A DNA stretch of 64,000 nucleotides from Amphibalanus amphitrite (taxonomy: Eukaryota > Arthropoda > Thecostraca > Balanomorpha > Balanidae): contig NW_024881534.1 of assembly GCF_019059575.1 (NCBI RefSeq), forward strand, positions 1,306,501 to 1,370,500, given 5' to 3'. This document shows positions 1 through 64,000 of this stretch, one piece after another; position 1 is the stretch's first letter; each line of letters opens with the position of its first letter. Below the pieces are notes generated by a model that saw nothing but the letters and a program-made list of their open reading frames with translations, ran no database searches and was not told where the DNA came from. A program made the position numbers and the translations under genes.

Positions 1-27
1 TCATTGTACATAGGCATAAAGTCATTT

Positions 28-921
28 TTAACCCTCGCATGTGTGCGGCGTTTGCCAGCTTCTAATGTGTAGGGGGGGGGGGGTCGGTTGGACCCCCCCC
101 TTGCCGTTTGGCCCCTGATCGAGCTAGAGCTTCGCGGAAAAAACGAGCGTGTTGCCCGTGACGAGAGGAAGCCGATGATACCCAATTTTAAGGTCCTAGG
201 TCATTGGTTGACCTTCCAGGTCAGGTCAATGACCCAAAGTCGGGAAAATCGGGACCTGTTAGAAAGTCGTAAAGTGTGGCTGCTAAGGGGTTTTTCGGGG
301 TGCTGATCACGAATATCGTGTTAGTTTTGATCACAGATGATGTCTTGAAGCATTTAGACCAGGTCGGGTCAGGTCAGGTCAGGTCAACCAGTAGGCGTCG
401 TGACGGGTATTCGTAGTACGTGTCAACCGCCTCTGACAGCTTCGTAACATGTTGCGAAGTCACCAAAACTACTTCGTAAATGTTCAAATGGTTGCTAAAT
501 TCGAATTCAGCTCCAAAAACTAGCCTAGAAACATGTAAAACTCGAAAAAGTGACCCGAGGTCACCCGAGGTCACCAAAGGTCAATGACCTGACCTGACCT
601 TCAGGTGACCTTGACACACACGGGAGTAACATCAAATCACATGTTTGAACGTTTGAAACCACGAAAAGCTTGCAAACACGCGGCTAGTGCGAGCCGACAT
701 ACGCGAAATCGCGATTCCGGCCAAACATGGTCTCGGAAAAGAGGTCACAGGTCAAAGGTCATTTGGGTCAGGGTCATGAAATTTTCAGGGTAGGTGTAAA
801 ATTGATCAATGCGAGGGTACTGAAAGTTTCGTCGCGATCGGCCGCTTTTTACGCGAGTTATTTGCGAAAAACCATGGGGGGGGGGTCCATCCGACCCCCC
901 CCCTACACATGCGAGGGTTAA
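28..921. mobile_element. TTAA-flanked non-autonomous DNA transposon, copy A (piggyBac-like ends)
   Basis: The copy is bounded by TTAA at 28-31 and 918-921. The inverted ends read CCCTCGCATGTGT and its complement ACACATGCGAGGG. TTAA target duplication plus termini starting CCC is the hallmark of the piggyBac superfamily. Just inside the left end a G-run (72-83), a 9-base loop and a C-run (93-100) form a hairpin; the right end repeats this in mirror image (876-903). The interior is full of AGGTCA/TGACCT words, including a direct array at 361-386. No transposase frame is visible, so it would depend on an enzyme made elsewhere. The segment at about 690-900 matches copy C in reverse orientation, and the left part shares a GATACCCA-type module with copies F and D. 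Confidence 0.8.
361..386 (+). repeat. Direct array of GGTCA words
   Basis: Five successive 5-base units (aggtc, gggtc, then aggtc repeats) run head to tail inside element A. Each reconstitutes the AGGTCA nuclear-receptor half-site overlapping its neighbour by one base. Similar words in both orientations recur at 545-610 and 745-780. Confidence 0.75.
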
Positions 922-2673
922 CACTATAAAATGCCAAGCCGTCAGTTTTGAGATGAAAGTATGCATTGTTGACCACGCCTTTGGGCTTTGCGAGTTATCA
1001 TTTATGAAGAAATTGGATCTATAACAGTTATATACAGGTTTTGCAGAGATCAGCGGCGATATAACTCTAAGTAGAGCTTTTTTTCCATGTGTGCCTTGAA
1101 ATGAGTCATCATTCGTAAAATTTCTCCAAAGAAGACATACCCTGTAGCTTGTCAAAGCAAAACGAAGGATAAGATTCACCATCCGAAGAAGACAAGGAAA
1201 AGTGTGCCATGGAATGGAAGGCTTCGTGAAAGACCCATCGTCATATTTCATTTGTGACAGATTGGCACGCCTCTTGCATTTAACCCTTCACCCAAATAGC
1301 TGAAAAGCGTACTCAACGTATTATGGTAATCTTTATAGCCGCGCTGGTCTCAACGAATACCTACTAGAGTGACTCGTAAACTCGATATATGACTGTGAGG
1401 TCCATACGATGAGCACTTTTGTCTTAGTGCCGCTATCGACGTTTTCCTTTTACGGTTCGCAATGTCTCGCTTCATCAAAAGAATGGCGGGTAAATATGCG
1501 CCTTATGCTTATCAACCGCTGTGAGAAAGATTTCATCCATGGAGATCGAACGATTCGGCATGCAAGGGTTCCAATGAGCCAAATGCAATGGCTAAATTCA
1601 TAGTCATAGGCACACTAATTATACAAACGTAGTTATAATTTTGCGTAAGCACAATGCCAGAACTAAGAGTGCAAAGGCACCTAAGGCTTGTGTCTTGTGA
1701 TGTTACTTTTCGACGATGTCCGAAGTCCTAGCATGCAATGCCATCTTATCATATGTCATTCTGTACCGTAAAGTGCTACACTGATACACTGATAGAGTAA
1801 AAAAAAGCTCATTGTTTTAGGACCTAACAAAAATCATTTTTCCTAAGAAATGGTTTGTACGCTCTGCTCTGTTTAAAATGACTAACATGTCATGTGACTG
1901 AAAATCAAACAAACACAAATACAATCACGCAAGTAAAAATGAACGCCTGAAACCCAAGCGGCAGTGATGAAAAACGTCTTTCCGTGTTCTAGCAAAACAA
2001 TGAGGGATTGTCACATCACTAATCCAAGCGACGAAAAGCGGTTTATAGCACCCTCTCTACCAACAAGCTTATCGTCACCACTATCGGCTTCTAAACACAG
2101 CTCTCCTAGAGCAAACACACTCAGCTGTGGGTCGGGGAGGAGCAGTCATATCTCCGAGTCATGCCACCCGCATAGGTTACCGACTAAAGAGACTGGCGTG
2201 ACCGACTGCTATCTCCCAAAGTTCAGTCTGCCTGTGCATTTGAGTCATGTGTGCTGTGCATGCCAGGTAGATACGCCAGCGTTATCCACACTTCTTGCTT
2301 ACAGGAAATGATCCTGGCTAATTATTAAATTATTGTGGATGGTTGGACGGTCTTTCAGGAAGCCAAGAGCAGCATTACGGGCGATTGCATCAGCACTTGC
2401 CGACTCTAGCTTTGCCAGCCATCGAAAAATGGGGACGGTCGCTGTGCCAGCTCTTTTGGATGCAACAGAAGCACTTCCACCTTGCCAAGTCTCGCGACAA
2501 AAGCGAGTGACCTATCCCATCCCATTCCTCCACAATACCACCTCTGCTCCACAAATATCCACGGCAGAATTATTGGACTTGTCAAATCCCTCTACACCTC
2601 AATTCTTCACCAAGCCACCCTCCCTCCCCCAGTCAGCGCCCGTCCAGCTCCCCCCGCGGCGCTGCCCACTTAC
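922..2673. other. Presumed intron, no recognised feature
   Basis: AT-leaning sequence between element A and the left exon. I see only short chance open frames, no RNA gene and no clear repeat. It would be downstream intron of the minus-strand exon ending at 2674. Confidence 0.5.
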
Positions 2674-3356
2674 GGTGATGTGGCGGAGAATGGTGACCAG
2701 ACGTCCGACACGCTGAGTAGCGGGATGGTCAGCTTGGGCATACGGATCTGCCGGCCGCGCCGGGTCTGTACAGTGACCATGTGCCGGTTATGGATGGCGT
2801 CCCAGGCGGGCCGCTCGGGCCAGGCCGGGCCGCGGTCGCCCTGCCAGATGTGCGGCGACACGATGCGCAGCGGGCGCGACGGCAGCTGGTGGTGCTGATC
2901 CAGCTGGTGCTGCAGCTGCAGCTGCTCCAGCTCCACGCCCCGCTGCAGCGGCAGCGACAGCTTCCCGCGCCCCTCGGCCGGCCGGCCCGACCCCGAGGAG
3001 CCGTTCTCGGGTGGCGGCATCAGCGCGGGCTGCGAGCCGCCGCCCGAGGACACCTGGCGCTCCAGAGAGGAGGCGCTCGAGCTAGACATGGTGCTCGACA
3101 CGCTGTGGTGCTGCACCACACCGCTAAAGTGCTGCTCAGCAAGGTGGCTGGCGGCCTCCTCTGACACGTGGCGGCTGAGCGGCGGCGGCGCTCCGGCCAG
3201 CTGCTGCATGCGCGCCGCCCGCAGCTGCTCGCGCTGCGCGTGCTCGCGCAGCCGCTGGATGGTGTGCCGCGCGCGCGGAGACGCCAGCGGGTGACTGCTG
3301 TCCTGATCCAGCAGAGACGGGCTGGAGGTGGAACGCAGCTTCGGCGGCCACTCCAT
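2674..3356 (-). CDS. First coding exon of an unidentified protein; candidate alternative N-terminal exon of the PDE4/dunce gene
   Basis: The minus-strand frame opens with ATG at 3356, with an in-frame TGA shortly upstream, and stays open for 227 codons. It reaches a donor GTAAGT (plus 2668-2673) that leaves two bases of a split codon. Without splicing, a stop follows at once, which argues for the donor. The protein begins MEWPPKLRSTSS. Residues 31-53 are Arg/Gln-rich and probably helical (core IQRLREHAQREQLRAARMQQ). Residues 85-108 are Ser-rich, 141-158 Gln/Leu/His-rich, and 199-209 basic (RRGRQIRMPKL). No enzymatic domain is present, as expected of a regulatory N-terminus. I do not recognise the family from sequence alone. 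The shared split-codon phase and strand with the exon at 63764-63897 suggest an alternative first exon of the same gene, but that is inference. It lies in a CpG-rich block unlike the flanks. Confidence 0.65.
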
Positions 3357-3770
3357 GCGGCTGGAGATTACTCACACAAGAAACCGCTGTTCTCCACTCA
3401 CTACAACACGTCCACAGCTCAGGTTAACTGGCGCACCGTCCACCTCGGCGCTGTGACACACTGTCCCCGTCCTCTGCGCCTCTGGGGCTCCCCGACACCT
3501 CTCGCCGGTTCGGCTCTCAAACGGCTCACTCGGCGCTCACTGTTCGTCCGTCGGCACCGACGGCTCACTTCTCGAGGCGTATTTTTATCGCGGCACGTGC
3601 GTGTCGGCCCGTGGTACACGGGGAGCGGGTGCGGCGCGCGCGACGGCAGCGAACCTCGGCGCTTGTCTGAGCCGGCGCGGCCGACAGCGAGCCCCGACCG
3701 AGCGCTCCGCCAGGCGGCGCTAGCAGCGGCGCACACGACGGCAGGCGAAATGGTACGGGGGACAGGCGAG
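3357..3770 (-). promoter_or_regulatory. CpG-rich 5'UTR and promoter block of the left exon
   Basis: GC- and CpG-rich sequence directly upstream of the ATG at 3356. On the minus strand a TATA-like CGATAAAAATA lies at 3590-3580, which would place the start of transcription near 3550 and give a 5' leader of about 200 bases. A CACGTG E-box core is within gcacgtgc (3593-3600), upstream of the TATA-like box. CpG density falls off beyond about 3770. Confidence 0.45.
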
Positions 3771-6689
3771 CATTTCCGCGTGCATATGGGCCGGGCGCTG
3801 AAGATGGAGGGGGAACAGGCCGACCGGAGTTTCGATACAAGGCGGGCTTGTAGAGAGGAAGAAAAAGAAGTTGCATGAGGTTCCAGGGTTCATTCCAGTC
3901 GGTTGTTTACCGTTGAAATGTTGTTGGGTAGAATGGGCAATATTCACCCGACCACTGAACCAAAGCTCACTGAGGTATGTAGAGTTGCAAACACATAGAC
4001 CTGACACTGGCATGGGCTCAACAGACCCATAAGAAACTCCGAGCCCCACAGCGCGTGCCGCAGCTACCACCAGCTACCCTTCCCCTTCCTGTGGGAATTC
4101 ACAGCTGCTCCGGCCCGTCACCACCGAGTGAACACGTCAGAAAACAGTGTGCAGGCGACACCATCCATCCTTTGGTGACACGGGGACTCGGGCTAGACGC
4201 TATTGATCGCGGAGAGTTGTCCTCACTTCATCCCCAGAGGCTGTCGGAATAACAGCTGCAGATAGCTGGCCCGTCGAAATTCAATCTGCACAAAAATCAG
4301 ATGATAAATCTCGCAGGGAAACGGATAGAGCTTCCAGCACGGTGCCCGCGGGGACTGCCAGGCACCCACATTTCTTCGCCGCTGAGCAATGTGAAAGAAG
4401 AAGAAAACAATGCCATGGATGTGACAATATCACAAAACTATGATGCATAAGGTCAGCTGACGACGGCAATTTACCGCTGCCATCGGCCAACGTATAGATC
4501 CTCGCCCGCGTCACTGAATATTTCAGAGACTCATAGAGTTCTTACCCGGAAGCAGACGATACGGCAGCAATGCTCGACTCTGCCCCCCGCCGCAGAACGT
4601 ACTGAGCTGAATACCCCAGAGGACATCGATTCCACTGAAACTGTTGGAGCAATACCGGAAGCCAGTGGTGTCGGGAGACATAAAGCGATTGGATTCGATA
4701 AGTAACAAATGAAGGCGGTGTTTGCGGCTTGACCTTTTATTAGGAAATTGCATGTGAATTGATTTGGCTTCATTTTTATTCAGCATAACCAATAAATGTA
4801 AGGGTATGTACTGTATTGTAAAGAAACAAATGCATAACAATTTAACAAAATATTCTGCCCTTCTTCTGCCGGGTTGCCAGAGTGGAATTTTCAGTTTCAG
4901 TGAAAACTACTACCTATCTTCTTCCAGAGAAGGCCGTTGTCCTAAAAACTCACTCTTCCTGAGATTCGAGGAATTCAAGTTCCTTTGATTAAGCATCCCG
5001 AGGTCGTAAAACTAGAATGCCGTCCAGCATTTAGGTGAATAGGTTTCGCCGAACCAGCAGCAGCTCTAGTGGGAGCTCATATGTCTGAACTCGGACCACC
5101 CCTGGCAGCTGAAGGCTGTACTCACCCGATGAGGACATGTATTTTGTATCTATATTTCCTGCAGGATAATTCATCTAATAAACACAGCGATTTTAATTGA
5201 TGCTCTAACTGGGCTCATCACACATGATCTACACACTAATAAATAAACGCAGCTCTCTCCGCTCCGCTTGTAACAAAAAGCAGTGGTCTGAATCAGCTCC
5301 ACTGCACGTTCAGTTCAGCCCCCTCCCCCGCGTCGCCCCGTGTCATTTCGCCCACCTGTTGTTGAACTGTTCACTGCAGCAGGTGTCACCACCAGTCCAT
5401 GTCAGTCAATGTGTCACCGTTAGTCAGTGTCATGTGTCAATGTGTCACAGAGGGCGGATATTTCGCAGCTGACGAACACGACAGACGGAGCTATTTTGTC
5501 AATCAAAACAGTTTCGAGCATCCAGTCCCGGCAGCTCAGTTGCGGAACAGGATGGTCCACAGACACGTTACTCAGTAAAGACGATCCCAAGGATTCAGAA
5601 TTCCCGGAAATGCACGCGGCCCGACCGCCTGGCTATTAGCCTGAGGCGATTCGCCCGTCAGGCCACCTGACAAGCTGATTGCTTATGCATTCAATGCGGA
5701 TCTGCGAGGATTGGGAACCAGGGCTCCACAGCTGGGCCGGCATCCTCTCAGCATGGGACAGTACCCGTACTCCGTTAATAAAGGAATCCAATAGAATCGC
5801 AGCGGTGGGATTCATGCTGCCTTTAGCGAGTGGCGGGTGCTTACTGCTTATGCGATGAAGGCGGACAGTTTGAGTTTGAATGGAATGGGTACAATCATAC
5901 TGAATGCGCGATGTACTCGCATGTGTGTAATAATCCATCTATCCATCTATCCATCTATCATCTATCAATAATCCATAATCAATGCGTCTATAGTGTAATG
6001 TGCAAATTATCAGCACTCATTTCCAAGATATCTTATAGATAATTGAGTTTGGGATCTCCCAGCAATCCAATGCCCACAGAACAAGAGTCATATTTCATTC
6101 CTGACAGATTCACTTAACTTAGTATTGAAGCAAGCACCAATGCTATGATGGCGTCATTTATCAAAGGGATTTTCAGTCGCCGCCGCGCATAAAATATTTT
6201 ACGTGAATCCAGTTGGTGCCACTCCTTCATAAAACACGTTAAATTTCCCTCTTCAATTGAGTGTTCGTTTTAATAAAAATGCGTGAGAACAAAGATCGCC
6301 AGGTTTGCCTGTATAATGGATTCCGTTTAATTAGATATGCTGGCATTGCGTAATCAATTCAAATGTGGACTATTGCGGGAAAAGATGGGGAAAAGGAACA
6401 CGTGCTCGCCTTGAGTCATTCAACGGATTTATCTGCATATCATTAGTACGTAATACGGCACATTGTACTTTTATCCTGGTGGACATAATTATGTAGATAT
6501 GTTTATTCCTCAACTCTCGTAGAGCACAGCATTACCTTCGAAAATGAACACTGTCATTATCGTTTAAGTGTCGCCTTGATTGAACCATCCGGTATCAACA
6601 TTATTGATAACCGGAACGCTCGCTGATCGAACGCAGTTACTGGTCTATGTCGCCGACCAGAAAAACATCTCACCGACACATTCCGTCGT
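3771..6689. other. Non-coding stretch, one microsatellite only
   Basis: No frame here has coding character. The only simple structure is a short (ATCC)n/(ATCT)n run at about 5936-5965. Otherwise I see nothing. Confidence 0.5.
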
Positions 6690-6900
6690 CTCAGTGCCGT
6701 CTTTCACGAGCCAACGTCAACAGCGCCCCTCCCCACCCCGCCGGGCCGGGCCAGGTCACAGCGGTGAATCGGTGATACCCCGCGGGGCGCCCGAGCCCGC
6801 ATCTTGGCTCACATCGACCGCCCGAGGGCTCTCCGTCACCGGTGACGTCACAGTCCGACACCCAGTGACGTCACTCTGTCTGACTCACGGCCAGCGAGGG
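6690..6900. promoter_or_regulatory. GC-rich block with paired CRE sites
   Basis: A local GC-rich island ends in two perfect TGACGTCA palindromes (6843-6850 and 6866-6873), 23 bp apart start to start. TGACGTCA is the consensus cAMP-response element bound by CREB/ATF dimers. The composition suggests an alternative promoter or enhancer, but I see no convincing first exon beside it. Confidence 0.45.
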
Positions 6901-7233
6901 TGATGGTATTTGACCCACGGCTGCACCGCCTCACCGCAGCGCTGACAGCCTGATTATCCAAAGCTTTCAGACCGGTGAAGACAGGCTGGCTGACAGGCTG
7001 ATAATCTAAAGCTCCTAGACTGGCGATTGTTGAAGTTAGCGTAGAAGCAGTGCAGACAGCTGACGAAGGAGAATCACCAGACGTGAAGTCAGCGATGCTC
7101 CAACATCAGATGATGACAGTTAAGGAATTACTTCACGGCATGTTACGTTCCAGTCCAGTGAAAGACGTTCAGCGGACGGTAAAATAGGTCACTGCAGTGC
7201 CGAGGCCTACCTGCAGCCGATGCCAGAGAACTG

Positions 7234-7277
7234 GTCACGTGACCGGCTCAATCATGTGACTAGGTTGATCACGTGAC
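7234..7277. promoter_or_regulatory. Three E-boxes at exact 17-bp spacing
   Basis: GTCACGTGAC (7234-7243), ATCATGTGAC (7251-7260) and ATCACGTGAC (7268-7277) start 17 bases apart. The 10-base word is the extended E-box preferred by bHLH-Zip factors such as USF, MITF and TFEB. The middle copy has a single change in the core. Confidence 0.5.
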
Positions 7278-9539
7278 AATGATGAAGGACCCAGTGACCC
7301 CTACAGTCGATCTGATTTGTTCGACTGGGCGCAGTAAAACTGATAACGGAAATACGGCCAAACGAGCTAAGAGTAAAATCGTGTTAGTGATTGTTTTTAC
7401 AGGAAACTGTGAAAACAGGAGTGAATGAATGGAGCCGACTGGTGTTTTGAAGCTGACCGAAATTGTCAAACTATTAGTCTTAATGCCAGCGATTAGCAAC
7501 AAGAGCGGTAAAGAGCTACACAGGGATGTCCCATGTTGACAGATACACAAGGCTGACCGTAGCATAAGGTTGTAGCTATAAACCAATAATAAGGTGTGTA
7601 TCTGTCATGGCAGCACCTACTGTATAAACGAGATTCACTGAAGACTGGGTGGTGATAATTGAACAGCCTAATACCAGAATGTAACGGCCATAGAGCTGAG
7701 CCACCATAAACACCCCATAAGTAAATAATCGGCGACCGGGTTCAACATGCCTGGAAGTCAATGACATGACGATGACCGGAACCAGACATCCCGGTTCAGG
7801 TCAGCATTCACAGCAGCCACAGCCTTTATTGGGAAATGCTACTTCATTGCCTGTGACACAGTCGTCCGGACCAGGGAGAGCACTCGAAGTGTGGCAGAGG
7901 ACGAAGTGTCGTGTCACGGTTCGGTGCCAGCTTCCTCCCACACTCTGCCCTCCCGCGGTCCCGTCCTCTGCCAAAGACCGGGCTGGAGCTGGACGGCGGC
8001 CATGGCAGAGGACGGGGCGGAGGAAAATAAAAGAAACAACAGGCTCTTTCCTTAGTCAGGAAGGGACTTTGGTCGTAATAGGTACGAATCCCTACGTAGT
8101 TCAGGTTTGTTGCATATGACTGCAATATTTAAAAACTTCATTTGCATCCACATGGTAACACAGGTAGATCGGGCTTCGCTAAAATTGTTAAGCTCAGGTA
8201 GGTACATTATTTCACAAATAAACATGACCTATGGAGAAGCATCGGTAGATTTTTTTGTATTATGTTTCGACATGGAGAGAGCAAACAGAGAACAAAATAA
8301 GCTTGCGACTTCCGAATCTCAGGCCTGCTCATTTTCTCTCATTTGTACAATTTATGAGGTGATGATGTTGAAACTCTGACTTGACGATGTTAGTTTCACG
8401 CTGTGACTGTCGTCTGCAAAATGAACAATTTAAATTTCAGCAGTTCTGGCATGGAAGACTGACTCATATGAAGCCAGGCAGCTCCTGATTAGCCAGCGGC
8501 CTAGAAATAGTGTTAAAGCTCATTATGAAAACTAACGGCCAGCAAAATTCACATAAACCTGACTTTACCAAGTAACTCATCGTTTTCCACGGCTTGAATT
8601 ATAGTGCAGGTGCATTGCAATGCCACCCACCGAGCACCCTAATTCAATATACCATGCTGAGCACTTGCAACCCTATGAAGTGTTGTTTGTTTTGATATGT
8701 TGGGTTCGGAATTTTCGGTCTTATGCCAGCCTTTTCAGTTCAGGAGACGAAAAGGATAGGGTCGATAGGGTCGATAGATGAGAGCGGGTTGTTTGGCTGG
8801 GTTGATGTACTGACCCACTAATATGTTCAGACGGCGAGCCGGCAGGGGTATATTCCTCTCGGCTCTGTCCTTTACTCCATGGAGGGTGACCGGCTGCCCA
8901 AAGATGACAGCAGCGCTGGACGTGAAGGACAGGCTGATTCGATGATGGAGAGGATGAATGTCCCATGAAATACTGGCCACGGCCCTCAATAAGCCACATA
9001 AATCCTTTTCTTTTTGCAGCGCATGTGTTGCACATTGTAATGCGTGCCATATGCAGCACCCCTTCAGCACCTGGCAGGAATTCTGACCCACATTTGTCTT
9101 TGGTGAACAGCGTTGCAGGATCGACACGGCTGATGCAAACGGCAGAGCACCATCCCGACTACCCCGACACCTAGCAGGCGAAGCTTGCAGGCAGAGCACT
9201 AACTACAGGTTATACCTATCTCCGCCAGAGGCGCTGCATAGCCGGTCGGTGCTGCCACCTGACGGTGAATTCTGCTCAGCTGATGGAGGCGGTAGAACGG
9301 TTCCACGGCGACTGACCCGTGACAGCCGTAAGACCGCGAACCATGACCGGCCGTCAGCCGCGCTCAGTGCTTCGGATGCTGATAGCTTCGGATGCTGATA
9401 GCCTGGCTTACAGCCTCATCGCATTGACTGACCGTCATGGTCCACCGGCTGACAGACCGCACGGCCGTCGAAAGAACAGCTCGAGGAGGAGCTCGCTCAT
9501 CGTTGCAGCCTGCATGTGGCCTGTCGCAGGGCTGAAGCA
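7278..9539. other. Non-coding stretch, nothing recognised
   Basis: Short open frames only. Small direct repeats are visible at about 8759-8776 (GATAGGGTC units) and at 9369-9403, where a 16-base GATAGCTTCGGATGCT unit occurs twice. No gene, RNA or element was identified. Confidence 0.5.
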
Positions 9540-10437
9540 GAATCAAGCAATAATGAGCTTCAGTGAAGCTCACTATCAGTCGGGGGAGGTTTGGTCAATC
9601 GTTGTCATTTTTAGCACGTGCTATTTTTGTCACACGTGCTAAAAATGACAACGATTCTGCTATTTTTGACAACGATGAGGCCGATTTCACTCCTCAGCGA
9701 GGAAATGAAGATTTTGGAAAGATAAACACTGATTTTGGAAAAGAAGTGCTGCCACCTGGTGCAAGACGAAGAATCCAGCTTTAATATGCCTGTTATTTGT
9801 ATGGTAGTTTGTTTTGTGGCCTGAAGTTGGAACTTAAAATTGAAGCATCCGAAAATGATCGATATTGATCGAAAACATGATGTTGATGAAAAAAATAATA
9901 TTTTAAGTTGAGAGAGGAGGCCATTTTATCCAGATGCAGTAGTTTACTTCTTGAAATTATTTTTGCTAATGACGGCTGCTAATTATCCCTCATTACATGG
10001 CAGTCGTCGTAAGCAAAAATAATTTCAAGAAGTAAACCACCGCATCTGGATAAAATGGCCTCCTCTCTCAACTTAACATATTATTTTTTTCATCAACATC
10101 ATGATTTCGATCAATATCGATCATTTTCGGATGCTTCAATTTAAAGTTCCAACTTCGGGCCACAAAAAAGGGTATACTTCAACGTTGGACTACCATACAA
10201 ACAACGGCCATATTAAAGCTGGTTTCTTCTTCTTGCACCAGGTGGCAGCACTTCTTTTCCAAAATCAGTGCTTGTATTTCCAAAATCGTGATTTCCTCGC
10301 TGAGGAGTGAAATCGGCTTCATCGTTGCTAAAAATAGCTGATAGCGTTGTCATTTTTAGCACATGGTTGCCAAAAATGGCATGTGCTAAAAATGACAACC
10401 ATTGACCAAACCTCCCCCAACTGCTATTGCTTGATTC
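9540..10437. mobile_element. Foldback DNA element with ~430-bp inverted arms
   Basis: The left arm (9540-9979) and right arm (10000-10437) are inverted copies, about 90% identical by eye, separated by a 20-base loop (9980-9999). Shared outer words are GAATCAAGCAATA and then CAGTYGGGGGAGGTTTGGTC. The left arm has a 24-base palindromic insertion (9553-9576) between these words. If CAGT is the true end (9577), the flanks show a 4-base CTAT duplication (9573-9576, 10424-10427); if the ends are further out, no duplication is clear. Each arm also has its own small palindrome near the tip (TTTTTAGCACGTG type, 9604-9650). It encodes no transposase. The superfamily is undetermined. Confidence 0.85.
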
Positions 10438-12169
10438 GCAAGCATGCAATGGCAAGGAAAAATTTACAACAATGTTTTCCTTTATTTCTTTTATTTGTTT
10501 TTCTTTGTCTCATCTGTTTTAGCATGTCATCAATCAATCTTCTCACATTTAGGTATGTCCGACCACGCGTTACCTGCATAATGCTTCATATCTATCTCCT
10601 CTTCATGCCCAACATTCAGCCTTGACTCCCATAGCATATCATCGTTCATACGATCTATCGATCCCCAGAAGTGTGGAAGGAAGAGGATGAACCCGAGCGA
10701 GCGAGGTGATGTCCCCTCAGCGCACTAGGTCAAGGGCAGGTCAGATACGGACTCCATTCTCACCACTCACCGCAGTAGATATTGATCCGGAGAGTGACTC
10801 TTTGACCGCCAGTTGCTACTCGCCACCGTTTTAATTACTAGCCGGTTGCACCTGGCCCTTGGCTATAAAGACCAGCCATGCTATCCGCGGAGGGTTGTTT
10901 ATGTTGCGATGACGGGCAATGGGCCATTCTGAGGGCTGATGATACCAGCAACATCGTGCCGAATCGCCGCCTGGTCGAAAGTCGCCCCAAATTGCGACCG
11001 GCAAGGGCTCCAAATAGTCACTAAATTGGTAGTCCGACCGTCTGTGTATGAGGCTTGGCACGGATCCAAACCAATTTCCAGACTTTTTCTGAACTGGAAA
11101 TGACGGAGGAATTAAATGGGCTTGAAAGTTGATGGAATTTCGAGTTCGCGGAAGCTGGGATGATCAATATTTAACTTTTATGTTATTCTGGAATTACTGC
11201 ATCTCATCTTCTCTGTCATTTTCATCTTATTGAAATCTCGTGCGGAAGTCAATTTAGTGACAAACGATCTCAGTGACCTTCGAATACTACAGCGTTGGAC
11301 CAAACCTAACCCGATTTACAAGACACCATCGCAGCACCATACACCGCTACCTTACACTGTAGTGGATAGCAGACCACCCGTTCATGGCCACTACTGAATC
11401 ACTCCTGGCTGATCACTGTTTATTTATACAACGTAAACATCTAGCCTCAATCACCAGACTATTACACGTCAGGGCGTGGATTTGACCGCAGAACCAGCCC
11501 CTTACATACACACCATAGCGGAGTCGCGTTCAATGGCGTAGAAACCACATCAAAACATTTGACCAGGACTCTGAACTGAGGGTGAAGAACCTTGGCCCGG
11601 TGCCGACTGGAACAGTCATTAGGAAAACTACGTCTACCACTGCCCCTGTGGCTGTCTCGGTGGTTTGGCTCGCGGGTGATGAGTACCGCAAGAGAACCGC
11701 AATGACATGCCCGACTGAGCGTGAAATAAGGCTCCGTGGCCTCATGTGTGCCTTGTCTGGCATCAGTAGTGTGGTATGCCGTTTGGAAGTCACTTTGACG
11801 CGTGCTATCTCTATGTGAAATTGAGTGTGACTCAATTTGTGTGTAGATTTTATCCCTTAGTTGCCGTTTTTATGATAAAACATAAACAAATCTGTCTATA
11901 TCAAGGCCGCGGCTCTACCGCAATCACGATGTAGTGTTTTCCCGAAACGTGATATTCATCGTGTCTCGTCCAATATCTCTGCTCAGTATTCAGTGCTTAT
12001 GCTATTTATATTTATCTATCCTGTTTTACAGAGCTTAGTTATTCGCTCATATAATGCGCTGTGATGTGCTATTTTTATTCATTTTTAGAAAGAATTAAAT
12101 ATATACGAAGATAAGACGTTTGAAGAAACATCTACGCCGTTTCCCAATAAGCCACATCGGGCCTCTCAA
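10438..12169. other. Non-coding stretch, nothing recognised
   Basis: Mixed-composition sequence with no long frame, RNA gene or repeat that I can support. Confidence 0.5.
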
Positions 12170-12363
12170 GGGTGGGTGACACGCATACCTCACCGATCGT
12201 CTGCCTCGGGTCACGCTTCAAGGTCAAACTGGCGCCATCCAGTCGGGTGGAAGGTCACGGTCGGTCGCGAGGACGTGCCTCTTTCACCTCCCCCCCCCCC
12301 GACCCAAAAGCCGCCGCCGCCGATCGTCGCTCCTGCCTCCGAGACAGGCAGATGATGAGGAAG

Positions 12364-12578
<215 letters not shown>

Positions 12579-12794
12579 AGGCCTACCAGACAGAGACGGA
12601 AGAGCTGGCCGGTCCGCCGCAGGGGAGACGTCACAGTCAACCCTCACTCGGCAGCTCCCAGCCGCAGCCGGGCGCCAGCATGTCACCGTGCGGAGGACAG
12701 GGCTGTCCCGCGAGTGGAGCCACCAAAGGTCACTGTGTCGGCCGACTAGCGGACCGATGACAGGTGGAATCTGTCCACGTCACGCAGGCCGCTC

Positions 12795-12820
12795 TGACGT
12801 CAAAACGTCACATGACGTCA
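12795..12820. promoter_or_regulatory. Paired CRE sites
   Basis: Perfect TGACGTCA at 12795-12802 and 12813-12820, with an ACGTCA half-site between them. Consensus CREB/ATF sites 18 bp apart. Confidence 0.5.
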
Positions 12821-13787
12821 CTAGAGTTTTCCGCAGCCATACGCCGGTAGTAAGTTGCACATATACAGAAAGTTAATTTACGCTATGTTCAATGGTTTAA
12901 AAGCCAACAGTTTTATTACAATTCTTTCCGAGCTTAAATTGTGATCAACTGCAAGACAACGGAATTAAGTTTAATGCGGTTCATAAAGCAAAATCGCAAT
13001 TAGGGATGTGACCTAGGCTCGGAGACCTTGGCAACAAAAGCACATCCACCAACACCAAAAGCGCTACCAGTCCATGCAATACTTCCGTTGACCGTAGATC
13101 ACGTTTCCAGCAGTTCCTGTTACCGCCGCCTATATATCAGGTGCAGACTGAGCGGTGGAGCTTTCAGAGCGCCGCCGTTCAGAGCTTCGACCGAGCATAC
13201 AGTACAAAGACGCGGATGTGTCCTCTGCCAGGTTGATTCCGTCGAATTAGGCCCATTGTCACCGGCCATAGGGGCGTCATTGCCGGCTTCCCAGCGCTGA
13301 TTGGCGGAAAGGACCTTCCGGATATTTCATTAGCTGACGTGTGCTCACCGGGCTGCCATGGCAGGAGTCGTGCAGAACAGAACAGGACAGCTAGACAACT
13401 GAATGCAGGGCGGACGCACTGAACGTCTGTGGGCAGTACGCACGGTGTAGAAACAAAAAACTATGTTTGTGACAAACTTATGCTTTGTCACAACTCTGCC
13501 TGTGCATAAAATTTCCAGCAGTAGACTGAATGGCAAAGATCAATAGGGCTGATCCAATAAGACAAAATGTAGCCATGTTGCAAAGCCATCAAATTCTCGC
13601 ACCATTTTTTTTTTCGGGAGGTATTGACTTCAAGCGACGACTTCTCGCATTCTGCTGTCGTAATTTCTATAAATATAGGTTATAATCCATCATTTTTTAT
13701 CATTGTATGCAGTCATGTCAACTATGATCAGACACCGGAACGAGCTAATAAAGGCACGGGGATCGGAGATGCAGCCCAGATCAGTCT

Positions 13788-13885
13788 TCATTAGGCCGTC
13801 AGGCTGGTGCCGCCGCGGGAGGGGAGGGGAGCGACTGGGGGGGGGGCGGCGTGGCCTCTGTGACGTCATCGTGACGTCACGGTCG
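13788..13885. promoter_or_regulatory. GC-box block with paired CRE sites
   Basis: A purine/G-rich strip with a long G-run is followed by TGACGTCA at 13861-13868 and 13872-13879, only 11 bp apart (about one helical turn). Promoter-like, but no first exon was recognised next to it. Confidence 0.45.
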
Positions 13886-14415
13886 GGGTGAGAGTCGGCC
13901 AGAGTGGCAGCAATGGCTGATGGTGCTATCTGGAGCGCGCAGTCTGTCGCTCTGACATCGATTCCTTGTTATGCTCAAGAGACATATGTAGCACTTTGAA
14001 AGCGTCAGTGAATCTGATGAAATTAACGTCTTGCTTATGTTCACAGTTGAAGCTTGATGAGGAAGGTCATAACATAACCGTTATATACGTCTGGTCCAAT
14101 AAAAGAGGCTAAATGCTGCGCACAGTAGAAGTTTATTTTCCACCGAAAAAAGGACATCAGACGCTGATATTTATAGTGACCTTTTCACCTCGAATTATAT
14201 CCCATGGCGTTCGTTCCAATGTTGTATACCAGCATTTTAGAAGGAAACTTCAAGGAATGTTCAAGGAAAGCATGAACAGGAAAGCATTTAGCAAGACACT
14301 TTATACTAAATTTAATCTAACTGCAAAGCAAACTTAGGGCATTCACGATAATCCAGGCATAGATGAAAGCTGATGTGGCATATGTGGTAAGTCATTTCAA
14401 GATTTCGACATACGA

Positions 14416-14646
14416 CTAGCTAGGAGTTGGCTCCTTCAGTCGCTGGTAAAAACACTCAAGTTCCCTCGCGGGTGGAGTCAAATCCTTCATCAGGCCAAAT
14501 GGCTCATAACCAGGCTTCAGTAACGGCACTCCGCCGACGATCTCGGTGCTAAAAGATCGCCGTCTTTGCTGAGGATCTTTGATGTGGTAACTGGATAGGG
14601 CTGGTATGAGATAGAAAGGCATCCCGGCCCGAACCAGAGAGGTCAT
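14416..14646 (-). other. Unrecognised open frame of 76 codons
   Basis: A minus-strand frame with a fairly ordinary amino-acid mix (for example GGVPLLKPGYEPFGLMKDL) that ends in a stop. I do not recognise it. It could be a fragment of a mobile element or chance. No splice sites were clearly placed. Confidence 0.15.
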
Positions 14647-15700
14647 TTCAAAGTTTCATGTGCTAAAAAGGAGATCATTTGAAGCAGAAGCACCCACTTC
14701 GAGTTCGATGAATGAGGTTAGTGAAGCCGCGAGGAAGACAAATATGATATTGAAGTGCTGCTTAAGCTAGTAAAGGTTATATAAAAATGCATTCACTGTT
14801 AGCATTAAGTTGCGTGGAAATACGCATCAATGGAATTGATTTATTTCATTGTCATATATTGTGCTCAAAATAAATGTGACCACAAAAATCCATCAATTAG
14901 GCTTCTAAGATAGTAGACACAAAGGCTAAAAACACCAGGACAACGAAGCCCAAACTCAATCTCCAATCTAAATGATAAAAATACCTATTTATCTTACGGT
15001 TGCATTACGTTGCATGTTTTAAATATCAACTATATAGGATGGCCACGTCTTGGTTCCCACGCCCACCTGAGATTTAAATCATGCTAGCCCCAGCGCAGAG
15101 CACTAGTCCCTCATTAATTAGTCGTCCACTAGGGTTACCCGCGTGCTCCGCAACGCGAAGGGGGGATTTTTTGACCCGTGGGTATTGGGTTGGTCTGTGT
15201 CGATTTGGTTTGTAGATATCCATTTCGTTCGATTGCTTTTTGACGGCAAGTATTTTGTAAGAAAACAAAAAGATACATCGCATCGAGGTGCCCGTGTCGT
15301 ATTATCATGCGTTCTACTTTAGAATGATTCGAAAACTGGCGTGAAGTCTTTTGAGGGCCATCGATGAATTTCGCTAAGAATGACAATGTAATGGTTTGGA
15401 ACATTTACATTTTTAAGGATACTGTTGCTAATCATGCAAAAATGAAGAGTGAATATTGGACAGAATTGAATGCTCTATCCAATGGTACCATATTCAATTG
15501 CCAAAGGTATCAGGTTATGCAGCAAACCCCGTGTGATTAATAAAGTGGCACAAAATTGACAAACACGATTTTCTCCTGTGATTTGCACCACCTTGATTTG
15601 GATCAATCAGCTTTTCACAATTTTTATATGAGAGGCGGTACCTTTCTCTTGCAAATAGGCGTTGATTCAACTCGCTCCATTTAACGGTCACCTAAAAATA
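14647..15700. other. Non-coding AT-rich stretch
   Basis: AT-rich intron-like sequence. Nothing recognised. Confidence 0.5.
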
Positions 15701-15799
15701 AAATTAATTCCAAAATCCCTCAAAAACCGCAATTTTTCAAATAAAAGTGCCCTCTCCGGTGCACGTGGCGCGTGCTATCCTCTGCATTGCACACCATTC

Positions 15800-16160
15800 A
15801 ATAGCCCGTTCAATTCTGTACACGATGCTGTTTTCCCCGTGCCGGTCGGACCCCTGGTCACCAAGATATTGCACGGGGACTGGACCCGTGTCGGCCAAAA
15901 TGAGCCGTTTTCGCCCGATTTCGCACGCCGATTTATACATGTAAAGTCTATGACGCGAATTTGCACTTTTTGAGCTAGCGCCACGCGCTCCCTATCGACC
16001 CGATCGAGCTGAGACCCCTCAAAGGCACGTCGCGCATCCTTGATCTATAAGTTGTGCAAATTTCACCGGGCTAGGTGCAATGGTCTGGCCTGTAGTCCAC
16101 GCAAAGCACCACCAAGTCGGGACCTCGGTAACGGACAGACGCACCCTCCTCAAATAGTAA
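15800..16160. repeat. Dispersed repeat, left copy
   Basis: The last ~130 bases (words such as cctataa.gtgtgcaaatttca, cctgtag, ggacagacg and aatagtaa, with gaps) reappear in the same order and orientation at about 17200-17343. The two copies flank the CTACCN satellite and the 135-bp tandem array. Element class unknown. Confidence 0.45.
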
Positions 16161-16166
16161 TATAGA

Positions 16167-16488
16167 CTACCACTACCCCTACCACTACCCCTACCACTGC
16201 CCCTACCACTACCCCTACCACTGCATCTACCACTACCACTACCACTACCCCTACCCCTACCACTACTACTACCCATGTTCCTACCCATACCACTACCCCT
16301 ACCACTACCCCTACTACTACCCCTACCACTACTACCCCTACCACTACCCCTACCCCTACCCCTACTACTACTCCTACCACTACCCCTACCCCTACCCCTA
16401 CTACTACTCCTACCACTACCCCTACCCCTACCCCTACCCCTACCTCCTAGCACTACTACTACCCCTACCACTACCACTACCTACCACT
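16167..16488. repeat. Degenerate (CTACCN)n satellite
   Basis: About 320 bases of six-base units CTACCC and CTACCA with occasional CTACTA. The strong strand bias produces a Gly/Val-rich frame on the minus strand and a Pro/Leu-rich one on the plus strand; neither is a gene. Confidence 0.93.
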
Positions 16489-16618
16489 GGGTCATGTCAG
16501 GTCACATACTAATTGGATCCAATAAATGTTTTTAAAAAATCAGAATTTAAAAGATCTTCTAGCACCGCTCCTATTCGTTCCATTCCATTACCCTTAATCG
16601 ATTTTGTCGGGAATAGCG

Positions 16619-16935
16619 CTTTGTGACAAATGTGGCGTGTTACGGCAAACGCGGTGCATATTCACCCGGTGATTGAGCATGCATCTTTGCACCAAATTAC
16701 ACCCATATCGGACCATATTTGACAAAACTGTGCGATTTGCGGCAAAAATGACGCCCTGAGATAATTGTTGCGCATTCCGGCAAACGCGGCGCATCTGTAC
16801 CTGTTGGTTGAGCATGCATCCTGGCACCAAGTTGTACCCTTATTGCAGCATATGAGATAAAGTTGTGCAATTTGCGGCAAAAATGACGCCTTGTGACCAA
16901 TGTGACGCATTGCGGCAAACGCGGTGCGTTTTTAT
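16619..16935. repeat. 135-bp tandem repeat, about 2.3 copies
   Basis: The word CGGCAAACGCGG recurs at 16643, 16778 and 16913, exactly 135 bases apart each time. Between them GAGCATGCATC and GCGGCAAAAATGACGCC also recur in order. Copies differ at scattered bases. Confidence 0.85.
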
Positions 16936-17069
16936 ACTTGTATCACAAACTCTTCCCATTGAACGAAAATCAACACATTCTCTCGCCACTTTTTATTCAA
17001 ATTAAAAACCTGCCCATCCGCCAATGCGAGGCACCCGCCACCGATCGGCATGCATTTAGCTCACAACGT

Positions 17070-17343
17070 TTGTCGACCCCGGCTCTCAATGAAGATCTAC
17101 GAAACGATCAAAATTTCATTGGCGTCCTTCCAGCGCGCCCCACGCGCGAACCGTGCACCCCAGCGAATCGGAACCTAGAAAAGGCGCTGACCCGTTCTGT
17201 CACCTATAAGGTGTGCAAATTTCAGCCCCCTACGTCGTACCGTCTGCCCTGTAGCCGTAACAAATTGAACCCACTACACGGCGTGGCGGACACACACACA
17301 CACACACTCACAGACAGACGGATTCTGTTTGAATAGTAAGTTA
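17070..17343. repeat. Dispersed repeat, right copy, with (CA)n
   Basis: This is the partner of the repeat ending at 16160. It contains a short (CA)n run at about 17289-17307 and a GACAGACGG motif, and ends near gaatagtaagttaga. Confidence 0.45.
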
Positions 17344-18881
17344 GATTTTACTTGCAGCCTATCATTTAATCTGATACCTGCTCCACTATGCTGGCTCTAG
17401 TGGCCGCTGCACATAAAAGGATTACGGACTAGATAATATCAAGATTCCAGATCGGTTTTCGGTAGTCTGTTCTCGGAGCAGAAGAAGCTGATCAATAGTT
17501 GCAGCTAAAATCACTATGCACCGACAAATGTGGGTATTGGCTAGGCAAATATGTAAAATCATTAACTGTAGCGGCTAAACTATTTGTGGTAGACTTTAAA
17601 ACCTGGTAATGAAGCAGCATATGTACAATGTGCACTTGCAGTCGCATCTGGAAATGATTATTCAACGCAGCGATATGGGAGACACCATCCACATTGGCTA
17701 CAGACTGGATGGCATAGTGGGGGTGCAATGTATCCCCACTCGATTCAGTTTAGGGTTGAAACAAAGCATCCCCCGAGAATGAATATCTAATCAATGTTCG
17801 AGCGAATTCCTGCATTTCGCCCTCCGAAATGGCCAGCTCTATCACATTATGCGGCATGTAAAGGTTACTGAGATGCTTCTATGCAGATTAGCTCATTAGA
17901 GAGTGGAAATTATAGCACCCGGAAACATGAATTCCGATATTTGTGATCCTTGACAGCTCCAAAAGGCCCATTATTCATTATTAGTTTGCAAATAGCTTTG
18001 AAACAGATAAGTCAATGTTGTAGAAAATGTCCGTTTTGATAAAAGCTTGCAAAACAAAACTTCCGTTCGTCATATACTGATACAATATGGACGACGATGG
18101 CCTAAATTCCGGTCCAAAACTGGAACCTTGTTACGTGCCAGTTAAGGTAGCCATACCAAAGCTGTGTGCACTAAAATTCACAATAGAAAACATTACCGTC
18201 GTCGTATTACAAGCCGAAAGTACGACCCATGTGAGCTAAGGTAAAATACAGTTACAAATTCACGCCTAGAAGCGTTGCCAATAGCACTAGCACGCTCATT
18301 TTCAGGTGACACTCAAATGCAGTACGTAAGTGGCTCAGTGTTCCATTTTTGGGAATTTTGGGTGGAAAATCACACCTAATGGGCAAAATATTTTCATCCC
18401 CAAAACCAGGTAAATTGGAATTCTTTCATCTTTGAAAAACGCTCAACGCATGCTCAACAATTAATAGCCAGATTACCAGATACACCTAGCAGCGCCATAT
18501 AGACAGTTAGAACTTACAGGTTTGCTACATAATACATAATTTCCATGAAAAAAGATGCTAAATCAAGGCACAAACCCAACAACTCACCCTGACTGACAAC
18601 GAAAGAAAATAAACTTGCACACTTCCAGCTGTTAATAACAAATATGCGTTGAATGACCTTGATCACCTCAACTGTTTGTAAAAACCAGGCTTGTGTTCTG
18701 AATAGATTCTTTTGGATATTCATAACAACTATGATTGGTGGTTTGCTGCCAACGCAAAACGGATGAGCCGCTGCTTGCGCAAATTAAACACTACCTCTGC
18801 AATTCGCTTTTGACTAAGTTACGCAGGATACGCCTACAAAATTTTCATCTTTGGACCCGCAGTCAGCTGGGCACACCCTGC
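17344..18881. other. Non-coding AT-rich stretch
   Basis: No frame, RNA gene or repeat that I can support. Confidence 0.5.
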
Positions 18882-19762
18882 GCACACCCTAGGGATGAAT
18901 TTAAAACTTGGTGGGCTATAACTTGTTTCATATACAAAATAGGGTTATAAGACCGATACCAATTTATTCTACATTCATTTCTGATCCTATTGTATCAATT
19001 TCACCACAAATTATGTCCGTCGATGGCTTCTAGAGGACTTTAAAGCTCGATGCTTCGGGCCTGGCAGAGGTCCAAGATGAGAAAAGCCACCCTGCGCACA
19101 CCCTAGGGATGAATTTAAAACTCCGCGGGCTCTGGCTGGTTTCATAGGTAAAATAATGTTTTGAGACCGATACCAATTTATTCTGCGTTTATTTCTGATC
19201 CTATCGCATCAATTTCGCCACAAATTATGTCCGTCAATGGCTTCTAGAGGACTTTAAAGCTCGAGGCGTCGCGCCTGGTAGAGGTCCAAGATGAGAAAAG
19301 CCACCCTGGGCACACCCTAGGGATGAATCTAAAACTCCACGGGCTCTGGCTGGTTTCATAGGCAAAACAATGTTTTGAGACCGATACTTATTTATTCTGC
19401 GTTCTTTTCTGATCATATTATATCAATTTCACCACAAATTATTAACGTTATTAGTTTTTAGATGTCTTTGAAACTCGAGGCGTCGGGTCGGGCAGGGGTT
19501 CAAGATGACTGACACGCCACCCTGGCACACCCTAGGGATGAATATGAAACTCTGTGGACTCTGGCAGGTTTCATACGCGAAATGAGGTTATAAGACCGGT
19601 AATGATGTATTTTACGTTAATTTCTCATGCTTTTGCAATAATCTTACCGCCAATTACTCATTTCAATTAGTTTCTAGAGGTTTTTAAACACGAAGCGTTC
19701 GGCCGAGGGAAAGCCAAGACGAGTGAAAGGATACCTTGGCACACCTCTAGGGATAAATTTAA
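18882..19762. repeat. 214-bp satellite, four units plus a partial fifth
   Basis: The word AGGGATGAAT (or a one-base variant) starts at 18891, 19105, 19319, 19534 and 19749, giving periods of 214, 214, 215 and 215. Units 2 and 3 are closest; unit 4 is more diverged. The array is cut at a TTAA inside the fifth unit by element H. Confidence 0.92.
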
Positions 19763-19971
19763 CCCATTTACGCCCTTCGTTGCGTTTTCGCAACACAAGC
19801 AAGCGTCGACGTGATCAAATCTTGAGAAGGGTGTAATGGCGTCTCACCGATGAGACAAGTTTCAGCGCGTTTAGCATGGTTGTGCGCATGATGCTACGCA
19901 GTTACAAGTCTGTGCGGCCGGTAACTTACTGTCCAGAGCTCCCAGAGGGAAGTCGAAGGTCCCGTCAGTGA

Positions 19972-19979
19972 TGACGTCA
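19972..19979. promoter_or_regulatory. CRE site
   Basis: A single perfect TGACGTCA inside element H. Confidence 0.35.
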
Positions 19980-20299
19980 CGAAAACCAAAATAAGTAGAT
20001 TAAGTGATTAATTATATCGTAATGAATAATGTGTGAACATATTCTGCAGAGTCCCTGCAATAGCTAGAATATGCATTTTTTTTAACAAATTATGCTGCAA
20101 ATAGGGTTTGTGACTATTTTCAAATATGACTACAGTCGTGTTGCGGTAACGCAACGTTGGGCGCATCGGAAAGACAGGGGTGTTGCGAAAACGCAACGAG
20201 GGGCAAATTGGCAGTGCAGCGGAAGTATAGGAACATCAAATAGACCTCACTTGTGGTACGCTGTGGGTTCTTTCCTTCTCTCCCCAATCTTCCTCCCTC

Positions 20300-20330
20300 T
20301 CTCCCTCCCTCCCTCCCTCCCTCCCTCCCT

Positions 20331-20423
<93 letters not shown>
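20300..20423. repeat. (TCCC)n then (CT)n microsatellite
   Basis: A tetranucleotide block passes directly into a CT dinucleotide run of about 42 units. Arg-Glu and Ser-Leu frames through it are artefacts. Confidence 0.97.
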
Positions 20424-20426
<3 letters not shown>

Positions 20427-20501
20427 TTGTAGTCGTGAGGGACGTGTAGGTATGTAAAGTGCAAGGTGCATTTGCACGTGAGTGTTGCGACACGTTTCAC
20501 A

Positions 20502-21702
20502 TTAACCCGCGCCCTGGTGTGGGTCTGAGCCACCTTCGCCCTGGTGGGGGGGGGGGGGGGGGCCAAAATGACCCCCCCCCGTCTAACTCGAAAACGAAGA
20601 GGGCTAGGAAGACGCGGAAAAAAGCAAACGAAAGCCCATAACAAGTACGTTCGAAAGTATTTCAGTCATTTTTTCGCTAAGGTCAATATTGAGGTCGCTA
20701 GAGGTCATCATAGGTCAAATTTCAGTGTTTTCGGTGTTGCCGGACATATTCCGCTGTAGCTCGGAAACTAGAAGAGCTAGAGAGCCGCGGAAAAAAGCAA
20801 TCGATAGCTCTTTTCAAGCTCTTTCGCCAAGGTTCGTCAGATTTGACCTCAGCTCAACGGTTTGGCCCACAGAGGTCATGCAAGGTCAACTTGGCAAATT
20901 TCGTTGAAAATGTTTTTAACTATAGCATGCATTCACGAGAAAATAGAGAAACGATTCATGCACCATCGTGCTTGGCTCGTCGAGACGCGTCGAATGATAT
21001 ATAGTTTGACCTCGAAAGGTCATTTTGAAAATTTGACCTCAGGTCAAGGTCATGACCTTACCGAAATAGGTCATGCTGCATATCATTCGATCCGCATTGA
21101 CGAGACAAACACGATAAACGTCGAACGGAGTCTCTATCTCTATTCAATAACAAGTAAGTGCAGAAAAACCGCTGGTGACCTCTGGTGACCAGGGAGATGA
21201 CCTAGCGTGACCTCAGCGAGGTCACAAGCAAATGGTTTCACATGGGCTGTGATTTGCTGACCCAAGACACTTCAATAACGAAATATAGGAACAATCACGC
21301 CCGATTTAGCTGAAAAACAACTACTTTTCGATTCTCCCATTGACTTATAATGGGGAGCAGCGATGACCTGACCTGACCTTAGGTCACATTTATAAAAAAT
21401 CCGAGATAGCCATTTTGTAGAGCTGGGTGACATCTTCAAGTACTGTAAATTTTACATCGATCGGATAAAAGCTGTGCCTTTGAGAGAGCTTTGAACTTTT
21501 TAGAGGTGGTGTCAGTTTTGGTGACCTTGTGACCTGACCTGACCTGACCCGAACCCCCCAAAAAAGGACATGATGTAAAAATGTTGAATAAACAGCTATA
21601 CAAAGTTTCAGGGCGCTAACTCAAGTGGTTTCTGAGTTATCGCTGAAAAACCACAGGGGGGGGGGGGCCAAAATGGCCCCCCCCCACCAGGGCGAAGGTT
21701 AA
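20502..21702. mobile_element. TTAA-flanked transposon, copy B
   Basis: TTAA at 20502-20505 and 21699-21702. The left end reads CCCGCGCCCTGGTG. The right end in complement reads CCTTCGCCCTGGTGGGGG and is matched more exactly by an inner left-hand copy at about 20532-20550. G-run/loop/C-run hairpins lie inside both ends, with loops ccaaaatga and ccaaaatgg. Many AGGTCA/TGACCT words are present. A core at about 20995-21120 has TCGAATGATAT facing ATATCATTCGA and is shared with copies D and E. It is nested in element H. Confidence 0.8.
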
Positions 21703-22016
21703 CTCACTTAAACAGCTATCAAACACTCATTTCTTTTTCTCTCGCAGATTATCGGGCTGTTCACTAACTGCAATGGGTTTTCGAGCATCTGAAAATCGCA
21801 TGGTAGGAAAAGGACCTGCATCAAACGGTCGGCGATGCTAACGGAGCTGAGAGATAGCGAGGTACTTTGAAAATTGGATCTACTTTGTACTAAATAATGG
21901 GGACGTAGTCTGGTATCAGACGACAGATAGGCATTGTCATTCTCTGGATACAATCCGCTGACCCTTACGTTAGAAAAGATAACTCCCAGAGTCGGCAAAT
22001 GTGGGATATGCCCCCT

Positions 22017-22030
22017 GGGGGGGGGGGGGG
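22017..22030. repeat. G-run
   Basis: Fourteen consecutive G, next to CCCCCT. It may be a remnant of a G/C-hairpin element end, but no TTAA terminus was found. Confidence 0.6.
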
Positions 22031-23377
22031 CAACAGACCCCTTAGGCAGGGGTGATGAGGGCGTCTGGGAAAATAATAGTTTACTTTTAGAATTCATGGT
22101 TTGCACGGATTGATAAGGTGGTTGATGTGAAGCATTGCTTGTTTGTTTACTGAGGGTAGGCCTGTCTAATCAGACCATTTTAGAGCTAGAAGCATTATTG
22201 GAATTAGGGAAAACATTGATCTGAGCAGGCATGGTGAATCGTCGAGGCTGAGCCCATCCATCCAGGCCACCCATGAACCAGCCCCACCCCCCTTCCCAAG
22301 CACTTACTGCATCCGGCTATACAGACCTGCGCTCCTATGGGAGCTGCTCGAATGCGACATAGTTGCCCGTCCAGCTCGAAACAGGGGTTGAGGCATGGAG
22401 GAGAAGGATTCTACTATCCTGAAGATGGAAAGGACGGATTAACGGAACACTTGGAAAGTGTGAACTGCGTCGAATCACTGGTCTGCCCTGGCATTGTCTC
22501 GAGAGAGAGGTTACAAGTGAAGGTCGCTGAGAGTGGGACAATGACAATTTTGTATTAGGTGTAAAAGTGATAAAATGGGTCCTGGGAGACATTTTAAGCC
22601 GAGTTGTTATGACGCGCTACGCCTTACGCGGGTAATTTGTGAAAGCCGGATAGGTTCATTTTTTTTTTTTTTTTGCTAAGAGTAGGCATGACTACCCTGC
22701 ATTTGAATTTAGCTTTACTCCTAGGAGGGTGGTTAACAATGGTATTGCGGATAGGCGCTTAGGCGAGGCACAGGTTTACTCCCAATCGGCAATCCTCGGT
22801 TAAATTGTTTTCTGTTTGGGGTTCTCATATGAGAGGGTAATGGGCTAATGGCTCTGTCTAGCTTCCAAAAAGAAAGCACCGCCCAGGGTACTTGCCAACC
22901 ACTAGGTACTTTAAATGGTACTCCACTAGGTACTCCCTCATTCAGGCTCTTAGGCGGGTAATAAAGCATGAGGGATGTGGGTTCCGCATTCTCCAGCAGG
23001 CAGCAATATTTGTCAACAGTTGGTGAATTATATGTTAAAACAAACTAGCATTTACGGCGGTTTAGTGTACTTTATGTCCGTCTGATGTGCCCGTCGTTGC
23101 GTTTTCGCAACGCTGATGTCGCCCGGTGTGCCCTTCGTTGCGATTTCGCAACGCACGTTTTTTACGTTTTTCTCGAAAAACTTTTGCTGCCGGCAAAAAT
23201 TATTTTCGATTCCATGCAAGGCCCTGGTAGAAGCGTAACATATCTTGATTTCATCGATTTTCATGATGGTCAATATTCCTGGGCATAAATGGGTTAAGAT
23301 ACGGTATCCCCAGATCTGCCCAATACATGTTCTGAAGCTGGTAGATGGGATTAAGAAGGCCCTAGCTTTTTAATAAA

Positions 23378-23611
23378 TTATCCCTCGCCCGTATGGGGGG
23401 GTCGAACGAACCACCCCCCCCCCTCGTTTTTTTCGAGAATAACTCGCGTAAAAAGCGGCCGATCGGGACGAAACTTTCAGGACCCTCGAGTCAATTAATT
23501 GGACACCTACTCTGAAAATCTCATATTCCTGACCCAAATGACCTTTGACCTGTGACCTATTTCTTGAGGCCATGTTTGGCCGGAATCGCGATTCGGCGTA
23601 TGTCGGCTCGC
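23378..23611 (-). mobile_element. Truncated transposon copy C
   Basis: It starts TTAT then CCCTCGCCCGTATGGGG, a G-run, a loop and a C-run. It then matches the right-hand 210 bases of copy A in reverse complement (AACTCGCGTAAAAAGCGGCCG and onward, including the GACCTTTGACCTGTGACC part). Similarity stops at about 23611. No second end was found, so this is a one-ended fragment. TTAT suggests a mutated TTAA. Confidence 0.75.
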
Positions 23612-23647
23612 TTCGCATTATGTCCTGATGTCCTGATCAGCGATGCA

Positions 23648-23745
23648 CTCCGTTCCGTTGCAGTTGCTCTGATCAGTGATCACTGATGCCCTCCGTTCTG
23701 TTGCGGGTGCTCTGATCACTGATCACTGATCAGTGACGCTCTCTC
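23648..23745. repeat. 43-bp tandem pair with TGATCA palindromes
   Basis: CTCCGTTCYGTTGC starts at 23648 and 23691. Each copy is followed by GCTCTGATCA and runs of TGATCACTGATCAG. The word CGTTCCGTT also recurs more loosely at about 23978. Confidence 0.7.
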
Positions 23746-26560
23746 ACTCAGCACTTACCACGTGACATGATAGGTAGCTACCGCTCCGTTTCGGTGGCCG
23801 GCCATGAGGTCGGTGGCATCCTTTTATCATTTTTTTGCATCCCGTTCCGTTCCGATACGGATACGGATTCCCCCGCCCCGGGCCGGCCGCCGCCCATGGA
23901 CGCGGCGCAGCGCGTGTGAATGGTTAGTTGCACGCTTTTTATTGCGATGTTGCGTATTATGCTGCGTAGTGCACATCGTTCCGTTAGGGGTGCCCTAATC
24001 AGTGACCCTTTTTCTAGTCTCATGTAGTGCACCGTTCCTTTCGAAGAGTTGCGCTGACACCGTTTCCATTTTCACTATGCGTAATGAGTACAAACTATCG
24101 CTGGCCGTTCCGGCGTTCGGGCCGGGAGATTTCCGGCGTATGTCATGCTGCATAGTGCGACTGCAATTGCATACTCAATGCTGCGTCCCGTTCCGTGTGC
24201 TCAGAGCAAAGGCACCATTTCCAGTATCATCCCGGCCATTGTCATATCTGTTGAAAATGGAAAGCTCAAAGCTATACTGTGTACACTGTACAAATATTAC
24301 CAGGTCAGATGCGAACGAAAACTACATACTTATATTGCCGCATATTATCTCAAATATACAGTAATCTTGGAAGCAGTGCTGCCATATTGTAGGCGCAAAA
24401 CGTCCCAGAGGCCAGAACACATGAGTTATACGGTTTCTGGTTCCATAGCGATCAGTTACGTCAACAAACTGCCCATCAGGGTATCATGATTACCTAAGAT
24501 TTTATGTCTGACAGTGTCACAGTGATGACCACGCCTCACGCATTACACAGTCTGAGTCAACTGCACTAAATCAATAATACAGGACGACCGAATGATACCT
24601 TTTGCAACGGCAACGACAGGTTCCTTGCTACTTCCTTTGCTTAAAAAAGAAAGAAAACTTCTCCACATGGCAAATTACACTACACCAGACCAGATACCTT
24701 GACCAGTGACTAGAACCAAATCCTGCATATATGGAGAGCTGACTCACCCGCCCCTCCCCCACCCTTCTTAAGATATGACAACAGATTTCAACAGAATCAT
24801 TGCATCTTCTGCTTCTTAAGGACCTAGTTCGCTCGCATGATGGCGACTGGCGTCGCGAGGATGGAGGTCCGCGGATGATCTTCTTTAGGAGAAATATACA
24901 GGCAGAAGGACCGTCCTGGATCCGTGCCAGTAAGCATGAGTAGGAACTTAGCAGATGCTGACGGTAATATCTGCTGTCTGCATCTGAAACGGAAAGAAAG
25001 GCATTGATTTAAGGCTAGGAGAAGGATGGCCACTGGACAGTCATTCAATTGTGACAATGCATTTTGACTTGTGAGGAAAATGAAATCTCACTGGTTGAAG
25101 TAGGTATTTTGCTGTATGAGAGACAAGGGTGATTCTTAAATTCATTAGTCTCAATCAAACACAAATGTTGGGATAAAATGGGACGGATTTAGAAACACTT
25201 AGCGATCAGATGTTAAAGTTATAATTCTGCCGTAGATCATCCTTACCTATTTGCATCGTCTTTTTCGGTTAGTTTTGGTGGTCAGGAATGGTATGTTCTT
25301 TTATTATCAGCCAGCGTAGCGTTACGCCTTTATTGCGAAAGTGATATAGGTTTTCACTTGTTTTTTTTTCTCATCCTAGATTTTTTGGTCATCATCGTCA
25401 CACCCAACCAAAATCCAATTTTAGAACACTGAAGTGGCTAGAAAGGTCAGTGTCAGTGGCGGTGGAACACCTTCAATTAGGGAGGGGGGGGGGGGGGGAA
25501 TGCCGACTTTTGGTCCCATTCTTTCCATGCAACGCCCATAGGACTAATGTTAAAATGTCAAAATCAAAGGGGGTACGGTGCCCCGCCCCCCCCCCCCTTT
25601 CGCCGCCAATGGGAGGGGCATGGGTTTACTCGTATAGCACAAATCAATGATCGACCCAGTATGATCACACAAAGTGATTGTCAAGCGTAGTACGCAAGGT
25701 GTAACGACTTCAGTGATTGATAGGGTAGGGGTCATAGACCACAAGGGCCATCGAGTTATGATTTGAGGAATGGTGCAGTAATATCGTTTTACAAATGCTC
25801 CATTGACTTGCACCGTGCAGCTTCTTCAATCTTATTGTGAGTAGAAAGTGCATGCTATATGCGTAAATGGTGCATGTTTATTGCTAGTTCTTGTCACTTG
25901 ATATTTCTCGAAATATGTTTATAATGGCACTAAGTGATCTCTTAGTGTTCTGTGTTTAGGTCTATCATATTGCATTGTTTAGCAATGTGAGCAATTAAGT
26001 TTTGGAAAGGAAAAAATCAACAGTACCTTAGTGCTGTAGATTACTTTAGATGCTGAAGCCACTTTCAATAGTTGCAGTCAGAAAGAACACCCACTTTCCG
26101 CCAAGTCGTACTCACCTGAAAACAGAGAAACGAATGCGTCACAAAGTATAGTAGCATAGCATGGGCGCATGCGATTAATGAACATGGCCTGAGAATCATA
26201 AATTGTTAGTGAAATTACAAATGCCATAATGGGTTAGCAACAACGTCAAATGCAGCCAATAGCTTCTTTGCAGCTCTAACCCACTCATAGAGGACATTTG
26301 AACTTGAATCGGAGTCAATGTTATTTATCATTGAAATTGCTGTCGGATTGCCTTCTCAAGCCGTATACGACGTAATAAATAAGAACTGACTGAACGTTGA
26401 AGAAATCACAAAACATTCACTTTTCACACCCTGTTATGTCAATATTGTCAATGTCCTAATCATTTTCCACCAGGATATCTCACCTCCCCCGGCCCCCATA
26501 CACACACACACACACACTCATATCATACACCTGGCGTCGGTAAGTTCAAAGCCGGTAGCC
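23746..26560. other. Non-coding stretch with isolated G- and C-runs
   Basis: A long G-run (25484-25498) and a C-run (25586-25597) about 90 bases apart could be the hairpin arms of a decayed element. A (CA)n run lies at about 26500-26517. No gene was recognised. Confidence 0.45.
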
Positions 26561-26689
26561 GTCGGTTCTCAGTACAGACCCCACCCCCACCCCACCCCCC
26601 GCCCGCCACAGCACCCAAACCGCAGGGGCCGGCCGAGTTGGCCACACTTCAACAGCCGCGCTGCGTCAATCCCGCACACAGAGAGCGCG

Positions 26690-26953
26690 GCGCCGTGGAG
26701 TATTTTCGGCACCCCAAGTATTCCGCGAAACATACTGCCCCGGCCGCCGCTCTTTGGCGCACTACAGCGACCACCAGATGAAACTTTACCGAGGCGGGTA
26801 AAGAAACTATCGTCTTTTACCGAGGCGGGTAAAAGACGATTCTGTGCTAGAGCGCCGGCGCTGCACAACCAGCTGCCACCCGAACTGGTTTCGCTCAGTG
26901 GACAGGGCTTCAAATGCGCCTTAAAACGACGAATGCTGTCTTCTATTACCTGA
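26690..26953 (+). pseudogene. C-terminal remnant of a non-LTR retrotransposon reverse-transcriptase ORF
   Basis: The plus frame ending at TGA 26951-26953 contains FCARAPALHNQLPPELVSL and then FKCALKRRML. The pattern 'RAP.LWN.LPPE...F K..LK..L' is the usual end of the ORF2 reverse transcriptase in CR1/RTE/L2-type LINEs; here H replaces the usual W of LWN. The endonuclease and polymerase domains are absent, so the copy is 5'-truncated, as most LINE insertions are. A ~24-base segment (tttaccgaggcgggtaaa) is duplicated in tandem at about 26785-26837. An (AAATAC)n tail follows about 170 bases downstream. Clade assignment is uncertain. Confidence 0.55.
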
Positions 26954-27149
26954 TTTGACGCCGTGTATGAGAGTGTGGATGTGTGTGACTGGTGACATGC
27001 ATGTTGGTGTGCCGTTGCACCTGTAATTGTATGTATGAGTGAATATTTTTATCCTTTCTACCATGCATGTGACATTGTGACGCGGAGCCAGAAAAGCCAC
27101 TGCTGCTGTGGAGTGCTCTTTAAATACAAATACAAATACAAATACAAAC
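26954..27149 (+). mobile_element. LINE 3' UTR and (AAATAC)n tail
   Basis: GT-rich 3' sequence after the ORF stop is followed by four to five AAATAC units (27121-27149). LINEs of several clades end in short tandem repeats instead of poly(A), which fixes the element's 3' end and orientation (plus). Confidence 0.55.
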
Positions 27150-27489
27150 TAATGTGTGATGGGGTGTTACTGACAAAAAAGGAAATGCCAGACTCTTTGA
27201 CCGTAACGTCAACTGGCAAGATGCCCGAACTCCGAAATAGCACCATAAGCACTTATATTGCAAGGGAGAACAGATGTTCGAGATTGATGCTAATTGCTCA
27301 ATGTTCACCGATCAAGTGTCTTGATGAAAAAAAAACATCGTTATGTGCTTTTGAGGCAATACAAAATTTCATTCATTGCAAACGCAGAAGATTCTACGAT
27401 ACACTCAAACTCAGTGTCCAACAATGTGCTGTGAAAACTTTCATATCGCTATGTAATATCTAACGGTAGGGGAGACGCGGTGGCGCGGG

Positions 27490-27560
27490 CACCGAGCGCC
27501 TATAGATAGACTGTGCCGCAAGACACCGGGGCCCAGCGGCACAGTCTAACCTGCCCGTGG
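27490..27560. repeat. Hairpin AGACTGTGCCGC...GCGGCACAGTCT
   Basis: A perfect 12-base stem around a ~16-base loop, in a GC-rich ~110-base block. The stem words match the hairpin inside the 160-bp repeats at 45.2 and 46.5 kb, so this may be a distant relative of that short repeat. Confidence 0.5.
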
Positions 27561-27868
27561 GCTTCACCGCCGGGAGGCAGCGTGTGGATATGCAACTGCT
27601 GTTGAGCTCAGATGCCTGAGATGTACCCGATCGATACATTTCCTGGAATGGAATGTTTCAATAAATATCACTGATAAGAGAAAGTTGGAAAAAAATCGCC
27701 TGTGGCCTAGATAACGGGGGATATTGGCTGCACTAGATTAACTAGCCCATCTTCGCTATCAGCTGCTGTCATCCAGCTGTCGTTATTTGCATAAAAAACA
27801 GCATCAACAGGGCAATGACTAGCAGCATCTCATTTTAGCTCATCATCGAAATGCCACACCCTGATATA

Positions 27869-29041
27869 GGGGAGAGTGGGGAAAGATGCCCAGGGTTTTA
27901 CTATGTCAGATTTTATTCGAAAATGACGATCGGAAAGCAAAAACTTGGAGTTTCAACGGAAGCCGACATCATTTTTCTCCAAAAATATCACACTTTCGTG
28001 CCTGAAATATGATAACTTTTTTTGCTATTAAGCATTTCCCTGAAGAAGTGAAAGGGGGCATCTTACCCCACAGGGTGGGAAAGACGCCCCCTGGCGTTGG
28101 GTAAGATGCCCCCTGCACTATAAGTGACATAAATGGGCACGTGAATCGCCTGAACAAATCAGCAGTCCCTTCGAGCCTGCAGTAGACACCAAACGTCATC
28201 GTAAGGGCCCTCAAAAGTAGTCATAAGGGGCTTCAGAGGTCATCGTTAGAGCCATCATAGTCCAGCCCGGCCAAACAAGCCTCCGTGGTGGCGTTCGGAG
28301 ACCACTGTGGGGCCCTTGTAGGTCTTCATGATGCTTGAGGGCCCTCGAGCCCATCGTGTGGACCCCAGATGCCAGCGCGGCCCGTGGAGCCAACGTGGGA
28401 GCCCTCAAAGGATGTCGTGAGGGGCCCTGGAGCCAATAATGGGGCCCACAGAGGCCGTCGTGAGGGCTCTCAGAGTCAGATGCCGCCCAAAAAGTCGTAT
28501 GGGCCGAGAGACCGGCATGGGGAGCACCCGACCGTACTGGACTCTCAATAGTCCCAGATCGGGTTTTGTCTCTAATCACAAGTATGTAATAAATGATTTG
28601 ACGGGATGCTTGAAGGACAGCCTACGAATTTAGGGGGGCGTCTTTCCCCATCAGGACAGGGGGCATCTTACCCCAAGGTACCGAAGTAACATTAAATCAG
28701 TACAATTTGTTAGCCATAAAACTTCACCCTGAAATAAACTGTTTGGGACGCAGTACACGCATGTTAATGTATCACGACTATAGCAAGGAACGCAAAAATT
28801 ATCTACCTTCTTTGATATTTACAATGTTTTGACACCAAAATATTTTTTGAAAGCAGCAAATAAAAAACATGCAATCACCAGCCAGCCGTTGCCCAACTGA
28901 GCTTCGCAAATTTTTGTGCAGTTAACAAGGCAGGCTTCCGCTTTACGCTAAGAACATTAATTTCCAGGTTCGATTCTTTGTTTCGCCGCTAGAGGGGGTG
29001 GGGCGTCTTTCCCACCCTGGGCATCTTACCCCACTCTCCCC
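27869..29041. mobile_element. Inverted-repeat DNA element I with GGGGCATCTTACCCC-type boxes
   Basis: The termini are GGGGAGAGTGGGGAAAGATG and the complement of CATCTTACCCCACTCTCCCC. TA lies on both sides (27867-27868 and 29042-29043), which fits a TA target duplication. Boxes such as GGGGGCATCTTACCCC and GGGCGTCTTTCCC repeat in both orientations at about 28047-28115, 28634-28675 and 29000-29040. Between them, about 28200-28500, is a degenerate ~30-base repeat (GGGCCCTC / GAGCC / TCGTG words). It encodes no protein that I recognise. The superfamily is undetermined. Confidence 0.75.
28200..28500. repeat. Degenerate ~30-bp minisatellite inside element I
   Basis: Loose units of the form 'gggccctc-agcc--cgtggg' repeat about ten times with many differences. 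Frames through it are repetitive and not gene-like. Confidence 0.55.
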
Positions 29042-31630
29042 TACATACTAAGCGGTCAAAGGGCGCTGTCCTAGTTATATTATTTTAGACACAGATGTCA
29101 GCACAAGCTGCACCCCGCTTCGCAATGGCATTCCAACCGCGGTCATTCATCAACCGTTCACCACCCCTCCCTCCTCCCTTCCACTGCAAATGTGCAGAGG
29201 GAGGAGAGGTGCTCAGTACAGATTTATCAAGGTGTTGGTTTCCCCCTCTGGTACGCGATTGGCCATCTACTTTCCTGATTTACGACTGCATATTACAACA
29301 CAAGTGTCTCGAAACCGCAAAATATGTACAGAGCGCATGGCAACACATGCAACATGCCACAGTGCTTCTCATGCCATTGTAATTTAGTATCCTTGTGGAT
29401 CAAAGGCGTAAAAAATTGTCGGTTGGTAGCTCGGGTAAAGTTGCACCTTTTGCAATAACAGGCATGCATGGTGCAAGTCTCGATAAATAATTGATCTCGA
29501 AAGGAAAGATTTGATGTGCAATGCTCGACTAAAATGCAATAATTCACTGAAATTTATTTTTCCGATCAAAATTAATTAAAGCTATGCCTTGACTGGTGAC
29601 CCCCAAATAACCTAATTTCAGCTTTCGTTTTCACCAACAAGATGATTAAAGAGCATCTACGTCTGACGGTGTTGTGTTGCAGATCATGCTATTACCTGGG
29701 AAGAAATAACTCAACTGTTATGCCTATAAAGCAAAACAAAATGCATGACTCAAATCGCGACGCCAGGGCCCGGTATAGAGTTGACCGCGAATCCAGTATC
29801 GGGCTGCGGTCTGGAACCACCGCATCCGTCACGCACACAGCAGCCTTCCTGTATGTTTATACACTTCCTGGAACTACCAGTAGCCCGTCGGTAGAGGTTC
29901 ACTGAGCCGCCATGGAACGGGCACTCGTGACTCACGGCTCAATCGTGAGCTGGTTAGCCCCCCCCCCCCGGCCACCCCTTCCCGGTATGCTGGCGGCACG
30001 CCACGGAGGAAACTTGTCGGATTGGCGGGTAGAACGTGTTGTGATAGTCAATGACATAACGGGTTGGAGCGTGACTGACAGAAATGTCAGGATGCATGAC
30101 CAGCATTAGACTTGAATTGGATTCGCTGAAGATAAAAGCCCATCAGTATTACCAGTGACTGGGCAGCATAATGCTTACGCTGTGGTTGACTGACGAAACG
30201 TTTTTGAATTTTATGGATCTCGATATTTACCCTCCATCTTCACGCTTTTCAGCAAATCACAGTATGTATGAACATTGTACTGTGTACACCTACGCGAGTG
30301 AAAGCCATCGCTCGTCGGTGCACCCTATATAGCGGATGCCACGCTCTCAGCATCCGACCCAGAACCGTCCGCGCCGGCGCCATCCATGAAAAACGACCCC
30401 TGAGCAGCACGGCCGCCGCCCGTGGGAGGGAGCCGCAGGTCATGGCCAGTTAGATTCACCCGATAGCCGACCTAATGACTGCGGCCAACCGATCACATCA
30501 TCCATCGAGCGGGTTCCATCCATTCTGCCAGCCTCTGCCGCATAGTCCGCGCCGCCGCGGCGCCGGGCGCCCGCCAGCTCCCGACTAAATCTGCAGCTAA
30601 TGAGGCCATATGGAATCTCTATCAGTGGAGTGGAACATGCGCCTGACTGCGATTTCGGTCATGGAAGAAAGAATGGCGCCGTTTGGAGATGGTTGAGGGC
30701 GTCGTTTGCTGAGGAATGACTCCTACTGTCGGGTGATGACAGGATTGAGACAGGCGACCCCAGGGAGTCCCGACAGGTGAATTGAGGGGACGGCGATGAT
30801 GTCGTGGAGAGGCTGACATCGACTCAAAGAACAAAGGAGGTCAGATGGAACGCGGAACGGCTGAGCGGTGCCGGGAGATGGGGTGGAAAAAGGAGGTCGC
30901 AGCAAACAAAGGACGCTGTACACGAGAGAAGCGCACAAAGCGAGACAAGAAAGCTGAGCATAGAGTGAAAAAGAAACGGAATCGTGCTGAGGACGCCATT
31001 CCGCTGGGAGAAGGCTAAGGAATCAGAGGATATACGAGTGACTGGCTAATTTGTTTCCGCAAATAACATTGAACACTGGTCATACGGGTTCAGGTCGACA
31101 AGTTTTTCATCTATATCACATCCCAGTCTCTGCAACAGCTTATCAGTTTAAATTAAGGTTTGTGCTTCAAGCTACAGTTCGGGATGACTAATGCAAACAA
31201 AAAACATATCTAACATGCGTTTTTTATCCACTGGCTAAGGGTAAGCAAACAACCTACCGGCTACCAAAAAACGTTGACACAATCAATGATCCACATTGCA
31301 TTACACATTTGCTCACCATACTCGAATAAAAAGTACAGTCTGCCTGTTGGTAGTGGATTCTACCAAGCAAGACAGATCATTGAGCAGAAACATTTAGCCT
31401 TGAGCTATTACACATAATATAAGCAAAAAGATAGGTCACTGAGATAAAAAGTACGCTGTGGAGTCGTTTGTGGGTGTCGCTAATATTTGGAATGTGGGTG
31501 TGGAGTCGCTAATATTTGGAATGGCACTGTGTTCCGACTGGTATCACCTTACAACCGCGCCGACAGCTATGTCTGCCGTCAACTCTTCATGCTCCTTCCA
31601 TCAAAGGTAATTCACGCATCACTGAACCAA

Positions 31631-31660
31631 TGACGTCACTATGTCACACCAGTGACGTCA
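31631..31660. promoter_or_regulatory. Paired CRE sites beside a GC-rich block
   Basis: TGACGTCA at 31631-31638 and 31653-31660. A G-rich strip and an E-box (CACGTG, about 31792) follow within 140 bases. Promoter-like composition. Confidence 0.45.
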
Positions 31661-33381
31661 CAAAGGGACGGCTTTCTTCTCTCGGCGGAATAGTGGCGCT
31701 TTGATGACGGGAGACTCGGCACGGGTGGGGCTCATCAGAATGCGGCCCGGCCTCTCGGGAGGGGGAGGAGGTGAGGGGGAGGACACTTGAGCACGTGACT
31801 GTGCCGGAATATTGACGGATGGGTGCGGAAAATTGACGGCGTGTCTGAGGGGCTATGTCTCAGCTGTTAGGCTCGGAGCTGTGATATCCCACAACGAATG
31901 ATTCTTTCAGACATGTAATTAAACAAAATAAGCATCATATGGTGTTATTAAGCATCCGATGGAATATAAATGATACAGGCTATATTGTAAATTTTTAAGT
32001 GAATCAATATCTGTGATATTGTATTTACGTGCTTCAATAGCTGAATGGTAGAAGATCTATTCGAAGTTAGGTACTGGTTCGAAGAGGCTGTCATCATATG
32101 ACAGTAATAAATTTATAGGTAACTAGCTATGCTGTTACTGTACCTACTAAGCCCGCAACCTCCGATCATGATGTTCCTATAACTATAATGGCGACACCAC
32201 AGGTCTACGAGTATACTTAGCAATAAAAAGGCTCAGTACATGTCTCGAGGTTCCGCAACCCTATTACAGCACGAAATTAAGCTGCATCCTCTCTGCAAAA
32301 TCAATTGCATGGGAGCCTTTCTCATGACTTCAAGCATTTTCTCAGAAACAAATAATATAACGATCGAACATGCATGTGAATATACGAGTAAAGCACAACT
32401 ACGTCGTATACCCAGCTGTTTTACACACGAATAAAACACCTTGTAATTTGATCGTCCCTTTCCTATGAATACTAAAACCTCGCCGGCCACCCCGCACCGA
32501 TTCCGCAGCTCTACTGGTTCGTGCGGCGCGTGAACTGGCCGCTCTACTATCCCATTACGCGCTGTCGTCTGCTGTCCTGCGCGTCTAATGCGGCGGTCGG
32601 CGTAGTGCGACCCTTATTAGTGCCGGCGTGAATGCCTAATACCGGTCATTGATCGGCAAATGGACGCCTGATGGAGCCCACTATCACTGTGGAACAATGC
32701 AGTCTCACGCAACAGGCAATAGTCCAAAGTGGTCCGACCCGTCCGATAGACATTTGGTGAAATAAAAATGATATTTATATGGCAAGTTGGATGCGGCTTT
32801 TTCAATATGGGTAATGAGCTCATGGCAAATGGTCAAGGTAGAAAAGTGCACGCATAGGGTTGGACATTATTGGCGTCGAACTAATGGTGTACTTAGCAGC
32901 TACAATCAGCTTAGCATAAATCGGCGACTGCAACACTAGATGTAAATCTTCGCAATAAATAGCAGAAGTTTGGACATCGGTTGACCCATAAACATTGATA
33001 TAGGCAGTCGTTAGTTTTCCCATGCCCTGCTGTGCTTCTGATATATCCGACAAGGCATCGGCAACGACCTCTGGAGATCAAATCTCTGAAAAGACTTGTC
33101 AAGCGGTAATGGACTTCGAGATCGGGAGTTTGTGACAATGCCTGTAGGTAAATCTGGCCTTGCTTCACCCGCCGATAAACAATCACATCTTTAGTCGCTC
33201 CAGATCGAAAACATTTGTCAGCGCAAGCAAATAACCGAATCTAAGGAGCACCGAAAGCGAAACCAGGCATTCAACAACCATGTCAAATTGCAAAGCACTC
33301 TCCATAGATTACAGACTGTCTCCATAGATTACACGCAGGCCCATGTCGTCCCCTATCTCCCTGTGTGTCCAAGTGCACAGA

Positions 33382-33440
33382 TGACGTCACACGAAGGGGC
33401 GGAGTCGGGGGCGGAGCCTGGCGCAACGGCCGCCATATTT
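33382..33440. promoter_or_regulatory. CRE, GC boxes and GCCGCCATATTTG
   Basis: TGACGTCA at 33382-33389 is followed by two GGGGCGGAG-type GC boxes and GGCCGCCAT (a YY1-like word). The combination is typical of a CpG promoter. No associated exon was recognised on either strand. Confidence 0.4.
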
Positions 33441-33534
33441 GAATTTGTTTTAACAGAATGTATTCTATATTTCGGGTTTCAGTCAATTGTTATCGATAGT
33501 TTTATGAACGGTTAGCTGTATTATAAGTGATTTA

Positions 33535-33652
33535 TCAAGAAAAAACACATATTCTGCTTGCAATTTCGATTTAAGTACGACCCGCGCCTAGATTCGAACG
33601 CACGATCTTTGGATTACGGCGCAAGCATCCTAACCACTACACTACCGCGGCG
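33535..33652 (-). mobile_element. tRNA-derived SINE head or tRNA pseudogene
   Basis: On the minus strand TAGTGTAGTGGTTAGGATGC (plus 33626-33645) is a good box A and D-arm, and CGTTCGAATC (33591-33600) is box B. Part of the acceptor stem pairs (CCGCG/CGCGG), but the T-stem and anticodon stem do not, so it is not a working tRNA. A TTTTTT terminator follows at about 33545-33540. Confidence 0.6.
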
Positions 33653-33884
33653 GCGTGGCGGCCGGCGGAAGGGGGGCTGCGGAGGCATGGGGGTTTTTTA
33701 CGCATTTTTGGAAAAACTAATGGGTTTAGTGAAAAACGCTTCTTAGATAATTCGAAGAAAAATGTCTCGGCTTTCCGATGATGCACTTAGTTTTGTGCTA
33801 GCTTTAGCAGAGTTTGTTCTACAGCGCTTCAAAAATCGCCCATTTGCATAGGACTTAAACGGGACTTCAAGACTTGCCCCCAGA

Positions 33885-33905
33885 TGACGTCACGAGCTGA
33901 CGTCA
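33885..33905. promoter_or_regulatory. Paired CRE sites
   Basis: TGACGTCA at 33885-33892 and 33898-33905, 13 bp apart. A TATA-rich strip (ggtatatggtatata) lies about 40 bases downstream. Confidence 0.45.
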
Positions 33906-34216
33906 CGATCAGGTAGAATCGCCGGACGACCCTACCTGGTATATGGTATATAGGGCCTTGGATTACACGTAGGCTGTCTCGGTCGATTATAGACCACACA
34001 CTAAGCCGCTGTGTAAACACAGAGCGACATCAAACGCAAGACGCCGCCGCTGGGAACCGTGCAGCGACCATCGGCGGATGCTCCGATAACAAAGATCAAT
34101 AAAGCACGATCAAGGTCCTAGAATCAAGAACAATCCCATGAACCATTAGTGGAAAGTCAGGAACTGGCTTTGTGTGGGCGGTACAGCACGTGACAGCAAA
34201 TAGTATAGCAAACGGT

Positions 34217-35261
34217 TTAACCCTCGCCGGCCGAGGGGGGGGGGGGGCGGGTGCCGCCCCCCCCCATAGGGTTTTTTTCGCGATAGCTCCGAACACGCTG
34301 GCGATAGAGAGCTGAAACTTGGCATACCTGACCTTTGATCCAAGCCGGATCTTTTGACACCAACCGCATTTTTGGGTCAGGTCAGGTCACTGACCTATGA
34401 CGTCATAAGTGAACCTCTGCACGGTCTTCAGATGTCGCAACTTCGCAACGCCCTCACTGCCAGAGGAGATGTCACAGGGAAATGAAACTTGCAGGATCTA
34501 GTATCCATTATGAGTCCCACAACTTGTATATCTCGGATTTTTCCTAAAGGTCATATGAGGTCAGGTCATTTTCGTGACCTCACCATTATAAGTCAATGGG
34601 GAAAAATTCAAACTGCTATTCTGGCGCCGGGAACGATCTCCAACTATCTCAAGCACACAGAATCGTGATTTGCTGCACTCCTTGCAAGGTTAGATGCGTC
34701 ACTTTTGCAATGTTGACCTTGCATGACGTCATTTATGACGTCATCAAGGTCAAATTAGTTTTTCGTCAATAACTCTTGATCAAATTGAGCTAGCGAGTCG
34801 GGAAAGGCACCAATGGACTCAGGAAGGCCTGCCGAATCGAATGATATGCAACATGACCTCTTTCGACCAACTTCGTGACCTGGGGGTGCTGACCTGGCCT
34901 TGACCTGAGGTCAACACCCCAAGTTGACCTGACCCGGACAAAAAGTATATCATTCGACGCGCCTGAGCGAGGCGAACACGATGCTGCCAAAATCGGCGCT
35001 CTGCGGCCGTTTTTTGCGAAGTTATTCACCAAAAACTGAACCGTACCCTGGGGCACTTGACCTGACCTCAGAGGTCACCGGTTGACCTAGGACCTTAAAA
35101 TCGGGTACCAATCTCTGCGTCTCGTAACGGCGCACACGCTCGTTTTTTCCGCGACGCGCTAGCTCCACCAGGGGCGAAACGGCGAGGGGGGGGGTCGTAC
35201 CCGCCCCCCCCCCCCTCGGCCGGCGCGTATGTAGAAAACCAATAGGTCCGGCGAGGGTTAA
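34217..35261. mobile_element. TTAA-flanked transposon, copy D
   Basis: TTAA at 34217-34220 and 35258-35261. The ends are CCCTCGCCGG and complement CCGGCGAGGG. A G-run, cgggtgccg loop and C-run follow the left end; the mirror structure lies at about 35184-35215. AGGTCA/TGACCT words are frequent, three TGACGTCA sites lie inside (34398-34405, 34724-34731, 34736-34743), and the TCGAATGATAT core shared with B and E is at about 34835-34965. It shares the GATACCCA/GGTCCTAGGTCA module with A in inverted orientation near 35085-35115. No transposase. Confidence 0.82.
34724..34743. promoter_or_regulatory. Paired CRE sites inside element D
   Basis: TGACGTCA at 34724-34731 and 34736-34743 (12 bp apart). 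Because they lie in a transposon, they may have been carried in rather than evolved in place. Confidence 0.4.
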
Positions 35262-35263
35262 CG

Positions 35264-35360
35264 GAGGGTGGCAGTGGATAGCGGGCGGAGGGCGGTGGCG
35301 GAGGCGGTGGCGGCGGTGGCGGCGGCGGCGGTGGCGGCGACGGCGGCGGTGAACTGCAGA
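35264..35360. repeat. (GGC/GGT)n trinucleotide repeat
   Basis: An imperfect GGC/GGT/GGA array directly after element D. It encodes Gly/Arg/Ala-rich frames that are artefacts. Confidence 0.85.
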
Positions 35361-36300
35361 AGGCGGTGCCGGGTGCGTGGCGGGGGTGGCAGAAGACGGC
35401 GGACGGTGTCGCTCGGCAGACAGCGGCGGATGGCCGAGGGTGGTCACATCGATTCCCGCTCGGGTGGCGCCAACAGCCCACTGAATGGCTCACTATCGCC
35501 GTGTCGGCCCCATTACCGAATGGCAGGCAGCACCATTGGGACAGATAGATGGATGATGCGCCCTAGGGACCGTCACACCACAGTCTGCCACTTCACTGAA
35601 GTTCTCCGCTCCAACGCAGCGGGCCGGAGCGCAGTGCGACTAGCCTTGAAAAAACTTGGTTTAATGCTTTTTTTAGTTTGATAGCTAGTCATGTCGGCAG
35701 CGTAACCGTCCATCTTTTTATGAATCTCGGCATGGTCCGCACAAGGTGCATATCAGTATGACCATGAAACAAAGTCAACACAAAGCATAGCTTTCGTCAA
35801 TAGAACTGATTCGTATTAGGACGTTACGTTTAGGACAGAAGCGTAGACGATTCTACACTCCCTGCGCATGAAAGAGAAGCCTCATATATTGACTTGGCAC
35901 CTTCTCGTCTAGATATGATTATAGCTTTAGAATGATAGCCTGTCTAATCCTTTAGAGGCATCCAGGAAATTAGAGAATGGGAAGCTTTAGCAGACACTAA
36001 TTTTCTCCTTTATGTGGGAGAGCGAAATATGTCGGCTTTGCCGAAGCCGTGAAATTACTGAACCAGCTCGTTTCAGTAATTGATTTATTGCAAAAATAAC
36101 AAAGCAAACTAACATTTCCACAGGCTGTCCATTTTCTTCTACATTCTAAGTTCTGAGCACTCCTTTGTACTTTGCTAACATAAGATGATGTAGCAAAACG
36201 CTTGCGGTAATCATGAATTAAAATTAGTCTATAGATTAATTTATAATAGATTAAAATGTCAAAACCATGGTCTCGTTTAATTGCGTCAAAAGTCTGGCAT
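35361..36300. other. Non-coding stretch
   Basis: Nothing recognised beyond the GC-rich left edge. Confidence 0.5.
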
Positions 36301-36310
36301 TTGTTGGCTT

Positions 36311-36444
36311 CAGGAGCAGTAAAAACCTTATTACAAGGCATATCGTTATATTCTTCATTAAATAAAAGAATATCGTTACATTCTTCATTTACATGAAAAA
36401 ATACAACGACATGCCTTGTAATGAGGTTTTTACTGGTCCTGATG
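36311..36444. repeat. Inverted repeat / hairpin
   Basis: CAGTAAAAACCTTATTACAA in the left arm (36311-36361) is matched in reverse complement in the right arm (36394-36444) over about 50 bases. A short ATTCTTCATT duplication lies in the loop. The word ATGTCAAAACCA occurs on both sides (36257 and 36441). It could be a small MITE or the end of a decayed element. Confidence 0.6.
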
Positions 36445-37104
36445 TCAAAACCACTAAAAGGTATGGTACTATTCAAATAAAACATTCGGACATTTTACAC
36501 AGGAAAGAGAGGGCCGCACCTCCTGTCTGTAACATCCTGCGGGCACAGTGTGTGGGGCGTCCTTTCAGCCTCGCTCCATCACGCAGCGCCCCTGACAGGG
36601 GGCCGGCTATTTGCAGGCGCGGTGACGGATGAGCTGGGACGGCCGCGGCCCTCAGCCCTTCACTCTGGGCCTCCTGCGGCCATCCATTCGTCACCTGTCA
36701 GAATCTGACGAATTACGGCTAGAATACGGCGTAACATTGTTTCACGGCATCGTAGTAGCCGGTTCAACACGTTCCATTCGACGGGCGAGATCGCCTCTGC
36801 CCGCGGAAATTTCGAAGAATTAACCGAGTCGCAGCACATTCTAACCATTAGCATTCTCTGTGCCAAGCAGTTCCAACGGCTGGAGATTCGTTCGTGCGTA
36901 GCTAAATGTTTCGATCGCATCAGGCGGCACCCCGTTCAGGTGCATCCAATCGTGTCTTCGGAGTTCAGAGACGATACGATGAACGCGAGCCGCGTGCCGT
37001 TGCGGAGCTCCGAGTCATGGTCTATCCCGGCGGGAGCACGCCTCACGCAGTGGTGTGTGAAGATACTTTACATGCGCTGTGCACTCGGGTCACGGTGGAG
37101 CGCC
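36445..37104. other. GC-rich non-coding stretch
   Basis: Higher GC from about 36510 to 37150. Open frames are short and unrecognised. Confidence 0.4.
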
Positions 37105-37142
37105 GTCACGGTTCGTCACAATTCGTCACGATTCGTCACGGT
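37105..37142. repeat. 10-bp tandem repeat GTCACGATTC
   Basis: Four near-identical ten-base units (GTCACGGTTC, GTCACAATTC, GTCACGATTC, GTCACGG). Confidence 0.8.
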
Positions 37143-40100
37143 CCGCGCGGCGGGTCCGTGTCGATTTATTACAGTTAGTCACGGCTTGATGCGGTTCTGC
37201 GGCGAACCATTATCAGCCATTACCACAAACTATCCGTTACTGACACAAAAGTAGGCATGAGTGGCCGGGGAAAGACAGAAAGCTTCGACTCAGCTTAAGC
37301 GAATGTTATAATTCCTGACAAATATCAGCATGAAGCATCAAAATACGTCCCGCTAATGTCATTTGAATGCTACAAGTCTCTGATCCCCATGAAGCCTCCT
37401 TGTATACCTTTCAAATATTATCAAGCGTCATTCCTGACATTGTGTTATCGTTATGTCCTCCCCCTCCCCCACCCCATGACATTTACCACAACAACTCTAC
37501 CGCATGCCATAGCCTCTTCAATCTTCTCAAACTTGTGTGGCAGTCATCCAACAGTGGCACAGTCACAGAGCTTCTCTGCGGGCCGCTGACGGGGAGCAGA
37601 CGCGACCTTCGAACACAACTCGGCTCATCGGGCTGCAGCTGGAGGGCTTCTGTTGGGCCCGGAGCCGGGGCGAGCTGTCGCAGCTCTCTGGACGGACGGC
37701 CGCCGGAGACGCTGCGTCAGCTCGGGGATATAGCGGTCAATGTTTGTCAGATCGGACAGGCTGACTGACTCACAGACAGACGATGGACGATGGACTTTCG
37801 GAACATTGAACAGACAAGAGGCCAATGAACGGGCCAATAAGCCAACGAACTCCCGACAAATCATCAGACGTGGGTATCGGCAGATAAGCGAATAGATTGA
37901 CAAGCCTACGGAGTATGGGTCAACGGAAAATTCGTGAAACAAAGGAAGTCGTACAAATCAAAATAGCCTATTTATTGGTAGTGCCACCGTGGTTCGGCTC
38001 CCCTTAAGACCGTGTTACACTGTCCAAAGGTAGCCAAAATCCCATTACCTTACGTAAGACAGTCTCTGAGACCTGTTACGAACACGTCGTGATCCACGGA
38101 GCTCGGTTCGTGATCCACGGAGCCGAGTTCGTGTTCGGCTGACGGTGTCTGACCCGGTTGACCCCTGCCCAGAGTAATTAACTCGTGTCACGCGGCTTCT
38201 ACGGAAATGGTCGGTCGGCATATCGGTCCGGGGACTGACAGCTTTCGTGCTAAATGATGAAGAGTGGGCGTTCCGCCGGCTTCAGAGGAATGCCGCGCTG
38301 CGTTGGGTGGTGGAAATTATGCTTATGAATCAAGTCGATGGAGTGCTGTTGCCATGTGTCACACACGCACATGAACACGTGACTCAGTTTTAAGAGTTAT
38401 GGAGCGTGTTCACTGCAGGGTCAAGTTAAGTCAAACCCTCGAGCAAAGTGTACAGACAGAAACGTCTTAACTATTTATTGTATATAATAATTAGACACAC
38501 TGCATCATCTTACCTGCCCTAAAACCACTTGTTGTCAACATGAAATGAGATAACTTCAAGATACGAAACCCTATAGTTGGCCAAAATTTACATTGCAAAT
38601 GGCTCCTGCGTCCCGACGCATATATCTACGCGGCGGCAGCAAAACAGCGCCTGCAGACGCGGCGAAACTCTCGTTTTGAGTCGACCCCGCCCCGGTCCTG
38701 CCCACAGAACTTGGCACGGGGCGTGTTCCACCATCGACCGGCGGCGGCTGGTCTGACTCCGGCAAACGGGGCTCGCTAGGGGAAACGGGGCTGGTTGGGT
38801 TCGGGAAAACTGGGGTGGTCCGGCTGGGGCGAACGGGTCTGGTCAGATTCGGTTGAGCAGTGAGCGCGGCTAGACGGGATGGCAGTGCTCGGGGAGTAAG
38901 ACGCCTTGAGTAAGACTACATAGTCCGACCGCCCTATTTGTCCCTTGATTGCTCTATTGAGCTCCGAGCAGGGAAGGCGCCACGTCCGACTGCCGTTACA
39001 GCAACAGCACCAGCGACACATGCATTACGTGGCAGCGGCAACAGTAGCAGCAACAGCAGGTCGAGTGGTCGTCAGAACATAGCAATAATTCATTGGCGGA
39101 ATCCTGGGTAATGGCTATACCAGTTAGGTGCAACAGTGTCATAGACCATAACCTGCGCCAGAGTATTGTGGGGTACGGCGCGGTGGTCCGATTTCAATAT
39201 CAGGGTGGCGAGGGGTGTCCCTACGCCAATCCTCTTTATGCAGTCTACAAAGCTACTACAACCTGCCAATTTTATTAGTAGTACCTATAAAGGTATAGCA
39301 CAACTCTGATGCCACCAAAATGAAAAAGCGCAGCATGGCTGAAGGAGCCAAGGAAATGACAGGCACATCAATTGCTGCCGCCCTCGTATAAGACAACAAT
39401 CGCCTGCAGTGCCCACGTGAGGACACGAATGCACATGTGCACTTCATACTACGCAATATAGTATACATTGTAAGTACCTACTACAGCCCTGCCTAATACG
39501 CATTACTATAGCTCGCATACCTTGAATTGAGCTGTCCACTTCTGAAGGGAAAGTTCCTCACTTCTTAGCACGGCTAGTGAATAACGTCAGTCAATCGTTC
39601 CATAGTAGGCCAAAGAAGTCAGCCGTGGGAACGCACTGCACTGGGGGTGTCAGCGCAAACGATTTCGGGTAATAGGTGCTCAAGGAACGATGACAAGCCG
39701 CTAAAGAATGGTGTGAAACGGAAAACTTAACAGCTTTGCAATGTAAGAACTATTGCAGTGTTCTTGTGAGAAAAGCCGTCACTGTCACATCGCTTATTGG
39801 AATGAAGAACGTCATACATAAGGCCAACGTTAATTTTCACTTTTACAAAGCTGTACCTACGCTACCGCAGCTCTGCAGTTTCAAGGTCTGAACTAATCAT
39901 GCATAAACCCAGCGCATAGTTATACTAAAACCAACTTAGGGAAGATACCCACGATATATTCCGATACGCCCATCCGGCACGTTGTCCAAATCATCATAAC
40001 TTCCAGCCCACGAGATGATTCTGTAATTTATTCAGTCGTTTTTCGTGCGGCCGCTAGCCAAGTTCAGGGACGCCTGTCAGCGGGGACCCGTCCATCACAC

Positions 40101-40494
40101 TGTATCGCCCATCGATCGGCCCACTGGACCGGCACGCACTGATCCATTCTGCAGTCCCGGGGGCGCTAGGGAGGGGTGACACGTGTCCCAAGAGCCAGCT
40201 CGTGGGATAATATGTGCGAGCTGGACCTCCGGGGTTTTCATCAGCTCCAGCTCTACAGGCGACGTAAGAACGAAAAACAACCGATCTCGATAGTCTCAGA
40301 TAGCAGTGGCAGAGCTGGAGCGCTTTAGAGAAGGTAGGGTAATCTTTCCTGTATAACAAATGGAAAAATCGTTACATTATGCTGCAGCGAAACACTGGCA
40401 GAGTTCTACCATTCATTTGCATCTACATTAGCGTCTTTCACCCTGCACTGACCAGATTTTTTTTTCAAACGATTTGCAGAAGCGTTCTCGGAAC
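37143..40494. other. Non-coding stretch
   Basis: Contains a short repeat at about 38086-38130 (TTCGTGATCCACGGAGC-type word, twice). No gene was recognised. Confidence 0.45.
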
Positions 40495-40760
40495 TTTTGT
40501 GCGCGTCCCAATCCGTGTGCGGTCGGTTTTTCTCCCGATTCCGACAGAGACTGATGGCGAGGCTGCTCGTCAGCTCCTGTGGGACTCGTTGGACGGCCTG
40601 CGGCCAAGACCCCACAGACTGCGGCCGGGAGATGAGATCCTGCCGCAGCCAATCGGCTCTCACACTCGCCCACTCCCAGCTCTACCAGCATTGTGGAGAA
40701 GTCGGCTAGACACTCACCGCTCATCATCTGCGAGTAACGTATGGTATCGATAGTTCTTTT
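40495..40760. other. GC-rich island open in several frames
   Basis: A compact GC-rich block after a T-run, with AG dinucleotides placed like acceptors (for example after ttttctcccgattccgacag, plus strand). It is open in several frames on both strands. None of the translations is recognisable, so it is either a small exon or simply GC-rich sequence. Confidence 0.15.
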
Positions 40761-43700
40761 TTCGCCCACTGATGCCATTCAGCGAAGCTGCATTTGATGT
40801 GAGTGAGAAACTGGTAAACAACACATGCACCAGGCGCAACAAATATAACACTCGTAGCCAAACTTTTTCGGATATTCGTTTTGTTATTGAAATTTCCATG
40901 CTCCAGCTTCAGCACTCAGCTCAAAATAGATAATTAACTATTCAATAGACATCCATTGTTATCCCATCCATTGTCCTTCATCGTTATGCTCGCAGCGATG
41001 TGCCTTTCCAACTTCTCTTCAAACTTATCTCGCTGGCCCAGTCGACACGTTCCTCTACATCCCCGAGCCACCCAAGCTTCTCTCGGGCCTCTCGCTCCAC
41101 GGTCGAAGTTCGCCAACTGGCGCAGCTCATCTGTTCGTCTCAGCCCTCGTTCTCTCCACCGGCTCGCAGTTTCGCACCAGCAGCCTACTCGGTCGTAAAT
41201 CGCCCATTATTGGGCTGGCTGGCCAGCGCTGTCCGCTCGGTGTTATAATGATGGTAGGCCGGGGCCGACCGCACCTCCGCGCCGGGTCAGGCCGCGTGCC
41301 TGCGAGACGGACGGCGCCGGCGCAAATGAGGCCAGTTAGGGCTCGGCGGAGGTGTGAGGTGGGGATGGGGGGGGGGGTAGAGAGGGGGACTGTGGACGTG
41401 TTGGCTGGACTCGAGGGGTGTTGTGGTTAATTGATCCGCTGTGATGGTCGTATTGACGTAATTGGACAATGTTAGCTGGAACCCTGCGCTCGTTTATGGA
41501 GACCTTGAGAAAGAAATGAGAAGGTGCGGCGCAGAAGGGAGTGGTTAAATAGCGACCACAAATAAAGATGTGCGATGCAAAATGTTGTATTAGATAAATG
41601 TACATGAATGCTTAAACATTTCCTGTGATAATGTTCATGGCATTTCTCACATTGAAAAGTCAATTTCGTTCAACATGTGTGTCGCATAAACGTTTGAAAA
41701 GCCCAAGGCACAAAGCGAATGGCACTGCATATATGGAATTCTTTATTTTAAAGCGGTAACAAAGAGGCTGGGATATGAGGTCATTTTTCTCTTTCAGCAC
41801 CTCCTGCAAAAGATCCAATTTCAAAGTCCATGCCAAGTAAGCGCGCGACTTTAATAGTCGCCGGCCGTCCCCGTCCGTTAGCCAAATGGAGGGCGCCGCA
41901 GGAAATGGCAGTAACCCACACCCTCCCACGGTTCAATCTTGGCTGTGCGAGTGTCAAAGGCGCAAGTCAGGAACAATTTCATCAATAAGACCGAGCTCAA
42001 TCATTAGGGACATTTCGACTTGTGAGACGACATCGGAATTGCATCTATCAAAACTACTTTCATTCGTAAAATCCCTTAAATATTGTTTATTGATAAGTTT
42101 GGTATTAATCCTAAACACCTAAGCAACAAACCCGCACTCTAGATCAGCAAATACTTACTTGTAAATGAATGCAAAACGTCTGCACAATACCAGATCATAT
42201 TGATCGTAAAAGCCCTCATCAAATTAAAGTTTATTTCCGAATAACTGTACAAAATATCCGAAGAGAAGAATGTTATGAGCTAGCTTACCCAGCCTGATAT
42301 GATTTGTTTATTATTTGTTTGTTATTTCGTGGCAATCCAACCAAAATGTCATCTCTTTTACCTGATTGGCGCTAAAGGTTATGGTTGCGCCAAGTAGTTG
42401 TGGCTATAGGCACTTCCAGTGATCCTATCGCCCAACTCCCCTACCCGGCTTAGGCGACTTGGCTCGCTCCGAATATCGTGCCTTTGGCTGTTCGCCTCTG
42501 AAGTGGCGTTCCGCCGCATTGGGAGGGAAACCATGCCGCCGGGGTCGCAAACTTGGACAGCGGAGCTCGCCATCTCTTCAGCATAATGACGATAGTGCCT
42601 CGCGACCGCTAACCACCCGGCTTAGGTGGGCTTGACACCGCGAGTGGCAGGTCATGGAGCGGACAAGGGGGCAGCAATTTCCGCCGGTAACAGCCCGTGT
42701 GATGTGCGAATTAATGTCGGCTCGACAAAGCCGCCACCGTAGGCGTGCGATTTCAGGTTAACTAAGTGGCGTGCTGTTGGATGTCCCGGGTAGGGTGATG
42801 AGCTGATGACATTTGGCGTGTTATAGCGCTAGTTAATTCTGAGGTAACCCGCCATTACCAAGCGTAGCATGATTGGTTTTATTTATTTCCATAAGCTTGA
42901 AATCCTCGCTTGTATTTAGAGTGATGTAACAGTTGCATGAATATGATGCATTCCAAGAGAAAGACCGCCGAATCATTTCTAGCAGACTCACCCTCAAGTT
43001 CCAGCCAAAACCCTGCAGTCTTGAGATCAGCCTCCACTCATTCCTCATACTCCCAGCCTCAGCCGAACCCTGATTCTAACCTCAACCCTATCCTGTGCCC
43101 CACACTCAGCCCACAAGCCCACACATCTCCGGTGGGCGGCTCTTTACACCTTTCCTCACAGTTCAGCTCAGCACATTGCAGCCAGCATTGCAGCCGGCTC
43201 GGCGCACACACGCTGAGTGGGCAGCGCGCTGTGGCTGCCGATAGGCTGTTTTCCCTCTCTGACACACACACGCTATCTGCGAGTGGTCCGAGTAATGGAC
43301 CGGGGTCCCGGAGGAACGCTCCCAGAAAGATGATGGTATCCTCGGGGATATTGAATGGGTATGACGCGTCACGAACCGTGAATGGTGACCGCTCCTCGCG
43401 CCGGGGAAATGGGACGGTGGGCCTGGCCGCCAGAGAGGTGAGAGGTATATCAGAGGTTCAGATAATGTTTGTTGAATTTAGAAATCGTTTACACGCGCTT
43501 AGGAACCCTTAAATAATCATCAATTAACATCAACGCGCTTACATTCAGGCGTTAGCACTCCTATGATGTGATGATTGCATGAACATCTCAAAGCAAAGTT
43601 TGAATTTCCAATGGGCGTTGGTCGCCACGTCGCCACCTTCAAAAATTGCACGCAAGCTCTAAGCTGAGGCTTTCTACTATGAATAACTCAAGTGTCATCT

Positions 43701-45198
43701 AAATTATTTCACATGGCATATGTGTTTAATGTCAGAGCGACGAAATAGGCAGTGCATTCCTGAGCTGAGCCCAGCAATGTAGGCACTAGACAGCCTCTCG
43801 GCAAGCATGTGTTATTCCGTGATTTTGCCGTTTCTGGAGGCCGGCGACGCCACTAACAGGACATTTAATTGACGAGAATGTCTCTGTCACCGCGGATGGA
43901 AGACAGTATTGGTAAACAACCACAAACAGCTACACCTTTCGATGACATGTCAATCATTTGTTGGTGGTTCTCTGAAACCTTTCGCAGCTGCCAAACATCG
44001 TCATTGAAGATGGAGAATTCCTAGCATGATCAACGATCAATCCTTGCTCAGCGTGTGGCCCTGTGTGATCGTGAGTCTTACGAGTATTCGGCGACAAGCT
44101 ATAATTCTGACTGAGGCCGTCTGGAGTCTCTAGCTGAGTCTGGTTTAGTCAGGTCCGCCAGTCCAGTATAATCCAGACCTTGTCCGATCTGTTTTAATCT
44201 GAGACCTATGATCTGAGGCATATTGCAGTATCAATCTCACTTGGGTCCATGTGCCCGCTTTGGTCTGACGTGGTCTGGTCTGGCGTCATTCACATCATTC
44301 CGCGGCTGGTCACGAAGCAGACCCCTCTGTCTGGAATTCGGGACAGGGCGTGGCACAGTGACTCCACATGGGTGGGCGGTCTGTGTCGTGAGTAATCTGG
44401 GCCTGCGCCGGCACAGCCGACTCTCGTAAACAGTGCACGTAGTGCAGTGGTGAGTGCAGACGGTTGGGACTCGCCAGCTGAGACACGTGGTTTGGCTGTG
44501 TCTGTCACGTGGAGAAGGTGACAAAATAGAAAGATGATTGTCGACATAAGATTATGTCACATATACGGTTTTCTCAGGCGATCGATAGCAGTGCGGATGT
44601 GACACAAGACAGATAAAGTTTTTGCATGATGCCAAACTGCCATTGATGCGCTCGAACGTAGTCATATGACTGTCAGATCTGACAGGATTCAGGAACTCAA
44701 CATAAAACTGAGTTCCAGAACTGATGTAAAGTTGATGTTTGAAAGTTCACACACAGGGCATTAGACAACACAGGAGCATATGTATGAAATAGCAATACTA
44801 TCCAATGAAAATGAGTTTTGCAGTATGGGTGTGCTAGTTAGTTAAAATTCGGTCGTTAACTCTAGTGTGACCTTCGCATTCGGTGGTCCGATCTTCGCTT
44901 TCGGTAATAGGATTTCTGAAATAAAACTCGTCTTAGAACTTGCAACGGGAGACAAACGTGGATAGTTGTGCCACTGATTACGATGGCTTCCCATTTGACA
45001 ACATGTCTTCCCATGTCAACAACATTAGCCACATATTTGCTAAATATTCTGCATACCGTGGAACTCGTTGACAATGCGGTGGCGTGAGTAACGTAGTAAT
45101 GGAATGCACGGTGGGCCGCGAAGCTCAGAAAACACAGGATGTGTCGAAATGGTGCTGCTGCATACACGCCCCTCTCACCGACCCTGTGTGTGCTATTC
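40761..45198. other. Mostly non-coding; one unrecognised 191-codon frame
   Basis: A plus-strand frame at 42937-43512 (MNMMHSKRKTAESFLADSPS...) is Ser/Pro/Gln-rich and open for 191 codons. Without homology or splice support I treat it as probably chance. A GC-rich block at 42380-42760 and G-runs near 41368-41378 are present. Otherwise nothing. Confidence 0.3.
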
Positions 45199-45358
45199 GT
45201 ACAGTCGTGTACAGGTTGATGGTCCCCTACTCTTTATCCACCGGGTTCCTATGGCTCAGCATTGGCAGCAGCCGCCTGGTACCGGTAGGCTGTGCCGCAT
45301 GACCCGAGAGTGAAGCGGCACAGTCTACCCACGCTGTTTGACATCGGCTCGGGTCGCC
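45199..45358 (+). repeat. 160-bp repeat, copy 1
   Basis: It begins GTACAGTCGTGTAC (itself palindromic) and contains a 14-15 base hairpin, GTAGGCTGTGCCGC facing GCGGCACAGTCTAC. It ends in GGCTCGGGTCGCC. By eye it differs from the inverted copy at 46504-46663 at only four of 160 positions. Confidence 0.9.
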
Positions 45359-45854
45359 GGGTGGAGCGCTTTGTAGACCAGCTGTCGCGTCAGACCAGCG
45401 CGGGGGGAGGGGCTCGTCTCGGTGGTTGGCGTGGGCTGGCGAGTGCGTGGGGCGTGGTGGTGGACCATGGGGGCTGGGCGGGTGTGTGTGGTCACTTGCT
45501 GCATTGCACATTTTGCGTCGTTTAACAATTGCATTCCTGTTTTTGCTAAGCACAATGCACGGAAGACCCAGCGAATATAAGTTACCTGTGCATTGTGCAA
45601 AACGTGATTTGGCACGGTATCGAGGCAACCATAGGTCTTGTGCCACATATATGCATGATATTTAGGTAATACGCTTATGAAAATGGTAGATTGATCGGAT
45701 TGATCCTGGATGTCAATTCGTATGCTAAATGTCGACATGTATTAAATGAACGAATGAATGAATCAATCAATCAATCGACAATCGACATGTAGATATAAAA
45801 CCGTATAAATGGCTCGCAACCACTAAAATCAAACCAGAACCTAACTCGGAAAAG

Positions 45855-45955
45855 TAGCCGGAGCCCCGATGAGGCTCGAACCGGGACTCCACGTTGAAAG
45901 TTTTGCCAATGATCCATCATCATTCCACCAAGCTAGAGCGACCGGCACCCGAAAC
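45855..45955 (-). mobile_element. tRNA-like SINE head
   Basis: On the minus strand CTAGCTTGGTGG is an acceptable box A and GGTTCGAGCC an exact box B. CTACTTTT follows as a possible RNA polymerase III terminator. Arms do not fold into a full tRNA. Confidence 0.5.
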
Positions 45956-46042
45956 CGCAAAAACATTCATTGACTTTTTTGCCGACCTCCCGGCCCCGCC
46001 GCCCGCCCGGCCAGACTTTGCCCCGGCCGTGGCCACCATCCG

Positions 46043-46120
46043 GTGTAGCTCAGCGTAGGAGTGCTAGACTGTCAAACTGACCGGTAGTGAGAGGCCCGGT
46101 TCGAGACGCTTCGCGTGCTG
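46043..46120 (+). mobile_element. tRNA-like SINE head
   Basis: GGTGTAGCTCAGCGTAGGAG gives box A and GGTTCGAGAC box B, with a loop CTGTCAA where an anticodon would lie. The T-stem does not close, so this is a SINE or pseudogene and not a tRNA gene. Confidence 0.5.
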
Positions 46121-46503
46121 GACGTTTATTTCTGTGTCGGAGGCTATGCGATTAGTCCACTTTTCAGAAACATTATTTGGTGACAGGTCTGTTTTCTTTC
46201 TTTGCTGTAATTCATGAGGAGACCGTATGGACCCTTACCTGTCCTTCCGCACCCCACTTGGGAGATTTTGTGAATATCTCTAAAGCGAATTTTTGGAGGG
46301 TGGATTACGATCGGTTCTACGCGACAAGTGACCACTCACACCCAGCCCCAGGTCCGCTCACTCCCTCCCCACATCACCCCCGCCCCACACCACACTCCAG
46401 CCCGCCTCATCCACCGAGCTGAGCCAAATAGACAAGCCTGACCCTTACCCCCCCCCCCTCCCCCAGCCGGTGTAACGCAGCGTCCGGTCAAATCGCTCTA
46501 CCA

Positions 46504-46663
46504 GGCGACCCGAGCCGGTGTCATACAGTGTGGGTAGGCTGTGCCGCTTCACTCTCGGGTCATGCGGCACAGCCTACCGGTACCAGGCGGCTGCTGCCAA
46601 TGCTGAGCCATAGGAACCCGGTGGATAAAGAGTAGGGGACCATCAACCTGTACACGACTGTAC
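46504..46663 (-). repeat. 160-bp repeat, copy 2 (inverted)
   Basis: Reverse complement of 45199-45358, about 97% identical by eye. Weaker similarity runs on past GGTCGCC into GGTAGAGCG-type sequence on both copies. The pair encloses 1145 bases that hold two tRNA-like SINE heads. Confidence 0.9.
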
Positions 46664-48009
46664 AATGAGCAATTCTCCCAGCAACAACTGCAACAAGCCA
46701 TGAGGCGGATGTTATTGTTCAGCAACCATTGTTTTGCTCCATTGCAGTTATTTATTTCGGCTTCGATCGTAAGCAGATTCGGATATCCATTTCCGAGGCT
46801 ATTGAAGAACCTTCAGTTGAGTTGGCTGATAGAATTTGTTCATCCAAGAGTTTATGAGGTAGAGGTGACCCCAAAGAATAAGCGAGCAAGTTGGGTTGTT
46901 TCGCGACCTTTCAACGCAAGTCCTAATTTAACTTGCTCATAGGGGTCAAATTACTCAGCGTTGCGGCATTGGGTTCATTAGAAAATGCAGTTAATCATTT
47001 TGTCGTTGATGAATGACTTCTCATGAACCGCGCGCTTTGAAATATTAGCTAATAAAGAAACAATTCGCAGATAAAGATGAGCACAGCTAACTATTGCATA
47101 GAACTTTAAAAGCATTTATTAGCAAATTTATACCACTGTTAACGTCCACTGCTGAGCAAGTAACTTGAGCTATAAAAAAAAAAACAGAAAAGCAGCAAAG
47201 GACGGTCAAACATTTTGAGAGTCGTCCCTTTCAGTGCCAGAGCAGCACGCCATTCGCCTGTCTCCTTTAAACTAGACACAGTTCTTGATGCACGCGAGCC
47301 GATGCATTCAATTCAAACCACCTTCAAATAAGGCGGCAGGGCTTCTCCGCTTAGAGGGAAAACACCCCATCCCGTAACGAGCAAGGATGACGCAATATGC
47401 CATCTCACAATACACTAACAGCCACGTAAGGAGGAGGGTCCGACTTCGAGCCACGCAAACTGTGCAGCATTGCGCGTGTAACTTTGAGCCCTTCCGCTGC
47501 CTAATCATGATAAGAGATTGAGTGTGTTATGTTTTGAATTACATATATCTGGACCGTGTGCAGTTAAATGAAGAAAAAATAATGTGCTAGTCAATACTGT
47601 TCCATCTGTTCTTAGCTCGTGCGATGAGTTCGATAGGGCATTGTACCGAACTCGCACGTAGGGGGCAATCGCATCTACGCCTCGGAGATCTCTGTGACAG
47701 TGTAAGCGGAGCACGCGCTGTAGGTAGATGATAAGCAGACGATATGAGAAAATGAAGTATGATACTCTTGACACCCAATATGATCAAAGGTCGATGCTTC
47801 CTAGTCCGTCGTCATTCATAATCGTGCCATAATGTCACTGTTTATAGTAAGCGCTAGGCCAGTCTTATATCTGTCACTGGTCAAAAGCCATGGACATCCC
47901 GACCAAGCTGACACCAGCTCTTTGAGAAAGAAAATCTTCGGTCTACATTTATCACTCAGCAGTTATTTTCGGCCGTCTTAGCAAGTGTACTCGATGACCT
48001 ATAATGCCA
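46664..48009. other. Non-coding stretch
   Basis: Nothing recognised. Confidence 0.5.
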
Positions 48010-48914
48010 TTATCCCTATTAGTGGCAGGCTCCTGGCTACCCCTATTAGTGGCAGGGGGGGGGGGGGCTGTTTACGACCCCCCTTGATATCTCGAGATCT
48101 AACGGGCCGATTTTCAAAATTCAAACGGCATTCGATTTCGCTCAACGAGATCTACATTTCTAAAAAAAATTAAAAATGTCAATAGGGGGGTAGAGGGGGG
48201 TAAAAACGGGCAAATTGCAGATACATTTTAGACTGTTTATCACGGCCAGGTTTCTGAACCAATCTTAACGCAACCTTTGCCAATCGATAGAGCCCCTGTG
48301 AACTGGAGAATCCATGTGAACCAGGAATTCACATGGATTCTAAAAATATGCATTTTCAAAAATCATAGGCGGATACAGATCATTGAGATTGGGGTACACA
48401 AAAAGTATAGTAAATAAGGTTTTTGTTGGTACTGTTTCTAAAAAGGGTGGCAATGGTCTTGTTATGTTACAATTTTCTTATGAGAGAACGACTAAAATTG
48501 TATTGGTCATGCATAGGCGGTGTCAGGGCACCTATGTTGGGAGGTAAAAAATAACTCCCCTTTTTGGACGCCTGGATCCGCCTATTATAGCAAAAACGTG
48601 TCAAAAGAGGATGCACAATAACTTTGTATATGTTATCACATGATACCTTTCATTCACTGTTCGTAAAACTGGTGCAGCATCGTAATCTTCGCCCAAATGA
48701 CTCGCTTCACGAATAGCACCCCCAAATTCCCAGTACTCTGGAGCCGCCCCTGGTAAAGTTATGAGCTTGAAATTTTCAGGGAATATGCCCAATTTAGTGT
48801 TAGGAAAAGTCAGAAAATTTCAGCATCGTAGCTTCAGCGGTTTCGGAGATATTCCCGAAAAACCTGAGGGGTGGATAAAAACAACCCCCCCCCCCCTGCC
48901 ACTAATAGGGTTAA
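48010..48914. mobile_element. TTAA-type transposon, copy G
   Basis: The left end is TTAT then CCCTATTAGTGGCAGG; the right end in complement is TTAA then CCCTATTAGTGGCAGGGGG. The left TIR occurs twice (48014 and 48040). A G-run follows the left end and a C-run precedes the right end. Unlike A, B, D, E and F, the interior has almost no AGGTCA words. Inside, ATAGGCGGATACAG (about 48366) faces CTGGATCCGCCTAT (about 48572-48585), suggesting a second small element nested in it. Confidence 0.7.
48363..48588. mobile_element. Possible small nested inverted-repeat element
   Basis: The ends CATAGGCGGATACAG and CTGGATCCGCCTATT are imperfect inverted repeats. Similar GGCGGATCCAG-type ends are common in small DNA transposons. 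The target duplication is not clear. Confidence 0.35.
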
Positions 48915-51900
48915 CGACACTATTTCTTTTCCATGGGTGTAGCCGCAGACGGAACCGGCCGACGATGTCATAGACGTCACTTCAACGTTGTAGAGTTCGT
49001 TTTACACCTGCCGGATTTGGTGTGCTGCCATATGGGGCCGGTCACGCTGCTTCCGTGATATCTCAATGGGCGTTGGTGCGCCCGACACTTTGGACGGTGG
49101 CGATGTTAGGTGGGTGTGACCCGCACCAAATCCGCCTGCTGTTATGAAGGAGTCAATGTGACAGGCGGAGAGTTGTAGTCATCTGTTATTGGTGAGGGCG
49201 TGGGATGACAGTGCTGATTTGGGAAGGGAGGAGGAGTGAAGCGGAAATGGAGATGGAGAAAAGGACAGTCGAAGATAGAAAAATATAAATTTAAACCACA
49301 GTTTGCCAAAAAAAAAAACGTCAGGAAATGGAATGATCGTATAATCAGGATGGGACAAATATCTAAAAAAAAGTTATCAAAAGCCGCCTTACTCACCTTC
49401 ACATTAGTGCACTCCAACAGGCGAACCTACACGTTTACACAGCAATCAGCGGTCTCTGAGACAACAACTACACCACTAAGAGCTCATCAGTGAGTCTGAG
49501 CTGGAATGGCGCCAGGCATTCCTCACCGTCATTCATCAGGACGTCCCCACTTCCTCATCACCATTCTTCTACCCTCCCCACCCTCCCCAGTGCCACGCCC
49601 CGTCCTCCCACGCTGGACCGTACTCCGTGCCAGGAGCATTTGGCCCCGGCGGGACACCATGACAAGGTCAGTGCGATACAACACTCTCCGACAGCCGGTT
49701 GGACGGCTTCTGGCGTGGGTGGGTGTACGCGGAATCCCCTGGCGCTGCTGAAGGCGAGGACGGAGCGGATGCCGCTCGGGCTGATGTAGTGGGTCCGTCA
49801 CGGGTCAGGGAGATCGGTCAGGACATGCGCCATCCGTCATCGGGAGTCTGAGCAGCGCCGGCCAATCCGTCAGCTGTCAGCAGTCAACAGCGGACCGCCC
49901 GCGGCGAGGCTGCTGGAGCTGGCGGAGCCGACACCGTGTCGTGAGTTATATACGGTATAGAAAGGGAGGTTGTGAGTTATGCGAGGTTGTGAGCTGGCCC
50001 AACTGCTGGTGAAGAGGGCAGGTGGCAGCTCATGGTACTTGACAGGACAGTCATGAGGCGACAAAATACATCCAGTGGAATTATAACTACTGCAGTTACT
50101 TGTCGGATAGAATCACGACACTCAGATGCAGTCAAGGATGCAGGAGGGTGTGGTCGGGTCCAGCCACGATCTGTGAGATCAGTCGCATGAGATGTTTGGT
50201 GAATGACAGCCAGACTTGCTTTAGAACAGGGGCAGGTGATACAGCCATGCAGATGAAAGTTTATGCATAGGCTTTGTAGGTATTTTCGAGCAGTCCATGA
50301 GATCTTACAAGCAATCAATGAACAATACTATCGAGATAAAGGATGGACCAACTTGGCATCAAGACAAGTTCCATTGAACTCTGTCACACCATGAGCGAGA
50401 TCGATGTTACCTTCCGATATGAAATTATTATTGCATTAATTATACCGTCAAATACTTAGAACACACCCTAACCGCAATCTAGCCATGACGTTCCAGACTG
50501 CATCTGTAGTCGGTCATAGCTTTTTAACACGACCTTCTCAATCAATAACCTCTGCAAAAACAGCCTGCCCAGCAATGTTTCAGTCATACCAGTGATTTAG
50601 AGCCTACTAATACTGACATTCTGAATCGGATTAGCCTGTAGAAATGGCCGGCCTGTGGTCACGTGCTGGGGCTATACGTGTCGACAAAAATTGGGAATTA
50701 TAGCGCCTTTGTGGGGAGGCGGTGTGGCAGTCAAGGATACAAGAGGTACAGCTGGTTCTATGGCCGGAGCAGGGCCCTCACATACCGGACAAGGCTTGAA
50801 CAGCTGCTGAGGCGGAAGTCGCTCGCATAATACATTGAAATGTTGATGCAATTATCTATGTTTTATTGCAGACGGGTCTGAATGTCATTCAATATGTATT
50901 ACGCAACGCAAATGTGAAAACTCGACACCCGGCTGTCACATTCAACAAAGGACACGACACATACTAACTGTAGCCGGAAGAGGACGAAACTTCAGAAGAC
51001 CGACTCCAGCCCTCAGTGAAACATATTCTTTTTCGAATGACCTGCCTATCTCTGATCACTTTGCTTTCAAATTGAAAGACATAAAAAGCATAAATCACTT
51101 ATGCCTTTAAATCCATGTGTATACCTTTCAATGCATTTCATGCTTATAAATGGAATAAATTCAAAAACAAAACAAAACGATGTAGATGCCACTTCTTTTA
51201 TGATGTTGCATTAAACGCAGCTGTCCCTGGCGAACTTCAACTTGTGGCATAACTAGTCTGCTGGCTTGGCCGGATCTTGCCGTACAGAGTGCATGACGCA
51301 AAAATATGTAAGCAAATAGACGGAGCGATAGTCAACATGCAACAGCTGACACTGGAAAGGCGGCGGCTTGAAAACCGGTGCCATTCTAACTGTGTAAGAC
51401 AATGGGCATTAGCTGGCCAGCTCACGCAAGAACCCAAGTTAAAGCTGCTAAAATAGCCCATCCTGAAGGATTGTCATGCATACCACAGATATAAAATGCA
51501 GCGTTTTAGCGCAGCTTAACGACCTTTCCATGCGGCGAATGAGCGCTCGCCACGTAGCGTGATCTGTGCGTGCGCGCACCAGCTGACCCGCCCTGACGCG
51601 GGGTCATTCTTCGCTCTGTGTCGGCACGCGACGGAAGCGCTTCCCGTCCGCCTCCCCGCCGCCTCCATGTCTTATGTATTGTTTTCATGAATGATGTGTT
51701 TTTTAGCGGTGCACGTTGCAATGTCGGCGTTGTACCTCACCCAAAGCCGGTTGGAGGGAAATACAACACCCTTTTACACTACACCGTCTTTGCAAGCGCA
51801 AAAGAGCAGCATGGAAATGGTATTACAAACAGCCAAGCTCTTCAAATGACCCATTCCCGATGCAAATTGGTGCAAACATTACTGGTGAGTCTGGCTATTC

Positions 51901-53379
51901 AGGACTATGAACGAAAATGAGTCCAAATATTCAAAACAATTGACAGTGATATAAAATATCAAAACTAGGAAAATACAATTGCAGTGTCTAAAGGTATTAA
52001 CCACACAAGTGAAAATGTATCTTGCCCTTCCTTTATCAAATTCTTCTTTGCGGATGCAAATATTGACACGCTGCTGCTGAACTATTAATAACAAGCACTA
52101 CCATCACTAAGCCGGGAATTTTCATCGTAAAATAAATTAACAACTTTTAGCTAGCAGAATATGTACAATTCAGACGATTAATGTAAATGAGTGATTACCA
52201 TATATTTCAGTAATAAATGGCAAGCAATATAACTATGTTTCAATTACCACGTCATAGGTAGGTACGTTTGTTCCGTCACTTTTCAAACCAGCTACAACGT
52301 TTTTTGATCGGTCGAAATGGTAACAATTTTATAAAGCCCTTATGTGGTTTGTAGACCATCATAACTATGAATTCAGTTGATGAAAATCCTGGAGGAACGG
52401 GATGCTGCACGATGAAGATTGAATATGTTACGATGTTTTCTGGATTTGGCTGTAAAAAAACGACTTGCATTAAAGGCCCCATGTTTCAGTTTGCTGAGAT
52501 ACGGCGGTGCCCACAACACTGGACACTATAAAGTGGACCCCAAATCAAAGAGGACATCTCAAGGTTGTGCCGGCATCCGTACCAGCCGAATGTCGCCTCC
52601 AATCGGGCGTTACACAGTCAAAATTTATGACCCATGAGGCATTCCAGACTAAAATTTAGGCCACCGCCACATCTGTGCCGTGCTATCATACAGTGCAAAT
52701 CACTTCTCTGGCCCGGCCCAAATGGTCCTAACTACTTCTGAACGACAGTCAGCCATTGCGACAAGCTCCTTCTTCGAAATGGATACGTTCTTCAGAGATA
52801 TCACCCATCGGGGGGCCCGTTTACAGCTGCGACGTAGACATAAATTGCCGCCACCACCCGCCCTCCGCAGGCATTTACGACAAAATGGACCCGACCGATA
52901 AGGCGAGTTTTAATTGGAGTCACGAGAGAGCAGATGTGATCGCGGCGCCCGGGGCCGACTCCACAGACTCCGCTCGGCCTCCCGCGTGACTCAGCGAGGA
53001 CTCGGCGACTCTGGCAGGCTCCCGCAGCAGAGCAGCTGGGGCTAATTAAGTCAACGGCGACCGACGAGTGTTGTTGTCCATTGCGATTGATCAGATACAC
53101 CTATCGTGTCCACTTGTGCTGAGTGCATTGGAAAAGTTCAGATAATGTAACATGGAGAAAGTTGCAACGAATTAAATATTTATCACTAAAAAAATAGCCG
53201 CCGAGCCAACGGGCAGATGGCGCTTAGAAATATGTACGGAGGAGGCAATTGGAAAGGAAAACAAAATTTTATAGACTCAAAAACCTATCTTATATCTCGG
53301 AAACATCTGTATTGTGCTTTGTCCCGGTTCGTAATAGAAATAACCCCTGAACGAAGCATGGACCCCTTTTTCAGCGTCT
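48915..53379. other. Non-coding stretch
   Basis: Several short GC-rich patches (49500-49930, 51530-51660, 52840-53030). No gene, RNA or transposon that I can support. Confidence 0.45.
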
Positions 53380-54574
53380 TTAACCCGCGCCCTGCTGGGG
53401 GGGGGTGTTTGAACACCCCCCTTGTGGTTTTTCGCGAATATCTCAAAAACGGCGGCGCGGAGCGCCGCCGTTTTTGGTACACCTTATCATACATCAATTC
53501 TACACATGTTGTAAAAATTTCAGACCAAGGTCATTCAAGGTCAGGTCACCAGGTCACTTGAAGTGACCTCACCTCATAAAAAGTTTCAATGTCTGTCATA
53601 GCTACACCGAGTGACCGATCGCTTTGAAACTTTCAGCGATTGCTAAGAGCAATAGCATGTACAAAATGTATATCTCAGAATTTTGATATCGATGACCTAA
53701 GGTCAGGTCAATTTTGCGATCTCCCCATTATAAGTCAATGGGAGAAAATTGAAATGCGCCTCTTTTGGATGAAAGACATTATAAACACTCCCAAACACCG
53801 AATTACAAGTGGTTTAGACACACTGAACTTGAAAATGGTGTCCGTGACCCTTGTTTATGCCCTGAGGTCATCTTAGGTCACGAATGGTATCTAACAGTTT
53901 TTCGCAAATAGCTTTTGATAGAGGCATGCTAGAGCGATGAAAACGGCTTAGATGTGTTCAGCTCGACGATACGGATCGAATGATATGCAACACGACCCTT
54001 TCCGGTCAGGTCATGACCTTGACCTGAGGTCAAATTTTCAAGTTGACCTTTCAAGGTCAAGTTATAGTTCATTCGATGCGTCTTGACGAGAGGAACACGA
54101 TGCCGGTAAAAGTAAGCTTGTACGAGGCTTGGGTCAAAAGTTATTGCAGAAAAACTGTTTTTGAAAAAATCGGCTATTTTTGCAGTTTTTGCCCCCTGCA
54201 GGCAAAACCGCTGACGTTAGGTCAAATCTGAGAGAATTACTCAGAAAGGGCGTTAATAGGGCTATCGAATGCGCTTTTCCGCGGCGCTGTAGCTCTATTG
54301 GTTCCCGAGTTATGCGTTGGCTTCTTGGAAATTTTCGACATTCGACCTGGAAATTGGCGAAATTTTGCCTTCAATGACCTCTGGTGACCTGACCTTTGAC
54401 CTGACCAAAAAATTGACCGAAGTGATTTCGTCATTATTTTTTACGCTCTTTCGAACGCCGCCTTCCGCGTATCGCTACGTGGCCCAGGAGCCGAGTTACA
54501 AGGGGGGGTGTTCAAACACCCCCCCCCCCCAGCAGGGCGTGGAAATCCAGGGCCCCCAGCAGGGCGCGGGTTAA
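53380..54574. mobile_element. TTAA-flanked transposon, copy E
   Basis: TTAA at 53380-53383 and 54571-54574. The ends are CCCGCGCCCTGCTGGGGG and its complement. Hairpins G-run/tgtttgaaca/C-run lie at both ends (about 53396-53421 and 54501-54530). The right end carries an extra partial terminus (CCCCAGCAGGGCG twice). AGGTCA/TGACCT words are dense at 53525-53580 and 53985-54065, and the TCGAATGATATGC core is at about 53975-54085, as in B and D. No transposase. Confidence 0.82.
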
Positions 54575-57500
54575 GGAAGTGAGTGCCCAGCCCGCTTCGC
54601 CCCTCACTTCCCCTATCCTCCGGCGCGGCGGCCCCACCCGACCGCGTGCGCCCACCCCTCACCCCTCCCAGTCGACCCCACCCCAGCCCTCCCCCGGCGG
54701 GCCGGCGGGGCGGGACGGGCCGGACGGTTGGCCTGTTGCCAGCACACCCCACGCTCTTCGCTCTCCAATCGATGTCGTTGTCGCTGGACCATAGCGTGCA
54801 GTTTCGTTCGGAGGTCGATTACGAATACAAGGCGGCCATGCAGCATTGGCTGCACGCTGTGGCACATCGGTCGACAAACAGTGCTCGCTAAACAGTGGCC
54901 GGTGCCCACACAGGACATTCACTGGAATGGGGATGGACGGCCACCGCCGCGCTCAGCAGCGCCTGGACGTGTCATCAATGGAACCCCGGCTGTGCGGTCC
55001 CCGACCGAAGGGCACCGTTCGCTGGTCACCGGTTCGGCCGATCACGGTTACATCAGCCCTCACCGAGGTCCCTGGGCACTGTTCTCGTAACTATGACTGT
55101 GCAGCTCGCTCTACGAAATATAAGTTGCTTATTTACTATCAGACCCAATTCATTTGTGTTTGCGGATGCCGGCATGTCATGTCTTAGATAGCATAAGCAT
55201 GTTCTCTATTATATGCTGCCATCGATTTTTTTTCGGTAATGAGCAGGCAAATTCATTGTTTAACAGCTCCTTTTCTCTTTTCGCTCAACAATGCATATTG
55301 CATAACACATAGCCACTAGGGTTCAACACCTCGCTGCAAAAGTCCACGTGCTGGTGGCCTTCTGCAGTAATCATATCGAATCAGAGATATGATTCGTTTC
55401 ATAGTTTTGTGTTACAGCACCCACATTACCGAGGTGTAACATCATATTTAATACTGAGCTACTTACACCTTTTTATGTATACCTTTCGATAAATGAACCG
55501 AACGTTTAGACTTCTCAGTAATCTAAATGGACATTGCAGTTCATTGCAAAAATGCAACTTGAGTAGGTAACAATAACTTGTGGCTCATAGCCAAAATCAA
55601 TTTAACGCTTGATGCGTGCCGTCTGTGACCCAGACGTTACAAACGTTGGGGTGGTCATCTGGAAAATGACCAGACCACAAAAAGCGCCCTTAGCGCCACA
55701 CTCAACATTGCGTGACCTTCCTCGGAAGCCTCTTCAATAGCCGTCCCACTGACCGGTAATCGCTGGGGACGCATCGCCGCGCCTTTCGTCAGTCGCGTCC
55801 ACCGCCAGGCCAGCCGACCTCCACATATCGTCCGGACGTCTCAGGAGACCGGAGTTCATCACTGCCACCCTAGCCCTTCCTCCCATCCCCCAATCCCCCT
55901 AAAACGTCAGCTCGACGTCACGGCGATGTGAGCATCGTGACGATGCTTTCCTTCCGTCTCGCTCCGTGCCAACCCGCCGCTACCGTCTGAGTCGGCGGGC
56001 GGCGTCCCACCATCGCTGGCGACGCGTCCCACCGTCGCTGGCGACGCGACACCTGTCGTCCGCGCCGCCGGCCATCTGCCGACGTCGCTCTGTGCCACTG
56101 TCGGCAACGACGGTCGGTGCACGCGTCGGCGCCGGCGCCTGAGGGTGCACGCTGCACCAGCGGTGTGGGGAGGGGAGGGAGAGAGTTGTAGCATTGCGCC
56201 GGGGGTGGAACGGCACGAGACGGACAGGGTAGCGAACCAGGAGCCGGCCGATCGATGAAGAGGGTGATAGAGGGAGGGGAGGGTTGATGGGTCATGATGA
56301 AACTCACCCCTGCAGGGTGATGGCCTGTCGTGGAACGTGACAGGCAGGCTGTGATGAAACACGGCTCGTGGCACGCGCGAACTGGTGGAGGAGTGTGTTG
56401 GCTCGGGGTGGCTTTGTGTTGGCTGTACAGCCCACTACGTAAGCACTAAGCATGAATACGGCACGGTTTGGGTTGGATGCAGTTTGTGATTGACAATGAC
56501 AATACAATTTGCAGAATGCTGCAGAGCTAACATGTTGCATTTGCACCATGCAGCAAAATGATTCATGATTAAAATGCTTAGTGGTCAGCCACATTGTGCA
56601 AACCAGAAACAAAGAGTGACATTAAGCTCACAAAAGAGCTAATATAAATGCGTTCGTGGCCGTTTCTTGAATATCAAAGGCCTCGTATATAACAAATAAA
56701 AATGTCGGCAAACATGTGACTTCTGTCATGAAAAATTGGTTCAAATCGAGCAAGATCGATGCTAAGGCCTATTGTTCAGGACAAAGTCTGTCGAAATGGG
56801 TCCGCTGTCGCTACTGGATGGCCCGATGACTGACATGATACGGTCGATTGAAATGCGTACAAAACGTCGGCCTGTGACGCGCAGAAGGTTATCTCCAGAA
56901 CGCACAGATAATGCGATGACTTACTGTGTTGTGTGTATGATTTATAAAATGAATCAGGTTGAAGTCAAAATGCAACTGCAGGAATTATTGGAAGTCATGT
57001 ATCGTTGCCTATGAATGGGCATTGAACGGGTGCCGGTATTTGTGGGTGTCAATTTCAGTGTCAATATCAGTTCTCCAATATCCCACTAGCACCGACACAC
57101 TAGCTGGCTTATGTTTCACAGCAGGCCACGGGAGTCACGGGCTAGGCCGGCTCACATGGGTCGGAATCGCCGGCTCACTCGGCATACCAATCGTCCATGG
57201 AAGGTCGCCGCTCGTCCGACGGGATCCCAAGGATGTTGAGTTCACATATTACAGATCTCTCAGTGATTCTCACCATTCCGACTGGGCTCAGAGACGGACA
57301 AATCCCATCACCGATCGACAGTAAACTGCGGGTGCAGACTGCGGTATAACCATTTCTCTGCACGGCGCCATGTGCGCTTGGAGCACCAGAGAACCAGACG
57401 AGAACAGAATGGACTCCGGCGGCGGCGGTAGCGGTGGAACAGCCAGCAGCAGCCAGTTGCTAGGAGTGACTGCTGGTGCAACGACCGTTCGGCCGCCGGG

Positions 57501-59373
57501 GCAGGTTCGCCGGGCGTGCCTCCTCCGCGGTTCCGCCGCCGCCCACCGCCTACCGCCCACCGCCCACCGCCCGCACCGCCCTCACAGCCGCCCTCGGGGC
57601 CGCCTCCCACACCGCTAGCAAACGGCAACAAAACCCAAACATACCGTGCCGCCGTGCATGCTAGACCACCACGCGAGCAGCAAACGCGAACTGACGTAAA
57701 GAGTGGGACTTGTGCAGCGCTGGAGCGAGATGTGAGCGTGATTTTTACTGCGAGCAGACTGGATTTGATGTGGTTTGGTCTGGGTTGGACCCCGAGCGGG
57801 TTCGATGTTTCGACCGTGATTCGCTGTACGTCCCGCAGCTCATGCAACACTGTGGAACACCATGGAGACATCACTCATGTCCTGGGGGTGTTTAAAGATC
57901 GAGAAGATTAAATATGCATGCGACTGATGAGGTTGCAGGGTCCATCCTCCCTACCCCGGTCACGAAACACCTGCACTGGAAGCAGCCCTAAAATGAGCCA
58001 GCTCAGGGAGCGGCACCACTTCTCTGGCCCTCCAGGAAATTCACGGCAGTAAAACAGCTCAACCGGCTCACTATCAACCAGGAAGTCTGTTGCACGGCAC
58101 AGCTGCTAGACAACGCCGGCACGTAGATTACTAATCGTTGACGATATCGCGTGGATGACGACAAAAGTCCAGTTTAGGCCGCAATGCTGTATGTATGTAC
58201 GGAACGTGGCGCCCGAGAACACAGGCAAACTCATCCACCCCCGATAACTTGTTGGGAAAATGATGCAGGAGTCTATCACCGTACCTTAGGTAAGCAGACC
58301 GCCATACTGGTCAAACAACGACGGAACGCGTGCCGGCCTGTTCAGAGACATAAGTGCGCATGAATGCACACACCACGTTACTTTGTGTCAATGGGTAAAG
58401 TCGATTGGCATACAAAGCTTCATCGATCCATGTGGAAACCAGAAAGCAGCTTGAATGCCCTTTGCTATGCATCGGAACAATGGTGCGGAGCCGCACAAAA
58501 ACGTATCGATGAAATTCGTAGCAATTGACTAACGCATCTGTAAAGCTACGTCATTTCTTACATGGTAAGCCCATCGTCCCATGTGGCATATCGCTTCTCA
58601 GTCACATCAAATGCACTAGATCAATTAATCCAGCCATTCGATAGATATATGAATATCTCCACATTAAATTCAATGTAGATACGTTACTCATATCTCGAAT
58701 GCATATTCAGCACTCATTTTGAAAAGCAACTCTCAGAGACCATTTAGGAGCTGTCAAGACTCAAGAAGCACACATCCATTTCAGACCAGTGACGTCACAG
58801 CATATCAAGCGTGTCACTCATCAGGGCGTACACGAACATACGAAATTGTCGGCCCACAATATCACCCAGCATAAACATTGGTCACTATCAAACAAAACAA
58901 TGTCAGAGGCCCTGGTCCATGTCAGCTCCGACCCAGTGTGTATTCGGAGCTGGGTAGAACTGTTTATGGAGAGCCGGGGTTACGGGTCGTGACTGAGAAA
59001 AACGTGTGAAATGTCGGCTGAAGAAGGTTGACGCATGATCTGCACTTGTCCCCACAAATAGGTGTAAGGAATGCTATTTTGCCAGTCTCTTTGACATAGT
59101 TTCAATAGTCACGAGAAAAAGGCCGTTGAATGACAAAGCGTGAGGATAAATGTGAGTGTGAGCTGAGAGGTTTGAAGCATTTTTTTCTAGCGTGATTTTA
59201 AAATGACGGAACTAAAACGAATAAAGGAAGACAATGACTACAACCAACAGTTTGCTTTTAATATCAACATTATCGTACTTTTTCGGAAATGAGTACATTT
59301 TACGATACTAAAGTTTTCATGATTTAGCTGCCTTACTTCCATTGAACACAAAAACATTAGGTTATGGCCGCGG
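54575..59373. other. Non-coding stretch with GC-rich patches
   Basis: C-rich strip at 54590-54720. A 22-bp tandem pair, GTCCCACCRTCGCTGGCGAC, starts at 56004 and 56026. A GC-rich patch at 57360-57660 has a plus-strand frame (MDSGGGGSGG...) that I do not recognise. One CRE at 58790-58797. Confidence 0.45.
58790..58797. promoter_or_regulatory. CRE site
   Basis: A single perfect TGACGTCA. It is the CRE nearest upstream-to-downstream from the right exon, about 5 kb into the presumed intron. Confidence 0.35.
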
Positions 59374-60294
59374 TTAACCCTCGCCCGCACATGCCATTTT
59401 CCCATCCTAGAACGCACATGGGGGGGGGGGGGTTGCCACCCCCCCCGCGCCATTTCGTTCCTGTTGGAGATAGAGCTTAGCAGTAAAGACCAAAAAGATT
59501 CTTTGGGAAGAGACGAATCCAATGATACCCAGTTTTACCTTCTCAGGTCAGTCATTGACCTTCCAGGTCAGGTCAAACTAAAAAATGTTGCTGTTTTGGG
59601 TCAACGTTGGATATCAAGTGTGCTGCTTATCAAATACCGATGACGATGCTGTTTTCTGGTGCCAAGCCAGCTAGAACCTCTTTGTCACACTACCCGACCA
59701 GAACTTTGCTGCTGAGGTCATTTCAGGTCAAGTTAGGTCAAGGTCAATTATATGTGTTTGTATGTCTGTGTGTGTCTGTGTGTATACTGATGTGTGCACC
59801 GATTGTTTTTTGGGTCTATATTACATGAAATCATGATCTGAGAAGCTTTTACCAAAAATGCAGTCAAAAAACTTCAAAAAAAGTAAATTCAGCTAGCCTA
59901 AAACGCAATTATCTTAGATGACCTAGGTTGACCTTGACCCTGACCTTGACCCCTGTACATCGTCGAACAACATGTTCCATGATAGGTGGGAGTTAAGACT
60001 GGCAAAAAAAGGCGGAAATCAGGGTGTCAAAAGCTCATAAGGCCCATGGCAAACGCAAGATGTTGAGAATTGGCCATTTGGGTCATGACATGACCTGAAA
60101 AACAAGGTCACATCTCCGAAACCAAAAATCACAGAAACTTGAAATTTTCAGTGGACATCAAGAAAGGATAGAGGAGCAGCTATACGAAAAATCAGCCTTC
60201 TAGCTCTAAAAATGTTGAGTGCAGAGCAGAAAGACTACCTGGGGGGGGGGGGGGGTGGCAACCCCCCCCCCCCCCATGTGCGGGCGAGGGTTAA
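59374..60294. mobile_element. TTAA-flanked transposon, copy F
   Basis: TTAA at 59374-59377 and 60291-60294. The ends are CCCTCGCCCGCACATG and its complement. A second CGCACATGGGGG word precedes the left G-run. Hairpins with ttgcca/tggcaa loops lie at both ends. The left interior matches copy A (AATGATACCCA... GACCTTCCAGGTCAGGTCA). A short (TG)n run lies at 59753-59800. No transposase. Confidence 0.82.
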
Positions 60295-62349
60295 TTAATG
60301 CATTATATAATGGGCTTTGGACATGAGGATTTCGATTCAGCATGATTCAGCTTATATAACTAAGTCAGAAGATGTTGCGTGGCTTTATAGATAGATAACT
60401 TTTTACAGGACGAAGAGTTCCTGGTTAAATTTAGCATAAATAAGAATTTCGGTTTCAACTTCTAGGCATCTTTATTGTTATTCAAGTGCATTTTTACTGA
60501 TCTTGCCTATACGCTAAAACTGATCACACTAATCACTTTGTAGTCCCATAGCATATCAAAGAGGATCCGCGCCAGACCTGTCCTTTCTCTCCCGCTCCTG
60601 CCCTAAACAAGTCGTCGTGTCAAATCATTGTCGTAAGATAAACATTTCATGCTTTGATATACCCTATACCACGTAAAACATCTCACTGAGTGGGGGAAAA
60701 AGCCGGAGGTGAAAAGCTGACCAGAGCTGAGGTAATTTATTTGAGGCCTTTTTTGGACACATCCGTGGTAAATGGACGACTGAAACTAATGACAGCTGGC
60801 GACGGAGGAGACGCTAAATAATTCGTCAGCTCAGCTTCGACGATATAGGATCGATTTGACGTATGGCACCATTTGTACTGAAAACAGCATCGCCAATCCC
60901 GCCCAACAAGGCCGTAGCTTAGCCAAGAAGAGCGCAGTTGCAGTCATATATGGGATGATCGCTGATATTTGGATAGATTGCAGCTCCAGGACGCCCTCGT
61001 AAATAGTGTTTATGGCTTCAGAATGCTGTCAACAGAAGATGATAGCGAAAACAATTTAGAGATGTCTGTTTTTTGTTTGTTTTATCGGTCATCCAGTATC
61101 ATTTGAGAACATAATAAATTGTGATCATGCAGTGATGATATTTGGGTTTCCATGTGCCGCACAGTAAAGATCATCGGCGCCGATATACCGCAACGCAATA
61201 ATTGACAAAACATGAATGAGCTGAATAAGTAAAAAAAAAAAAAAAAACTCAACTCGGCTGCAAATAGAAAGCAACTACATATGTACTTGCTAATACAAAA
61301 TACACAAATTCTTCAACAAATTCGGTTTCGGTATTCGGAGCACGCCATGTGACGCTCATTTCTGGCATTTGAAGCCAGCTACATGCAAAAGAAACTGGTT
61401 GAGAAACAAGCATGATTATCTCAAACCAATCCTTCCAAATGCGTGTCAAACGGCTCGAGCTCATGGCTCGATAACTAAACTGCATGCAGAACAGTATCAT
61501 TACAGCACTGAGCGGGCGCAACAACAGCCATAACCATCTTGAAGGCTGGTCGGCCGATCGTCTGGCCGGCTAACCTGCCGCACCTAGATCGATTTCGGAG
61601 CCATGAATTCGCGTTCCGGCACGTATGCCGGCCATTGTGGTCCATTGTGTATCCCCGCGCGGACCAGGCGCCGGTGGAGCGAGGATCACGGGCCGGCGGG
61701 GCGCGGACCACTCCTGTCCAGCCGTTTCGTGTCCTGGGCGGCTCGTTTCGGCAGCATTTCGGGCCGGCACGTCGTCACGTATGGGTGGGCTCTCCGGGGC
61801 GCGCGGCACTGACCCGACGCTGACCTGAATTCACTCCGGGCGGTGGCCGCGCCTGTGTTGCAGCGGCGCTACTCAGTGACCGGGCGTTCTTCGAGAATAT
61901 GGCAGGAACGGAGGCGCGGTATACGGTCCGAACGGCCGACTGCGCTGGCTGGAAGCTGTCATTGGGTCCTGTATTAGCCCTGCCTCTGATGTTCCCATGG
62001 TTGTGAGTAGATGGAGAAGGCTGTCTCGCCGACTGAATCGGTTCGAGGTAGTAGACGGATGGTAAAGGTTGTGATTTCTATGTAAATTTAATGTTCCATT
62101 AATTGAAATGGCATCAGAGTAGCGTTTCCTTCGATGCAATAAAATGTAAAGAATTAGTATCAGACGACTTGTTCAATTTCAACCTAGGCAGCGTAGCACG
62201 TACAAACAAAATATTACAAGCTCAGCAGGAGACGTTTAAGAGTAACCTTGTGTCCATGCCTTTATCCATACCGAATTGCAAATATCTGTGCTATCCGCGA
62301 GTCACCGATTTGTCTTCGCTACTGGTGCAGCGAACGTGATTGCGGACTC
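60295..62349. other. Non-coding stretch
   Basis: A-run at about 61231-61247 and a GC-rich patch at 61540-61900 with short unrecognised frames. Nothing else. Confidence 0.45.
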
Positions 62350-62919
62350 TCAGCAAGGCCAGATCTGGGGATATTTCATCAAGGCATCATTGCAGCTATA
62401 GTAGCAAACATAAGCCCATACGCTGAAAGATGTATTGCAAGCAGCTGCACAAGGTTGATGGGAGCTGCCCAGGAAGTTTTGTTTGTCAGGATATGATGGT
62501 CGCTTTGATCGATGTGAGCATTTTACGGACTTCATCCTTCGTGAGACAAATCGTATTACATCTCTGCGCTTACTGACATAGTTTTGGTTTGGGGGCTTTG
62601 GAATCTTCATTACAATGTGGTGTTCGTGTGGCTTTTGCAGAAGCTCAGCAGACTTGCAGACAATGTCAAATGAACGCGGAATAGTTGCTTGAAGCATTCG
62701 AAACATCCCAAAACAGCACACAAAAAAAAACTGGCACAGAATGTGAGTGTCCTGCATAACCAGCAAAAGAACAGATGATTTTGAGTAAAAAAAAAGACAT
62801 GAATGGATGATAATTGTGGTACTTGTGCTGTGCCTACTGCCAACCACAGCGACTACATTCCTCTTATACAAAATAGAAAAACACAATTCTAACGAACAGT
62901 GTTTGTCTATTTCAAACAA
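62350..62919 (-). other. Unrecognised 189-codon open frame
   Basis: A minus-strand frame with many Cys, Ser, Phe and basic residues and no domain I can name. It is long for this composition, so it may be a decayed element ORF or chance. No splice sites or start context support it. Confidence 0.15.
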
Positions 62920-63763
62920 CCTGCGGTTATGCGTTAACGCATCTGATCAGTAATCTAAATGTTCTTCTTTTTCGTCTTTGGAAACTTTATCTGGCAAAAA
63001 AAAAAAACAGTAAGAATTCAATTAAAAATCCACCCCGAATTCGCTAGTTTATCTCAACTCTTTCCATTGTTTACATCACAGATAGGCATGCCACAATCTT
63101 TCCATTAAGCTGGCCAGCCTTCAAACCGTTATCCAAACCCTTCCACCAACAATGCAAACCCATCTACCCAAACAAAGAACCATATCCGTACCTACATACG
63201 GTCTCACCGTCTGACCAATACACATAACAGAGCCCTCTCTCCCCATTTCATGAGCTCATCTGCCTGCCTTGCACGTTTCATCCCATAACCCAGTGTACAT
63301 ACTCAGAGCCGTCTCCTCAGAGCAGGGGCCCGCCTCCCCAGTATACGTGTCCGTTTTCCCATCAGCCACACCGGTCTGTCCATGTCTCCAGGGACCCTGC
63401 CCGGTCGGCGGCCCTCCCCCTGAGCAACTGACGTGTCTGCTGGCCTAGCCAGACGACCGTTAGATAGACGGGAGATTACCAGACAATCAGTCCAGCCCCG
63501 CCGCCGGCCGACCGAGGTCATCGCGCCGATCCAGAGGTCACGCGAGGTCACCAGGGGTCACCAGAGATCGGGCGGGGTCAGGTTGAAATTCCAGTTTGCG
63601 GTTGGATGAGATTCCTCCATGTGACGGGCTCTTGTTTTAGAGCTGATAACAACCCCCAGCCTCTCCCCTCCCTGACAAACAAGCACGTGGGGGAGCACGT
63701 GCGTGACCGCCATCGGACGCGACACGGCGGCGCGTCACGCAGGGCGTCACGTGCGTTACGTAC
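62920..63763. other. Presumed intron next to the right exon
   Basis: C-rich sequence with a few AGGTCA-type words at 63515-63580. No gene recognised. Confidence 0.4.
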
Positions 63764-63897
63764 CCGCAGATCCAGGAGTGCCGGCGCCGGGCGGCCGACG
63801 GCACGGTGAGCAGGCTGATACCGTGCCGCGGCTCGGTCTCGTCCGGACGGACCAGGATGGACGGAATGGCCATCTCGGAACCGGCCCGCCACGCCAT
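63764..63897 (-). CDS. Alternative N-terminal exon of a PDE4 (dunce-type) cAMP phosphodiesterase
   Basis: The minus frame from ATG 63897 (alternative ATG 63873) reads MAWRAGSEMAIPSILVRPDE and then GISLLTVPSAARRRHSWIC. It is followed by GG and the donor GTACGTAA, leaving two bases of a split codon. An in-frame stop lies upstream, near 63938. RRHSWIC is the distinctive end of the PDE4D3 N-terminus, where the Ser is a protein kinase A site; in PDE4 it precedes the exon starting FDVDNG. PDE4 hydrolyses cAMP, and variable N-termini set localisation and regulation. The catalytic and UCR exons are not in the window and would lie to the left of position 1. Basis: short motif plus exon-end position, so a good but unproven call. 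Confidence 0.62.
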
Positions 63898-64000
63898 CGC
63901 AGTGCACGGCACGAGGCCAGCTCGACACGGCACGGGTCACGGCACAGCACGGGTCACTGCACGTGCTGGTGGAAGCCCACACAACTCACTGGCAGCACAA

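Follow-up and report, generated by a model that had tools for sequence, protein, structure and literature searches.

The short repeated elements in a 64-kb stretch of the Amphibalanus amphitrite genome (the window) are very probably non-autonomous: the outer arms of hairpin-ended piggyBac transposons that have shed the transposase gene, mobilised in trans by transposases of the same lineage. The clearest case is element B, whose autonomous parent (G000:C33:447032-451754) lies elsewhere in the same 808-Mb genome and is a 4723-bp element with the same unequal ends and an open DDE_Tnp_1_7 frame of 666 amino acids. Positions 1-689 and 688-1201 of B match the two arms of this element at 98.4%, with 3.5 kb that include the open reading frame missing, and B is thus an internal-deletion derivative of it. 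In this reading an autonomous hairpin-ended piggyBac would lose its transposase gene, leaving the outer arms as a short element, and that transposases of the hairpin-ended lineage would then act on this element in trans, cutting at the CCC ends and inserting at TTAA. By kinship, the same origin may be carried over to D, E, F and G.

The initial annotation described five complete copies (A, B, D, E and F), a related copy G and a fragment C, all with TTAA-CCC termini, no transposase and lengths of 0.9-1.2 kb (Table 1). The five complete copies are base-exact at both TTAA, G is a complete relative, and C corresponds to A's right end, at 83% over 236 bp. TTAA is present on both sides of the five complete copies but not of G, in which one TTAA reads TTAT, and fragment C also starts with TTAT. 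Likewise, CCC is found at both ends of A, D, E, F and G, but B has CCC on the left only and the CCT-type terminus TTAACCTTCGCCC on the right. The absence of a transposase was borne out, with a longest stop-free frame of 72-113 amino acids in any of the seven and no PF13843 match inside the window among the 116 genome matches listed (116 of 232 candidates scored). The elements resemble MITEs in being non-coding, in their terminal inverted repeats and in their many copies of uniform length. MITEs are usually shorter than 500 bp, however, according to the portion of the coral study consulted (PMC2872659), and the complete elements here, at 894-1201 bp, are better called non-autonomous internal-deletion derivatives. 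Rfam and tRNA scans of the window gave no match. A Pfam search with 10 of the 27 window ORFs of at least 150 amino acids gave one match below the cut-off (Peptidase_C62, E 0.031) and otherwise none, and a PDB search with one of those 10 gave no match, so no host gene is named in the window. Viral contigs scanned for the end pattern gave 0 matches.

Table 1. Positions of the elements in the window, with their end hairpins and AGGTCA arrays
Feature	Positions	Strand	Description
Element A	28..921	+	894 bp, ends TTAA-CCCTCGCATG; TTAA ends in 24/24 copies examined
A left end hairpin	72..100		G12-TCGGTTGGA-C8
A right end hairpin	876..903		G10-TCCATCCGA-C9
A AGGTCA array	198..761		clusters 198-228, 371-386, 558-611, 742-761
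Element B	20502..21702	+	1201 bp; derivative by internal deletion of autonomous piggyBac C33:447032-451754
B left end hairpin	20546..20580		
B right end hairpin	21656..21685		
B AGGTCA array	20680..21545		6 clusters: 20680-20717, 20844-20888, 21007-21073, 21176-21224, 21364-21386, 21522-21545
B deletion junction relative to autonomous parent	21189..21190		inside fourth AGGTCA cluster
Fragment C	23378..23611	-	A-like end, truncated; starts TTAT at 23378; hairpin 23395-23423
Element D	34217..35261	+	1045 bp, ends TTAA-CCCTCGCCGG
D left end hairpin	34235..34265		
D right end hairpin	35186..35215		
D AGGTCA array	34329..35088		5 clusters
Element G	48010..48914	-	905 bp, ends TTAT/TTAA-CCCTATTAGTGGCAG; hairpin 48055-48083; without AGGTCA
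Element E	53380..54574	-	1195 bp, ends TTAA-CCCGCGCCCTGCTG
E hairpin	53397..53421		G9-TGTTTGAACA-C6
E hairpin	54502..54530		G7-TGTTCAAACA-C12
E AGGTCA array	53528..54402		6 clusters
Element F	59374..60294	+	921 bp, ends TTAA-CCCTCGCCCGCACA
F left end hairpin	59420..59446		
F right end hairpin	60241..60275		
F AGGTCA array	59545..60110		4 clusters

All 40 copies of A that were scored in the genome, from 2608 first-look candidates and with the window copy among them, match over positions 1-894 at 99% or more. All 40 scored copies of B (from 4108 candidates, again counting the window copy) reach the same level over 1-1201, falling short of an end by no more than one base, and their length stays within about 12 bp of 1201. 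When 24 of the 40 scored A copies were examined at their boundaries (L001 being the window's own copy), none lacked TTAA or reached further; all 24 end exactly at TTAA, with flanks that are unlike one another. The TTAA of B, D, E, F and G was inspected in the window copy. When the flanks of the A copy at L061 are put together around a single TTAA, they line up with uninterrupted A- and D-like elements and show no gap at the insertion point, and this empty site, together with the 24 boundaries, demonstrates TTAA target-site duplication for A. The 24 copies are 890-899 bp long and differ by 0.46% on average, and 39 of their variants are private while 4 are shared; from this low divergence and the predominance of private mutations it follows that A multiplied in a recent burst. 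Four of the 24 A copies sit beside other TTAA-CCC elements, but a preference for such sites is not claimed, since 13 of the 201 TTAA in the window already have such a neighbour. Nor is an internal TTAA hot spot claimed from the nested insertions at L010, L061 and C778, since A, B, D, E and F each have a single internal TTAA.

Membership in piggyBac had been suspected from the TTAA and CCC ends, and the transposase of B's parent supports it. This protein matches DDE_Tnp_1_7 at 1e-59, and its solved relatives are PDB 6x67 ("Transposase", 1.3e-56), which we take to be the T. ni piggyBac, and 9c0f ("piggyBat transposase"). The alignment to 6x67 covers positions 137-664 and spans DESLIKYRGR, MDRYFTSIPL and GGVDVID, segments that presumably hold the catalytic residues, as well as a cysteine-rich tail; the three catalytic aspartates and the C-terminal cysteine-rich domain expected of a piggyBac transposase thus appear to be present. 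B is the only element for which a partner with the same ends and a DDE_Tnp_1_7 frame was found. Transposase-bearing elements with the CCCTCGC ends of A, D and F do occur (C527:289270 to about 294187, a relative in C1173 and probably C778), but no direct autonomous parent of A, D or F, and no autonomous partner of E or G, was found among the loci examined.

A tree of the transposases placed the four that have these ends or arrays, together with L036, apart from 25 others with a branch support of 100, after removal of 15 of 45 transposases that were 98.6-100% identical to retained rows; the tree has several long tips and came with a program warning of long-branch joins. L036 lay outside the group labelled in advance; its 14 AGGTCA had been seen before the tree was made, whereas the hairpin end came to light later. 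Among the 25 others, ends were located in 8, including L047 by a weak 9/14 match, and the locus of L020 contains 13 AGGTCA. In this sample, transposases with this end architecture are thus separated from the remaining piggyBacs.

The window copies align with one another, arguing that their resemblance is not due to chance. B and E align at 64% over 1231 bp, an alignment that spans the full length, in opposite orientation; B and D align at 60% over about 805 bp, and A and F at 70% over 205 bp. The initial annotation spoke of a shared plan with diverging ends, and an element at C702:33975-34969 shows this to be correct: one end is G-like (75% over 116 bp), while the interior, common to B, D and E, matches E at 67% over 572 bp. 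The C778 element is 89% identical to A over its length. Other loci hold a full copy of G at 90.8% (L048), a partial copy of F at 90% (L027) and D-like copies into which plain piggyBacs have inserted (L010 and L023).

The common plan is richer than first noted, and includes end hairpins, an AGGTCA array with a period of about 172 bp and a depletion of TTAA. Within the terminal repeats lies a hairpin of a G-run, a loop and a C-run, whose sequence differs between families while the pairing is often kept (the chance of the first loop pair, given the pattern, is 1/3). AGGTCA is enriched 25-fold in the elements, with 99 of the 135 window occurrences falling in 6.4 of the 64 kb. The clusters recur every ~172 bp, a pooled period with a score of 86.9 (2000 randomisations reached at most 60.6), and the elements are roughly 5, 6 or 7 such periods long. 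The hexamers mostly point inward from each end (AGGTCA, 35 left and 16 right; TGACCT, 12 left and 33 right), although the fourth cluster of A breaks this orientation. G has the hairpin plan yet no AGGTCA, which means that either the array is not required in every hairpin-ended element or G uses the transposase of another lineage.

These features suggest that the array may act in cis, on transposition or on chromatin. It is conceivable, at somewhat below even chances, that the end hairpins and the AGGTCA clusters are both cis-acting sites needed for transposition; in the simplest case, a putative DNA-binding protein would occupy one cluster per nucleosome linker and keep the ends accessible or help to unite them. 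The spacing is near the nucleosome repeat, hinting that nuclear packing may matter to jumping. A more elaborate version, which we regard as doubtful, is that this piggyBac lineage would bring its own ordered chromatin, in which sequence-coded, protein-bound AGGTCA linkers phase nucleosomes at ~172 bp from hairpin to hairpin; length would be kept to an integral multiple of the nucleosome repeat, and packaging together with the purging of internal TTAA would have made the short derivatives so successful. The phased elements represent few lineages, the C702 element being kin of B, D and E and the C778 element kin of A, and this makes the ordered-chromatin version slightly less likely.

The spacing might instead be an inheritance without function, if the clusters are the remains of a decayed, satellite-like tandem array with a unit of ~170 bp. 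Segments B0 and B1 are indeed homologous and in direct orientation, and the pairs B2/B3, D3/D4 and E3/E4 are related in inverted orientation about a central cluster, so that a plain tandem-repeat reading of the array is only partly supported. However, only 7 of 154 comparisons of different segments within one element reach p<=0.01, whereas matches between corresponding segments of B, D and E are easy to find, and A and F keep the spacing even though their inner segments A1-A3 and F1-F3 score no higher than 14 against B, D and E (shuffle maximum, 15.5). The hexamers shared by B and E are also far more intact than the surrounding sequence: with hexamers masked in the alignment, which may itself favour the pairing of masked runs, E retains 15 of the 25 hexamers of B unchanged, where 67.5% identity would give about 9%. 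Other masked pairs do not keep hexamers in place (B-D, 2 of 25; A-F, 4 of 17), reflecting either site turnover or slipping alignments. A functionless tandem origin is on balance rather unlikely.

AGGTCA is a nuclear receptor half-site, and the array could be a regulatory module through which host nuclear receptors drive transcription of the transposase, the short elements merely inheriting it. The hexamer is highly specific, with 150 exact occurrences in nine stretches against 1-27 for each single-mismatch variant, and direct repeats at 4-bp spacing occur 14 times. The commonest spacing, however, is a one-base overlap (27 cases), which is unusual for receptor dimers; moreover, the arrays of B's parent lie both upstream and downstream of the reading frame, and the orientation is set by the element ends, which a promoter does not need. 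Such a module is an unlikely explanation. Still less probable is that the elements act as a folded single strand or RNA, in which the end hairpins and the inverted AGGTCA/TGACCT clusters form a long fold-back. Compared with 15 dinucleotide shuffles apiece, all six complete elements fold more stably (z -6.9 to -11.0), as do their inner parts (z -2.2 to -10.1), but the end hairpins supply much of the signal, the signal from inside A, F and G is weak (z -3.1, -2.2 and -2.3), and the orientation of the hexamers is incompletely inverted.

Internal TTAA is scarce, with 8 in the elements where about 39.5 are expected. Because six plain piggyBacs are also low (18 against about 40) and a control stretch is slightly low (64 against 80), the depletion is not special to the hairpin-ended lineage. 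The scarcity is probably an outcome of selection against self-insertion, and the depletion of a transposon's own target site would give genomic support to autointegration as a real cost. piggyBac does insert into its own TTAA sites, which was suggested to be among the causes of the poorer performance of longer elements, and no statement about natural elements without internal TTAA was found in the portion of that study consulted (PMC3952818).

The elements belong to the piggyBac superfamily, and what is novel is their architecture. They share with the superfamily the TTAA target duplication, the CCC/CCT ends and a DDE_Tnp_1_7 transposase that is cysteine-rich towards its C terminus, and differ in the end hairpins, the phased AGGTCA arrays and the larger size of the autonomous elements. 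The two delimited hairpin-ended autonomous elements measure 4.7 and 4.9 kb, the latter containing a head-to-head junction, perhaps an insertion, whereas 19 delimited plain piggyBacs in this genome span 2.65-3.3 kb. Elements outside piggyBac also duplicate TTAA, but convergence by another TTAA superfamily such as Kolobok is highly improbable given the piggyBac transposase encoded by B's parent.

A close parallel is with the CMITEs of Acropora corals, which, in the part of the report consulted, have TTAA and CCC ends, fall into several families with differing terminal repeats and a common interior (one tied to piggyBac), and show tandem arrays and nested TTAA insertions (PMC2872659); in overall plan, the likeness is one of a common interior with varied ends. 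The coral elements are, however, only about 100 bp long with a 75-bp conserved interior, against 0.9-1.2 kb here, and the conserved part here is a spaced hexamer array; the origin of their interior was left open by the authors (PMC2872659), whereas in B it is the arms of an autonomous element. Pokey of Daphnia is likewise a piggyBac-superfamily element with MITE groups (mPok1 and mPok2), but it is known for insertion into rDNA, and the portions of the reports consulted make no mention of a hairpin or AGGTCA array (PMC3849761, PMC4912750). Judging by titles and the start of abstracts, literature searches on piggyBac with AGGTCA returned no such element, and neither did the matches listed for miniature inverted-repeat elements with phased nucleosomes; a search combining AGGTCA, TTAA, transposon and inverted repeats found nothing.

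If the chromatin reading is true, these elements would offer a high-copy system, found in nature, whose transposition sites are set at the nucleosome repeat, and the role of chromatin in eukaryotic transposition could be tested directly by altering the spacing. Which parts of an element matter for its spread was a question left open for the coral CMITEs, in the part of that report consulted (PMC2872659). Because the hairpin and the hexamer are specific and countable, which parts of a non-autonomous element drive its spread becomes a testable question.

The five elements of the initial annotation (A, B, D, E and F) are all present with exact ends, and they are accompanied by G, a complete relative whose left boundary is TTAT, and by a fragment, C. 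TTAA-CCC termini had been ascribed to all of them; at the right end of B, TTAACCTTCGCC replaces CCC. The elements are related, as seen from alignments among the copies. B matches E at 64% over the whole length in opposite orientation, and about 805 bp of it align with D at 60%; A, D and F have 168-206 bp near one end in common (65-81%), and about 57-129 bp near one end of G is common to A, B, C, D and E. The longest stop-free frame inside any element is at most 113 aa, in agreement with the described lack of a transposase.

Elements and other features discussed (window positions unless a contig or locus is named; C33, C527, C702 and C778 are other contigs of the same genome, prefix G000)
Feature	Position	Description
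A	28-921	complete, TTAA-flanked
B	20502-21702	complete, TTAA-flanked
C	23378-23611	A-like end fragment
D	34217-35261	complete, TTAA-flanked
E	53380-54574	complete, TTAA-flanked
F	59374-60294	complete, TTAA-flanked
G	48010-48914	complete relative
Long palindrome	9656-10341	nested inverted repeats; inner arms of 168 nt (95% complementary, 20-nt gap), outer arms of 153 nt (91%)
Tandem array	18874-19730	214-bp unit, about 4 copies; later copies 63-88% like the first
G15 and C12 runs	25484-25597	about 90 bp apart; no TTAA-CCC ends seen; perhaps a remnant of a TTAA-CCC hairpin element
Inverted repeat	45191-45373 / 46489-46671	183-nt arms, 95% complementary, 1115 nt between
Autonomous parent of B	C33:447032-451754	4723 bp
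Head-to-head ends	G000:C527:290214	L054 and L039
Mixed element	G000:C702:33975-34969	clusters throughout
Representative	C778:1787-2709	clusters over part of length
Representative	L004:313-1504	clusters over part of length
Representative	C778:8295-9368	none or one AGGTCA; doubtful end pair

Both ends of A, B, D, E and F contain a hairpin made up of a G run, a 6-10-base loop and a C run; G has one at its left end. Among the 31 distinct loops near TTAA-CC ends at the loci examined, the outermost loop bases pair in 22, the outer two in 10 and the outer three or more in 7, compared with about 10, 3 and 1 expected by chance given the pattern (1/3 for the first pair, about 1/12 for two and about 1/48 for three). 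The paired letters differ (TGTT/AACA, CGTT/AACG, TAAA/TTTA, TTG/CAA, CCA/TGG, CGG/CCG, TCGG/CCGA). Pairing thus appears to have been kept beyond what G-richness alone would give, although the support is moderate, since shared lineage makes some loops non-independent and 9 of the 31 are unpaired.

AGGTCA (either strand) comes first among hexamers in the enrichment ranking applied, with 99 occurrences in 6.4 kb of elements versus 36 in the remaining 57.6 kb of the window. A, B, D, E and F each have 4-6 clusters, spaced (ends included) by 146-206 bp with coefficients of variation of 0.07-0.11; random placement would give spacing this even or better with probability 5e-6 (B, E), 3e-4 (F), 4e-4 (D) or 8e-4 (A). 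For seven pooled elements (these five, one on C702 and one on C778) a period of 172 bp fits best, scoring 86.9 against a maximum of 60.6 in 2000 whole-cluster randomisations; the seven are not independent, as B, D and E are kin, the C702 element has their interior and the C778 element is 89% like A over its length. Six other hexamers score 6.8-10.5, a weak comparison since each has only 10-28 sites. Element lengths track the period: 892, 894 and 921 correspond to five, 998 and 1045 to six, and 1195 and 1201 to seven. When 39 elements were sorted into 11 groups with one representative each, clusters ran throughout in seven (A, B, D, E, F, C702 and a stretch of the autonomous C527 element) and over part of the length in two; the other two, G and one on C778, had none or one. 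The half-sites tend to face the element interior (AGGTCA 35 left/16 right, TGACCT 12/33; Fisher p 4.5e-5), the last cluster of A being an exception. With hexamers masked during alignment, 15 of the 25 in B are intact in E versus about 9% expected from 67.5% identity elsewhere; the counts are 2/25 for B-D and 4/17 for A-F.

The piggyBac transposase model PF13843 has at least 116 matches in the genome (116 of 232 candidates scored), and 21 of 45 loci taken around matches could be delimited by matching ends. Nineteen of these are plain piggyBacs of 2651-3331 bp with no hairpin, 0-4 AGGTCA and, for the most part, ends of CCCATTAGTGCC type. The other two have end hairpins, with 20 and 33 AGGTCA. 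One of them, on C33, is the sought autonomous piggyBac with termini matching those of B: its unequal ends are those of B, and its open frame of 666 aa (645 from the first Met) encodes a transposase matching DDE_Tnp_1_7 (1e-59) and the solved transposase 6x67 (1.3e-56). Its two arms correspond at 98.4% identity to B 1-689 and 688-1201, everything between the arms being missing in B, and the deletion junction falls within an AGGTCA cluster, so the spacing outlived the deletion. Cluster spacings in its arms resemble those of the short elements, at 164, 164 and 160 on the right and 168, 174, 144 and 73 on the left. Because the array lies at both C33 ends whichever the gene direction and is oriented to the ends, we prefer a putative role in transposition or packaging to one as a promoter. 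The second element, on C527, has CCCTCGC ends with a hairpin and clusters of the same kind, and a close relative in C1173; six of eight left-arm spacings are 180-214, the others 324 and 382. Inside it, two inverted CCCTAGAACGCC hairpin ends abut in head-to-head orientation at a single TTAA, and the element may have arisen by fusion of two, now its left and right halves.

A tree of 30 transposases separates L036 and four with the hairpin/array architecture (L039, L040, L044, L045) from 25 others with support 100. Its tips are long, ends could be located for just 8 of those 25 (one weakly), and L020, also among the 25, has 13 AGGTCA in a locus whose ends were not located. L036 was outside the pre-labelled architecture group, though its 14 AGGTCA were already on record. 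Its surrounding stretch carries AGGTCA clusters, a CCCTCGC end with a hairpin, probably the left end of the element, and a second hairpin close to the expected position of the right end, where no right TTAA was found. Eleven PF13843 loci (L022-L032) hold a 604-aa frame 99-100% identical, which suggests that a plain piggyBac lineage was recently active too.

All 40 scored copies of A in the 808-Mb host genome match at ≥99% over the full 894 bp, and all 40 of B at ≥99% over 1-1201, falling short of an end by one base at most; both sets include the window's own copy and are the best 40 of 2608 first-look (A) and 4108 (B) candidates, so that whole-family age and copy number are not readable from them. 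The TTAA boundary held on both sides, with unlike flanks, in 24/24 of a sample of the A copies (L001 being the window's own). Their mean pairwise divergence is 0.46%, and 39 variants are private to a single copy versus 4 shared, the star-like pattern that a recent burst would produce. When the two flanks of copy L061 are joined through a single TTAA, they align uninterrupted at the site with an A-like element without the insertion (90% over 87 bp) and likewise with a D-like element (74% over 81 bp); these matches represent an empty site. Four of the 24 (L004, L005, L008, L066) directly adjoin another TTAA-CCC element with TTAA in common, two of these neighbours having E-like ends (CCCGCGCCCTGCTG).

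Internal TTAA is scarce, with 8 in eight elements versus 39.5 expected from dinucleotide shuffles (0/500 as low), compared with 64 versus 80 in a 19-kb control stretch. In A, B, D, E and F it has the lowest ratio of the 16 palindromic tetramers (0.21; next CCGG, 0.50). The C33 element has 2 versus 12.6, the C527 stretch 1 versus 7.8, and six plain piggyBacs, pooled, 18 versus about 40. An excerpt of PMC3952818 reports that piggyBac's own TTAA sites can take piggyBac insertions, and on the simplest reading selection against suicidal self-insertion would account for the scarcity.

Ends and transposase place B in piggyBac; A is placed there by its TTAA boundaries, its empty site and its ends, and D and F on the basis of their ends and kinship. 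E is related to B along its full length, and G would be placed by the ends and hairpin it has in common with the others. The common plan with diverging ends is borne out most plainly in the C702 element: one end resembles G (75% over 116 bp) and the interior resembles those of E, B and D (67% to E over 572 bp), so that families seem to have swapped ends and interiors with one another. Like interiors with differing ends are already described for coral CMITEs in the excerpted text of PMC2872659, in a pattern similar to that of the barnacle elements, although the CMITEs are much shorter. None of the literature matches listed, in titles and abstract beginnings, has a piggyBac with phased AGGTCA or G/C end hairpins, which leaves absence in print unproven. 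Within piggyBac, we judge these elements to be ordinary in their mode of movement and unusual in their build.
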